Source of the DNA: Arachis hypogaea
Lineage: Eukaryota; Streptophyta; Magnoliopsida; Fabales; Fabaceae
NCBI RefSeq assembly: GCF_003086295.3
Contig: NC_092054.1
Location: 33,324,393-33,388,392 of the forward strand
DNA length: 64,000 nucleotides
Direction of reading: 5' to 3'
Position numbers and translations under genes: made by a program. How positions within the stretch are numbered: the stretch's first letter is position 1; each line of letters begins with the position of its first letter. Below, one piece after another: positions 1-64,000 of the stretch. The notes beneath the pieces were generated by a model that was not told the DNA's origin, ran no database searches, and was given only the letters and a program-made list of their open reading frames with translations.

Positions 1-2
1 TC

Positions 3-3000
3 AGAGTTGGGCCATTCGCCTTTCCCACTGACTTTGTAGTGCTAGAAATGGAGGAGCACAAGAGTGCTACTCTCATTCTAGGAAGACCCTTCCTAGCAAC
101 TGGACGAACCCTCATTGATGTCCAACAAGGGGAAATAACCCTGAGAGTCAATGATGATGAGTTTAAGTTGAATGCTGTCAAAGCCATGCAGCATCCAGAC
201 ACATCAAAAGACTGCATGAAAGTTGATCTTATTGACTCTTTGGTAGAAGAGATCAACATGGCTGAGAGTCTCGAATCAGAGTTAGAAGACATCTTTAAAG
301 ATGTTCAGCCTGATTTGGAGGATTCAGAGGACATGAAAGAGCCTCTGAAATTTCTTCTGGGAGAAGAAAAACCTCCTAAACCTGAGCTCAAGCCATTACC
401 ACCATCCTTGAAATATGCATTTCTGGGAGAAGGTGACACTTTTCCAGTGATCATAAGCTCTGCTTTAAATTCACAGGAAGAGGAATCACTTATTCAAGTG
501 CTAAGGACACACAAGACTACTCTTGGGTGGTCCATAGGTGACCTTAAGGGCATAAGCCCAGCTAGATGCATGCACAAAATCTTATTGGAGGATAATGCTA
601 AACCAGTGGTTCAACCACAGAGACGGCTAAATCCAGCCATGAAGGAAGTGGTGCAGAAAGAGGTCACCAAATTACTAGAGGCTGAGATTATTTATCCTAT
701 TTCTGATAGCTCCTGGGTGAGCCCTGTCCAAGTCATCCCAAAAAAGGGAGGCATGACAGTGATTCATAATGAAAAAAATGAACTGGTTCCTACAAGAACA
801 GTTACAGGGTGGCGCATGTGTATTAACTACAGAAGGCTCAATACAGCCACCAGAAAGGATCATTTTCCTTTACCATTCATAGACCAGATGCTAGAAAGAC
901 TAGCAGGTCATGATTACTACTGCTTTTTGGATGGCTACTCAGGCTATAACCAGATTGCAGTAGATCCCCAAGATCAAGAGAAAACAGCATTCACATGTCC
1001 ATCTGGAGTGTTTGCTTATAGAAGGATGCCATTTGGGCTGTGTAATACGCCTGCAACCTTCTAGAGATGCATGCTCTCTATTTTCTCTGATATGGTGGAA
1101 AAATTTCTGGAAGTCTTCATGGATGACTTCTCAGTATATGGAGACTCATTCAGCTCCTGTCTTGATCACCTGAAACTTGTTCTGAAAAGATGCCAAGAGA
1201 CCAACCTAGTTTTAAACTGGAAAAAATGTCACTTCATGGTGACTGAAGGGATTGTTCTTGGGCATAAAATCTCAAATAAGGGAATAGAGGTGGATCAAGC
1301 AAAAATAGAGGTAATTGAAAAATTACCACCACCTGCCAATGTTAAGGCAATCAGAAGCTTTCTGGGGCATGCAGGATTCTATAGGAGGTTTATAAAGGAT
1401 TTTTCAAAAATCGCAAAACCTCTAAGCAATCTGCTAGCTGCTAACACGCCATTTGTGTTTGACACCGAGTGCCTGCAGGCGTTTGAAACGCTGAAAGCTA
1501 AGCTGGTCACAGCACCAGTTATTTCTGCACCAGACTGGACATTACCATTTGAGCTAATGTGTGATGCCAGTGATCACGCCATTGGTGCAGTGTTGGGACA
1601 GAGGCATGACAAGCTTCTGCACGTCATTTATTACGCTAGTCGCGTTCTAAATGATGCCCAGAAAAATTACACAACCATAGAAAAAGAATTACTTGCAGTG
1701 GTTTATGCCATTGACAAGTTCAGATCATACTTAGTAGGATCAAAAGTGATTGTGTATACTGATCATGCTGCTCTTAAATATCTACTCACAAAGCAGGATT
1801 CAAAACCCAGGCTCATCAGATGGGTGTTGCTTCTGCAAGAGTTTGATATAGAAATAAGAGACAGAAAAGGGACAGAGAACCAAGTGGCTGATCATCTTTC
1901 CCGGATAGAGCCAGTAGAAGGGACGCCCCTCCCCTCTCTTGAGATCTTTGAGACTTTTCCGGATGAGCATTTATTTGCCATTCAGGAAACACCATGATTT
2001 GCCGATATTGCAAACTATAAAGCTGCAAGGTTCATACCTAAGGAGTACAACAGGTTACAAAAAAAGAAATTAATTACTGATGCAAAGTACTACTTGTGGG
2101 ATGAACCCTATCTCTTTAAGAGATGTGCAGACGGAATAATCCGTAGGTGTGTACCTAGAGAAGAAGCACAGAGGATCCTATGGCACTGCCATGGATCTCA
2201 ATATGGAGGCCATTTCGGAGGTGAGCGAACAGCCACCAAGGTCCTCCAATGTGGCTTCTATTGGCCCACACTCTATAAAGATTCCCGAGAGTTTGTACGT
2301 AACTGTGACAGTTGCCAAAGAGCTGGTAATCTGCCTCATGGTTACGCCATGCCTCAACAAGGAATCTTGGAAATTGAGTTGTTTGATGTATGGGGAATTG
2401 ACTTCATGGGACCTTTCCCACTATCATACTCAAACACTTATATTCTGGTGGCAGTTGACTATGTATCAAAATGGGTTGAGGCCATTGCCACACCCACCAA
2501 CGATACTAAAACAGTACTGAAGTTCCTCCAGAAACATATCTTTAGCAGGTTTGGTGTCCCTAGAGTACTAATCAGTGATGGGGGCACTCACTTTTGCAAT
2601 AAACAGCTTTACTCAGCCATGGTTCGGTATGGAATTCGCCATAAGGTGGCTACTCCATATCATCCACAAACTAATGGGCAAGCTGAAGTCTCTAACAGAG
2701 AATTAAAGAGAATCCTAGAACGGACAGTAAGTACCCGTAGAAAGGATTGGGCAAGGAGCATGGATGATGCTCTGTGGGCTTACAGAACAGCATTCAAGAC
2801 CCCTATAGGGACCTCTCTATACCAACTTGTGTATGGTAAGGCATGTCACCTGCCCGTGGAACTAGAACATAAAGCCTACTGGGCAACCAGATTCCTAAAC
2901 TTTGATGCCAAATTAGCTGGAGAAAAAAGATTGCTCCAGCTAAATGAGCTAGAGGAATTCAGATTCAAGGCTTTCGAAAATGCCAAGCTTTATAAAGAGA

Positions 3001-3272
3001 AATAAAAAAAGTGGCATGACAGAAAGCTGTCATCTAGAATCTTTGAGCCAGGACAGAAGGTTCTGCTGTTCAACTCTAGACTCAGGCTATTCCCCGGGAA
3101 ATTGAAATCCCGGTGGAGGGGACCATACGTGATTACAAGTGTATCACCATATGGTTATGTGGAGCTTCAAGATATTAATTCTGATAAGAGGTTCATTGTC
3201 AATGGACAGAGAATCAAGCACTATCTTGAAGGCAACATTGAGCAAGAGTGCTCAAGGCTGAAGCTAGACTAA
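3..3272 (+). pseudogene. pol: Ty3/gypsy (Athila) pol: protease end, reverse transcriptase, RNase H, integrase
   Basis: One reading frame, open from base 3, runs to a TAA at 3270-3272 and is broken by stops at 1062 (TAG), 1995 (TGA) and 3003 (TAA). Order of domains: end of the protease with LGRPFLATGRTLID; RT with YRRLN, CFLDGYSGYNQI, MPFGLCNTPATF and the catalytic FMDDF; RNase H with [12 protein letters not shown] and [10 protein letters not shown]; integrase with an HHCC finger ([16 protein letters not shown]) and the catalytic D-D-E residues in WGIDFMG, SDGGTHF and QAEVSNREL. The C-terminal tail after 3005 has a GPY-like stretch (RGPYVITSVSPYG). The first stop replaces the codon before RCM in the RT, where the related pol at 21.7 kb has glutamine. 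In TAG and TGA these look like C-to-T or G-to-A decay. It cannot make a full polyprotein. Confidence 0.92.
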
Positions 3273-3313
3273 AAGCTCAGCAAGGTCCAGCTAAAGACAA
3301 TAAAGAAGCGCTT

Positions 3314-3331
3314 GCTGGGAGGCAACCCAGC
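3314..3331 (+). other. Post-pol hairpin GCTGGG-AGGCAA-CCCAGC
   Basis: A perfect 6-bp stem with a 6-nt loop begins 41 nt after the pol stop at 3272. The same structure occurs after the gag-pol stop at 24023-24040 and after the 643-codon ORF at 34197-34180 (- strand). There it reads GGTGGG-AGACAA-CCCACC, so one stem pair has changed on both sides. The role is unknown. Position suggests an RNA signal between the first ORF and the downstream region. Confidence 0.6.
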
Positions 3332-3513
3332 CATGGGGCATCAATCCTCTAAGCATTTTGCCCTATTTCTATTTTTATTTTTATTTGTTTATATAGAGTT
3401 CATTGATAACAAGGTAAAGAATCAATTGCATAAGTTCACAGGGTTACAGAAGGAATCTGCACACAAAACAGAGAAAAAGAGCTCACTGGCAAGAAAATGC
3501 CAGTAAGAGCCTA

Positions 3514-3689
3514 TTTTTGGGCGTTCAGCGCCCAAAAGGGGCAGCCAGTGGGCGCTGAATGCCAGTAAGGGTAGCAATCTGGCGTTCAACGCCAGAAAAG
3601 GGCAACAACTGGGCGTTGAACGCCCAAGAGATCAGCATTTGGGCATTGAACGCCCAAAACAGGCAGTGTTTGGGCGTTCAAACGCCAGG
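3514..3689. repeat. Cluster of GC-rich palindromic motifs (GGCGTTcAACGCC type)
   Basis: At least six imperfect copies of a self-complementary motif such as TTGGGCGTTCAGCGCCCAA, GGCGTTCAACGCC and GGGCGTTGAACGCCC stand in both orientations about 25-35 nt apart. The same motif type appears in the LTR of this element (6875-6990). The cluster lies between pol and ORF3, the same place as the CACGCG cluster of the element at 24.2-24.7 kb. Confidence 0.8.
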
Positions 3690-4200
3690 ATGATGGGGAG
3701 GTGGCAAACTCATTTTTCTTCATATTTTTTCATTCTAACCTTGATTTTCATACTTCAATTCATGATTTCTTGCATAAACATGTTAAGAACCCTGATTTCT
3801 AAAATCCCTAATTTCTAAAAATCCTACTTTAAAAATATCAAATATATCTTAATCCATAAGCACAAACCCTCTTCGCAAATTCAATCCAACTCTTTTCAAA
3901 TCTTTTTAAAAACAAATCTATCTTTTCAACTCATCAATATCTTTTTCAAAATCTCCACTTTATCTTTTTCAAAATCTAGATTTATCTTTTTCAAAAATCT
4001 TTCATATCCTTTCAATTTTAAACTATATCCTCTCTTATTATATCTTCTATCTTATCTTTTCCAAATCAATCTCTTTTATCATATCTTTATCTCTTTTTTC
4101 GAAAACCCACCCTCCCTCCCTTTAAATTTGGGTTCGGCCTCCCTCCCCTTCCATCAACAATTGCACTTGGCTCTCCTTCTATCCCTCTCCTTTCTTTTCT
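3690..4200. other. Non-coding pyrimidine-rich spacer before ORF3
   Basis: AT-rich, strongly T/C-biased stretch with many short TCTTTTTCAAAATC-like repeats and no ORF of note. A similar pyrimidine-rich stretch follows the GC cluster of the 26-kb element (24700-24930). It could hold a branch point and splice acceptor for ORF3, but no single site stands out. Confidence 0.5.
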
Positions 4201-4236
4201 TTTGCTTGAGGACAAGCAAACCTCTAAGTTTGGTGT
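4201..4236 (+). promoter_or_regulatory. Internal hairpin plus polypurine-tract-like module (copy 1 of 2 in this element)
   Basis: TTTGCTTG-AGGA-CAAGCAAA forms an 8-bp stem with an AGGA loop (4201-4220). Four nt later comes TAAGTTTGGTGT (4225-4236), which matches the polypurine tract just before the 3' LTR (6488-6501). The module lies 24 nt before the ORF3 start at 4260. It resembles a central polypurine tract. This reading is inference. Confidence 0.6.
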
Positions 4237-4259
4237 GTTTATCCGCGATCACTAAGATC

Positions 4260-5393
4260 ATGGCTCCTAAAGGAAAATAATCCACTCCAAGAGGCAAGAA
4301 AGAGAGCGTTCCAAAACCACTTTGGAATCAAGGGAAGTTCTTATCTAAAGAACATTCAGACCATTATAACAAAATAATGGGTCTGAGATCAGTGATCCCG
4401 GAAGTTAGATTCGATCTGAAAGAAGATGAATATCCGGAGATCCAGAAGCAAATTCGAATCAGAAACTGGGAAGTCCTAGCTAATCCTAAAACGAAAGTAG
4501 GGAGGAACATGGTTCAGGAGTTCTATGCTAATATGTGGCAAACTGACAAGCAGAAACTATCTGGGACTGCTTTCTATGACTATCGGACCGTGGTCAGAGG
4601 AAAGATTGTTCATACCCACCCTGACAGGATCAGGGAGATCTTAAAGCTACCTCAGCTGAAAGATGATCCAGACTCCTTCAACAGGAGAATGATGAGAACA
4701 GACAAGGGCCTGGATAAGATTCTAGAGGACATATGTATCCCTGGAGCCAGGTGGACCACCAACACAAAGGGTGTTCCAAATCAACTCAAGAGAGAAGATC
4801 TCAAACCAGTCGCCAGAGGATGGCTGGACTTCATTGGGCATTCTCTGTTGCCCACTAGCAACCGTTCTGAAGTAACTGTTAAAAGAGCAGTGATGATCCA
4901 TTGCATCATGATGGGAAAAGAAGTGGAAGTTCATCAGCTAATCTCAACTAAACTCTACAAAATTGCTAACAAAAATTCTAAAGAGGCCAGGTTGGCTTAT
5001 CCAAGCGTGATTTCTCTGCTCTGCAAGGACGCTGGAGTAAGGATGGGAATAACTGAGTATATCTCAGTTGAGAAACCAATCATCAAGGCATCAATGGAAA
5101 AACAACAAGCACAGGATGATCCCACCAAGAAGAAAACACAGGAATCTCTCCCAGAAATCCCTCAATCTGAATACTGGGAGTATCTTGAGACGTCTGTTAC
5201 CAAGATAAGGGAAGCGATGGAACAAATAATAAAGGAACAAAAGGAACACAGTCAAATTCTTACCTATATGTTTAAAGAACAAGAGGAGCAAGGGCGTGAC
5301 TTAAGGGAATTGAAGCGCCATAAGTTATCTCTTGAAGGACCAAGCACCCCACAGATCAGAGGAACATCCACTTCCCAGAACAAAGGTTGTTAA
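4260..5393 (+). pseudogene. Third ORF of the FIDEL-like element, 'putative plant transposon protein' type, nonsense at codon 7
   Basis: ATG at 4260 (MAPKGK) is followed by TAA at 4278-4280. The same frame then stays open to 5393, and the longest uninterrupted ORF starts at 4377 (338 aa). Blocks such as EFYANMW, RIREILKLPQL, IPGARW and LLPTSNRSEVTVKRAVMIHCIM match in order the 415-aa protein at 38848-40095 (EFYSNFY, IRQALSLPLIP, LPGSRW, VFPSTHESSFTTDMAVLLWCIL). I know this block as the 'putative plant transposon protein' domain found in many legume retroelements. There is no signal peptide and no membrane segment, so 'env' is not supported. The last 70 residues are charged and likely coiled coil (EQIIKEQKEHSQILTYM). 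Function unknown. Confidence 0.75.
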
Positions 5394-6464
5394 ATTCCAA
5401 TTTCTGCTTTAACTCTGTGATAGTGTCATTATAGAAGTTCACCTTAGGAGTCATATAGTAGTAATTAGTATCTATTTTGATTTTATCTCCAATTAAGTCA
5501 TAGTTTATTTTTCTCATCATCAACAAACATGAATAAAATAGTAGATCTTTTGAATAAGAGGCAATAAAATTTCGAGTTTTAATAAGAGAAATTCTAATTA
5601 GTTACATGTGGTGGCAATACTTTCTGTCTTCTGAATGAATGCTTGAACAGTGCATATGTCTTTTGAATTTGTTGTTTAAGACTGTTAAATATGTTGGCTC
5701 TTGAAAGAATGATGAACATGAGACATGTTATTGATAATCTGAAAAATCATAAAAATGATTCTTGAAGCAAGAAAAAGCAGCAACGAACAAAGCTTGTAGA
5801 AAAAAAAAAGAGAGAGAAAGCAAGCAGAAAAAGCCAAAGCTCTTAAAACCAAAAGGCAAGAGCAAAAAGCCAATAGCCCTTAAAACCAAAAGGCAAGGGT
5901 AATAAAAAGGATCCCAAGGCTTTGAGCATCAGTGGATAGGAGGGCCTAAGGGAATAAAATCCTGGCCTAAGCGGCTAAACCAAGCTGTCTCTAACCATGT
6001 GCTTGTGGCGTGAAGGTGTCAAGTGAAAACTTGAGACTGAGCGGTTAAAGTCAAGGTCCAAAGCAGAAAGAAGAGTGTGCTTAAGAACTCTGGACACCTC
6101 TAATTGGGGACTTTAGCAAAGCTGAGTCACAATCCAAAGGGTTCACCCAATTATGTGTCTCTGGCATTTATGTATCCGGTGGTAATACTGGAAAACAAAG
6201 TGCTTAGGGCCACGGCCAAGACTCATGAAATAGCTGTGTTCAAGAATCATCATACTGAAATAGGAGAATCAATAACACTTTCTGAATTCTAAGTTCCTAT
6301 AGATGCCTATCACTCTGAGCTTCAATGGATAAAGTGAGATGCCAAAACTGTTCAGAAGCAAAAAGCTACTAGTCCCACTCATCTAATTAGAATCTGAGCT
6401 TCACTCAAAAACTCTGAGATATTATTGCTTCTCAACCTATTAGTCTTCTATTTTATTTGTCTAG
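5394..6464. other. 3' non-coding region of the FIDEL-like element
   Basis: No convincing ORF. It holds A-rich stretches with AAAACCAAAAGGCAAG repeated at about 5847 and 5883, and ends at the terminal hairpin. Comparable non-coding regions lie between the two modules of the other Athila-type elements. It probably carries RNA processing or packaging signals, but nothing specific can be named. Confidence 0.6.
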
Positions 6465-6501
6465 TTGCTTGAGAACAAGCAACAGTTTAAGTTTGGTGTT
6501 G
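6465..6501 (+). promoter_or_regulatory. Terminal hairpin plus polypurine tract
   Basis: TTGCTTG-AGAA-CAAGCAA (6465-6482) forms a 7-bp stem; here the loop is AGAA and not AGGA. The tract TAAGTTTGGTGTTG (6488-6501) touches the LTR start at 6502, as expected for the plus-strand primer of an LTR retrotransposon. Confidence 0.75.
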
Positions 6502-8038
6502 TGATGAGCGGATATTTTATACGCTTTTTGGGGTTAATTTCATATAGTTTTTAGAATGTTTTTAGTTAGTTTTTAGTTTATTTCCATTAGTTTTTAGGAA
6601 AAATTCATAATTCTGGACTTTACTATGAGTTGTATGTTTTTCTGTAATTTCAGGTATTTTTCTGGCTGAAATTGAGGGAGCTGAGCAAAAATCTGATTCA
6701 GGTTGAAAAAGGACTGCTGATGCTGTTGGATTCTGACCTCCCTGCACTCAAAGTGGATTTTCTGGAGCTACAGAACTCGAAATGGCGCGCTTCCAATTGC
6801 GTTGGAAAGTAGACACCCAGGGCTTTCCAGCAATATGTAATAGTCCATACTTTGCTCAAGGATAGACGACGTAAACTGGCGTTCAACGCCAGTTCTCTGT
6901 CCAATTCTGGCGTCCAGCGCCAGAACAGGATTAAAAGTTGGAGTTCAACGCCAGAAATGGATCCAAACCTGGCGTTGAACACCCAAAACAGCCTTATGCA
7001 CGTGAATTGCTTAAGTCTCAGCCCCAGCACATACCAAGTGGGCCCCAGAAGTGGATCTCTGCACCATCTATCATAGTTTACTCATTTTCTGTAAACCTAG
7101 GCTACTAGTTTAGTATTTAAACAACTTTTAGAGACTCATTTTGTATCTCATGATATTTTAGATTAAAACTTTGTACTCTTTGATGGCATGAGTCTCTAAA
7201 CTCCATTGTTGGGGGTGAGAAGCTCTGCTGTGTCTCAATGAATTAATGCAAGTATTTCTGTATTCTATTCAAACATGCGTGTTCCTATCTAAGATATCCA
7301 TTCGCGCCTAACTATGGAGAAGGTGATAATCAGTGACACTCATCACCTTCCTCAATCCATGAACGTGTGTCTGACAATCACCTCGGTTCTACATCAGATT
7401 GAATGAATATCTCTTAGATTCCTTAATCAGAATCTCCGTGGTATAAGCTAGATTGATGGCGGCATTCATGAGGATCCGGAAAGTCTAAACCTTGTCTGTG
7501 GTATTCCGAGTAGGATTCAGGGATTGAATGACTGTGACGAGCTTCAAACTCGCGAGTGCTGGGCGTAGTGACAGACGCAAAAGGAGGGTGAATCCTATTC
7601 CAGCATGATCGGGAACCTCAGATGATTAGCCGTGCTATGACAGAGCATTTGGACCATTTTCACAATAGGAGGGGATGTAACCATTGACAATAGTGATGCC
7701 CCAACACACAGCTTGCCATAGAAGGACGTGCGTGCGTGAATCAGAGGACAGAGGAAAGCAGAGATTCAGAAGACAAAGCATTTCCAAAACTCCAACATAT
7801 TCTCCATTACTGCATAACAAGTAATCTTTAACCCATGCTCTCTTGTTTATTCGCAATTCAACTGATAAACACAATTGACTTCCTGACTGAGAATTGCAAG
7901 ATAACCATAGATTGCTTCAAACCAACAATCTCCGTGGGATTCGACCCTTACTCACGTAAGGTATTACTTGGACGACCCAGTGCACTTGCTGGTTAGTGGT
8001 ACGAGTTGTGAAAAGTGTGATTCACATTTCGTGCACCA
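6502..8038 (+). repeat. 3' LTR of the FIDEL-like element (1537 bp)
   Basis: Begins TGATGAGCGGATATTTTATA right after the polypurine tract and ends ATTTCGTGCACCA. It contains reiterated palindromic motifs at 6875-6990 (CTGGCGTTCAACGCCAG, CTGGCGTCCAGCGCCAG). Near its end is GTGGGATTCGACCC at 7936-7949, related to the GACGACC box of the other LTRs. The left boundary is fixed by the tract, the right boundary by the change to a different LTR at 8039. Confidence 0.88.
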
Positions 8039-9278
8039 GTAAGAAAGGAGGAGGAAAGAAGGAGCAAGGATAGAAGAAAGAAGTAAGAATTTAAAAACAG
8101 GGTGCGACGCGCACGCGTGCATCACGCGTACGCGTGAAAACTGAGTTGCCCATTCGACGCGTAAGCGTCTGGCACGCGTACGCGTGGGTGGTCTGAAAGC
8201 GAAAGGACGCGCACGCGTCAGGGACGCGTACGCGTGGGTGTTTTTGTGCTTCTAGCACAGTTCCAGCCCCAGACCATCACAACTCTCTGTTCAGCACGCT
8301 ATTTACACCGATTGCCATATTCACGCGTGCGCGTACTTGACGCGTACGCGTGGATTTCCCAGGTTGCAAAGGACGTGCACGCATCCTAGACTAGAGCCAG
8401 GGGACAACAAAGACTCAACACACATTCTCATTCACTTAGTTTTGAAGTCTCTATCATTATAGTTTGTTTTCTTATTTCCTTACTCTTTTATTTCCCATTT
8501 ACTTTGTTCAGAGTTACATATGGATATCTTTGATTTTGGAAAGTATTAATGCAAGAGTTATTTTTTTACATTTAATTTCATTATTTGTTCGATTATCATC
8601 TTCCCTCAATTTATTATTTCAAAATAGCTTTTATTAAATTAATTTTAATTACCATGTCTCCTTTCTACTTCCTTTACATGTTTGTGAAATTGGCATCCAT
8701 GTCAATGGAGTAGGCTCTCAACTTGACTTTGGAGTTGATTAATAGGAGACCCTTGAATTGGAATACTCAAGTGTTAATTTGTAATTGGGAGTTGTTGGCT
8801 GACTCTCTAGTCACTAACGCTAATCCTTCCATAGGAGAGGATTAGGACTTGTGAATCAGAGTTGGTTCAGTTATTTGACTTTCCTTTATTCGGTAAGGGA
8901 TAACTAACTAGAAACAATAACCTCTTACTATTAAACTTGGGAAAATTCAACAAGGATAGAACTTCCGATTAATCTTCTCCTAGTCAAGGCTTTTTATTTT
9001 AATTACATAAAACCTTTCATTAATTTCCATTGCTTTAATGTATAATCATTTATTTTTCCATTCTCCAACTCTAAAATTTCTCAGAAAATTCCTGACCAAT
9101 AAATTGCATTCTTTTGTCAACTCGTTGGGAGACGACCTGGAAATTCTACTCCCAGTATTTTATTCTTAAATTGTGACAACTCTTTTTAAATTTATAAGCG
9201 GAATTTTCGTCGGTTAAGAATTGTACTCGCAACGTTATTTCCATTATAAATTCTTAATTGGCATTTTTCCTCCCGTCA
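8039..9278 (+). repeat. Older Athila/Tat-type LTR fragment interrupted by the FIDEL-like element
   Basis: The last 160 bp align by eye with the end of the 26-kb element's LTR: GTTGGGAGACGACCTGG, ACTCCCAGTATTTTA, then a CCCGTCA terminus at 9278 (compare CCCGCATCA at 18356). The front holds its own palindromic cluster of CACGCGTACGCGTG type (8101-8390). The start of this LTR lies left of the FIDEL-like element, outside the window. After 9278 comes GTACG, a possible target duplication into the Tekay-like LTR. No internal region is seen, so it may be a solo LTR. Confidence 0.65.
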
Positions 9279-12177
9279 GTACGCACACCTGCAAAATCCT
9301 CGGGGTGTGCGTACGCACGAGCTCAACAAATGCCCTGGTCCGTGCGTGCGCACCATAGTGTGCGTACGCACGCACACCAGATTTCAGATTTTCTGCAACT
9401 TAGTCAAATTTCATTTTTTAGTAGCCAACTTCTGATGTCCATAACTTCCTGTACAAACTTCCAATTTCCATAAACTTTAAACTGTTTTGAAGCTCTTAAA
9501 ACTATCTTTAATTTGAATCAAAATTCACTCAAATATAAAATCTGAGACTTAAGTTATGGACCGCTGAATTTCATTAAAAATCCGTTTTTACCAAAAGATT
9601 TAAAAACCTCTATTTTCCAATTTCTCATTCAAACCAAAGTTTCACAATTCAAACAACACCAAATACCCTCAAAGCAGTCCCATATCCTTCTCATCTCTTC
9701 CATAACATCCCTATGCTCAATTTTCTCACTTCCAACCCAACAATCAATAATCAACAACACAATTCATCAATATATCATTATTATCATTCATAATCATTAT
9801 CAATCCTCATCATCAACCATCACAATCATCATTAACTGTCATCAACCTTGATGCGGAATTTTGAATACCACAAACTAACAGGCAAGTGCACCGGATTGTA
9901 CCAAGTAATACCTCAGGCGAGTGAGGGTTGATCCCACAAGGATTGATGGATTGAGCAACAGTAGTCGAATGAATTACTTAGTTAGGCAAGCAGAATTTGG
10001 TGCTTTGAGAGTTGTAATTCACATTAAACAGAAATTCAGAGAGTAAAGGAAGCAAACAATAAAATTGGTGTGAAATATATATGAGAAGATAGTTAAGGTT
10101 TCGGAGTTATTTATTCATCCGGATTAAGTTTTCTTACCAACTATTTTAATTATGCAAGATTCATTTCATGGAAAACTGTAATTGATTAAACCTTAATTCC
10201 TTAGTGATTTAGTCTCTTTTAACCTAATCAACTACCAATTTCTTGGTCACTTAATATATATTAGAGGGTTAGGTTCAATTCTAGTTTATTGGCCATAAAA
10301 ACTCTAATTACCCAAATATAAGAGGATTATATGTCACATATCCCGTTAAGTCCAAGTAATTAGCAGCTCAGGAGTAATTTACTTTCAAGCTAGTATCCAA
10401 GTGAGATAACGTTTCCAAGATTCACAAGAATGCATGTAGAATAAGGGTTGTTCTTCTGATATACCCAGATTCATAAGATGAAGAACGAAAGTAATCCTTG
10501 AAACTGAATCAATACATAAATTAAAGTAGAATAATAATAGTCTTAATCCATAGAAATAAACAGAGCTCCTAACCTTAACCAAGGAGGTTTAGTGGCTCAT
10601 GACTCAGAGAGAAAACTAGGGTTTGGAAAGTGTGAAAGTCAGTAAGAGAGAAGATCCTCGAAGGGTTAAATCTTTTCCCTTTTATATCTAACCTAATTTG
10701 ATTTGAAACTAAAATAAGATAATAAATTATAAACCTAAAAGATTTTGTTTGTGAATAAAAATAACTAAAATAAATTAAAATAGAACAATTAAAAGCTAAA
10801 TCCAACTAAAGATGCTCTTTTGGTGAAGTGTGATCCGCATTGCTGGCGCTAAATGCCAGATTCGGCGTTTAGCGCCCTAAGGGACAGAAGAGCTCCTTCC
10901 AATTTTGGCTTGCTGGCGCTAAATGCCAGGCTTGGCATTTAGCGCCCTAGTGGGCAGAGAGCTCCCTTGCGTGTCTGAGTTGCTGACGCTAAACGCCCAG
11001 GTCCGCGTTTAGCGCCAGCTTGGCAGATTTGAATTCCTCCTCTTTTCTTACACATGAACTCTGCCAAATTGATCCAAACTTCACATGAAATAATTAAAAC
11101 ACCAAAGCAACTCAAAGTAGCATCCAAAGAAGTTTCAAACACTAAAATAAGATTAAAACTTATTAAATTCTAACTTAAAATAAACAAAAAATAAAGGAAA
11201 GATGCTCATGCATCAAACCTCATAATAACAATATTCATCACATTTTCATAATAAACTCAATATTTTCATTAGAAGTCATTAAGCCTCAACATATGCACAT
11301 AGTTCAATTTATCCTACGATCAACTAGCCTAAGTTTTCATGTTACCTTACACATTATCTATGAGAAACTAAAATCATACCTTGGCCGATTCCTCCCTAAT
11401 GTCAAAGACACCTAAAATTCCTCTGTTCCACGAGCTTCAAGCTCCAAGTTCCTCCTCACCAAATAGAACCTCAACTTTCGAGGCTCAAATCCATCATCCA
11501 ACATTCACCAACTTGATCTCAACACATACCATTTAATCTAATCCAAACAATATCACTCAAAATCAGCATAGAGTTTCACTAATTAATGATTCATAGAGGG
11601 TTTTGAAGATTCTTACCTTACCAACGGAAGTTTGGGACAAGATCCAATAAGTACCCAAAGCTAATTCAATCCTATAACACCAAAATTACATAATCTCTCA
11701 AAATCAAAATCTTAAATTCAAAATTTAGGAGAGATTGACTGAGTGAGAAATTACTAGATTCTTACCAAAATTTTCACTGAATTTTGTAGAGAATTTCGAG
11801 ACGAACGCGTGGTCATTAACGGATCATCAATCGAAGCTCCGGATTGAAAGTTGTGGTGAGTTGAAATTAGAGCCAAGGGTTTGAGATTTTCTTCTCCTCC
11901 CCCTTTCTTGGGTTCAGCGTGTTTGCATATGAAGGAGAGAAGAAATGGCTGAAGCCATTTCATTTGGTGGTAATGGGTTGGGCCTTGGTCCTAATGTGGA
12001 TTCGGTTCAACCGGTTTTGGCCCAACGGCCTTATTTTAGGCCAAATTCTTTAAAATTGGTGCCAAAATTCATATTTTAATTATTTCTACTTCTTTAAATT
12101 ATAAAATTTAATTTCATAATTTTTTAAATAATAATTTATTTATTGGCTAATTATTTTTTAATTTTGCGGGTTTTACA
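9279..12177 (-). repeat. 3' LTR (partial) of a Tekay/Del-like gypsy element, interrupted by a solo LTR
   Basis: On the - strand the LTR starts TGTAAAACCCGC at 12177, directly after a purine tract (TAGGTGGGTAGGA, complement of 12178-12190). It continues to 9279, where it is cut by the older LTR. A solo LTR at 9849-11215 splits it. It holds GTGCGTACGCAC motifs at 9279-9382 and a long ATC-rich stretch at 9700-9840. The end that would read GGTGTTACA is missing here but is visible in the partner LTR at 15322. Confidence 0.7.
9849..11215 (-). repeat. Solo LTR with target duplication AACCT
   Basis: On the - strand it starts TGATGCATGAGCATC and ends AATTCCGCATCA, with AACCT on both sides (9844-9848 and 11216-11220). 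No primer site, polypurine tract or internal region is present, so it is a solo LTR left by recombination between two LTRs. It has its own palindromic motifs at 10842-11022 (GGCGCTAAATGCC, GGCGTTTAGCGCC). The end region resembles the FIDEL-type LTR (ACTTGCCTGTTAGT before a TG...CA terminus), so it is probably an Athila-lineage relative. Confidence 0.9.
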
Positions 12178-13577
12178 TCCTACCCACCTAATTAAGAATT
12201 TTGTCTCCAAAATTTAAATTCAGTTACCTGAAAATAAGTGCAGGCAATCCTTCCATACTTTTTATTCAAGTTCTTAGGTGTGTTCCTCAACTCTAGCCTC
12301 TAATTCTTTTAATACTTCAAATGGTTCAATACATCTCGGTCTTACTCCCTTAGTCTCGACTGCTCACCGATTCTAGTCTGTTGAAGTAACTTTTAGGAAC
12401 GCGTAACTTTCTCCTTCAAACTATCTAGGTCTTCACTTCTCTTATTGGCATAACTCTTCTATTGGTTTTGGCGCAGTTAGAATCTCAACTCGAATTCGCT
12501 TAGTTTTTTCTCCGATGAATAGTTTTCTCCGATAGGCAAAAAGTAAGTGGACTTTGTCATTCGATTCACGATTACTCATGGCATTAAATCCTTTGATTCA
12601 TATCCCAAGCCCTTGAATAATGCATCACAGAATTTTCAAATAGTTCATTAGGTTTAGGTATCATGAATATGGGAACTAAGGCTACTCTTTTCTCTCCAAG
12701 TTCGAAAACTTTTTCGCATTCAGGCATCCAAACAAATGGTGCATCCTAGCAGGTTAACTTATTCACAGGCGATATGGTTGACAAGAATTAAAGCTCCATA
12801 ACATCTCTTGAGGTCACATAATTACATACTTCCTCTTTCGGTTCCAGGCATTTTGTCTTGAAGAACTAGCATCTTGGTAGTTATATTTAGAAATTATACG
12901 AGGTGCTAACTAAGCTCGAGTAGATTTTTGAAAAGATATTATGCACAAAGATTATTAAACTACCCAAACGGTGTTTGCTAGAAGATAAAAGGATGTCTTG
13001 TATGGTGATTAAACCAAGTCTTAAAAGATAGCAAAATGCACAGGAAAAAGAATTATGGTGTACACCGAGGAAATAATTGAAATCAAACCTTGATAGAGAG
13101 AAAGCGTACTGGATTAAATAAAGCTCAGCTGATGTCAAAGGAACGCAAGTTTGCAGAAGAGAGTAACTCCACTCGTATAAAGCCCCTGAGATTCAAGGAT
13201 TTATGTGATTATTCTAAGACAAGCTCAGGCTCCTCCCAGAAGAAACGACATTCATAAAAGTAAGAAATAGGATTGGAAAGATGATCAATTCATTTTTTAA
13301 AAAGAAATTCAAGATAGATTCCCAATGTAAGTCACGAAAGAAAGGCTAAGTTAAGTCGCGAAGGTTCGTTGACACATTCCCTCTCGTATACATCCTCCTG
13401 CTGTTAACTTCCTTATCCTCCAACATAACCAGTGCTTTACATCGGGAACACTTAATTGAACAGATTTTGTTTCTATTATTCACTTCATTAGCTCCTAAGT
13501 TCTGCCGGTTCTAATGGTGTCATCATACGTAATGCAATCGGAATTAATTCAGCCCTGGTACTAAATCTACCGCAACT

Positions 13578-13580
<3 letters not shown>

Positions 13581-13627
<47 letters not shown>
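13581..13627. repeat. (TC)n microsatellite
   Basis: About 23 uninterrupted TC units inside the Tekay-like internal region. Simple repeat, no gene. Confidence 0.97.
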
Positions 13628-13629
<2 letters not shown>

Positions 13630-14025
13630 AACTAACCGATTAGTAATTAAAGGTTAAATCCTGATCATGCCTCTTCCTCGTAACTTACCATCATTGGATT
13701 TTAGATAATAGTCCCGCACAACCCTCAACCCTTCTAATCTCTTATATATAACTCAAGTTGTATGCTCAAAATAGTTCAACCCGCTCCTGCTGTATCACTC
13801 TAATTATTATTCTCCAAAAACTTTTTCACTCCTCTAGGTTAGCCAAATGTCATTTTGTCTCACTATTTGGAAGTCATTAGCCGATCGTTCACTTGGAAAT
13901 GACAATTATCACGACTCGGTAATGCGTTACAATAAATACTACATGTCATTCTTATGCAACATAGTCAAAAATTTTCAATTACTAGTTCACAATTACCTCT
14001 GATTGGAGTATCTGTGCTCTCAGCT

Positions 14026-15093
14026 CTATCCACCCCCATAGTGTACACGCGTCCCAGCTATTGGGCTCTCCCAGCTTCCTGACTCTTCTTCTCCGGACAA
14101 TTTCAAGACAAATGTTTGGCTCTTCCACAGTAGTAACATACATCTAGACCAGCCCTGCACAGAAAACCTCCTACAAGTCAAATCATTCCGTGGAATTTGA
14201 GCTTGCTTTCTTTTGCCTCTTCCCTGGTTGTTGTTATTATTGAATCTCCGAAAGTTATTTTGACCTTGATGTTGTTGTGGATTATTTCTGCCTCGCTTGA
14301 AATATAGACCTCTAGGCGCGAAATTTCTCTCTTGATCTCCCTTAACAAAGGCTAGGTGATCACTCTTATCTGATGCCGCCTTTCTTACACAATACTCAGC
14401 AACTCTGCTTTTGTTTACCAATTCAGAGAAAATTCTTATCTCCATTGGGCCCACGGTACTTTTAATGTTGCTCCGAATTCCACCTTCGTATTTAATGTAT
14501 TTCCATTCTTCGAAGCCCTTTGAAGTACCCTGATAGATCTTAAAAAACCGACACAGCTTATCAAATTTGTTTGTGGACTCGGCTACCGACATTGAACCCT
14601 ACTTCAATTATAGCAATTCAAGATCCTTTGCTGTCTTGACCAAATTGGGGAAGTACTTTTTATAAAATTCAATTTGGAATGCATCCCATGATATCGCAGT
14701 ATCATCCCACTGCAGAAGACAGCGGGTTCCCTGCCACCAATACTAAGCTTCACCCACCATCTGGTAAGTGGCAAACTCAACACATTGCTCCGTCGGCACT
14801 TGTTGTGCTTGTAATGCTCATTCCATTGCCTAAAACCAATTGTCAGCCTCTGTGGTATTTGTGGTTCCTCAAAAGATTGGTGGATTAATTTTCATAAAGG
14901 TTGCTAAGGTCATCGGTCTGTTCCCTCCGTTACCGCCATTTCCATTACCAGCTTGATTCACTAACACTACCTTTGTGGCCTGTATAGCATGAGTCATGTT
15001 CTCCAGGGCAGCCATAAAGTTCACGAGGTTATTTTCCATCATTTCGGGTTCCGTACTACTTTCTACCTCTCCCATGGCCACGTCCGTGTCCAC
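14026..15093 (-). pseudogene. gag: Tekay/Del-like gag with nonsense mutations
   Basis: The start ATG at 15093 gives MDTDVAMGEVESS. The same frame is open through 14869 and again from 14592, with stops between. Recognisable gag blocks are PMTLATFMKINPPIF near residue 60, AFQIEFYKKYFPNLV from the stopped middle part, and SELVNKSRVAEYC. The C-terminal part is rich in Asn, Gly and Gln (NNFRRFNNNNNQGRG). A CCHC finger (CYYCGRAKHLS, stop, NC) lies near 14100-14150 in a shifted frame and has a stop inside. These are features of chromovirus-type gag as I know them. It is a dead gene. Confidence 0.8.
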
Positions 15094-15306
15094 AAGTCGT
15101 CATCTGGTCCCTGTTCACACTAAACAAGTGATATCAAGGTGATCAGTCTTAATATCTCAAGTCTAGTGCTTCAAAGTCCTAAATGTATGCTCATAAACAT
15201 ATATGCCACATATATCAGTTAGATATCCTAATTCAGCATATACAGACACTCAGAGTATGCCTAGAAGCATAGTCATTCTGTCCTTCAGGCTCTACAGGAA
15301 TGAACT

Positions 15307-15318
15307 GCTCTGATACCA
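15307..15318 (-). other. Primer-binding site (tRNA-iMet type) of the Tekay-like element
   Basis: On the - strand it reads TGGTATCAGAGC, complementary to the 3' end of initiator tRNA-Met. It lies 3 nt after the LTR end GGTGTTACA at 15322. It fixes the orientation of the element. Confidence 0.88.
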
Positions 15319-15321
15319 TAA

Positions 15322-15401
15322 TGTAACACCCTACCACGCAGAGCTTTGTTTAAGTCGTAAAATAGAAATGGTGAGGTATTATGACCTCTAAAAATAAATA
15401 A

Positions 15402-15432
<31 letters not shown>

Positions 15433-16511
15433 TAGATATAGTCGAAAGGATTCGTAGCTAGGAGTTTTGAAGGAAAGTTAAAGCGAAACAGTAAAAAGAA
15501 AAGTACGTCGCACACGTAAACAGAAAACCGGATAAACAGAAAGATAAACCATAAATATAAGGAGTAGAATACCAAGAATACAAAATATCAAGCTCGAGAC
15601 TCGACCTGCAAAGTCAAGGCCGGCCGGAGTATAATTACATACATACATATAATGATATCCTAAAGTATCCCAAAAGACACAAAATAAGCCCTTAGTTCTC
15701 CAAAAAGCCTCTAGGAGGATTAAACATAAAGTACAAGTGGAGAAGAGTCTATGTATATATATATATATATATATATAGTAATATGACAAAATATAACATC
15801 CCCACTTCGCTTGCCAGAAGAACCTCCAGACGCTCACCGAGGCACATCTCGATCTACATCTGAAAATAACAACATATGTACGGAATGAGAATTGGAGGTT
15901 CTCAGCATGGTTATGGTGCCCACGTACATAATATATAAGGTCCCGAAAAAGCCAGAGGCAATCCTAGAACTCTGACACTCAAATTTAAAACTTAAGGAAT
16001 AAACTAAACCAGAAATTAGGCAAACTGTCTAAGGTCCTCAAGTTCCGAATCTAATCATAACTCAACACTTCACTTTTACCTCCTCCAATCCTCTAAAACA
16101 CTAGTAGAACTACCCTCGTCACACCTCCGCCATACGAGGGGTCTCTCAGTTGCACACACATACAATTCAAGCAAGAAAAACACAAATAAATGCAAATACA
16201 GCAAATAGGCAATTAATAGATGAACATAGTCAAGCAATTAGGCAAACTAAGATAATGCACACTCAAGCAAATAATTCAAATGCACATGATGCATGCCCAT
16301 CCTATGGCTGATGATATCATCTGTCGGTTACATAGCCAACCCGATATGTCCTGGTAGCTAACTGTGGACAGTCCCTCTGTACGTGTATCCCCAAGCTCAA
16401 AAGTATCCATGAGAAGAATCTCATGCCATGGGGGAGACAAAACTCCAAGCTCAAATTCATACATGGGAGAGTACCCCAAGCTCAAATCATATATATATAT
16501 ATATATATATA
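15322..16511 (-). repeat. 5' LTR of the Tekay-like element, first part, cut by the pararetrovirus
   Basis: Begins (on +) TGTAACACCCTACC next to the primer site and runs into a (TA)n tract at about 16489-16511, where viral sequence starts. The LTR resumes at 60735 with ATGGGAAAACCTGAG. It contains short TA and CA tracts at 15400-15433 and 15752-15777. The repeated phrase CATGGGAGAGTACCC-AAGCTCAAAT before the tract is part of the tandem duplication described below. Confidence 0.7.
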
Positions 16512-16621
16512 TTACGATGCCCTACAATGTCTGACTACTGATGGTATAAGGATGTTTTTATCTCTAAAGTTATGATGAGAGATGATGCAGCAACCCCTTT
16601 TTGGAAAGAAAGATTTATAGC
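16512..16621 (+). pseudogene. Pararetrovirus coat-protein fragment, duplication unit 1
   Basis: Matches on the opposite strand the coat-protein region of copy B around 57750-57855, for example GATGCCCTACAATGTCTGAC and GATGATGCAGCAACCCC. It shows the uninterrupted target site AGATG at 16580-16584, where the second unit has the 26-kb insertion. It is the left end of copy A at the (TA)n tract. Confidence 0.85.
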
Positions 16622-16700
16622 TGAAAAGAATCTCAAGCTGACATGGGGAAGACAAAACCTCAAGCTAAAATTCATACATGGGAGAGTACCCTAAGCTCAA

Positions 16701-16702
<2 letters not shown>

Positions 16703-16788
<86 letters not shown>
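16703..16788. repeat. (CA)n microsatellite
   Basis: About 43 CA units in duplication unit 2, at the place where unit 1 has a TA tract. Confidence 0.97.
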
Positions 16789-16792
<4 letters not shown>

Positions 16793-16793
<1 letters not shown>

Positions 16794-16865
16794 TATGATG
16801 CCCTATAATGTTTGACTACTGATGGTATAAGGATATTTTTATCTCTAAAGTTATGATGAGAGATG
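16793..16865 (+). pseudogene. Pararetrovirus coat-protein fragment, duplication unit 2, left flank of the 26-kb element
   Basis: Same viral sequence as unit 1 (GATGCCCTATAATGTTTGAC). It ends with AGATG at 16861-16865 directly before the LTR; the matching right flank begins AGATG at 42989. Confidence 0.85.
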
Positions 16866-18356
16866 TGATAAACTACTATTTCATGGTTTATATTGTGTTT
16901 AATTGTGTGGTTTTATCATGATCTTTACCCACTTATTCATTAAATAAGCATGCATTTATATTTCCTTCCTAAAGATGTTTTATGGTTGAAAACTTGCTTC
17001 CTAGAGACTTTTAATTATGTATTTTATTTCTCCCTTATTTCATTCGATGCCGTGATCTGTGTGTTAAGTGTTTCAGGCTTTATAGGGCATGAATGAGTTG
17101 GACATTAGAAGGGAAGCCTGCAAAAATGGAAGGAACACAAGAAATTGAGGAGATGACCAGCGAGAAGCGACGCAGCCGCATGGATGATGCGACCGCACAG
17201 AAGAGAGCAATTTGAAGCGACGCGGCCGCATGGATGACGTGACCGCGCGGCATAGAATAGCACGAGCGACGCGGCCGCATGGACGACGTGTGCGCATGGC
17301 AAAGCAGAAACGCGAATGACGCGTCCGCATGAGCGACGCGATCGCGTGACGTGCGCGATCTGCATAATTTACAGATTCACTGGGGACAATTTCGGGCCCT
17401 ATCTTGGCCCAGTTTTTGGCCCGAAACAGCAGACTAGAGCCAGAGAACATGCAGAAACCAAGGACAACATTCATTCTACACAATTTTTAGTTTTAGATCT
17501 AGTTTTACTCCTCCTCTAGGTTTTTCTCTCTACACATTCATAGTTTTTAGGATTATTATTTTACATTCATAGTTTGGGATATTGAGAAGAGTTATTACCT
17601 CATCAAGACTTCATCATTCTAGTTCGTTTTCTTTACTTGGTCTTACTCTTCCATGTTCTTTGCTTTGTTTAATTTTACCCTTGGAATATTCTTAGGGATA
17701 TTTAATACAGGGATCACTTTTATTTTTAATTGACTATTTTAATTTTATTTACAATGTCTTTCCTTAATTCCTTTTTATATGCTATGAATTTTACCTTTAT
17801 GAGTGAGTAGTTCCCTAACTTGATGGGGAATTGATTGAAAGGAACCCTTGAGTTCGAAGGCTTGAAAGAAAAGTTGTAATTGGGTTTATGGTTGGATTGC
17901 CTCTTAATCACTAACACCAATCCCTTTTAATTAAGTGGATTGCAACTTGTGAACGGACGTAGTATTCCAACTTGTTTAACTTTCCTTCACCTAGTGAAGG
18001 ATAACTAAACAGGATAACCTTTAATTGTCAATTAATCCTGAGAGCATTCCAACAATAATAGGGATTCCAACTAATCAATTCCCAGTCAAGACTTTTATTT
18101 ACATTATTCAAATTCATCAATTTAAATTCCTGTTTGCCCAATTCAAACCTTTTTTTTGAAAACCTCTGATTAATAAAATAGCACACTTTTCTGCAACCCG
18201 TTGGGAGACGACCTGGGATTCATACTCCCAGTATTTTAAATTCAATTTTCTGTGACACCTTTCTAAATTGATAGGCGAATTTCTGGCAAGTTAAGAACTA
18301 TACTTGCAACATACATATTTCAACAATTCTTAATTCGCCAATTTCTGCCCGCATCA
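16866..18356 (+). repeat. 5' LTR of the 26-kb element (1491 bp)
   Basis: Starts TGATAAACTACTATTTCATG and ends CCCGCATCA. It contains a GC-rich cluster (17157-17364) of GACGCGGCCGCATGGATGACG-like units. The 3' LTR is 82 bp shorter, mainly because it has fewer of these units. Near the end TGGGAG...CTCCCA (18202-18230) pairs around a GACGACC box. Confidence 0.93.
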
Positions 18357-18361
18357 ATTTT

Positions 18362-18379
18362 TGGCGCCGTTGCCGGGGA
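18362..18379 (+). other. Primer-binding site, tRNA-Asp type
   Basis: TGGCGCCGTTGCCGGGGA lies 5 nt after the LTR end and is complementary to the 3' end of plant tRNA-Asp as known for Athila-lineage elements. The same site is on the - strand at 36301-36318. Confidence 0.9.
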
Positions 18380-18471
18380 GTTGCAATAGAGTGCTAAAGT
18401 TATTAATTAGAATTTATTTATTTGCATTTTATTTTATTTTGCTACTATGAGCTGCATGTTTCTTTCGTCAA

Positions 18472-19947
18472 ATGACACGTTCACTTCCTGATCCGCGCTT
18501 GCTAATATTCGATCCTGAAATTGAAAGGACTATTTCACGAATAAGGCGAGCTCAGCGTCGGTTAGTCCGCTCTGAGGGCGGATCTGAAAGTGAACTTGAG
18601 GAAGAAACCAGCTCCCGTTCTACTGATTTGGTTGATTCATGTGCAGAAGACATGGCAGAACCTAGGAGAGTTACCATCCAGGAGGAAGGAGCCCCTAATT
18701 TTACAATGCAACCGTTTCAAGCGCGTCACCCAGCAGTGGCTACAGATTTTGAAATAAAGACCGCACTGCTCAATTTGATGCCCAAGTTTCATGTCTTACC
18801 TGCTCAAGAGCCCATCAAGCACCTGAGAGATTTCCAGGCAGCCTGTTCTACTGTCAGGCGTGATGGTACAGATGAAACTTCAATTCTGCTGAAAGCTTTC
18901 CCATTTTCTCTTGAGGGAAAAGCAAGAGAGTGGTACTATACTCAACCCCTAGCAAACATATCCAACTGGGATACGCTTAGAAAAGAGTTTTTGGAGAAGT
19001 TCTTTCCAGCTGAAGTTACTGATAAACTGAGGAAAGACATTTCCACGATTGTTCGAGATGACAACGAGACTCTCTTTGAATACTAGGAGCGCTTCAATAA
19101 TCTTCTGGAAGCAAGCCCCCACCACATGATTGACAAGATAGTGTTACTCAGCTATATCACACAGGGTATGAGGCCCCAAGATAAGACCACATTGGAAAGT
19201 GCTAGCAATGGGTCTATGAAGAAGTACAAGACCACTGATGAGGCATGGCAATTGATCAGCGACTTAGCTGAATCTACTAGGAACCACAGACAGAAGCAAG
19301 GCCGTTTAAAAGCCGTTGTAGAAGTATCCTCTAGCAGAGAGACTGCTGCTCTGACTCAAAGTATCAGTGAAATGACCAACTTGCTAAAGCAAATACAATT
19401 GAATCAACAACAAGTTCAGCAAGCTCAACCTTCTCCAGCACAGCAAAGCCAACAGTTAGTCCCACAGAGAGTTTGCGGAATTTGTGCTGATTATAACCAT
19501 TATACTGATGAATGCCCGCAACTCCAACAGGAAGACAACATGGTGGCATCCACTCATAACTTCTATGACCGCCCCAACCAAGGGTACAATCAAGGTGGAA
19601 ATCATAACCATGGATAGCAGGACAATTCTAACCAGAATTGGAGGGACAACAATAACAGGGGAGGCAGAGATAATCAGGGAAATTAGAGGTGGAATAATAA
19701 TAACAACAGGCAGCAGAACCAACCTTACAGAGCACCTCACCTGAGGCAATCCCAAGGACCACAGAATACCCAACAGCAGACCTCTCAATTTACTCATTCT
19801 TCTTTATCCCCTAATGAAGAGTTACTACAATCTTTTGAGCGGAGACAACAGACCATGGAAAATAACATTATGAATAACATTAATGCCAGCCTGAATGGTC
19901 TGACCTCTACTTTGCAAGCTCTTGTTTCACAGATTGGATCAATGTAA
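18472..19947 (+). pseudogene. gag: Athila-type gag with four stop codons
   Basis: The ATG at 18472 (MTRSLPDPRLLIFD) starts the gag-pol frame. Stops at 19084 (TAG), 19615 (TAG), 19684 (TAG) and 19945 (TAA) break it. Gag core blocks: FEIKTALLNLMPKFHVL, HLRDFQAACSTVRRDG, LLKAFPFSLEGKAREWYY and WDTLRKEFLEKFFPAE. A zinc knuckle CGICADYNHYTDEC has C-x2-C-x4-H-x4-C spacing near 19476-19517. It is followed by an Asn/Gln/Gly-rich stretch (NNNNRQQNQPYR). Several stops are TAG where the context suggests Trp or Gln before, typical of cytosine-methylation decay. The capsid-like protein would bind and package element RNA. Confidence 0.88.
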
Positions 19948-22900
19948 AATTCCAGTAACCAACCTTCAAGCTCCACTGGAATCCCCTCTCAACCATTACC
20001 CAATCCAAAAGGAGGCATTAATGCCATCACCCTGAGGTCCGGAACCACACTGCAGGAGAGGAATCAGGAGGAGCCAAGCTCACCAGAACACACCTCAGCT
20101 GAAGAGGTAGTAGAAATAGAAGATGTTGAAGAGGAAGAGGACATACAGGACATAGCTGAAAAAGAAGAAGTCCAACCACAGGAGGAAGCACCAAGAGGCG
20201 CAGACACTGCAGAAAACAATACTTCTATTCCATTTCCACAACTTGCAAAGAAGCCCAGGAAGCAGCTGGAACCCGATCCCAAAATGGTAGAAATATTCAA
20301 AAAGGTTGAGGTAACCATTCCTCTTTTTGATGTTATTCAACAAGTACCTAAATATGCAAAGTTTCTAAAAGATTTATGTATACATAAAGACAAAATTAAT
20401 GAATTAGAAACTATTCCTTTGGGTAGTTCTATATCTGCTTTAATGGGAGGATTACCTGAAAAATGTAGTGACCCAGGTCCTTGTATAGTTAGTTGTACTA
20501 TTGGTGGAGTAGTAATTTATGACTGCATGTGTGATTTAGGAGCATGTGTCAGTATAATGCCTTTGTCTATACATGATATTTTGAGGTTCCCTCCCTTAAA
20601 AAGGTCGGCAGCTTGTTTTGTGTTAGCAGATAAAAGCATTATTACAGTGGCTGAAGTTGCTGAAGATGTTTTAGTGAACATTAAAGGGCTTACATTTCTC
20701 AATGATTTTTATATCTTGGAGATGCCCCATAATGACTCAGATAAGCCATCATCAATCCTACTTGGAAGACCATTCCTGAAGACATCAAAATTCAAATTGG
20801 ATGCTTTTTCAGGAACATATTCTTTTGAAATAGATGGCCGCATAGTAATCTTCAATCTGAATGGAATCATAAACAACCCTCCAAAAGATCAATATATCTT
20901 CCAGTGTGATGTCATAGATGAAACTGTAGCTGCAGTTCACAAGGAAGAATTAGAAGAGAGGCACACTGGACAAGGTCCAAGTGTGGGGACCCTCTTAACT
21001 GACAATGAGGGCACTTCGCCATTTTCACAAGCTCCAGATAATCCAGAGCCTGCCCATGATCAGAATTTAGAGTTGAAACCCCTCCCTCCACATCTCAAAT
21101 ATGCTTATCTTGAAGATGAGCAGAAGTTTCCGGTCATCATTGCAAGGGAACTTACTTCTCAACAAGAAGAGCAGTTACTTGATGTACTGAGGAAGCACAA
21201 GAAGGCAATTGGGTGGAGTTTGGCAGACATAGTAGGTATCAACCCTCAAGTATGTGAACACAGAATATTTTTAGAAGAGGGAGCAAGACCTGTCCGTCAA
21301 CCCCAAAAAAGATTGAATCCCACTATCTTGAAAGTTGTCAAAAAGGAAGTGACCATACTATTGGAGGCAGATATCATCTATCCCATCTCAGAGAGCGAAT
21401 GGGTTAGCCCAGTACAAGTGGTGTCCAAGAAGTCTGGAGTCACTACAGTGAAGAATGAGCATGGAGAGCTCATAGCAACTAGAGTTCAGAATGCTTGGAG
21501 AGTCTGCATTGATTACAGGCGTCTCAACCAAGCAACCCGTAAGGATCACTACCCACTTCCATTCATTGATCAAATGCTGGATAGCCTGTCAGATAAATCA
21601 CATTATTGCTTTTTAGATGATTACACAGGTTATTTCCAGATTCATATAGCTCCTGAGGATCAGGAAAAGACCACTTTTACATGTCCTTTTGGGACTTATG
21701 CTTACAAACGAATGCCCTTTGGCTTGTGCAATTCACCAGCTACTTTCCAAAGGTGCATGATAAGCCTTTTCTCTGATCTTATTGAGGACTGTATGGAGGT
21801 TTTTATGGATGATTTTAGCGTTTATGGTGATTCTTTTAGCCTTTGCTTAGATGGATTATCTAGAGTACTGGATAGATGTGTCAGTACAAACCTTGTATTA
21901 AATTTTGAAAAATGTCACTTTATGGTAAAACAAGGGATTGTACTAGGACATGTGGTATCTAATACTGGCATTTCTGTAGACCCAGCAAAGGTGAATGTTA
22001 TTTCTAGTTTACCTTACCCCTCTTCTGTGAGGGAAGTCCATTCGTTCCTTGGCCATGCAGGTTTTTATAGGAGATTTATTAAGGACTTTAGTAAGGTAGC
22101 ACTTCCCTTATCCAGATTACTACAGAAGGATATTGAGTTCGAGTTCAGTGAAGATTGCAAACAAGCGTTTGATAAGCTAAAAGCCGCCCTAACTCAAGCC
22201 CCAATTGTGAGAGGACCAGACTGGAGCCAGCTGTTTGAAATCATGTGTGATGCTTCCAACCATGCAGTAGGAGCAGCGCTGGCTCAGCGTGAAGGTAAGG
22301 ACCCTTTTGTTATTGCTTATGCGTCTAAGACTTTAGACACTGCCCAATCCAATTATACTACTACTGAGAAAGAGCTTCTTGCTATTGTTTTTGCTCTGGA
22401 TAAATTCTAAGCTTATTTACTTGGTACTAGAGTAGTAGTGTATTCGGATCATGCAGCTTTAAAGTATCTATTAGCTAAAAAGGAGTCCAAACCAAGGCTT
22501 ATACGTTGGATACTGCTATTACAAGAATTTGATTTAGAAATAAAGGATAGGAGTGGTAACCAAAATTTAGTGGCAGACCACTTGAGTCGCCTTGAGCACA
22601 TTAAGGATGATTCTACTCCTATAGATGATAATTTTCCATTTGATAACCTGCAAGCAGTATCTGAGGTATCTCCCTGGTATGCACCTGTAGCTAATTATCT
22701 AGTTAGCCGCACATTTCCTCCTAACTTTTCTAAGCATCAAAAAGACAAGCTGAAAAGCGAGTATAAATATTATATATGGGATGACCCATATTTATGGAGA
22801 TATGGCGCTGACCAAGTAATTAGACGGTATGTGCCTCAATCAGAATTCCAGTCCATCTTAGAGGCATGTCACTCATCTGAGAGTGGAGGACATTTTGGCC

Positions 22901-23979
22901 CTCAAAGAACAGCTAGAAAGGTCTTAGACTGTGGATTCTGGTGGCCTACTCTTTTTAGAGACGCTGCCGAGTTTTGTAAATCTTGTCTCCCATGCCAAAA
23001 ATTTGGTAATATATCCAGGAGGGATGAAATGCCTCAACAAATTATGCTTTTCTATGAGATTTTTTATGTTTGGGGCATTGACTTTATGGGTCCATTTCCA
23101 AATTCTAATGGTTATTTTTATATATTGTTAGCTGTGGATTATGTTTCCAAATGGGTGGAAGCAATTCCGACCCGTACTGATGATGCTAACACTGTTGTTT
23201 CCTTTGTGAGAAACCATATTATTTGTCGCTTTGGATCCCCACGAGCAATCATGAGCGATCAAGGCACCCATTTTTGTAACAGGAGATTAACAGGACTAAT
23301 GAAGAAGAATGGGATAATTCATAAGGTTGCAACAGCATACCATCCTCAGACCAATGGGCAAGCCGAGGTGTCAAATAGAGAGATAAAGTGTATCTTGCAG
23401 AAGATAGTCAAATCTCATAGAAGAGACTGGAGTACCAGGCTACAAGATGCACTCTGGGCATACAGAACAGCATACAAAACACCCATTGGGATGAGTCCGT
23501 TCCGCTTAGTTTATGGAAAAGCTTGTCATCTCCCTGTTGAGGTAGAGCACAAAGCCTTTTGGGCAGTCAAAGAGTGCAACATGGGGATGGAAAACGCCAG
23601 AGCTGAAAGGAAGTTGCAACTGCAAGAACTGGAAAGCCTTCGCCTAGAAGCTTATGAGAACTCAAGACTATACAAGGAAAAGATGAAGGCTGCACACGAT
23701 CAGCACATCAAGAGGAAAGAGTTCCAACCTGGGGATTTAGTCCTCCTTTACAAATCTCGTCTGAGGCTCATGCCAGGCAAGTTAAGATCCAGATGGGAAG
23801 GTCTATACAGAGTAGAGAAGGCCGAACCGTACGGAGTTTATCACCTAAGCCATCCTTCACAATCTGAACTTATCAAAGTTAATGGACACCGTTTGAAGCT
23901 ATACCATGGCGAGAAGATACAGAAAAATAAGGAGCTTGAGATCTTCCTCTTGGAAGATCCCCACATAGCAGAAGATTGA
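19948..23979 (+). pseudogene. pol: Athila-type pol (protease, RT, RNase H, integrase) with one internal stop
   Basis: The frame stays in phase with gag. It is open from 19948 to a TAA at 22408-22410 and again to a TGA at 23977-23979. First comes an acidic linker, then protease with CDLGACVSIMPL (Ser of the usual D-x-GAS is Cys) and LGRPFLKTSKFKLD. RT has YRRLNQATRKDHYPLP, FLDDYTGYFQI and the catalytic FMDDF. RNase H has CDASNHAVGAAL and [11 protein letters not shown]; the internal stop falls between these two. Integrase has an HHCC finger ([15 protein letters not shown]) and D-D-E residues in WGIDFMG, SDQGTHF and QAEVSNRE. The tail has [17 protein letters not shown]. Apart from the stop it is well preserved. 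Confidence 0.93.
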
Positions 23980-24022
23980 GCAAGTGGAGCGTCCAACTTA
24001 CAGACGTTAAAGCAAAGTGCTA

Positions 24023-24040
24023 GGTGGGAGACAACCCACC
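24023..24040 (+). other. Post-pol hairpin GGTGGG-AGACAA-CCCACC
   Basis: Six-bp stem with a 6-nt loop, 43 nt after the pol stop. Compared with 3314-3331 the second stem pair is G-C in place of C-G, changed on both sides. An identical copy is at 34180-34197 on the other strand. Confidence 0.62.
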
Positions 24041-24162
24041 ATGGTATGATCGTTCTTTTCTTTATTTTTAGTTTTTCCTATTTAATAACTCTTCTCTCTA
24101 TCAGTACCTTCGTGCATCTGCATCTGCATTATTTCTATAAAAAAAAAGAGAAAGAGAAAATG

Positions 24163-24690
24163 CCACGCAACACGTCCGCGTGGCAAGGAGAGGAGAGAAA
24201 AATAAAAACGAACAGAGAGTCATGCTGGAGCATGGCTGGAGGCGTGCCAGTGGCACAAATCAACCCACGCGACCGCGTCGCTGACGCGTCCGCGTCATAT
24301 GGGCATAATGGCCTCCCACGCGACCGCGTGCCCCACGCGGCCGCGTGCCCTGATTTTCGACGTAAAACGGGTGCACAGCTGAAAGTTGTGCTAGAGTGGT
24401 GCTGGACTGGCGCTGGACGCGCAATCCCCCTCACGCGACCGCGTGCCCCACGCGGCCGCGTCGTACCCCATAACTTGCCCACTCACGCAATCGCATGCCC
24501 CATGCGATCGCGTCACCCCAATTTTGGCAAATACATCAATTTGAACAGAGAGTTGTGCAGGCGCGAGGCTGCACTTGCTCCAGAAGCCTAACATGGGTCA
24601 CGCGACCGCGTGACCGACGCGATCGCATCCCCTTACTTGAAGCGCAATCACGCGAACGCATGCCCCACGCGGCCGCGTCGCTTGCGCCGC
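24163..24690. repeat. GC-rich palindrome cluster (CACGCGACCGCGTG / ACGCGGCCGCGT type)
   Basis: About a dozen copies of motifs such as CACGCGACCGCGTG, CACGCGGCCGCGTG, GACGCGTCCGCGTC and CATGCGATCGCGTC lie in pairs separated by short unique spacers. They are rich in CpG, unlike the AT-rich surroundings. ORFs crossing this block follow the repeat and not a gene. Confidence 0.82.
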
Positions 24691-24699
24691 ACAGCTCAA

Positions 24700-25115
24700 C
24701 CTGAATTGCCAAAATATCTTATCTTTTTCCTCTCTAATCCTAATTTTTCTTTTCCCTCCTTATTTCTTCCTTCTCTCTTCTTCCTTCTATCTCACCTCTC
24801 ACTCTTTCTCCCTCACCTCCATTAACAAGGTTTTTATTTTCTTCTTCATCCTTTTCTTTTCTATCATTCTTCTTATTTTATTTGTTATTTTCTTTTCTTT
24901 TCTTTTTCTTTTCATTATTCATATTTTCTTTCTTCTTCTTTCCTTTTTACAAGGTGTTAGAATTTTATTTGGGTCATTATTCTTCCTTATATGCTTGTGG
25001 ATTGTTGCAAACTACTTGACAATTATATATTATTTTCTTTAAAGGGTTGCTTGCATATTCACTTTAATACTTTCTATACTCTATTTACCTTGCATGCTAT
25101 GTGTTTGTGAAAAAG
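24700..25115. other. Pyrimidine-rich non-coding spacer before the nested insertion
   Basis: Long runs of TTCTTCTTTTCTTT-type sequence up to about 24950, then AT-rich sequence to the target duplication CCCAT at 25116. No gene. It is the counterpart of 3690-4200. Confidence 0.6.
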
Positions 25116-25120
25116 CCCAT

Positions 25121-26004
25121 TGACAAACCCCATTTGTAGGGTTTATCTTGTATTGATTTTTGGGGATTTTATCAACTTTTACCCACATTTATTCAATGAA
25201 ATAGCATGGTTTTATAACTTCTCCCTTAATTGTGCTTAAGAGTGAAAACATGCTTTTTAGGACTTAAAATAGCTAAATTTAATTCACCTTGATTCTATTA
25301 GATGCCTTGATATGTTTGTTAAGTGATTTCAGATTTAGGAGGCAAAGATTGGATTAAGGGAATGAAGAAAAAGCATGTAAAGTTTGAGAACTCATGAAGA
25401 AATGATGGAACCAAAAAGCTGTCAAGCCTGACCTCTTCGCACTTAATTGACCATAACTTGAGCTACAGAAGTCCAAATGATGCGGTTCTAGTTGGGTTGG
25501 AAAGCTAACATCCGGGGCTTCGAAACGATATAAGATTTGCCATAGTTGCATCGCTCATAGGGGCGCGCACGCGCACAGTACGCGGACGCGCCGTTGGTGG
25601 CACATGACTCACTTAATGCAACACGTGGCCAGCGATTTTAGAAGCCTTGTGGGCCCAATCCAACTCATTTCAGATGCTATTTAAGCCAAGGATTGAAGAG
25701 GGATCAATATACTTTAATCATTAGTCATAGTTTAGTTTTAGAAGTAGTTAGAGTTAGAGAGAGAAGCTCTCCCTTCTCTCTAGAATTAGGATTAGGAATT
25801 AGGGTTAGATTAGGATCTCATAGTTCTAGGTTTAATTCAAGTCTCCTTCTACTTCTACCTTCAATTGATGATTGCTACACTTTGGTTCTTCTCTCTATCC
25901 CTATTCTCTTGTTGTAATTTCTCTTATTTTGTTTCTAGGTTTTGTAATTGAGATACTCTTGTTCTCTTTATTTTCTTTCAATAATGCAATTTGAGGTAAT
26001 TCAT
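25121..26004 (+). repeat. Truncated 5' LTR of the + non-autonomous element
   Basis: Starts TGACAAACCCCATTTG and is nearly identical to 28713-29601, with only a few base changes seen. It stops abruptly at AATTCATGAC and is joined to a run of about 16 A and then to the GC cluster. The last 570 bp of the LTR, the primer site and the first ORF have been lost, so it cannot start a normal reverse-transcription cycle. Confidence 0.88.
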
Positions 26005-26998
26005 GACAAAAAAAAAAAAAAAACGGCCATCGGCGCGCTAGCACGCTGTGCGCGCACGCGCACATTGCACTTCCGCAACTTCTGGTACAAAAACCAGAGA
26101 GTTGTGCGCACGTTGTGCCAGCATTGTGCTGGGAGCACAAGCTCATCCACGCGTAAGCGCGCTGTGCGCGCGCACGCGGATCGTCCCTGCTGCATCCACG
26201 CGTAAGCGCGCTGTGCGCGCGCGCGGATTTGCACCCTGCTTTTCTCCTTCCTCCTTTCTCCTTCTTTCCTCTTCTCTTCTTTTTTTTTCTTTCTCATTTT
26301 TTTTCTTCTTCCTCTCTTGAAAGATTTTTTTTCCTTTTCTCTTTTAATATAAATAAAAAAAAAAAAGAAAAAAAAAATTTTTAATAATAAAAAAAATATA
26401 ATAAATAAATAAATAAATAAAATACTAAAAAAAATTAAAAATAAAAAAAAAATTTTCTCTTCTTCCATTTCCTTTTGTCTATTACATTTGCATACTTTTA
26501 TTCTTTGAATTTTAATTCTATTTGTTCCCATTTTCTTTTCTAAATTTCTCATTTTAATAATGGTGTTGAATTCTCTCACTCAATTGTTGAGAATTTCTTG
26601 CATTTGTTTTGGTGCTTCATGACTTGTTACATTAATTGTAATATTTGTCAACACACAAGATTAGTGCTTTAGTCCTTCCTAATTCATTACCCTTTGTTTT
26701 TTCTTGTACCGCTTCATCATTGAGTTAGGATAGAATCAAATGCTTTCATGCGTATCACTCATCTTGTTTGTGTCAATTCTTATTTGATCTTGATGCTCAA
26801 TATACTCGCCATGCTTTAACTTTACTCTTGCATCAAGTATCAGTCGATATGCCTTTTGCTTATATTGATTTCTCACTCACATGTTGTAGCTAGCATGTAG
26901 TAGAGCATCATACTCTTATTTGGCATTAGCCCCCGCCTATGTTCTATTTACTTTGATATCTTTGTTATAGGCTTAATTTTCTTTCTTTTTCTCTCCTT
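26005..26998. other. Internal region: GC cluster, A/T homopolymer region and spacer
   Basis: 26030-26230 holds palindromic units such as CACGCGTAAGCGCGCTGTGCGCGC. 26231-26460 is T-rich and then A-rich low-complexity sequence, and the ORFs there are artefacts of it. 26460-26998 shows nothing recognisable except the pyrimidine tract ending at 27000. Confidence 0.6.
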
Positions 26999-27000
26999 TT

Positions 27001-27147
27001 AGGCTGGCCACCAAGAAAGGAGGAAACGGAAAAGCTTTTAAATGGGGCAACGAACAAGTCATCCGCACAACCTTTCGAAGAAGCTCATCAATTGTAGCAA
27101 CCCATCCACCTTGCTCTTCTTTGCATGCACCGAGGACGGTGCCATCT
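27001..27147 (+). pseudogene. Remnant of ORF3 reduced to its two ends
   Basis: TTTTAG at 26997-27002 is followed by CTGGCCACCAAGAAAGG, which matches the start of the intact ORF3 at 38848 (ATG changed to CTG). About 110 nt later comes CACCGAGGACGGTGC, which matches the last codons of that ORF. The central 1.1 kb is gone. This shows the non-autonomous element descends from an ORF3-bearing element. Confidence 0.7.
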
Positions 27148-27163
27148 TCAAGTGTGGGGAGGT
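27127..27163 (+). promoter_or_regulatory. Internal hairpin plus polypurine-tract-like module
   Basis: GCACCG-AGGA-CGGTGC (27127-27142), then TCAAGTGTGGGGAGGT (27148-27163). It repeats the terminal module at 28676-28712. It is kept although ORF3 around it has been deleted. Confidence 0.65.
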
Positions 27164-28675
27164 CGTCTGACCGATCTCCATGGGTAGAAATTTCCGTTTC
27201 AACACCAAATTTTTTATTTTCTTTGATTAGATTAGCTATTGCATTGCATGATAGGTTGCATGTTAGTTAGAATTTGTACATATTTTTACCACTTCTTTGT
27301 TATTAGGACTACTTGGTTAGGGTGATGATTTTCTTTCCAAGAAACCGTTTTAGGGCAACCTACCAATTTGAAAACTTTTTGTTGAACTTGCTTGAAAGAA
27401 TGTATTTTGGAACATGGTTTTTGAGCTAAGAACATAAGCAAGTGAGATTTGTGCCTAATTGCGTGGTTACATCTTATAACCACTCATTTTCCTTCTTGCG
27501 TGTAATTGTTCTCTTTCTATGATTGTAATCTTTGATTTGTTTGAATCTATATGTCCCATTATTCCTTGTATTCATGCATTTATAGGATTGAGGCCATTAT
27601 TTCATTAGCTCACTTATCCAAATAGCCTTACCTTTTACTCTCCTTTGTTAGCCGATTTTGAGCCTACGCTTAACCCACTTGTTCTTATTTTAGCACATTA
27701 CAAGCCTTAAAGCGGAAAACAATGAATGTCCTTTATTTGGATCTTTGATTGGCTTAGGCTAGTGAGTGTGAGTGGCATCCAAGAGTGGGAAAACTTTGGG
27801 ACATTGGTTGGGATAAAAGGGTGTTTGTGTTTTGTATTTTTATATTGGGGAATTGGTACATACTCATGTATTGATTAAATGTATAGACCTTATGCATTGA
27901 TGTTCTTGTATATAGTTTGAAAGAAAAAGAAAAGAATGAAAAGAAAAAGAAATAAAAGTGAAAAAGAAAAAAAGAAAATAAAAGAAAAAAAATGTATATA
28001 GAAAAAAAAAGAAAAAAAAAAGCAATAAAGGGGACAAAATGTCCCAAAATGAAGCTCAATAAGAATCAATGCATAAGTGTTGTGAAATGAAAAGAAAATG
28101 CATGAGTATGTGAAAAGTGAGGAATGGGTAGTTAGATTAGTACTTAATTGTATAGGTCATTATATAGGTTAGGTGGGAAAGTTTAAGTTAATCAAAGATT
28201 CAAATCCTTAAGTCCACTAGCCATATATGATCCTACCTTGACCCTAGCCCCATTACAACCTAAAGAAAAGACCTCATGATACATGTATGCATGCATTGAA
28301 TAATTGTTGATTGTTAGAAGAAAAACAAATCTTGGAAAGCATGATTAGGGGAGAATTGAGAGAATCAACCCCAAACACCGAGCGACTAGAGTGCAAACAC
28401 TTCCGGTGAGGGTTCGATGCTCAATTTCTTGATTCCCGGCTTTCATGAGTGTTCTTCTCGCAAGTCTACTTGAACTTCATTTTGATATTCGAATTGGTAG
28501 GATTCATGAATCGTTATATGATCTTAGCCCTACTTGTGCACGTATTACTTGGAGGATTGATTTATTTTTAACCAAGTAGGTACAACCATTTTGCATTTAG
28601 TTGCATATAGTTTAGGTTGCATATAGTTCATTTACATGGAATAAATGTTGATACCCTTTGTTTCTCTTTTGGCTT
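27164..28675. other. 3' non-coding region of the + non-autonomous element
   Basis: No ORF of interest. It can be aligned by eye, in patches, with 40108-41542 and with the complement of 31324-32778: for example TTTGAGCTAAGAACA near 27419, and GGGGACAAAATGTCCC at 28031, a small palindrome. Conservation among elements with different coding regions suggests a cis-acting role. Confidence 0.55.
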
Positions 28676-28712
28676 AAGCATGAGGACATGCTTGGATTAA
28701 GTGTGGGGAGGT
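28676..28712 (+). promoter_or_regulatory. Terminal hairpin plus polypurine tract
   Basis: AAGCATG-AGGA-CATGCTT (28676-28693), then TTAAGTGTGGGGAGGT (28697-28712) touching the LTR start at 28713. Confidence 0.8.
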
Positions 28713-29697
28713 TGACAAACCCCATTTGTAGGGTTTATCTTGTATTGATTTTTGGGGATTTTATCAACTTTTACCCACATTTATTCAATGAAATAGCATG
28801 GTTTTATAACTTCTCCCTTAATTGTGCTTAAGAGTGAAAACATGCTTTTTAGGACTTAAAATAGCTAAATTTAATTCACCTTGATTCTATTAGATGCCTT
28901 GATATGTTTGTTAAGTGATTTCAGATTTAGGAGGCAAAGATTGGATTAAGGGAATGAAGAAAAAGCATGTAAAGTTTGAGAACTCATGAAGAAATGATGG
29001 AACCAAAAAGCTGTCAAGCCTGACCTCTTCGCACTTAATTGACCATAACTTGAGCTACAGAAGTCCAAATGATGCGGTTCCAGTTGGGTTGGAAAGCTAA
29101 CATCCGGGGCTTCGAAATGATATAAGATTTGCCATAGTTGCATCGCTCATAGGGGCGCGCACGCGCACAGTACGCGGACGCGCCGTTGGTGGCACATGAC
29201 TCACTTAATGCAACACGTGGCCAGCGATTTTAGAAGCCTTGTGGGCCGAATCCAACTCATTTCAGATGCTATTTAAGCCAAGGATTGAAGAGGGATCAAT
29301 ATACTTTAATCATTAGTCATAGTTTAGTTTTAGAAGTAGTTAGAGTTAGAGAGAGAAGCTCTCCCTTCTCTCTAGAATTAGGATTAGGAATTAGGGTTAG
29401 ATTAGGATCTCATAGTTCTAGGTTTAATTCAAGTCTCCTTCTACTTCTACCTTCAATTGATGATTGCTACACTTTGGTTCTTCTCTCTATCCCTATTCTC
29501 TTGTTGTAATTTCTCTTATTTTGTTTCTAGGTTTTGTAATTGAGATACTCTTGTTCTCTTTATTTTCTTTCAATAATGCAATTTGAGGTAATTCATGATA
29601 ATTGTGATTTCCTTGATTGTTGTTATTAATTCTTTACATTCAATTGTAGTTAGAATTCATTCTTGTTGTGATTGACTATACTTTTCTTTTGTGCCTT
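28713..29697 (+). repeat. 3' LTR of the + non-autonomous element, first part
   Basis: Starts TGACAAACCCCATTTG after the polypurine tract and is cut at 29697 by the - strand element. It continues at 37916. Confidence 0.9.
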
Positions 29698-31286
29698 TGA
29701 CGAACGGATTTTTGACGGTTTAGAAATTCACTAATAAAATCTCGTTGTAAAGTATAGTTTCTAAACCAATCACTAATCCTTTCATACAAAAAGTTGTTTG
29801 TCACTAAAACAAACCCCTAAAATCTATAAACCGAAGTATTGGACCTCGGGTCGTTCTCCCTAGGAATTACAATAAAGTGTCTTGTTATTGGTTATGAGTT
29901 ATTTTGGGGTTTTGGATAAGAAGCATAAAAAAATAAATGGCAATGAAAATAAACTAACAACTATAAAAGGCTCTTGGCAAGGTGTGAGAACTAGAAGTCC
30001 TATCCTAGTTATCCTTCTCAATTGTGATGAGAATTGTTCATTGCTACCACTTAGTTAACCCTTACTAATTAAAGGAAAGTCAAGTGGATGAATTGACTTG
30101 AGCCACAAGTCCTAGCCAACTCCCAAGGAAAGACTAGCTTTAGTGCACTCCAAACCAATTAGCAATCTCTCCAATTATCAATCAACAAAGGAATTAGATA
30201 ACTCAAGTGTCACTAATTACTCTACCTAGGCCAAGAGGAACAAAATCTACACTAAAACTAAAAGAGGCATTTCAACAAACACATAGAGTGCAATAGAAGT
30301 AAACATTATTAATTGCAAGAATTAAAGGAATCTACAACTACAAAAACAAGAGATCAACAATAGAAAAGCAAAGAGGAACAATTGTTATGAATTACCTCTT
30401 ATTGAATTGAAAGAAAATAGAAGGAACAATAGTAGATCTACAACAAAATATAAGAACAACATAAAGGAAATTACAACTAAAGAATGGAAGAAGAATGAAT
30501 GTAACAACAAGGAATTGAGATGTAGAAGTAGAAGAACATGAATCTAAATCTAGGTCTAAGAACTAAACCTAATCCTAATTCTAATTCTAGAGAGAAGTGA
30601 GAGCTTCTCTCTCTAGAAACTAACTCTCACTACTAAACTAAGCTAAAACTAAACTAATGATAACTAACATCTAAAGTGTGAAAAGTATGCAAAAGTCCCC
30701 TTATTCCCTTTCAATCCTTGGCTTAAATAGCATCAGAAATGAGTTGGATTGGGCCCACAGGGCTTCTAAAATCGCTGGCCACGTTTTGCATTAAGTGGGT
30801 CATGTGCCACCATCGGCGCGTCCGTGTACCGTGCGCGTGCGCGTCATCATGAGCGGTTCAACCATAGCAAATCTTATATCGTTTCGAAGCCCCGGATGTT
30901 AGCTTTCCAACCCAACTGGAACCGCATCAATTGGACCTCTGTAGCTCAAGTTATGGTCGATTAAGTGTGAAGAGGTCGGCTTGACAGCTTTCCAGTTCTT
31001 TCATTTCTTCATGAGTTCTCCAACTTTTCATGCTTTCTTTCTTCATTCCCTTGATCCAATCTTTGCCTCCTAAACCTTAAATCACTTAACAAACATATCA
31101 AGGCATCTAATAGAATCAAGGTGAAATAAATTTAGCTATTTTGAGTCCTAAAAAGTATGTTTTCACATTCAAGCACAATTAAAGGAGAATATACAAAACC
31201 ATGCTATTTCTTGAATAAATATGGGTAAAAGGTGATAAAATCCCCAAAAATCAATACAAAACAAACCGTCAAATTGGGGTTTGTCA
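29698..31286 (-). repeat. 3' LTR of the young non-autonomous element (1589 bp)
   Basis: On the - strand starts TGACAAACCCCAATTTGACG at 31286 and ends CCGTTCGTCA at 29698. Same length as the partner at 36322-37910. Confidence 0.94.
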
Positions 31287-31323
31287 ACCTCCCCACACTT
31301 AAACCAAGCATGTCCTCATGCTT
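31287..31323 (-). promoter_or_regulatory. Terminal hairpin plus polypurine tract
   Basis: On the - strand AAGCATG-AGGA-CATGCTT (31323-31306), then TTAAGTGTGGGGAGGT (31302-31287) at the LTR border. Confidence 0.8.
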
Positions 31324-32778
31324 AAACCAAGAATGAAATAAGGGTATGGCATTTATTCAATGGAAACTAACTAAATGCAATCTACCTATATGCAACTATC
31401 TAAATGAATGCAAGTGCTTGGTCAAAATAAATCAATTCCCAAGAAACATATATGCACAAGGGCTAAGGACTAGCAAGTCTAATCCACAATTGAATTGAGT
31501 TATTAAATATTTTTTCAAACTTGTATGAAGAATGATGATCATAGGTGAAAACATGTAATTGAGCATCGAACCCTCACCGGATGTGTTTGCACTCTATTCG
31601 CTCAAGTGTTTAGGGTTGATTCACTCAATTCTCCTCTATTTCATGCTTTCCAAGATTTGTTTTTCTTCTAACAATCAACATTTATTTCATGCATGCATAC
31701 AAGTATCATGAGGTCTTTTCATTGGTTGTAATGGGGCTAGGGTCAAGGTAGGATGCATATTTGGTCAAGTGAGCTTGAAATTTGAATCTTTGATAAGCTT
31801 AAACTTCCCACCTAACCTATGACATCCTATACAATTAAGTTCTAACCTAACTACCCATTTTCTCACTTTTTCACATACTCATGCATTTTCTTTTCATTTC
31901 ACAACTCATATGCATTGATCTTATTGAGCTTCACCTTGGGGCATTTTGTCCCCTTTTTATTTCTTTCTTTTTCGTTTTCTTTCTTTTTCCATTTTTTTCT
32001 ATACTTTTCATATATTTTTTTTTGTTTTTCTCATTTTTTCTTTCTTTCAAACTATATACAAGAGTACCAATGCATAAGGTCTATACATTTAATCAATACA
32101 TGAGCATGTACCCAATTCCCAATATTTACAATAATAATACAAAACTACCCTTTTATTCACCCAATGTCCCAAGGTTCCCACACTTGAATGATACACACAC
32201 TCTAGCCTAAGCTAATCAAAGATCCAAATAAAGGACATTCATTGTTTTTTCGCTTTAAGGCTTGTAATGTGCTAAATTAAGAACAAGTGGGTTAATCGTA
32301 GGCTCAAATTTGGCTAACAAAGGAAGATAGAAGGTAAGGCCATTTGGGTGAGTGAGCTAATGAAATGATGGCCTCAATCACATAAATGCATGAATACACA
32401 AAAGAATGGACATAAAGAATCAAACAAATCAAAGATTACAATCATAGAAAGAGAATAATGCACACAAGAAGGAAAAATAAGTGGTTATAAGATGTAACCA
32501 CACCGTTAGGCTCAAATCTCACAAGCTTGTGTTCTTAGCTCATAAATCATGTTCCACAAAATATATAATTCAAGCAAGTTCTATGAAAAGTTTTCCACTC
32601 AAATCAATTGGTGCCCTATAGATAGAAATCCTTGGAAAATTTCATTATTTTGACTAAGCTTATTGTGTATATATATGCAAAAATAAGAAAATGCAACAAA
32701 AATCCAAAAAACCTAAAATGAAATGCAAAAGTGTTGGGATTAGAAATTTGTCACCCAAAATCGCCGATCGGTCGGACG
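31324..32778. other. 3' non-coding region of the young element
   Basis: AT-rich, no supported gene. It aligns in patches with the corresponding regions of the two other Athila-type elements, on the opposite strand. GGGGACAAAATGCCCC (- strand, near 31939-31954) is the counterpart of the small palindrome at 28031. Confidence 0.55.
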
Positions 32779-32817
32779 ACCTCCCCACACTTAAAAGTTT
32801 GCACCGTCCTCGGTGCA
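32779..32817 (-). promoter_or_regulatory. Internal hairpin plus polypurine-tract-like module
   Basis: On the - strand TGCACCG-AGGA-CGGTGCA (32817-32800), then TTAAGTGTGGGGAGGT (32794-32779). The tract is identical to the terminal tract of the same element. Confidence 0.68.
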
Positions 32818-33720
32818 CTCAAAGATGAGCAAGGGGGTACGGCGACTCTCCGGATTGCTATGTGTTCTTTCTTCCACTTCCATGGTTGCTTGTGGTGCAT
32901 TCGTTATGAAAAACAAAAATATAACACCATAAGATGAGAAGATATAAAAGCAAGGAAGCATACATTGTTGGAATGAGGTAAATCACTAGAAATGAGTGAG
33001 TGAATTAGTGTGACATTAATGACAAATAAGTGTGTGAATTCTAAATTGCGCGGTTTAGAACACACATTAGCATAAAAGGGTGATGTCACAAAAGAAGCAT
33101 GCACTTCACTTATCCTAGTGTGCTTGAGATGCTTTAAGTAAGCTTGTAAGGTAAGACAAGCATTAGAGAAGCATGAAAGCATTCAAGTCAAACATATGGA
33201 TGGATATAATCATGAAATACAAGGCATTAAGGTAAATGCTCAACATTATCCATCAAGAGATTGCCTAATCAAAGAATACGGTTCAAATCACATGGTGGCT
33301 AGCTACAACATGCAATTCAAAAGAGTTATAAGCTCGGAGACAATTCTCATCACTTGGTATTTTTCAAAAGGTACGCATGAAGAACTCAAAACCAAGTAAC
33401 AAAATATAACCTCAATCATAGAATCCAACAAAGATCATCTAAAAAACATTCATGCTAAAATAGCATTTAGGCAATAAGGGATATAGCAATGTATAGTAAA
33501 CAAAGTCAATACTCCAACACGTATAATGAAAAGAGAGAAAATAAAATGAAAGCTAAACTAAAACTAACTAATTAACTAACCAACTAACTAATTAACTAAC
33601 TAAAATAAATGGTTATCCAAGGTGTTTGGAAGTGTTGGATGAGGGGTAGGAGGAGGGAAGAAGAAAGGAAAAAGGGAGAAATGGAAGGAGGAGAAGAAAA
33701 GAAATGGATGGAAGAAAGGG
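32818..33720. other. Non-coding stretch of the young element where ORF3 is expected
   Basis: Short ORFs here have no recognisable similarity. 33535-33602 holds a degenerate AACTAACTAATT repeat. Compared with the 26-kb element, ORF3 is missing and not replaced. Confidence 0.5.
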
Positions 33721-33975
33721 CATCCACGCGCACGCACGCATGGCGCGCGCGCGTCGTTGGCTTATTTCGAGAGTGGCGCGTACGCGCCATGTGCGCGTAC
33801 GCGCGAGTTGGTTTGTGCGAAAGGCACAGTGCTAGCGCAGCTGAGGCACAACTCTCGGGTCAATGTATGGAGGAATGAAATTTTGCAATCCACGCGTACG
33901 CGTACATGGCGCACGCGCGTGGATGGTCGAAAACACTTGATGCACGCGTACGCGCACGGTGCGCATACGCGTGGA
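33721..33975. repeat. GC-rich palindrome cluster (GCGCGTACGCGC / CACGCGTACGCGTG type)
   Basis: Five or more CpG-rich palindromes including GGCGCGTACGCGCC, GCGCGTACGCGCG, CCACGCGTACGCGT and CATACGCGTGG. Same relative position (after the first ORF and its hairpin) as the clusters at 3514 and 24163. Confidence 0.82.
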
Positions 33976-34179
33976 TGGTGCTCTGTTTTTCAAAAAAAAA
34001 AATTTTCTATGTTTTTGCACCAATCCAAGCATTCCAAACCTCCAAACAGCTACCAAAACACCATAAAACCTTATTTAACATACTTAAACTATCAAACATA
34101 CTCAACTAACTAAACAAAACATGAAATTAAACTAATTCTACCAATATAGACAAAAGAGAAAATGAAAGGATTTTACCAT

Positions 34180-34197
34180 GGTGGGTTGTCTCCCACC
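34180..34197 (-). other. Post-ORF hairpin GGTGGG-AGACAA-CCCACC
   Basis: On the - strand it starts 49 nt after the stop of the 643-codon ORF, the same spacing class as after pol at 3272 and 23979. It is kept although the upstream coding sequence is unrelated to gag-pol. Confidence 0.62.
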
Positions 34198-34246
34198 TAG
34201 CACTTTTGTTTATTGTCCTTAAGTTGGACTTATGGGGAGCTCCTCA

Positions 34247-36178
34247 TCAAGGTGGCTTGTGCTTGTATTCATCTTGGAACTCCCACCAATGCTTGGTTCT
34301 CCATTGTGCCCCAAGATTCTTCATGGATTGAGCCAAGTCTTGATGGAGTTCTTCACAAGCTTGGGGCTCCCAAAGTTGATCCTCTTCTTGTAATCCGGGA
34401 TCCCACACTTTATTTTCACACCCGTCTTGAAGTTGATCATCATTATTAATCCATCCGGGTGGTGAGTAAGGTGAATTCTCTATATAGTGGCCAACAATCC
34501 TCCTAGACCCATCTATTTGAGCACTACTCCAACCTTTATATCTCATGTTTGATGCATCAACCATAATGAGCCTTGATTTGCAACGCCAACCACAAAACCT
34601 TTTTCGTTTACGCTTCATCCCACAAAGCTCCCTAAGTTGGCCATCCGTTTCAAGCAAACCATATTCAAGTGGGATAATAAAGCTAGTAGAAATAAATTTC
34701 ACCCACTCAATTGAAGGAGTAGATGGCAACCTAGGCAAAGACAACTCCAAGAGTTTTGATAAAGCGTATTCAATTCCCATCCTCCTTTTTCTAAGGATTT
34801 CCACCTCTTCACAAGACTTCTCAATTATAATCCTTTGTTCAACAATTTTATATAAACCTTTTCTCCTACTCAAGTCATAAATGGGAGGGTAAGAAAAATT
34901 TACCTCCACATTGCTTTCCATCTTGTTGGGAGAAGGTTCTTCATGCTCAAAGGATTCTTCACCACTAAGGTTTGATGCGTGATCTTCATCACCAAGGGAA
35001 CTCATTTCTTGCTCTATCCCATCCAAATCTTCATATGGAATATGTCTTGGAAGGTGTGCACTTTCCTTCCTAGCATCAATTTCAATCATCTTGGAGGGGT
35101 TTTCTTCAATTCTAGATTCCCATGGAGGCTCCGCATCTCCTAAGTCTTCAACCAATTCTTCCCTTTCTTCAATAATCATAGCTTCCTCCAATTGTTCCAA
35201 TACAAAGCAACTTCCCTCATTCTCCACCAATCTCTCTTTTATGTTATGCTCTTCATTTGATTCCCCACATGTAGCCATGGGAGTTCCTTGAGAGTTCAAG
35301 CATTGGGATGCTAACCGGTTTACCACCTCATCCAAGGCGGCCGTGAATTGCTGCACATCCCTTTTCATTTCCTCTTGTCCTTGAACAAGAACATCAAGGA
35401 TGTCATCCATTGGAGGTTGGGGTGGATGGAAGGGTTCATCAATTTGGGGGAAGGGTTCATAGTAGGAAGGTGGTTCTTCTTGGTAGAGTTGTGGTGGTTC
35501 AATAATTTCCACTCTTTCCACTTGTTGCACAACACGCTCCATGGTTGCTTGAAATTGATCCAATGCTTCCTTGAGATGATCCCTTGACTCTTGTTCCTCT
35601 TGGATAGTATGATTAGGATCATGTGGCTCTTGGATCAATGGATATGAGTATTCTTCCATGGGGGGTTGTGGTGGAAAGTAGTATTCATCTTGTGGTTGAA
35701 AATTTTCATATATTGGAGGTGGTTCATCTTGGTAATAATGTGGAGGAGGTGGCTCTTGAAAATATTGATGTTGGAATGGTGGTGGTTCCATGTATGGTTC
35801 ATATGGCTCATAAGGTGGTTGGTATGGTGGATAAGAATTAGGGTCATATGGAGGTATTTGGTGAAAATAGGCTTGTGAGTGTGGTTGAGGTTCATGTTGA
35901 GGATATGACTCATAGGCATATGGTGGTGGTTCTTGAAAGTCACAAGGAGATTCACCATAGCCATTGGGTTGGTATGCATCATAGAATGACTCTTCTTCAT
36001 AGTGCATTGGTGGAGGTTGTTGCCATGAAGATTGATCATATGCATATGGCTCCACCCACCTTTGGTCATCCCATCCTTGATGCACATCTTCATTGAAGTT
36101 CCCATTTCCTACAACATAGTTGTAATCACACTCATAGCCAAAGTGAGAATTCATAGTAAAAGTAAAAATAAGAAACAA
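34247..36178 (-). CDS. Proline/tyrosine-rich protein of unknown function in the gag-pol position of a non-autonomous element
   Basis: Intact 643-codon ORF on the - strand. The first ATG is at 36178. A second in-frame ATG at 36154 (MNSHFGYECDYN) may be the real start, since the first eight residues (MFLIFTFT) look like read-through. About residues 40-215 are rich in Pro, Tyr, Glu and Gln, with irregular PPP/EPYEPY/PPPHYYQ repeats. Two charged helical stretches follow (DHLKEALDQFQATMERVVQQ, EEMKRDVQQFTAALDEVV) and probably form coiled coils. The middle is very acidic. The C-terminal third has a basic patch (MKRKRKRFCGWRCKSR) and DASNMRYKGWSSAQIDGS. I see no capsid core, zinc knuckle, protease, RT or integrase and do not recognise the family. 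A gag-like RNA-binding role or a captured host gene are both possible. Lack of stops in a young copy suggests recent selection. Confidence 0.8.
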   Translation of the reverse strand: MFLIFTFTMNSHFGYECDYNYVVGNGNFNEDVHQGWDDQRWVEPYAYDQSSWQQPPPMHYEEESFYDAYQPNGYGESPCDFQEPPPYAYESYPQHEPQPHSQAYFHQIPPYDPNSYPPYQPPYEPYEPYMEPPPFQHQYFQEPPPPHYYQDEPPPIYENFQPQDEYYFPPQPPMEEYSYPLIQEPHDPNHTIQEEQESRDHLKEALDQFQATMERVVQQVERVEIIEPPQLYQEEPPSYYEPFPQIDEPFHPPQPPMDDILDVLVQGQEEMKRDVQQFTAALDEVVNRLASQCLNSQGTPMATCGESNEEHNIKERLVENEGSCFVLEQLEEAMIIEEREELVEDLGDAEPPWESRIEENPSKMIEIDARKESAHLPRHIPYEDLDGIEQEMSSLGDEDHASNLSGEESFEHEEPSPNKMESNVEVNFSYPPIYDLSRRKGLYKIVEQRIIIEKSCEEVEILRKRRMGIEYALSKLLELSLPRLPSTPSIEWVKFISTSFIIPLEYGLLETDGQLRELCGMKRKRKRFCGWRCKSRLIMVDASNMRYKGWSSAQIDGSRRIVGHYIENSPYSPPGWINNDDQLQDGCENKVWDPGLQEEDQLWEPQACEELHQDLAQSMKNLGAQWRTKHWWEFQDEYKHKPP

Positions 36179-36300
36179 AAGCTAACAAGAAATAATGAAA
36201 CAAAGTCCTAGAACAAGCAAAACTAACAAGCAATCCAAAAATCAAGCTATTCACAATATTCACATATATACAATAACCAATAACATAACACCATTGCAAC

Positions 36301-36318
36301 TCCCCGGCAACGGCGCCA
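36301..36318 (-). other. Primer-binding site, tRNA-Asp type, of the young element
   Basis: On the - strand TGGCGCCGTTGCCGGGGA, 3 nt after the 5' LTR end at 36322. Identical to the site at 18362-18379. Confidence 0.92.
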
Positions 36319-36321
36319 TTT

Positions 36322-37910
36322 TGATGAATGGATTTTTGACGGTTTAGAAATTCACTAATAAAATCTCGTTGTAAAGTATAGTTTCTAAACCAATCACTAA
36401 TCCTTTCATACAAAAAGTTGTTTGTCACTAAAACAAACCCCTAAAATCTATAAACCGAAGTATTGGACCTCGGGTCGTTCTCCCTAGGAATTACAATAAA
36501 GTGTCTTGTTATTGGTTATGAGTTATTTTGGGGTTTTGGATAAGAAGCATAAAAAAATAAATAGCAATGAAAATAAACTAACAACTATAAAAGGCTCTTG
36601 GCAAGGTGTGAGAACTAGAAGTCCTATCCTAGTTATCCTTCTCAATTGTGATGAGAATTGTTCATTGCTACCACTTAGTTAACCCTTACTAATTAAAGGA
36701 AAGTCAAGTGGATGAATTGACTTGAGCCACAAGTCCTAGCCAACTCCCAAGGAAAGACTAGCTTTAGTGCACTCCAAACCAATTAGCAATCTCTCCAATT
36801 ATCAATCAACAAAGGAATTAGATAACTCAAGTGTCACTAATTACTCTACCTAGGCCAAGAGGAACAAAATCTACACTAAAACTAAAAGAGGCATTTCAAC
36901 AAACACATAGAGTGCAATAGAAGTAAACATTATTAATTGCAAGAATTAAAGGAATCTACAACTACAAAAACAAGAGATCAACAATAGAAAAGCAAAGAAG
37001 AACAATTGTTATGAATTACCTCTTATTGAATTGAAAGAAAATAGAAGGAACAATAGTAGATCTACAACAAAATATAAGAACAACATAAAGGAAATTACAA
37101 CTAAAGAATGGAAGAAGAATGAATGTAACAACAAGGAATTGAGATGTAGAAGTAGAAGAACATGAATCTAAATCTAGGTCTAAGAACTAAACCTAATCCT
37201 AATTCTAATTCTAGAGAGAAGTGAGAGCTTCTCTCTCTAGAAACTAACTCTCACTACTAAACTAAGCTAAAACTAAACTAATGATAACTAACATCTAAAG
37301 TGTGAAAAGTATGCAAAAGTCCCCTTATTCCCTTTCAATCATTGGCTTAAATAGCATCATAAATGAGTTGGATTGGGCCCACAGGGCTTCTAAAATCGCT
37401 GGCCACGTTTTGCATTAAGTGGGTCATGTGCCACCATCGGCGCGTCCGCATACCGTGCGCGTGCGCGTCATCATGAGCGGTTCAACCATAGCAAATCTTA
37501 TATCGTTTTGAAGCCCCGGATGTTAGCTTTCCAACCCAACTAGAACCGCATCAATTGGACCTCTGTAGCTCAAGTTATGGTCGATTAAGTGTGAAGAGGT
37601 CGGCTTGACAGCTTTCCGGTTCTTTCATTTCTTCATGAGTTCTCCAACTTTTCATGCTTTCTTTCTTCATTCCCTTGATCCAATCTTTGCCTCCTAAACC
37701 TTAAATCACTTAACAAATATATCAAGGCATCTAATAGAATCAAGGTGAAATAAATTTAGCTATTTTGAGTCCTAAAAAGCATGTTTTCACATTCAAGCAC
37801 AATTAAAGGAGAATATACAAAACCATGCTATTTCTTGAATAAATATGGGTAAAAGGTGATAAAATCCCCAAAAATCAATACAAAACAAACCGTCAAATTG
37901 GGGTTTGTCA
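36322..37910 (-). repeat. 5' LTR of the young non-autonomous element (1589 bp)
   Basis: On the - strand starts TGACAAACCCCAATTTGACG at 37910 and ends AAATCCATTCATCA at 36322. The flank GCCTT follows at 37911. Confidence 0.94.
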
Positions 37911-37915
37911 GCCTT

Positions 37916-38491
37916 CCAAGTGTTTGATTAAATGCTTGGAAGAATGTTAGACTAGAATTTTATGTTCTTGGCCTGAGAAGGTAACTTAGGATTTCTTGAG
38001 TCACTAGTGTCCAATTGATTGATAGTTGATAGCCATTAACTCTAGCCTTCATTAATCCAATTAGTGGAAAGCTAGGACTTATGGACTAGGATTGATATAA
38101 CTCACTTGACTTTCCTTTGTTAATCGATTTAAGGATGACTAAGTGGGATTAATCCTTGCAACTACCATACTTGTGGCTAGTGATAATGATGAAGACCCTT
38201 GACAATCAAACCTTGCCAAGACCATTTTGTGAATAAAGTTTTCCTACCATTTACTATTCATATTCCTCATCCAAAACCCCAAAATAAACAAGTCCATAAC
38301 CAATAACAAGAACACTACCCTGCAAGTCCTTTGAGAGACGACCCGAGGTTTAAATACTTCGGTTTATAGATTTTAGGAGTTTGTACTTGTGACAAACAAA
38401 TTTTGCATGAAAGGATTATTGTTGGTTTAGAGACTATACTTCAACGAGATTTCATTTGTGAAATTCTAAACCGTCAAAAATCCATTCATCA
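37916..38491 (+). repeat. 3' LTR of the + non-autonomous element, second part
   Basis: Continues the LTR cut at 29697 and ends AAATCCATTCATCA at 38491, then the target duplication CCCAT. It includes TTGAGAGACGACCCGAGG, the counterpart of the GACGACC box in the other LTRs. Confidence 0.9.
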
Positions 38492-38496
38492 CCCAT

Positions 38497-38844
38497 ATGG
38501 CATTATGCACTTCTCTATGTTATTCTAATATTCAATGCTTGCTTTTCACAAATTCCCCTTACTATTATATTAATTGAATTTAATTGTCAATACAAACGTG
38601 ATGGTTTGTTACAAAGTAATGCTTGGTCTATGCTACTCGTGCCCTTTGCCGGTATGCCAATAAACACCTTGCATTTACTTGTCATCATATGCACTAACTA
38701 TTTTCCATTAATGATCTTTCACATGTACTCATGAGCATGTGTTAACATCATTTACCTTTTAATGTGCATTTCTAACCATCCTTTTCCGTTCTCTTCATTG
38801 CTATATATCTCTTTAAATTTAATTTACTTTCTCTTCCCTCTTTC
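38497..38844. other. Spacer between the nested insertion and ORF3, ending in a pyrimidine tract
   Basis: AT-rich with no gene. The last 20 nt (TTCTCTTCCCTCTTTCAG, 38829-38846) form a pyrimidine tract plus CAG directly before GATGG, a good 3' splice-site candidate for ORF3. The homologous place in the non-autonomous element (26985-27002) is also a pyrimidine tract ending in TAG. Confidence 0.55.
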
Positions 38845-38847
38845 AGG

Positions 38848-40095
38848 ATGGCCACCAAGAAAGGAAAAGAGAAAGCTACTCCCAAACCTCCAGCAAGAAG
38901 AGGAACTAAAAGAGTGGCAGAGCCTTCTTCAACTACAGTCAAGCCCTCAAAAAAAAGGGTTAAGAGGATTATCAAGATTGATGAAAAGGAAAAAGCCTTT
39001 CCAGCAAAGGACACTACGCGATTTCCAAATCGCTACTGTGAGCAGATGTTCCCTATTCTAGCTGAGAGGAGTTACAACAACGAACACCTTCTTATCCTCC
39101 CGCCCAACATTGCTACTTTTGTTGAACCGCAAATTGAACGAAGACAATGGGGTTTCCTACGGAGACAGCCAAGGCAGGTCAATCTCTCTTGGGTAGTCGA
39201 GTTCTACTCTAACTTCTACCTGCCCACTCTGCAGTCTGTCTATGTACGTCAGAAGCATGTCCCCATTACAGAAGAGGCCATTCGACAAGCTCTAAGTCTT
39301 CCCCTTATTCCAGAAGGACTGGACACCTTTCAAGAAGCCGCACTCAAGCGCCAGCAGTACCAATTTGACTGGGAAGATGTTCTCAGAGTTATCGCATTAC
39401 CTGGCAGCCGTTGGATCTACGAATACCATCGTACCCGCCCTAAGGGAATATTGGCTTCAGCACTTACCTTGGAGGCTCACGTATGGGCACAGATCATGTC
39501 CCATTACGTCTTTCCGAGCACTCACGAGTCCTCCTTCACTACGGACATGGCCGTTCTACTATGGTGTATCCTTACAGACCAGCCTCTGAATCTACCAAGA
39601 CATATCCAGAATGCCATGGGACACCTACAAATTGCGGGCAACTTACCTTTTCCCGTCTTGGACTCAGATCTTGTCTCAGCAGCCGGAGTTTCCTACAGAG
39701 CTGGAGACACCAAAGCCATGCTCCCATGGGATGATCAGTATGTCCCCAATGGGAAGTACCTCAGACTTCCAGCAGCCACTACCAGCCTTCCTACTGCTCC
39801 AGTTGAAGATATTCCTTCTTCAACACCACAAGCACCTACAACTGATGAACTGCTCCAGCAGATAATCAGAAGATTGGATCAGCAAGAACAGAAAGTGAAG
39901 TTAAGAGAGCGCCGTAACGAGCGCCGATTCAAACACCTCAAGGAGCTACTCAAAGGAAAATTTAAGGACTCAGACACCCCGGACTCCACTTCTTTTACCA
40001 GCACAGGGAGCCATGATGGTCTCGACTGTGGAGATACTACTACCTGCCCACCCCTGTTCCTGACAGATGGCACCGAGGACGGTGCAAAGCCTTAA
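38848..40095 (+). CDS. Third ORF of the 26-kb element, intact 415-aa 'putative plant transposon protein'
   Basis: The ATG at 38848 follows the pyrimidine-CAG site directly, so translation from a spliced RNA is plausible. The first 50 residues are very basic (KKGKEKATPKPPARRGTKR, KPSKKRVKRIIK) and look like a nuclear-targeting or nucleic-acid-binding tail. The central domain (about 95-290) has LSWVVEFYSNFYLP, ALPGSRWIYEYH and VFPSTHESSFTTDMAVLLWC. It shares block order with the ORF3 at 4260. The C-terminal part has a Pro/Thr-rich linker and a charged helix (LLQQIIRRLDQQEQKVKLRE). No signal peptide or membrane segment, so it is not an envelope protein. The last codons overlap the AGGA hairpin, and the stop TAA is the first part of the polypurine-like tract. 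It is intact although gag-pol of the same element is dead. Function unknown. Confidence 0.78.
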   Translation: MATKKGKEKATPKPPARRGTKRVAEPSSTTVKPSKKRVKRIIKIDEKEKAFPAKDTTRFPNRYCEQMFPILAERSYNNEHLLILPPNIATFVEPQIERRQWGFLRRQPRQVNLSWVVEFYSNFYLPTLQSVYVRQKHVPITEEAIRQALSLPLIPEGLDTFQEAALKRQQYQFDWEDVLRVIALPGSRWIYEYHRTRPKGILASALTLEAHVWAQIMSHYVFPSTHESSFTTDMAVLLWCILTDQPLNLPRHIQNAMGHLQIAGNLPFPVLDSDLVSAAGVSYRAGDTKAMLPWDDQYVPNGKYLRLPAATTSLPTAPVEDIPSSTPQAPTTDELLQQIIRRLDQQEQKVKLRERRNERRFKHLKELLKGKFKDSDTPDSTSFTSTGSHDGLDCGDTTTCPPLFLTDGTEDGAKP

Positions 40096-40107
40096 GTGTG
40101 GGGAGGT
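40070..40107 (+). promoter_or_regulatory. Internal hairpin plus polypurine-tract-like module overlapping the ORF3 stop
   Basis: GCACCG-AGGA-CGGTGC (40070-40085), then TTAAGTGTGGGGAGGT (40092-40107). The hairpin encodes part of the ORF3 C-terminus (GTEDGA), and the tract contains its stop codon. Confidence 0.68.
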
Positions 40108-41542
40108 CGGTCAGTACCTGACTTCTGGAGGAAACTTCTCTTCCCTAGCACTAATAAATTAGGATATTTTAGTTAGTTTTTCTTTCTTTTATAGAATAGG
40201 ATAAATTGCATAGTAATAGGTTAATTGCATGCGTGCTCTACTTGATTGAAAAGACAATAAGTTTCTTCTAAGACTCTATCTTTGGAACAAAATTTTACTA
40301 ATTTTTAAAATTTTTATGATAAATTTGCTTGAAGTTATATATTTGGAACATGATGTTTGAGCTAAAGAACACACAACCTGTGAAGATTTGAGCCTTTATG
40401 CATGGTTAAATTATTTAACCATAATTATTTTATTCCTGTGTGTTTACTTCTCTATGATTGTAATCTGTATTTTGTTTCATCCTATATGTCCAATATTTAT
40501 TATATTTATATGATTGCACATGATTGAGGCCATTATTTGTTTAAACTCACTTATCCAAATTAAGCCTACCCTTTTCAATTACCTTTATTAACCACTTTGA
40601 GCCTTTAAATCCCATTTGTTCTATATTTCACCACATTACTAGCCTTAAGCGGAAAGACAATTGTATATCCTAAATTGAATCTTTGGTTAGCTTAAGATAG
40701 AATTGTGTGTGCTAGTTAAGTATGGGAAATTGTGGGAACAAAAGTTATTAGGAGAATGTGTCATGATAATTTAAGGGGAATTTGGATACCTACTCATGTG
40801 AAACTATAAGAATAAAAAAAAATCTATGTGCATTGACAAGCTATATTTATTCTTATGTTTCTATGTAAAAATAATAATAATAATAATAATAAATCCAAAA
40901 ATATCTAATAAATAAATAAGGGGACAAAATTACCCCAATTTAAGAATTCAAAAGTCAATGCACATATGATAAAAATTAAAATAAAAAGTTGATACATGAG
41001 TATGGAATATAAAAGGGGAATTCTGGGTAGCTAGGTATGAATTCTAAGATTACGCAAGTTATATAGGTTAGGTTGAAGCTTGGGTTAATTAAAGATTCAA
41101 TTTATAAGCTCACTTGACCATACATGTATCCCTACCTACCTTGGCCCCATTACAACCTTGAAAAGACCTCATGATGTTTGCATTGGTATATTAACTGTTG
41201 TTGATTGGTTAGGAGAAGAACAAAAGTTAGAAAACATGATTAGAGAAGGATAGAGTGATTACCCTATACACTAGAGAGATTAGAGCGTACATACATCATC
41301 AGTGAGGGTTCAATGCTTGAATTTTCATGTTCCCTGCTTTCATGAGCTATCCTATTGCATTTTTATCTGCTCTTACTTTATAAGAATTGAATTAGTGGAA
41401 TTTGACTTATAATTGTTTTGAAGAACTTACTTACTTTTGATCAAGTGGACAAGAATCATATAGTTGCATTCATATATATAGGTTGCATTCCATTTCATAG
41501 GTTTTACATGTTCTTACTCATTTCATTTATCTCCTTCAATTA
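40108..41542. other. 3' non-coding region of the 26-kb element
   Basis: No supported ORF. (AAT)n tract at about 40868-40893. GGGGACAAAATTACCCC at 40920-40936 is the counterpart of the small palindromes in the two non-autonomous elements. Patchy similarity to 27164-28675. Confidence 0.55.
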
Positions 41543-41579
41543 AGCATGAGGACATGCTAATGATTAAGTGTGGGGAGGT
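41543..41579 (+). promoter_or_regulatory. Terminal hairpin plus polypurine tract
   Basis: AGCATG-AGGA-CATGCT (41543-41558), then TTAAGTGTGGGGAGGT (41564-41579) touching the LTR. Confidence 0.8.
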
Positions 41580-42988
41580 TGATAAACCACTATTTCATGG
41601 TTTATATTGTGTTTAATTGTGTGGTTTATCATGATCTTTACCCACTTATTCATTAAATAAGCATGCATTTATATTTCCTTCCTAAAGATGTTTTATGGTT
41701 GAAAACTTGCTTCCTAGAGACTTTTAATTATGTATTTTATCTCTCCCTTATTTCATTCGATGCCGTGATCTGTGTGTTAAGTGTTTCAGGCTTTATAGGG
41801 CATGAATGAGTTGGAGATTGGAAGGGAAGCCTGCAAAAATAGAAGGAACACAAGAAATTGAGGAGATGACCAGCGAGAAGCGACGCGGCCGCATGGATGA
41901 CGCGACCGCGCGACATGGAATAGCACGAGTGACGCGGCCGCATGGATGACGCGTCTGCGTGAGCGACGCGATCGCGTGACGTGCGCGATCTGCATAATTT
42001 GCAGATTCACTGGGGACGATTTTGGGCCCTATCTTGGCCCAGTTTTTGGCCCGAAACAGCAGACTAGAGCCAGAGAACATGCAGAAACCAAGGACAACAT
42101 TCATTCTACACAATTTTTAGTTTTAGATCTAGTTTTACTCCTCCTCTAGGTTTTTCTCTCTACACATTCATAGTTTTTAGGATTATTATTTTACATTTAT
42201 AGTTTGGGATATTGAGAAGAGTTATTACCTCATCAAGACTTTGTCATTCTAGTTCGTTTTCTTTACTTGGTCTTACTCATCCATGTTCTTTGCTTTGTTT
42301 AATTTTACCCTTGGAATATTCTTAGGGATATTTAATACAGGGATCAATTTTATTTTTAATTGACTATTTTAATTTTATTTACAATGTCTTTCCTTAATTC
42401 CTTTTTATATGCTATGAATTTTACCTTTATGAGTGAGTAGTTCCCTAGCTTGATGGGGAATTGATTGAAAGGAACCCTTGAGTTGGAAGGCTTAAAAGAA
42501 AAGTTGTAATTGGGTTTATGGTTGGATTGCCTCTTAGTCACTAACACCAATCCCTTTTAATTAAGTGGATTGCAACTTGTGAACGGACGTAGTATTCCAA
42601 CTTGTTTAACTTTCCTTCACCTAGTGAAGGATAACTAAACAGGATAACCTTTAATTGTCAATAAATCCTGAGAGCATTCCAACAATAATAGGGATTCCAA
42701 CTAATCAATTCCCAGTCAAGACTTTTATTTACATTATTCAAATTCATCAATTTAAATTCCTGTTTGCCCAATTCAAACCTTTTTTTTTTGAAAACCTCTG
42801 ATTAATAAAATAGCACACTTTTCTGCAACTCGTTGGGAGACGACCTGGGATTCGTACTCCCAGTATTTTAAATTCAATTTTCTGTGACACCTTTCTAAAT
42901 TGATAGGCGGATTTCTGGCAAGTTAAGAACTATACTTGCAACGTACATATTTCAACAATTCTTAATTCGCCAATTTCTGCCCGCATCA
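41580..42988 (+). repeat. 3' LTR of the 26-kb element (1409 bp)
   Basis: Starts TGATAAACCACTATTTC and ends CCCGCATCA, then AGATG. It has fewer GC-rich units (41876-41993) than the 5' LTR. TGGGAG...CTCCCA at 42834-42862 matches the 5' LTR structure. Confidence 0.93.
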
Positions 42989-43951
42989 AGATGATGCAGC
43001 AGCCCCTTTTTGGAAAGAAAGATTTATAGCTGCCCTACCCAAACTCTTTTCAGAAAAGTTTTACAAAAACTAAAATCTCTATTTGGTACTCAAATACCAT
43101 ATGAAGGTCTAACTTTTGGCTAAATACATAATATAGTAGTACAAACTGGAGTAGAAATATGCATTGACACTAGATTACTAGAAAAAATGCGAAAAGAAAA
43201 TATGAGCAATAAACGAGAATTAGGAAACTTTTGTCAACAATATGGTATTACAACTGAAAAAGTACCTACAAACCAAAATAGAGTCATTAAGAAAAGAAAT
43301 ACAAAAAATTATGGAAATAGATATAGGTATCAATCGAAAGAGCCTTACATAACAGCAAATAAGCCAAAAGAAAGTTACAGGAAAAAACAAAAATAGAATA
43401 GTCAAGAGAAAAGTAACAAAAAACAAATAGTTTGTTGGAAATGTAAAAAATCAGGTCATTACGCTAATAACTGCAAGACAGAAGAAAAAATTAATAAAAT
43501 TAGTAATGAAGAAGTAAGAAAAGCATTAGCGCCTATACTAATTGATAGTGAATCAGAAATAAAAACAGAAAAAGAATATTCTTCTGATGATTCAGAAAAT
43601 TTTATAAAACAATTAGACATATCGTCTTTTTCAGAGTCTTCTGAAATAGAGGAAGATTCATGTATAGGACCAGGAATATATAACTGTGATAGTTGTATAA
43701 AATCTTTAAATGTAATTACAAGAACTCAAAAGTCCATTAATACATTAACTAGAGAACAAACAAACACTTTAATTTCTATAATAGATAAATTAGGAGATTC
43801 TCTAAAAGATGAATTCTTATTTCAATTAAATGATCTGATCAGGGAAGAAGAAAAATCCAAAGAAGCAATAAGGTCAGTAGAAATTAAAGAAATATATAAT
43901 AGGTTTAGAACACCTAAAGAAGAAACTTCTTTAAAACATTTACAAGAATAG
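42989..43951 (+). pseudogene. Pararetrovirus coat-protein C-terminus with CCHC finger (copy A)
   Basis: The frame is broken by stops near 43124, at 43394 and at 43949 (TAG). The zinc knuckle CWKCKKSGHYANNC is intact here, whereas copy B has a stop in it. A Ser/Asp/Glu-rich acidic stretch follows (EYSSDDSENF, SSFSESSEIEED), then a helical linker. In caulimovirids this region binds the viral RNA and forms the virion. The left border is the target duplication AGATG of the 26-kb element. Confidence 0.85.
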
Positions 43952-43957
43952 ATAAAA

Positions 43958-44546
43958 ATGTTAAAATTCGAAATTTCTGAATTAAAACAACAAAATATAT
44001 CTCTTGACTATAGAATACTAAAATTAGAAGGAGAAAACATAGTAAGATCACGAAAAGGAAAAGAAAGATTAGAATCAATAGAAGAAGAAAAAGAAAATAT
44101 AACCCCAATTAATTATATTAATGAATTAACATTATTAATTAACCAAAAATGGTATACCCTTATAGTCATAATAATTGGAACAGAGAAATTTAAGTTTATA
44201 GCTATGATAGACTCAGGGGCAGATGTAAATTGTATCCAAGAAGGATTAATAGCTACCAAGTACTATGAAAAAATAACTGAAACTATTATCAAAGAAGAAA
44301 ATGATAAAATGACTATAAACTATAAGATTTCTAAAGCAAAAATTTGTAAGAGAAATGTATGCTTTTCAACTACCTTTTTCCTAGCAAAAAGAATATCCCA
44401 ACAAGTTATATTAGGAAATTCCTTCACTCTACTATTATACCCTTTTACGGTAGATGTAGAGGGTGTAACCACCTATTATATATCAAACCAACCTATTCTA
44501 TTTGAATTTATACAAAAACCCAAAAGGAAAGAACTAAATTTACTAC
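43958..44546 (+). pseudogene. Pararetrovirus aspartic protease (copy A), cut by a Copia-like insertion
   Basis: In frame with the previous segment after one stop. It begins with a coiled-coil-like lysine/glutamate-rich linker, followed by the protease core with MIDSGADVNC (catalytic Asp in DSG) near 44204-44233 and ILGNSFT further on. The catalytic motif is intact in this copy. The reading frame runs into the LTR at 44547 and on into its sequence to 44620, but those last codons are not viral. The continuation is at 50301. Confidence 0.87.
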
Positions 44547-46169
44547 TGAAGGATTACCATGTGTTCATAACACGCAGCGGAAGAAAAAAAAGTAATCCTA
44601 AAGATCTATTTTGTGCTTAAACTTTATCCCAATAAACAATATATATTTTAGATCAGATCTAAATAACTGAGTACGCTAGTAAAAAATCTTTTTCTCCTTC
44701 GATGGTACGAAGGCGCTATGCGTATCCACACCGAGACCAATCTTTGCTGTCAACTCCTTGACCAATAGATCTGATCTAAATTGAGAAACCTCTTGCAACT
44801 CTTTGCACGCCATAAAATTCTTCTCCAAGAATCAGGCTCACATACGTTTATGTGTGTAGAGGTAAAGGAATAAAACCCTTGTGTTTTATTCTCATCTGTC
44901 TCTTTCCTCTACTCTTGACATACATATATATAGTATGAAATTTGTTACTGATTTTAAATTTGATTCTCAATTCAAATTTAAATCATATCTTTAAATTCCA
45001 AATCTGAATCCTTTAAATTTTATGAATCATATCATAACAATTTAAAACATAATCGATTTGGGTCTCATCCAAATTTATAATTCAAATTCAGAAATAGAAT
45101 AACTAATTATTCTCAAATCTTAATTAATATTCTCAATTATCATACTATTATTATATTCTTGGTGCTAGCAAAGAATATAATAATATTCCATTTGAATTAA
45201 TATAATTATTTATTTGATCAAATCAAAATAATAATTAAATAATTCTACAGCAAAGATTAGAACACTCGTTAGTGTGTGACCCCATAGGTTCAATACTAAG
45301 CGGGTAGTAAATTAGTCATACTAAATTTACTAATCAAGGTTGGCGTCTAGCAATACTCCTCAACGACCCGATAGTATGAAGTAATATATTTTTACTAAGA
45401 ACCTCAGAAGAACAAAGTATAATTCCTTCCATCTTTCCAGCTCTTGGTTAACCCTTAGAGTATGGTTTAATTGTCAAACTCTAACTTGTTACCATTTATA
45501 ATGAACTGTGAATGACCTAAGAAACTCATTTCTTCATTCATTCAATTCCCTTGGCCAAGGTTTTATTCATCTCAATCATTATAATCATAGAGCTCAAACT
45601 CTTTACCAAGAGTTGACGGATTCCTTATTGACTAATCATTAATTCTACAAGTATTTAAATCATACCCAATATCCATTCAACTAGCACCCTAGGGTATTAG
45701 GTGTCCGGAATCAAAGTATAATAAATACATTGTTAATTTCTATGATAGTCGCAGGTCAAAGGAAACTCTATTACTATGTTCATCTTGAGAATATTCTATT
45801 GACAAATATACGGTAATTATAACCATTAGGAATTCTCAGAGTGAGTCAGTTCAATGGTCATATCTCTATATGCACCATCTATATATATAATTTAATAAAT
45901 GAGATCTATTAATCTTCATCCAATGAAGACCATTATATATATATTGATCTTTTCGGATTATTAATATCCTTTTTTAATAATCCTATGACCAAGAACAATT
46001 TAGATTAAATTATAAAAGATTTATCTCTCAATATTGTGATCACTATCACAATGATAAATCTCTAAATTTAATCAAGGACGTTATTATATTAACATTTTAA
46101 TATAATAATAATAACAAATTATTTGACACGTGATTGATTGGATTGTGGTCATACTACTTATTCCCAACA
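44547..46169 (-). repeat. 3' LTR of the Copia-like element (1623 bp)
   Basis: On the - strand from TGTTGGGAATAAG (46169) to GGTAATCCTTCA (44547). The purine tract lies directly to its right (46170-46181). Confidence 0.92.
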
Positions 46170-48618
46170 ATCTCCCACTTGCACGAGAGCCAATCATGAT
46201 AGATTGGATCTTGGGCATACTTATATCACAATAATCTCCAACTTGCACTAGAGCCAATCAATCATGTGTATAATTTTTCAATGCACATTTGTGTTTATCA
46301 AAACTCTTTTGACCTTAAACACCTTTGCTCTTGAGCATGTTTGCTTGACCTTTTGTAAAATATACCTAGTGCATAATAAATATCACGTTTTCTCAAAACA
46401 TGAAATCTTCCACTACAATAGTGCATAATTTTATTTTAAGAACAATCCTTATTGAACATGATTATAAAAAATCTAAGTAACCATTAGATCTATCTTTATA
46501 GAATTGTATCAATATACAAATAGGTCACTTTTTTTTTAAAAAAATTGTTTGACGATCAAACCTTTTATGCTTTCAGGAGAAAGTATATTCTCTATTAAGT
46601 GGTATACAATTCAAATAAAAATAATTGTACTCCCATTCTTTCTTTAAGATGGAATCCTTTTTCTAAAAAGGAGTTTAACCTCTTATCACAAATACTTTGT
46701 CATAAGAAGAGTGATAAAAATAATCTCATTATTTCTTTAGGATAACTAATAAATCTCATTTATTGGACCTAATATCAATTCTATTATTGTGCAATCTCTT
46801 AATACATATAAGACATCTCCAAACTCTAATGTTCTTGAGTTTCAGCTTATGCCTTTTTCATATCTCATATGGGTAAAAAATTGATTTAGTGAGAAATTTG
46901 TTAATTTAGCAACATTTCTAAAATGTAGTCCAAATATTTAACAAATAGTGATTCTCAACTAAATCAAATTTCATGTTTCTTTAAACATGATGGAGTACAT
47001 AGAGTATTAGTATTTGTGCGTTGAGAGAATCTCATTCTCTATTCAATAGAATATCAATTAGATGTTAAAAATTTTACTTTAAGCTCTTATAATAAAAGTA
47101 CTCAATATTTTTATTATTGGTCAAACCAACCCTTAAGAGCAATTTTGATTTGCATCCTCAATACTCATCTTGGATTTTTCAAAAAGACCACAAACCTTAA
47201 TTATATTAAGAAAAATTTTGTTTGTAACAAAATAAATCTCCAAAAATGGTTGCAAGAACAATTCTTGCTAAAATCATTTGTCTAATGGCATTCCAACTTC
47301 TAAAGTTGTTTAATTCAAAATATATTGCCCAATACTCCTACTAGTTTAAATAAAATATTTGATAATCATACTATCTTATTTTGGGCACCACATCTTCTCA
47401 AGATGTTCAGTAATAAATAGTGGAGAAATACCTTTGAAATTAGAACTTATGGCGGTCCAAACAACCCATGTAAAATAATATTACAAATATTTTAAAAGTT
47501 CTGACCATTTCAAAAATAATTTTATTGGATGATATTATTTTAATAGAATTATCATCTCTATGATAACCCTTTCATACATGAGAACAATTCTCAAATGTCA
47601 ATATATTACTTTCAAGTATGCCACACAAAAATAGGCATATTTAAAAATTTAAAATATGAAAGTAAATCAAGAAATTTATGTTTCTGACAAAATTATTTAG
47701 AATCACGAATGAGTATTTTGGTTGTCAAGTTATTACTCATACCTTTTCCAAATAAACACGATTAAATTATATCCCATATAATTATAATCCCAAGTAATTA
47801 TCTGGTTGTCAGACAATTATTTAACTGAATTATATTTTATACCCCTAGGTTGTCTAGGTTCAAGTATAAAATTAATTCTCCTTATACATCATCATATGCA
47901 TAAATAAATTCTATCTTTGAGTACAAGTCTCCTGGTTGTCAGGTTGCTCCTTGTAAACAAGAGATAAATTTATTTTTTGTAATTTCCTAACTTTTAGGAC
48001 TTATCTCCATTGTTAGAGAATTTCTACCAGTATTCATGGATTAAATTTTATACTCTCAGGTTGTCTAGATAAAAGTATAAAATTAAATCCTTAATACATC
48101 AAATGTATTCACTGATTATTATCTTGAAAATAAAACTCCTGGTTGTCAGGCCGCTCTTTATAATCAAGAACATTAGAAAAACTAATTTCTAAAATTATAG
48201 TGTTCAAAACACATCAATCAAATCAAAATTTGATTTTTCATGTACTAATGTTTAGCTTTAAAAATTATCTAATCAAATTTGACCTTTATATATACACTTA
48301 TATATATAAGAAACAAATAAAAAATATTTTGCATCTTATTCCTTTTATTGTGATCAAAATCACAATAAAATTTAATATATAAATAAAATCAAACAAAATA
48401 TCTGATTATAAATATAACTTTTATATTAAATGAATGATAATTTAATCACAATTAAATAATTAAAATAAATTAACTATTAATTTATTAGAAAACCATCTCA
48501 ATGGAAATAAATACATCACATGCTTAAAAAATAATTTAAATTAATCCTATTAATTCACAATCTTTAAGAAAATAGGAATAAAAATTTAAACACAAAAAAG
48601 CCAAAGCTCTGATACCAC
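46170..48618 (-). other. Coding-free interior of the Copia-like element
   Basis: No gag or pol domain in any frame. It carries a degenerate phrase GGTTGTCAGG or GGTTGTCTAG at about 47718, 47805, 47846, 47934, 48058 and 48132, spaced about 40-120 nt apart. Primer site (complement) at 48606-48617. It may be very degenerate coding sequence or a repeated cis element. Confidence 0.65.
48606..48617 (-). other. Primer-binding site (tRNA-iMet type) of the Copia-like element
   Basis: On the - strand TGGTATCAGAGC, 1 nt after the LTR end at 48619. Confidence 0.9.
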
Positions 48619-50006
48619 TAAAGGATTACCATGTGTTTATAACACGCAGCGGAAGAAAAGAAAGTAATCCTAAAGATCTATTTTGTGCTTAAACTTTATT
48701 CCAATAATATACAATATATATTTTAGATCAGATCTAAATACCTGAATACGCTAGTAAAAAATCTTTTTCTCCTTCGATGGTACGAAGGCGCTATGCATAT
48801 CCACACCGAGACCAATCTTTGCTATCAACTCCTTGACCAATAGATCTGATCTAAATTGAGAAACCTCTTGCAACTCTTTGCACGCCATAAAATTCTTCTC
48901 CAAGAATCAGGCTCACATATGTTTATGTGTGTAGAGGTAAAGGAATAAAACCCTTGTGTTTTATTCTCATCTGTCTCTTTCCTCTACTCTTGACATACAA
49001 ATATATAGTATGAAATTTGTTATTGATTTTAAATTTGATTCTCAATTCAAATTTAAATCATATCTTTAAATTCCAAATCTGAATCCTTTAAATTTTATAA
49101 ATCATATCATAACAATTTAAAACATAATCGATTTGGATCTCATCCAAATTTATAATTCAAATTCAAAAATAGAATAACTAATTATTCTCAAATCTCATTT
49201 AATATTCTCAATTATCATACTATTATTATATTCTTGGTGCTAGCAAAGAATATAATAATATTCCATTTGAATTAATATAATTATTTATTTGATCAAATCA
49301 AAATAATAATTAAATAATTCTACAGCAAAGATTAGAACACTCGTTAGTGTGTGACCCCATAGGTTCAATACTAAGCGGGTAGTAAATTAGTCATACTAAA
49401 TTTACTAATCAAGGTTGGCGTCTAGCAACACTCCTCAACGACCCGATAGTATGAAGTAATATATTTTTACTAAGAACCTCAGAAGAATAAAGTATAATTC
49501 CTTCCATCTTTCCAGCTCTTGGTTAACCCTTAGAGTATGGTTTAATTGTCAAACTCTAACTTGTTACCATTTATAATGAACTGTGAATGACCTAAGAAAC
49601 TCATTTCTTCATTCATTTAATCCCCTTGGCCAAGGTTTTATTCATCTCAATCATTATAATCATAGAGCTCAAACTCTTTACCGAGAGTTGACGGATTCCT
49701 TATTGACTAATCATTAATTCTACAAGTATTTAAATAATACCCAATATCCATTCAACTAGCACCCTAGGGTATTAGGTGTCCGGAATCAAAGTATAATAAA
49801 TATATTGTTAATTTCTATGACAGTCGCAGGTCAAAGGAAACTTTATTACTATGTTCATCTTGAGAATATCCTATTGACAAATATACGGTAATTATAACCA
49901 TTAGGAATTCTCAGAGTGAGTCAGTTCAATGGTCATATCTCTATATGCACCATCTATATATATAATTTAATAAATGAGATCTATTAATCTTCATCCAATG
50001 AAGACC

Positions 50007-50077
<71 letters not shown>

Positions 50078-50300
50078 ATCTTTCCAGATTATTAATGTCT
50101 TTTTTTAATAATCCTATGACCAAGAACAATTTAGATTAAATTATAAAAGATTTATCTCTCAATATTGTGATCACTATCACAATGATAAATCTATAAATTT
50201 AATCAAGGACGTTATTATATTAACATTTTAATATAATAACAATAACAAATTATTTGACATGTGATTGATTGGATTGTGGTCATACTACTTATTCCCAACA
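48619..50300 (-). repeat. 5' LTR of the Copia-like element (1682 bp)
   Basis: Near-copy of 44547-46169 but longer, because a short TA tract (about 45930-45943) has grown to about 66 bp here (50010-50075). The last base at the primer site side is mutated (TTTA in place of TTCA). Confidence 0.92.
50010..50075. repeat. (TA)n microsatellite expanded in one LTR only
   Basis: About 33 TA units, compared with about 6 at the same place in the partner LTR. The expansion therefore post-dates insertion. Confidence 0.95.
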
Positions 50301-51870
50301 ACTACAACAAATGGCTACCTCACAAATCAATATAATAGAAAGAAGAAAGAAACAGATTAATTTCTTAAACCAAGAAATTGTATATAAGAAAGTAGAACAA
50401 CAATTAGAAAGCCAAAAAATTCAAACTCTAATAAAAGGGATAGAAGGTAGGATAAAAAAGGACTTGTGCAGTCTAAACCCAAAAGCTTTTCATTATAGAA
50501 AATTACATGAAATATCTCTACCCTATGAAGATGACTTTAAAGAAAAAGATATCCCCACCAAAGCCAAACTTATACAAAGGAACAAATAATTATTGTCATA
50601 TTGTAAAAAAGAAATCCAAGAATACTTAGATAAAGGACTAATTAGGCTATCAAAATCTCCTTGGAGTTGCACATGATTCTATGTAATGAAAGCATCAGAA
50701 ATCGAAAGAAGAGCTCCAAGGTTAGTAATTAATTACAAGCCCTTAAATAAAGCCTTAAAATGGATAAGATACCCTTTACCAAACAAAAATAACTTAATTA
50801 AAAGACTGAGTAAGGCTACTGTATTTTCTAAATTTGATTTAAAATATGGGTACTATCAAATATCAGTAAAAGAAGAAGACAGGTATAAAACAGCTTTTAT
50901 ATTACCCTTTGGACATTATGAATGGAATGTAATGCCCCATGGATTTAAAAATGCACCAAGTGAATTTCAAGAAATTATGAATAATATTTTTTATTCATAT
51001 GTAGATTTTACCATAGTCTATTTAGACGATGTACTTGTATACTCTAAAGGAATAAACCAACATATTCTACACCTAGAAAAATTTATTAATATTATAAAAG
51101 AAAATAGTATTGTCTTATCTGAAAAGAAAATGAAAATATTTATAACAAAAGTAAGGTTTTTAGGATATGAAATTTTCCAAGGAACTATTACTCCGATTAA
51201 GAGATCTATTGAATTTTCAGAAAAGTTTCCAAATGAAATTACTGACAAGAAACAATTACAAAGATTCCTAGGATGTCTTAATTATATAGCTGAATTTCTA
51301 CCAGGAATAAGAACTTTACGTGAACCTTTATATAAAAGACTAAGAAAACAGCCTCCTCATTGGACAGAAGACATGTCTAAAATAGTTCAAAAAATTAAAT
51401 CTTTAATAAAAGAAATTCCTTGTTTGAGTATACCAGACCCTAAAGCAAGTCTAATTGTAGAAACAGATGCTTCTGAATTAGGATATGGAGGAATACTTAA
51501 ACAAGTTCTTCTAAACTTCTCAAAAGAACAAATAGTTAAATATCATTCGGGTGTATGGAATTCAGCCTAGAAAAATTATGCTACCATTAAAAAAGAAATA
51601 TTAGCCATTGTCCTATGTGTTTCACATTTTCAAGAAGATTTATTCAATAAAACCTTCTTGATCAGAACTGATTGCAAAGCAGCCCCTAGTGTATTAAAGA
51701 ATGATGTTAAAAATCTAGTTTCTAAACAAATATTTGCTAGATGGCAAGCTATTTTATGATGCTTTGATTTTACTATTGAGCATATTACTAGAGAATCGAA
51801 TGCATTACCTGATTTTCTAACGAGAGAATTTTCGCAACGTAAAAATGAGCAAGAAACAAGCAAGCAGTGA
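50301..51870 (+). pseudogene. Pararetrovirus reverse transcriptase and RNase H (copy A)
   Basis: Continues the polyprotein after the insertion. Stops at 50587 (TAA), near 50671 (TGA), 51568 (TAG) and 51757 (TGA) break it. RT blocks: FDLKYGYYQI, FGHYEWNVMPHGFKNAPSEF and the catalytic YLDD near 51021. RNase H: ETDASELGYGG, then RTDCKAAP. No integrase follows, as in plant pararetroviruses. The terminal TGA at 51868-51870 overlaps the start of ORF2 (51845) by 26 nt, the same overlap as in copy B. Confidence 0.92.
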
Positions 51871-53054
51871 AGATTATGGTCAACCTCTTGACCAACCACC
51901 AACTTCAATACAAGCTAAACAATTATATATTAAACCCTTGACGATGTCACAGGTTGTTAAGAGTGAAAAATCATCGGCATCAACTAAGAGCTTGTATGAG
52001 GTTCCTACTGTTAACAGATATACATTATTGCAGCCATCAGATTTGTTCAAAACTAAACCATTATCTGAAAAACATCCTTACCATAAAAAACACATACCTC
52101 TAAAAATAATGGCTTTAGAGAAAGAGTCGTTTAAGATGAATAGAAGAACCCTTTATAAAACAGTTTTTCCAAATACTTTTCATTACCCTCCAACAAATAT
52201 CCAAAAAACCCGAACCTTTTATGAATTTATCTTAGTGGACACTGGATCCATTGAATTAACTCATAATAAAGACCCGGCCACAAAAGATACAATATTCTCA
52301 AAAATTAAGATTATGAAAGTAATAACCTTATCAGAATGGGAAAAACCTCCCTTTCATTGTAAAGGTTTTACTAGAAAATTTGAACCACAACACTACTCAT
52401 ATTATGATTACATAGATGCCTGATGGAATGCCCTGTATCTTTCTCCAAATCCCCATTTTTGGTTCATATGGTTCTGCAAAGGGATTTCTCTACTGTTTCC
52501 CAATTGGTTCCAGATATGGTTTCAAGAGTTTAGGCCAATAGAAGCAATTTTTCCAAAAGAAGCCAGCATGGCTTATGAATATTTCAAAAATAAAACATCA
52601 TTTTTAGATGGATATAAGCTGGTTTCCTTCATTCCCACTATAGGAATATGCTGGATAATGACCTGGGAATATGATTCCGCAGGATATGAGGACACTCCAA
52701 GCGTGCAATATTTAATTAGAAACATAAAAGTGAAATGGTGGAATAAATTTGACCTGAACTTAATCAGTAAAAGAGCAATTGATAATTGGATGACTATATC
52801 CCAAAAAAAAAAAAGCACAACCCCCAAGCCATAGTTCAGGGTTCGAAAAAGTATCATTTGAAAAAGAAACTCGCTTTCTAGCCCATAAAAAACAAATGAT
52901 GGCGGCCCTTGCAGCGGCCACCTCAGAAGAAGAGATACATAATTCTCTAAAAGCAATAAAAGCAGAACCAACAGATGAAGATAAAGAAGTCCAGTCCAGC
53001 CCAGGACTGTACATACTAGATACCCAAGATCCATTCGAAGAATTAAAAAAATGA
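51845..53054 (+). pseudogene. Pararetrovirus ORF2, function unknown (copy A)
   Basis: The ATG at 51845 (MSKKQASSEDYGQ) is in another frame than the RT ORF. It is open to a TGA at 52421, open again through 52834, then shifted in a run of A at 52803-52815. A last segment in the new frame ends at 53054 with GLYILDTQDPFEELKK. Visible features: a Tyr/Trp-rich middle (EPQHYSYYDYIDA, then WNALYLSPNP) and Lys-rich parts. The middle resembles a domain I know from plant 'enzymatic polyprotein' sequences, but I cannot name a function. It lies where other caulimovirids carry their inclusion-body or transactivator gene. That is position only. Confidence 0.75.
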
Positions 53055-53161
53055 GTCTCGAAATCAAAAAACAGATACTTGTACAAAATCAAGAAAGGAG
53101 GTGTCAAGACAAACTCAGAGAGCAACAAAAGCATCGCATACAGAAAAGAACAAAAGTCATT

Positions 53162-53400
53162 AGTATGAGAGGATGTGTGTAAAATTGCGGATGATTTACA
53201 ACCCCTTCCCCCCTCCCCTTTTATAGTGGGCTATGCCTTTTATTATTTTACAATTTAACCCCTGGTTTTGCTAATCTGTTTGCTCTTTCTGTGGGCTAAT
53301 TCAGAGGCTCTGTCTTCGAGTTAATGTCTTCTATTCTAATTTTTTGAAAAATGGTAGCTAGTTTTGTTTTTCCTGCTATGATTCTGTTGGAATTTCTGCT
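53162..53400 (-). promoter_or_regulatory. Pararetrovirus promoter and terminal repeat (copy B)
   Basis: On the - strand CTATAAAAGG (TATA box, 53226-53217) is followed by the purine run GGGGAGGGGGGAAGGGG and by the 50-nt sequence that also forms the 5' end of copy B at 60734. This is what a caulimovirid transcript with terminal redundancy would give. Copy A lacks this region. It is the spacer of the inverted repeat. Confidence 0.7.
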
Positions 53401-53513
53401 GATGACTTTTGTTCTTTTCTGCATGCGATGCTTTTGTTGCTCTCTGAGTTTGTCTTGACACCTCCTTTCTTGATTTTGTACAAGTGTCTGTTTTCTGATT
53501 TTAAGACTTTTTT

Positions 53514-54693
53514 TTATTCTTCAAATGGATCTTGGATATCTAGTATGCACAGTCCTGGGCTGGACTGGACTTCTTCATCTTCATCTGTTGGTTATGATTT
53601 TATTGCTTTTAGAGAATTATGGATCTCTTCTTCTGAAGTGGCCGCTGCAAGGGCCGCCATCATTTGTTTTTTATGGGCTAGAAAGCGAGTTTCTTTTTCG
53701 AATGATATTTTTTCGAACCCTGAACTGTGGCTTAGGGGTTCTGCCCTTTTTTAGGATATAGTCATCCAATTATCAATTGCTCTTTTACTGATTAAGTTCA
53801 GGTCAAATTTATTCCACCATTTCACTTTTATGTTTCTAATTAAATATTGCACGCTTAGAGTGTCCTCATATCCTGCGGAATCATATTTCCAGGTCATTAT
53901 CCAGCATATTCCCATAGTAGAAATGAAGGAAATCAGCTTATATCCATCCAAAAATTATGTTTTGTTTTTGAAATATTACTTTTGGGAAAATTACTTCTAT
54001 TGGCCCAAACTCTTGAAACCATGTCTAGAACCATTTGGGAAACTGTAGAGAAATCCCTTTGCGGAACCATACGAACCAAGAGTGGGGATTTGGAGAAAGA
54101 TATAGGGCGTTCCACCAAGCATCTATGTAATCATAATAGGAGTAGTGTTGTGGTTCAAATTTTCTAGTAAAACTTTTACAATGAAAGGGAGGTTTTTCCC
54201 ATTCTGATAAGGTTATTACTTTCATAATCTTAATTTTTGAGAATATTGTATTTTTTGTGGTCAGGTCTTTATTATGAATTAATTCAATGGATCCAGTGTC
54301 CACTAAGATAAATTCATAAATGGTTCGGATTTTTTAGATATTTGTTGGAGGGTAATGAAAAGTATTTGGAAAAACTATTTTATAAAGGGTTCTTCTATCC
54401 ATCTTAAACCACTCTTTCTCCAAAGCCATTATTTTTAGAGGTATGGATTTTTCATGGTAAGGATGTTCTTCAGATAATGGTATAGTTTTGAACAAATCTG
54501 ATGGCTGCAATAATGTATATCTGTTAACAGTAGGAACCTAATATAAGCTCTTAATTGATGCCGATTATTTTTCACTCTTAACAACCTCTGACATCGTCAA
54601 GGGTTTAATAGATAATTGTTTAGTTTGTATTGAAGTTGGTGGTTGGTCAAGAGGTTGACCATAATCTTCACTGCTTGCTTGTTTCTTGCTCAT
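53514..54693 (-). pseudogene. Pararetrovirus ORF2 (copy B)
   Basis: The ATG at 54693 (MSKKQASSEDYGQ) overlaps the end of the RT frame (stop 54668) by 26 nt. Several stops break it; the last codons read SSPGLCILDIQDPFEE and end at 53514. Here the YSYYDYIDAWWNALYL region is open where copy A has a stop. The two copies carry different lesions. Confidence 0.75.
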
Positions 54694-56240
54694 TTTTACC
54701 TTGCAAAAATTCTCTCATCAGAAAATCAGGTAATGCATTCGATTCTTGAGTAATATGCTCAATAGTAAAATCAAAGCATGACAATATAGCTTGCCATATA
54801 GCAAATATTTGTTTAGAAACTAGATTTTTAACATCATTCTTTAATACATTAGGGGCTGCTTTGCAATCAGTTTTGATCAAGAAGATTTTATTGAATAAAT
54901 CATCTTGAAAACGCGAAACACATAGGACAATGGCTAATATTTCTTTTTTAATGGTAGCATAATTTTTCTGGGCTGAATTCCATACACCTGAATGATATTA
55001 AACTATTTGTTCTTTTGAGGAGTTTGGAAGAACTTGTTTAAGTATTCCTCCATATCCTAATTCTGAAGCATCTGTTTCTACAATTAGACTTGCTTTAGGG
55101 TCTGGTATACTCAAACAAGGAATTTCTTTTACTAAAGATTTAATTTTTTGAACTATTTTAGACATGTCTTCTGTTCAAGGAGGAGGCTATTTTCTCCGTC
55201 TTTTATACAAAGGTTCACATAAAGTTCTTATTCCTTGTAGAAATTCGGCTACATAATTAAGACATCCTAGGAATCTTTGTAATTGTTTCTTGTCAATAAT
55301 TTCATTTGGAAACTTTTCTGCAAATTCAACAAATCTCTTAATCGGAGTAATAGTTCCTTGGAAAATTTCATATCCTAGAAACCTTACTTTTTTTTATAAA
55401 TATTTTCATTTTCTTTTCAGATAAGACAAGACCATTTTCTTTTATAATATTAATGAATTTTTCTAGGTGTTGAATATGTTGGTTTATCCCTTTAGAGTAT
55501 ACAAGTACATCATCTAAATAGACTATGGTAAAATCTACATATAAATAAAAAATATTATTCATAATTTCTTGAAATTCACTTGGTGCATTTTTTAATTCTT
55601 GGGGCATTACATTCCATTCATAATGTCCAAAGGGTAATATAAAAGTTGTTTTATACATGTCTTCTTCTTTTACTGATATTTGATAGTACCCGGATTTTAA
55701 ATCAAATTTAGAAAATACAGTAGCCTTACTCAGTCTTTTAATTAAGTCATTTTTGTTTGGTAAGGGATATCTTATCCATTTTAAGACTTTATTTAAGGGC
55801 ATGTAATTACTAACCTTGGAGCTCCTCTTTCGATTTCTGATGCTTTCATTACATAGAATCCTGTGCAATTTCAAGGAGATTTTGGTGGCCTGATTAGTCC
55901 TTTATCTAAGTATTCTTGGATTTTTTTTTTACAATATGTCAATAATTCTTTGTTCATTTGTATCGGTTTGGCTTTAGTGAAGATATATTTTTGTTTAAAG
56001 TCATCTTCATAGGGTAGAAATATTTCATGTAATTTTCTATAGTGAAAAACTTTTGGGTTTAGACTGCACAAGTCCTTTTTTATCCTATCTTCTATCCCTT
56101 TTATTAGAGTTTGAATTTTTTTTTTGCTTTCTAATTGTTGTTCTACTTTCTTATATACAATTTCTTGGTTTAGGAAATTAATCTGTTTTTTTTTTTCTTT
56201 CTATTATATTGATTTGTGAGGTAGCCATTTGTTGTAGTAA
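54668..56240 (-). pseudogene. Pararetrovirus RT and RNase H (copy B)
   Basis: Segments 56071-55871, 55874-55368 and 54880-54668 preserve the RT (KFDLKSGYYQI, FGHYEWNVMP, YLDD) and the RNase H tail. A T-run indel near 55387-55395 shifts the frame right after the RT palm. Contains the unoccupied target site GTAGT (complement of ACTAC) at 56234-56238. Confidence 0.88.
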
Positions 56241-56850
56241 ATTTAGTTCCTTTCTTTTGGGTTTTTGTATAAATTCAAATAGAATAGGTTGGTTTGGTAT
56301 ACAATAGGTGGTTACACCCTCTACATCTACCGTAAAAAAGTATAATAGTAGAGTGAAGGAATTTTCTAATATAACTTGTTGGGATATTCTTTTTTCTAGG
56401 AAAAAGGTAGTTGAAAAGCATACATTTTCCTACAAATTTATGCTTTATAAGTCTTATAGTTTATAGTCATTCTATCATTTTCTGCTTTGACAATAGTTTT
56501 AGTTATTTTTTCATAGTACTTGGTAGGTATTAATTTTTCTTGGATACAATTTACAACTACCCTTGAGTCTATCATAGCTATATACTCAAATTTCTTTGTT
56601 CTGATTATTATGACTATAGGGGTATACCATTTCTGGTTAATTAATAATGTTAATTCATTAATATAATTAATTGAGGTTATAATTTCTTCTTCTTCTTCTA
56701 TTGATTCTAATCTTTTTTTCCTTTTTGTGATCTTATTATGTTTTCTCCTTCTAATTTTGGTATTTTATAGTCAAGAGATATATTTTGTTGTTTTAATTCA
56801 GAAATGTTGAATTTAACATTTTTATCTCTTCTTGTAAATATTTTAAAGAA
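56241..56850 (-). pseudogene. Pararetrovirus protease (copy B), catalytic motif damaged
   Basis: Aligns with 43958-44541. The catalytic triplet reads DSR and not DSG (near 56560-56580), and there are stops and indels in the linker before it. It could not be an active protease. Confidence 0.75.
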
Positions 56851-58493
56851 GTTTCTTCTTTAGGTGTTCTAAACCTATTATATATTTCTTTAATTTCTAC
56901 TGGCCTTATTGCTTCTTTGGATTTTTCTTCTTTCCTGATCAGATCATTTAATTGAAATAAGAATTCATCTTTTAAGAGAGAATCTCCTAATTTATCTATT
57001 ATAGAAATTAAAGTGTTTGTTTGTTCTCTAGTTAATGTATTGATTGACTTTTGAGTTTTCGTAATTACATTTAAAGATTTTATACAACTATCACAGTTAC
57101 ATATTCCTAATCCTAGACACGAATCTACCTCTATTTCAGAAGAATCTGAAGATGGTATGTCTTCTTGTTGTATAAACTTTTCTGAATCATCAGAAGAATA
57201 TTCTTTTTCTGTTTCTATTTCTAATTCACTATCAATTAGTATAGCCGCTAATCCTTTTCTTACTTCTTCATTACTAATTTTGTTTATTTTTTCTTCTGTC
57301 TTGCAGTTATTAGTGTAATGACCTGGTTTTTTACATTTTCAACAAACTATTTGTTTTTTGTTACTTTTCTTTTGACTATTTCATTTTTGTTTTTTTCTGT
57401 AACTTTCTTTTGGCTTATTTCTTGTTATGTAAGGCTCTTTCAATTGATACCTATATCTATTTCCGTAATTCCTTGTATTTCTTTTCTTAATGACTCTATT
57501 TTGGTTGCTAGGTGCTTTTTCAGTTGTAATACCATATTGTTGATAAAAATTTTCTAATTCTCGTTTATTGCTCATATTTTCTTTTTGTATTTTCTCTTGT
57601 AATCTAGTGTCAGTGCATATTTCTACTCCAATTTGTACTACTATATTATGTATTTGGCCAAAAGTTAGACCTTCATATGTTATTTGAGTACCGAATAGAG
57701 ATTGTACTTTTTGTAAAACTTTTTCTGAAAAGAATCTGGGTAAGGCAGTTATAAATTTTTCTTTCCAAAAAGGGGCTGTTGCATCATCTCTGATCATAAC
57801 TTTAGAGATAAAAACATCCTTATACCATCGGTAGTCAGACATTGTAGGGCATCGTAAGTTCATTAGTTGGGTTCCTATTCTATCCTTAATATTTGGGTCT
57901 ACTAAAAAAATTTTTATAATTGTAAAAATTAAAGTTGTTGTGGCGTCTTGTGATTGGTCTTCTGGTTTTATACTACTTAAGATTAATTATCTTTCTGGTA
58001 TAGTTAAAAAGTTATCCCACCATCCTTTTAATTGCCCTGTGAACCCTTGTGTAATCATGACTGCTGCTTCTCTTTCAGTAGCTCATTTTGTCTTATAAGC
58101 AGTTGCTGCCATAGTCATACTACACATTAAATCTAAAATAGCTTGTTCACTTAAACTATCTAAATTCCATTCTACTAACTCGGATCCAGTAAAACTATTT
58201 TGTACTAACTGTGTTCTTTCTTCAAGGCTTACATCAGCCAGGGTTGGTCTTGGATAATAATTTCTTAGCTTTGAATAATATTGATTCTTATGTGTCATTT
58301 TGTTAATTTCTATTGTATTACTAACTATTTTTTCTAGATTTATAGACTTAAATTTTTCTTTTAACTCATCAATGTCTGCCTTCACATTTGTTCTGAGTTT
58401 GATTATATCAGGACTTTGAAACTTATATATAGATTTTTCTATGGGCTTAAGCTGTTCATGTTTATGTTCAATTCTTTCTAACTGGTTTTTCAT
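56851..58493 (-). pseudogene. Pararetrovirus coat protein and CCHC region (copy B)
   Basis: 58493-58083 is an open stretch beginning MKNQLERIEHKHEQ, which continues the movement-protein frame. After a stop at 58083 come GFTGQLKGWWDNFLT and then 57863-57381 with MNLRCPTMSDYRWYKDVF and GLTFGQIHNIVVQ. These are coat-protein blocks of caulimovirids. The zinc knuckle near 57300-57345 has a stop in place of its Trp. Contains the unoccupied site CATCT (complement of AGATG) at 57785-57789. Confidence 0.85.
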
Positions 58494-58721
58494 AATATCT
58501 AAGACTGTATTGGTGTAGTTAAGTTGTTGATGTACCTTTTTAATGTCTCTTTTGTCTACACTTCCTTCTATTCCACTATCTTTATGTGGGGTGGCTTCTA
58601 ATTCTAAATTGTGTGCTACCTATAGTTTTATGATTTCTTTTGGTGGATATTGGGATTCTATCGTTTGTCCTGTACTCGTTTTTCAAGTAGTGGTTGTTTT
58701 AGTTGAAGGACAAAATTCTTT

Positions 58722-59975
58722 TTAGAAATCATGAAAGTAATTTTTTAACCAATCAAAGAAATATAAATTGATTTTATTTTTTATTAAGTAATCATAAAAT
58801 TCTTTTCTTATTTCTATAGTTTCCTCTTCCGAATATCTAGTAAAATACCATTTTCTTAATCTTGTATTATATTTTGCATTAAAATCTTTACTAATCCAAT
58901 TTTTATCAATCTCAAAAGATTCTCCTTTTATTATAACTCCTAGGATTTGAGAGGTAGTTGGTGAATAATTATTTTCTGTTCCATATAAAAGAGTTGCTAT
59001 ATGTGATCTATTGTTATTTATTCCTATAACTTCATCATTTATGACAGAATTATCTATAGAATGTTTAGGTGAAATTTCTTCTTTATTTTGGTAGTTCGGT
59101 ATTCTGACTGAATGTGACCTATTCATTCTTAGTCTAATATTTGGACCTTTTTTAATAATATCCCTAATTTTTGTGTTTTCTATTTTGTCTTCTTCTACTA
59201 TATCTTCTAAAATCCATTCTTCAGGGATATTTTTCATTAGTTCTTCATGTTGGAGTTTTTTAGGTGTTTGAACAAAAGACCTTCGTAAATTAGCATGAAT
59301 AATAATAGTTTCGTCTTTTGATGATTCTCTTCTAGCCCTAAAGTTATAATTTATCCTTATAATTTTATAATATATTCTATAAATTACTTCAAAAGGATCA
59401 TATTTTTCATCAATGATGTCTTTAGGTGTTTTAATATATAATTTAAGAGCTTCAGAGGTATATTCATTTTTAAGACTCATGGAAAAATTTGGATAACAAT
59501 TAAAAAATACTGGACCATCATGACAATTACTTTCTAATATAGCTATTAATGAGTCTCTAAATTTTTTAAACATTGTATCCCGTAAAACCATTAAGATAGG
59601 TATGTTAATTCCTAGTCTAAAGTTAGGTTTGGCGGCTACTTGGATGAGTCCTATATGAATAAAATTATAACCTTTTTGTTGATGCTCTTTTAGTTTTTCT
59701 TCCTCTAGTATGTTTATGATGTGATTATTACTAGTTCCTGGGTAGCTGTACTCTAACATATGTATTTCATTGTCTTTTTGTTCCCAAAATGCTTGTTTTT
59801 TATAAACTTCATTTTTGCTTATAAGAGGTACAGACTAGTTATGAAACTTTTCTTTTAATTTCACTACTTGTAATTCTGAGGATGAACTTGAGACTTCAGT
59901 ATCATTATTTCTTATTATTATTGAATTATTCTTTCCTTTGTTTAATTCAGCTAAAGATTTTAGAATTCCAGCCAT
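58722..59975 (-). pseudogene. Pararetrovirus movement protein (30K type, copy B)
   Basis: The frame starts with the ATG at 59975 (MAGILKSLAELNKG), has one TAG at 59837, and is then open from 59759 to a TAA at 58722-58724. HIGLIQVAAKPNFRLGINIP and the following ARRESSKDE-containing beta-rich region are typical of the 30K movement-protein family of caulimovirids. The same frame continues into the coat protein after three stops, which shows an ancestral fused polyprotein. Copy A lacks this part. Confidence 0.87.
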
Positions 59976-60436
59976 TATCAGTTTAAAGACTTATGCTACG
60001 GGACCACCCTAGCTTATGGCTTTATTGCCTTCAAAGAGGACTTATCACCAGGTGTGCTCACTGGGCTGACCAACGTATGGACAGCTTTCACCGCTACACT
60101 TATCTTTAGTAGATTATGGAATGAAGTTCTACAAGGTCTTTAGTTGTTTAACAAAGTTTAGAATAATAATAATAATAATAATAATAATAAAGGTATAAGG
60201 ATACGATAATATTAAAAGAGTAAGAGGTAACAAAGTTTAAAGATTGTAGTAAAAAGCCTAGTATAATAACGTAAAAGTTTAATCACAAGTAATTAATTAT
60301 AAAGGATTTCCTCATCTTGAATTATATAATTTGTTTCATTTGAATAACAGTAAGGACAGAGTTTTATTGATCTTCTCATGACACTATGTTTATATGGTGG
60401 CCTCATAAGAAGATACCAGAACCAGGCTTTCACCTG
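59976..60436. other. Pararetrovirus leader between primer site and first ATG (copy B)
   Basis: Non-coding, AT-rich, with an (AAT)n tract at about 60158-60190. In other caulimovirids this region is a structured leader; no single structure is obvious here. Confidence 0.6.
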
Positions 60437-60448
60437 GCTCTGATACCA
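60437..60448 (-). other. Pararetrovirus primer-binding site (tRNA-iMet type)
   Basis: On the - strand TGGTATCAGAGC, about 290 nt inside the 5' end of copy B. This is the minus-strand primer site of caulimovirids. Confidence 0.85.
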
Positions 60449-60734
60449 ACTCTTACTAATATCATATTAATAATATAAATATTTAAATTAAGAAGAAATA
60501 GAGTATTTAGAAGTACTGTGAATAGGATAATAAAATCTAATAAACCAATAATGAACTAAATATTAATACTCACTTGATGATAGAGTAATATGAACTTGTA
60601 TTATAATTCAGAGGTTTGAACAAAATACAAAGGATGAAGCTTTTGAATACAAAGATTGCAACGAAAGCTTAAAAGTGCTTTAAAGTATGAGAGAATGTGT
60701 GTAAAATTGCAGATGATTTACAAACCCTTCCCCC

Positions 60735-61380
60735 ATGGGAAAACCTGAGAAGTTTAAGTGTCCGATCACATCTTACATACAGGGAGTCATCGAATGTCTC
60801 AATAATATTCAATTACATAAATCATACGATTATTCAATTTATAAATCATCAAGGTCAATATCATTCTCATCAATAATTCATAGCTCATTTCATCTCAATT
60901 CATCATTATTATCATCATTACTGTGAATCATAAATCATCCATCATTCATTAATTATATCCCATTCATCATCTCCAATGCATCATCATGTTACTTACTCAC
61001 TTTCCAAATCTCTTTCAACACCAAAACTAGCTTTATTAACACATTTACTCATATTCTGTAACTTAAAACCTAGCCATCGAATCTTTCACAGAGTTTTTAG
61101 AGATTTAAAAAATTAGAGATATAGTTGATAGTTCAAAAATGGTAAATTTCTATTAAAATAGTGTTTTTGAAAGCTTCCGGACTTGTCGAAAAGATCAAAC
61201 AATGAAAAACAAAATTTTTGTGTAAAACAGGGTGTTGTGCGTAAGCATTATATATGCATATACATGCACAATACAATTTTAACAAAGTATACATAGACAC
61301 TATAGTGTGTGTACGCACGCAATAAAACGACTTTTCCAACTTATACGTATGTGCGTACGCACGCCTGCAAAATCCTGGGG
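60735..61380 (-). repeat. 5' LTR of the Tekay-like element, second part
   Basis: Starts ATGGGAAAACCTGAGAAG right after the viral end and has the ATC-rich stretch (60790-60990) and GTGCGTACGCAC motifs (61308-61365). CCTGCAAAATCCTGGGG at 61363-61379 matches 9290-9306. The LTR is truncated there and its TGTAAAACCCGC end is missing. Confidence 0.6.
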
Positions 61381-62719
61381 AAAGAATAATTTAAATTCAT
61401 TACTTTCTGGAGCCTTAATTATATTTTGGACTCCTCCTAATCTTAATTATTTATAATTGCCATGAAGAAGAGGATATAATCATTTAGGTCACTTATTGGT
61501 ACAAGACATGCTTGGCCTGCCTTTATGAAAGAAACATTATTGGCTGAAAAATAAACCAAACTTTGTTCATTAACAAGCTCTCTTACCTCATTGTTCAGTG
61601 TTCACTCACATAAAAACATTAAGGTAATTATAGATGGACCAAAATTTATAGATTAAAAATAAAGAAATAATATTCAATTTAATTTTGTAGAATATTTTTG
61701 CACTAATAAATGTAATTTAAGTATTATCGAATAGTCAAAAACACTTATGGTTACTTACTCACTTGGTTTGTGCATTTTGTTTAATACTAGATGTAATAAG
61801 TAATATAATAAGTATATAATTATAAATGTTATATGCATGAAATTATGAATGTTAAATTAAATAAATTAGTTTTGAATTTTTGTTTTTCAAGTATAATAGT
61901 TAGTTGTTAAATAATGATTGAGAGTCTCAATTCATTCTCTATAGTTAAATAATTAAAAATTCAAACATATATGTTAGTTTTTGAAAACATCAAAAAATAA
62001 AAATTTTAAAATTTTCTTTATTTAAAAATTAAGAAGATAATTAAGAGGATAAATTATTACTCTTTATTTTTTTACTTAGTTATTATGAGATATATTTTTA
62101 TAATATATAAAAAGTTATGTATGTTCAAAAGGTTGCATCTGGATACATGAATTTAATGTCTATAAATAAGATATGAATTTGACAAAACACAAACATAAAA
62201 ATCCATCTACAAATTTCACAATTTTTATGTTCTCCATCTCAACACTTTTTTTATACATAGAAGAAAGAATAAAAAATATCATTTTGTAAAATATAAATGG
62301 TATAAGACTTGATTTTACGAGTGTAAAAAAAATTAAATGTTTTTTTTTTTTGTGTAAGAAATTCGTCAATAACCTATTTTAAACATCCAAATTGGTGGCC
62401 GAATTAACATAAAAAAAAAAGTATGCGTAACATATAACTTAAAGAACTACACTATTATATTCTCTCATAAAAAATGATTGGGGTACTAATTCTTCCTCCT
62501 AATTATTCTCCTAAGTCATACATTTAGTTAGCCCCACTTGAAGAATATTTTGATCTCCTTAAAGATAAAAGATAGTGACAATTAAGGAAATCAACTCCAA
62601 ATTTATCTTATTTTAAAAGAAAAAGAAATTAGTCATGATCCTTTTTTAATTAATTCAGATAGTTCAATATCTTGTTTCTCTTAAACGATGTCTTTGAATG
62701 AACCAAGGAATAAGGGATC
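61381..62719. other. AT-rich intergenic DNA
   Basis: No gene, RNA gene or repeat with boundaries that I can support. The short ORFs are of the size expected by chance in AT-rich sequence. Confidence 0.6.
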
Positions 62720-62722
62720 TTA

Positions 62723-63511
62723 GACCATCTCCAGTAAAGAACTCATCTCAGTCCTTATTTATGGTCCACATGTCATAAAAAGTAACTCCACATCAGCTTT
62801 TGCGTTATAAACGGTAAATAGGAACTCAAAGCATTTCTCTCTTCTCCATTAGGAGGAACTAATTTTAGTCTCTGTTGTGGTCCCACTTAATTAATTAATT
62901 AAAATACTTAAAATTAATGTAATTGATTTTTTTAATAATATTATTTAAATTTATAAATTTAAAAATAATTCACTATTAAAAGATATTAATATTAAATAAA
63001 TTCATATATAATAATAATACACAATATATAATTCGGGATTACACTAATTTATAGTTTTGTGTTTACAATTGTTAATTTTAATAATATCGTTAGTATTTTA
63101 AATTTTAAAAATAAAAATAACTAACTCAACTAAGAATTATTTTGTAAAGTGTAAAAATTAAATTTATTTTTTAATATAAGTAAATTTAATTAATTATAAT
63201 TTAATATAATAATATAAATCATTAATTAAATAAAAATTTAATTATTTAATATAATTTTTATTATAATTATTACTAATTTAATTATTATTTCATTATTTAA
63301 TATAATTATTTAATTATTTCAGATTTTATATTATTATTTTTTTAAAATAACTTGTCAAATGGCAAGTTATTATTGGTTAACTTGAATCCTTATTTAGAGG
63401 GACTCCCTCACTTTGAGATCTGTGCGAAAACTCATTCCTTCTCTCCTCCAATGGTTAGAGTTCCTATGTGTCAGAAAAAAGTGAAAGAGGAACTCACCAT
63501 TGTAGGTGCTC
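62723..63511. mobile_element. Probable MITE (PIF/Harbinger type, TTA target site)
   Basis: The left end GACCATCTCCAGTAAAGAACT and the complement of the right end GAGCACCTACAATGGTGAGTT form imperfect inverted repeats (about 13 of 21 match). Both ends are flanked by TTA (62720-62722, 63512-63514). The two ends also share internal phrases (CACATGTCATAAAAAG, and GACACATAGGAAC on the complement). The core is extremely AT-rich and non-coding. 789 bp. Confidence 0.55.
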
Positions 63512-63514
63512 TTA

Positions 63515-64000
63515 TGGTACGAGTTCCACTCTATCCAATAATTGAAAAATGAATGTTACATGTATCAAGATTTGAAGAACGAAACGATCAATAACGATAA
63601 AGTTAAAAATTCAAAAGTTTAAGAATTTAATTATAGTACAATCGGAATTGACCTAGATATGATAAATAATATATTTGTATTTAAAATAATTTAAAAAATA
63701 ATTTGTGTTTCATTATTTCAAACTATGTAACTGCTAAAAAACCAAATTGATTTGACTGATTTACCGACTTTCGACTAGTTAGCTAACAACTGATTTAATC
63801 CTTAACCGTGTCAGTTTGGTGGCTAATTCTCCATTAATCAGGTCAAACCATCCAGTTTGGTCCGTTTCTCAAAATCAAATTTAAGAATAATACAAATCAT
63901 GCTGAAAATAAGAGTCTAATTGTCTAAAATATCTTATTTCATTGCAATCTCAATTGTGAAACAACTTCTGTCAAAATTATGAACGAAGGATGGAAAAAAC
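63515..64000. other. AT-rich intergenic DNA
   Basis: Nothing recognisable to the end of the window. Confidence 0.6.

Follow-up and report, generated by a model that had tools for sequence, protein, structure and literature searches.

The central polypurine tract of lentiviruses and PPT2 of Ty1 are second tracts that provide a second plus-strand start. To our knowledge, how short or impure priming tracts are selected from kilobases of RNA/DNA hybrid is unsettled for most elements. In Athila4 and Calypso, the linker that separates pol from the 3′ LTR holds a single additional polypurine tract (PMC2829016, citing Wright and Voytas 2002); what such additional tracts do is described in the same source as unclear. 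Sirevirus elements (Ty1/copia) carry multiple tracts, and an inverted repeat near their terminal tract has been proposed to aid RNase H processing (PMC2829016). In retroviruses and LTR elements, a pyrimidine-rich stretch, the U-box, is found upstream of the polypurine tract (PMC3582472).

Here, a module consisting of a hairpin followed by a tract was analysed in a window of 64,000 nucleotides of Arachis hypogaea DNA, this being the whole stretch studied. The four LTR elements that carry it (A to D) are ones we take to be Athila-type Ty3/gypsy, a lineage name that follows the original prediction. An extra tract in elements of this type is already in print and is not new; the tract of Athila4 and Calypso shares with the Arachis modules its lineage type and its location downstream of pol and upstream of the 3′ LTR, however the passage describing it, unlike the present case, makes no mention of a hairpin, of covariation or of position relative to ORF3 (PMC2829016). 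Sireviruses likewise combine repeated tract copies with an inverted repeat placed close to the terminal copy, but in the passage concerned the arms of that repeat flank the junction of tract and LTR and are absent at upstream copies (PMC2829016), whereas the whole of the Arachis hairpin is 5′ of the tract and accompanies the internal copy too. The pyrimidine-rich stretch upstream of the tract is shared with U-box systems, with the difference that in Arachis the hairpin stands between stretch and tract (PMC3582472). No report of a hairpin beside a tract was found in the literature, and when full texts were searched for the sequence words of the module, none of the titles listed dealt with a plant-element priming site. 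The presence of the hairpin at both likely priming sites suggests an undescribed structural part of Athila-type copying.

Modules and host elements in the window

Table 1. Elements, ORF3 genes and hairpin-tract modules, with positions in the window.
Feature	Positions	Strand	Description
Element A, right part	1..9275	+	pol, ORF3, 3′ LTR from about 6500; right end provisional
A internal module	4201..4236	+	TTTGCTTG-AGGA-CAAGCAAA hairpin, then AAGTTTGGTGT (4226-4236); 5′ of ORF3
A ORF3	4281..5390	+	PF20167 Transposase_32, E 2.2e-42; env-like position; 3′ of internal module
A terminal module	6465..6501	+	TTGCTTG-AGAA-CAAGCAA hairpin, then AAGTTTGGTGT (6489-6499); at 3′ LTR start
Element D	16866..42988	+	LTRs 16866-18356 and 41580-42988, about 92% identical; 5-bp TSD AGATG; PBS-like stretch from 18362
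Element B	25120..29605	+	LTRs 99.6% identical over 890 nt; rearranged
B internal module	27127..27163	+	GCACCG-AGGA-CGGTGC, then AAGTGTGGGGAGGT (27150-27163)
B terminal module	28676..28712	+	AAGCATG-AGGA-CATGCTT, then AAGTGTGGGGAGGT (28699-28712); adjoins LTR
Element C	29698..37910	-	LTRs 99.1% identical; 5-bp TSD GCCTT; PBS-like TGGCGCCGTTGCCGGGGA
C terminal module	31287..31323	-	AAGCATG-AGGA-CATGCTT, then AAGTGTGGGGAGGT; adjoins 3′ LTR
C internal module	32779..32817	-	TGCACCG-AGGA-CGGTGCA, then AAGTGTGGGGAGGT
D ORF3	38848..40095	+	PF20167; 5′ of, and overlapping, internal module
D internal module	40070..40107	+	GCACCG-AGGA-CGGTGC, then AAGTGTGGGGAGGT; contains ORF3 stop TAA (40093-40095)
D terminal module	41543..41579	+	AGCATG-AGGA-CATGCT, then AAGTGTGGGGAGGT; adjoins 3′ LTR at 41580

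All eight modules were read in the sequence at the positions and on the strands where the original prediction had placed them (Table 1), with the loop AGGA in seven and AGAA in one (the copy at 6465), also as predicted. The stems differ while remaining paired, perfectly over 6-8 bp in all eight when the closing G-C is counted; counting the G at 6464, the terminal stem of A extends to 8 bp. Tract starts of the internal and terminal copies are separated by 2263 nt in A, 1549 nt in B, 1492 nt in C and 1472 nt in D. The label polypurine, given to all of the tracts, is apt for B, C and D, whose tract AAGTGTGGGGAGG has 11 purines in 13 positions, but not for A, because its tract AAGTTTGGTGT has only 6 in 11; these are also the purine contents of the G-type and T-type tracts defined below. 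A hairpin of at least 6 bp with a 4-nt loop was found in the module position at a frequency of 0.0072 for random points in the window and in six of six plus-strand modules tested. The eight modules share descent and are therefore not eight independent events. Chance or low complexity as the source of the hairpins is ruled out by the random-point frequency and by the shuffled and slid covariation controls given below. An Rfam search of the whole window returned 0 matches at the gathering score.

The claim that four elements carry the module twice each stands as far as the copies are concerned, with two in each of A, B, C and D, but not all four elements are intact: B is rearranged or truncated, since no primer binding site follows its first LTR and no matching target duplication is seen, and A, which crosses the left edge of the window, is incomplete there. 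Element D is split by nested sequence, of which B and C form part. In A and D, Pfam searches of the pol pieces gave the order RT-RNase H-integrase, with ORF3 (PF20167) between pol and the 3′ LTR, and the ATG of the D ORF3 comes after a splice-acceptor-like CTCTTCCCTCTTTCAG. With tblastn at E up to 1e-3, neither B nor C matched any of the pieces of A and D that encode gag, RT, integrase and ORF3.

Occurrence and architecture of the module in the genome

All comparisons were made within one genome, that of Arachis hypogaea. Four free-stem patterns gave about 64,000 matches, compared with 1-15 for reversed-pattern controls; the first 100 matches listed that were examined per pattern all lie on one contig (C1) and form a non-random sample, as do those listed for the AAGTGTGGGGAG, AAGTTTGGTGTTG and fixed-GCATG searches described below. 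Tens of thousands of copies in a single genome amount to a natural covariation experiment, and the module can serve as a marker for annotating Athila ends and internal boundaries. In T-type elements (tract AAGTTTGG) the internal copy precedes ORF3, and in G-type elements (tract AAGTGTGG) it comes after ORF3; it stands 1.0-2.3 kb upstream of the terminal tract, and the two tracts were of identical type in 59 of 59 pairs among the matches listed. Extrapolation from the 100 matches listed per pattern makes the internal copy about as common as the terminal one, and it is apparently not missing from most members. It is kept in loci with no ORF3 match, and element C, with no pol match, still carries it. 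The module pattern had 0 matches in one search of viral contigs, and the D integrase piece found no relatives among them; a lone viral-contig match, on a repeat-free contig with ORFs that appeared phage-like by eye, was taken as chance. A module search of other genome contigs gave 0 matches and thus no cross-species evidence.

Of 128 modules, 125 had 12 or 13 nt between the loop-closing base and the tract, within a searched range of 10-14 nt. From stem base to tract end, the loci in hand with stems of at least 5 pairs span 16-17 nt (T-type), 18-21 nt (G-type terminal) and 19-21 nt (G-type internal), and the trade-off between stem length and spacer is partial, with correlations of 0.51 for G-type internal and 0.07 for G-type terminal copies. 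The 25 nt upstream of the hairpin are on average 72-91% pyrimidine. A longer stem joining the tract to these upstream pyrimidines, hinted at by folding, did not rise above composition (class means of z between -0.17 and 0.52, four classes).

The tract word is also found hairpin-free, and tract and hairpin are therefore separable. Among 107,168 matches to AAGTTTGGTGTTG, most of the 100 listed lie in 33-bp units without an AGGA hairpin; this search required a first letter other than G and left out the usual GCTTG copies, and because of that exclusion it provides no hairpin fraction for T-type ends. In some relatives the word occurs as a coding copy without a hairpin (9 of the 100 matches listed for the AAGTGTGGGGAG search). 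A third tract copy in relatives was rejected as a module, as it has no AGGA hairpin and is coding-like, with the frame open through the tract in four of six cases and one stop each in the other two.

Covariation of the stem

The covariation test proposed with the original prediction was run within the one genome, with shuffled and slid controls in place of R-scape, and the stem passed it. Across 99 distinct 22-mers, 92.4% of 693 cells were paired, compared with 57.8% after shuffling, cells with a double change numbered 251 against 88.5, and the covariation score was 0.801 against 0.207, slid controls reaching at most 0.158. The letters of the stem differ at every pair except the closing one with pairing retained, in agreement with the selected structure that had been predicted; on these comparisons the hairpin is very probably under selection as a structure. 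A selected hairpin beside both tracts is a concrete, testable cis element.

Individual copies give a similar account of the stem. In 300 copies (the 100 matches listed for each of three patterns, in which GAGGAC and one outer letter were fixed and both arms left free), 255 were Watson-Crick over 5 pairs, 14 needed a G-U pair and 31 were broken; in the same set, all four stem types seen at least 10 times were perfect, as were 7 of the 35 seen once. When AAGTGTGGGGAG followed by a letter other than G was searched, a selection that leaves out the 12-spacer GCACC and GCACG copies, 76 of the 100 matches listed had a hairpin of at least 5 bp (shuffled mean 4.8, maximum 13) and 77 had the AGGA loop. 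Among 100 matches listed that were selected for a purine at pair 1, three of the six stem types with at least 3 copies were broken. On a tree of 39 internal copies built from flanking sequence, pair 1 changed between C-G and G-C with five changes on each arm, and two independent row pairs on well-supported branches were both compensated; the resolution of this tree is weak, with 13 of its 33 inner branches open, and the sign tests were not significant. Folding z-scores for the eight 60-nt stretches were modest (-0.3 to -3.8). Coding constraint on the internal hairpin of D, which holds the ORF3 stop, was ruled out because B and C, which show no ORF3, keep the hairpin and because the reading frame is shifted between the 12- and 13-nt spacer classes.

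A candidate plus-strand priming site and competing readings

Taken as a whole, the module is best explained, with moderate confidence, as a structured plus-strand priming site used twice per element, in which a pyrimidine-rich tract, an AGGA hairpin and a G-rich tract follow one another; that both copies are priming sites is judged probable to the same degree. The hairpin-free copies of the tract word and the impure tract of A weigh against this explanation. The terminal tracts of A, B, C and D all adjoin the 3′ LTR, and by this position the terminal copy would be the ordinary polypurine tract, consistent with its prediction as the 3′ plus-strand priming site. The internal copy, with the same tract type, may give rise to an extra plus-strand segment. 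As with the lentiviral central tract, to which it had been likened, and with Ty1 PPT2, there is a second tract resembling the terminal one and a possible second plus-strand start; that part of the comparison is borne out by the 59 pairs, but the Arachis copy has a hairpin attached and is not central, lying 1.0-2.3 kb from the 3′ end.

The most likely effect of the hairpin would be to make reverse transcriptase pause just past tract copying, when its RNase H would sit over the needed cut. Such a pause would set the cut because 16-21 nt separate the stem base from the tract 3′ end, near the 17-18 nt of HIV-1 RT, whose cuts fall at both 18 and 17 nt from its own polymerase site (PMC5766924). In the same source, however, stalling in register by affinity is argued not to determine the cut in HIV-1, which counts against pausing (PMC5766924). 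The hairpin as a pausing gauge for the RNase H cut is a tentative proposal. Slightly more doubtful still is a reusable priming cassette, in which the AGGA hairpin would stall RT, place the RNase H cut and provide two plus-strand starts, structure replacing a strict purine run as in the T-type; if true, this would be a plant counterpart of the central-tract flap.

The constancy of the loop could instead reflect an RNA signal for another step, such as Gag or nucleocapsid binding, packaging, a dimer contact or RNA export, with the exposed G's of AGGA as the contact and the adjacent tract incidental. The loop is AGGA in 95 of 100 matches listed when it is left free beside a fixed GCATG stem, and in 77 of the 83 hairpins of the tract-anchored matches listed; moreover, element C, without a match to the coding pieces of A and D, keeps both copies, as it would any cis signal used in trans. 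A packaging signal would however need no particular distance from the tract, and the narrow 12-13-nt spacing from loop to tract at both places makes this reading unlikely. A role at the level of duplex DNA, such as a cruciform or a site bound by a protein, would suit the perfectly palindromic arms, but the constant part is the loop, and a sequence-specific DNA dimer site is disfavoured because the arms vary at all pairs except the closing one with pairing kept; we consider a role of this kind very improbable.

Other readings concern the internal copy. It could be a functionless relic of duplication or of inter-element recombination at the tract, given that frequent recombination is reported among Athila lineages (PMC2410132) and that the internal and terminal stems of T-type elements are similar; however, G-type internal stems are paired yet distinct (CACC, CACG, CATC) from the terminal CATG, and the tract type agreed in every pair listed, leaving a relic rather improbable. 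A part in expressing ORF3, with the module serving as leader structure or 3′ splice site, draws on the T-type module standing just 5′ of ORF3 in 8 of 13 internal-centred loci among L061-L090, on a preceding stretch that averages 91% pyrimidine in the T-type and on an AG within the hairpin. The G-type module, by contrast, lies 3′ of ORF3 (D; L010, L016, L023), the D ORF3 has an acceptor-like site of its own, what comes after terminal copies is the LTR, and the module persists where ORF3 has no match, so that such a part is more improbable again than a relic.

A second hairpin directly after the tract was considered as a further part of the module and rejected: many G-type LTRs begin with such a separate repeat, half of 54 distinct terminal sequences reaching at least the 95th percentile of shuffles, but after internal copies it is near chance (8% of 48).

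The hairpin and tract module and its stem covariation

All eight modules that the original prediction placed in the window, one internal and one terminal copy in each of the four Athila-type elements A to D, were found, each on its predicted position and strand. Every one (8/8) has a perfect stem and a 4-nt loop, AGGA in seven and AGAA in one, with 11-13 nt from the loop-closing base to the tract word AAGT. The tract after this spacing is AAGTGTGGGGAGGT in B, C and D (G-type) and AAGTTTGGTGT in A (T-type); with only 6 purines in 11, the A tract does not bear out the predicted label polypurine, which in A is therefore a positional name. A randomly chosen point of the window has such a hairpin with a probability of 0.0072, the eight copies being related to one another.

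The compensatory stem changes of the original prediction were assessed in 300 rows among the matches listed for three genome-wide search patterns (12-nt spacer, 13-nt spacer and AAGTTTGGK), giving 99 distinct 22-mers with the loop fixed by the search pattern. In the named structure, 92.4% of cells were paired compared with 57.8% when shuffled, double-change cells numbered 251 compared with 88.5, and the covariation score was 0.801 compared with 0.207, reaching at most 0.158 when the structure was slid by 1-3 columns; covariation of the stems is thus upheld within this one genome. The 99 22-mers had no excess of pairs changed on both sides (6 versus 6.0 in shuffles), and the 18 further pair types (15.9 shuffled) were reached by 39/500 shuffles. 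Outward from the fixed closing pair, the pair types are UA/CG/GC (pair 1), CG/UA/AU (pair 2), AU/CG (pair 3), CG/GC (pair 4), GC/AU/UA (pair 5) and UA/AU/GC (pair 6), and pairing drops at pairs 7 and 8 (53/99 and 17/99). In another set (157 distinct 26-mers from the 12-nt and AAGTTTGGK patterns plus rows selected for having a purine at pair 1), 721/785 cells were paired versus 378 (sd 22, maximum 459) with whole arms shuffled.

A less biased search, requiring nothing but AAGTGTGGGGAG and one outer letter, yielded a hairpin of at least 5 bp in 76/100 of the matches listed (shuffled mean 4.8, maximum 13). Under a criterion of 4 pairs and a 4-nt loop, 83 of these 100 listed matches carry a hairpin, with loops AGGA (77), GGGA (2), AAGA (2), AGAA (1) and TGCT (1); the remaining 17 are nine coding copies and eight others, mostly decayed as judged by eye. 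When the GCATG stem was fixed and the loop left free, AGGA was present in 95/100 of the matches listed.

Relatedness was addressed in two ways besides shuffling, by stem type frequency and by a tree. Amplified stem types are mostly intact. Among the same 300 listed rows, scored over 5 pairs, all four types with at least 10 copies are Watson-Crick; types with 3-9 copies (n = 8) include five Watson-Crick, one needing G-U and two broken, those with two copies (n = 3) two needing G-U and one broken, and singletons (n = 35) seven, six and 22, respectively. Of the types with at least 3 copies among rows selected for their unusual pair 1, 3/6 are broken. Some broken types could reflect repeated deamination of methylated sites. 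A tree of 39 internal copies was built from the downstream flank only, excluding L098 (a locus disrupted by a further LTR) and any rows whose flank was short; it leaves 13 of its 33 inner branches open, with several of the long branches uncertain. On this tree pair 1 changes five times per arm (counted over the 36 rows whose letters there are C/G and G/C), pair 2 twice in the 5′ arm and once in the 3′ arm, and pair 6 three times and twice, counts too few for significance in a sign test. Well-supported branches hold two independent row pairs, and both show compensation. An example of compensation is the grouping of D and locus L016 (CACC with GGT) with loci L099 and L100 (CACG with CGT), a group that also contains L008 and L009, in which pair 1 is broken.

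Abundance and arrangement of internal and terminal copies

The genome (2.56 Gb, 440 contigs) was searched with GAGGAC, spacing and tract fixed and both stem arms free except for one outer letter, each pattern read backwards serving as its control. The 12-nt spacer with AAGTGTGGG had 25,487 matches genome-wide, the 13-nt spacer 10,085 and the 11-nt spacer 5,150 (control 1 for each), and the AAGTTTGGK pattern 23,332 (control 15). Among the matches listed, those with the 12-nt spacer (100) are 39 internal and 61 terminal, those with the 13-nt spacer 100/100 internal, and those with the 11-nt spacer 98/100 terminal. Extrapolation from these listed matches gives approximately 20,000 G-type copies of each kind, internal and terminal, and thus absence of the internal copy from most family members, the case posed against the original prediction, is not borne out. 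In this one genome the hairpin is real, very abundant and structure-selected, and it accompanies each of the two tracts at which Athila-type elements probably prime the plus strand.

Among the matches listed, 47 G-type internal-terminal pairs are spaced 1392-1788 nt and 12 T-type pairs 1196-1378 nt (8) or 2071-2226 nt (4), with no mixed-type pair; further T-type loci have spacings down to 996 nt (locus L067), and that of A is 2263 nt. ORF3 (PF20167) lies 3′ of the internal module in 8/13 T-type internal-centred loci (among L061-L090), the other five having no ORF3 match, and 5′ of it in the G-type D, L010, L016 and L023; five of nine G-type internal loci examined had no ORF3 match, and L038 had short matches only. 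The module therefore persists with ORF3 on either side of it and also where no ORF3 is detected. The T and G tracts differ while copies match within an element, which may reflect concerted evolution or a separate gain of the second copy in each lineage; either would point to use of the module.

As a point against the proposed reading, tract copies without the AGGA hairpin exist, indicating that the hairpin is not required for a tract to be kept. These include extra tract words in T-type elements, in 33-bp units (the tract word searched has 107,168 matches genome-wide), and a coding-like G-type copy (peptide AKCGE or SKCGE; loci L091-L096), which in some relatives lies approximately 1.9 kb upstream of internal modules.

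Known systems and a possible role in priming

Part of PMC2829016 describes Athila4 and Calypso as having an extra tract, and Sireviruses as having multiple tracts with a junction inverted repeat. Within the portions covered, such a hairpin was not seen in an extra-ORF review (PMC7264820), and there were 0 occurrences of "stem" or "hairpin" in the Diaspora paper (PMC1142308), of "PPT" or "hairpin" in PMC2410132, and of "hairpin" or "stem-loop" in PMC6317226. No report of it appeared among the matches listed in searches of open-access papers. Duplicated tracts and tract-associated structure are both of an already known kind.

By its position, the terminal copy is a plus-strand priming site. The stem base lies 16-17 nt from the tract end in T-type, 18-21 nt in G-terminal and 19-21 nt in G-internal copies (loci with stems of at least 5 pairs), and for HIV-1 reverse transcriptase a section of PMC5766924 places RNase H cleavage at 18 and 17 nt from the polymerase site; at such distances, pausing at the hairpin base would position RNase H near the needed cut. 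The same paper argues against affinity-based stalling as the determinant of the cut in HIV-1. Stem length trades off against spacer in G-internal copies (0.51), with none in G-terminal copies (0.07). The hairpin may have a role in primer definition, which is testable.

The 25 nt upstream of the module average 72-91% pyrimidine, a pyrimidine-rich stretch resembling the U-box of other elements, as described in part of PMC3582472. A longer stem using this stretch was suggested by folding; its strength does not exceed that expected from composition, and it was rejected.

Element structure and other features

Element D is flanked by a 5-bp target duplication and carries gag, RT-RNase H-integrase and ORF3; nested sequence, B and C included, separates its pol from its ORF3. 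A different target duplication flanks C, which also shows a primer-binding-like stretch and whose LTRs are 99.1% identical; tblastn gave no match between C and the gag, RT, integrase and ORF3 pieces of A and D, and its 644-aa ORF had no Pfam match. B is rearranged, having neither a primer-binding-like stretch after its first LTR nor a matching duplication, and A is cut off by the window edge. The splice-site-like context before the D ORF3 suggests that this ORF may be expressed from a spliced mRNA. Further features are collected in the table.

Coordinates of additional features in the window and, in the last row, elsewhere in the genome
Feature	Position	Strand	Description
Consensus-like plant 3′ splice site, D	38826-38850		Pyrimidine tract, CAG, G, ATG; ORF3 start codon directly 3′
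Second hairpin-like word TGGGAGRCAACCC	3316-3328; 24025-24037	+	~45-50 nt after pol stop (A, D) or stop of C 644-aa ORF
Second hairpin-like word TGGGAGRCAACCC	34183-34195	-	As above
C 644-aa ORF	34250-36181	-	Just inside 5′ LTR
LTR-start inverted repeat	41580-41620; 28713-28745; complement of 31255-31286		GATAAACC..GGTTTATC type, right after tract; opens many G-type LTRs
Inverted repeat	50301-56238		Arms ~2.9 kb, 93% identical
Tandem array, period 31	3518-3624		Palindromic GGCGTT/AACGCC-like cores
Tandem array, period 70	10840-11016		Palindromic GGCGTT/AACGCC-like cores
33-bp spaced units (example)	G000 contig C1 14321788-14321888		Each ends AAGTTTGGTGTTG; ~0.8 kb 5′ of a T-type internal module
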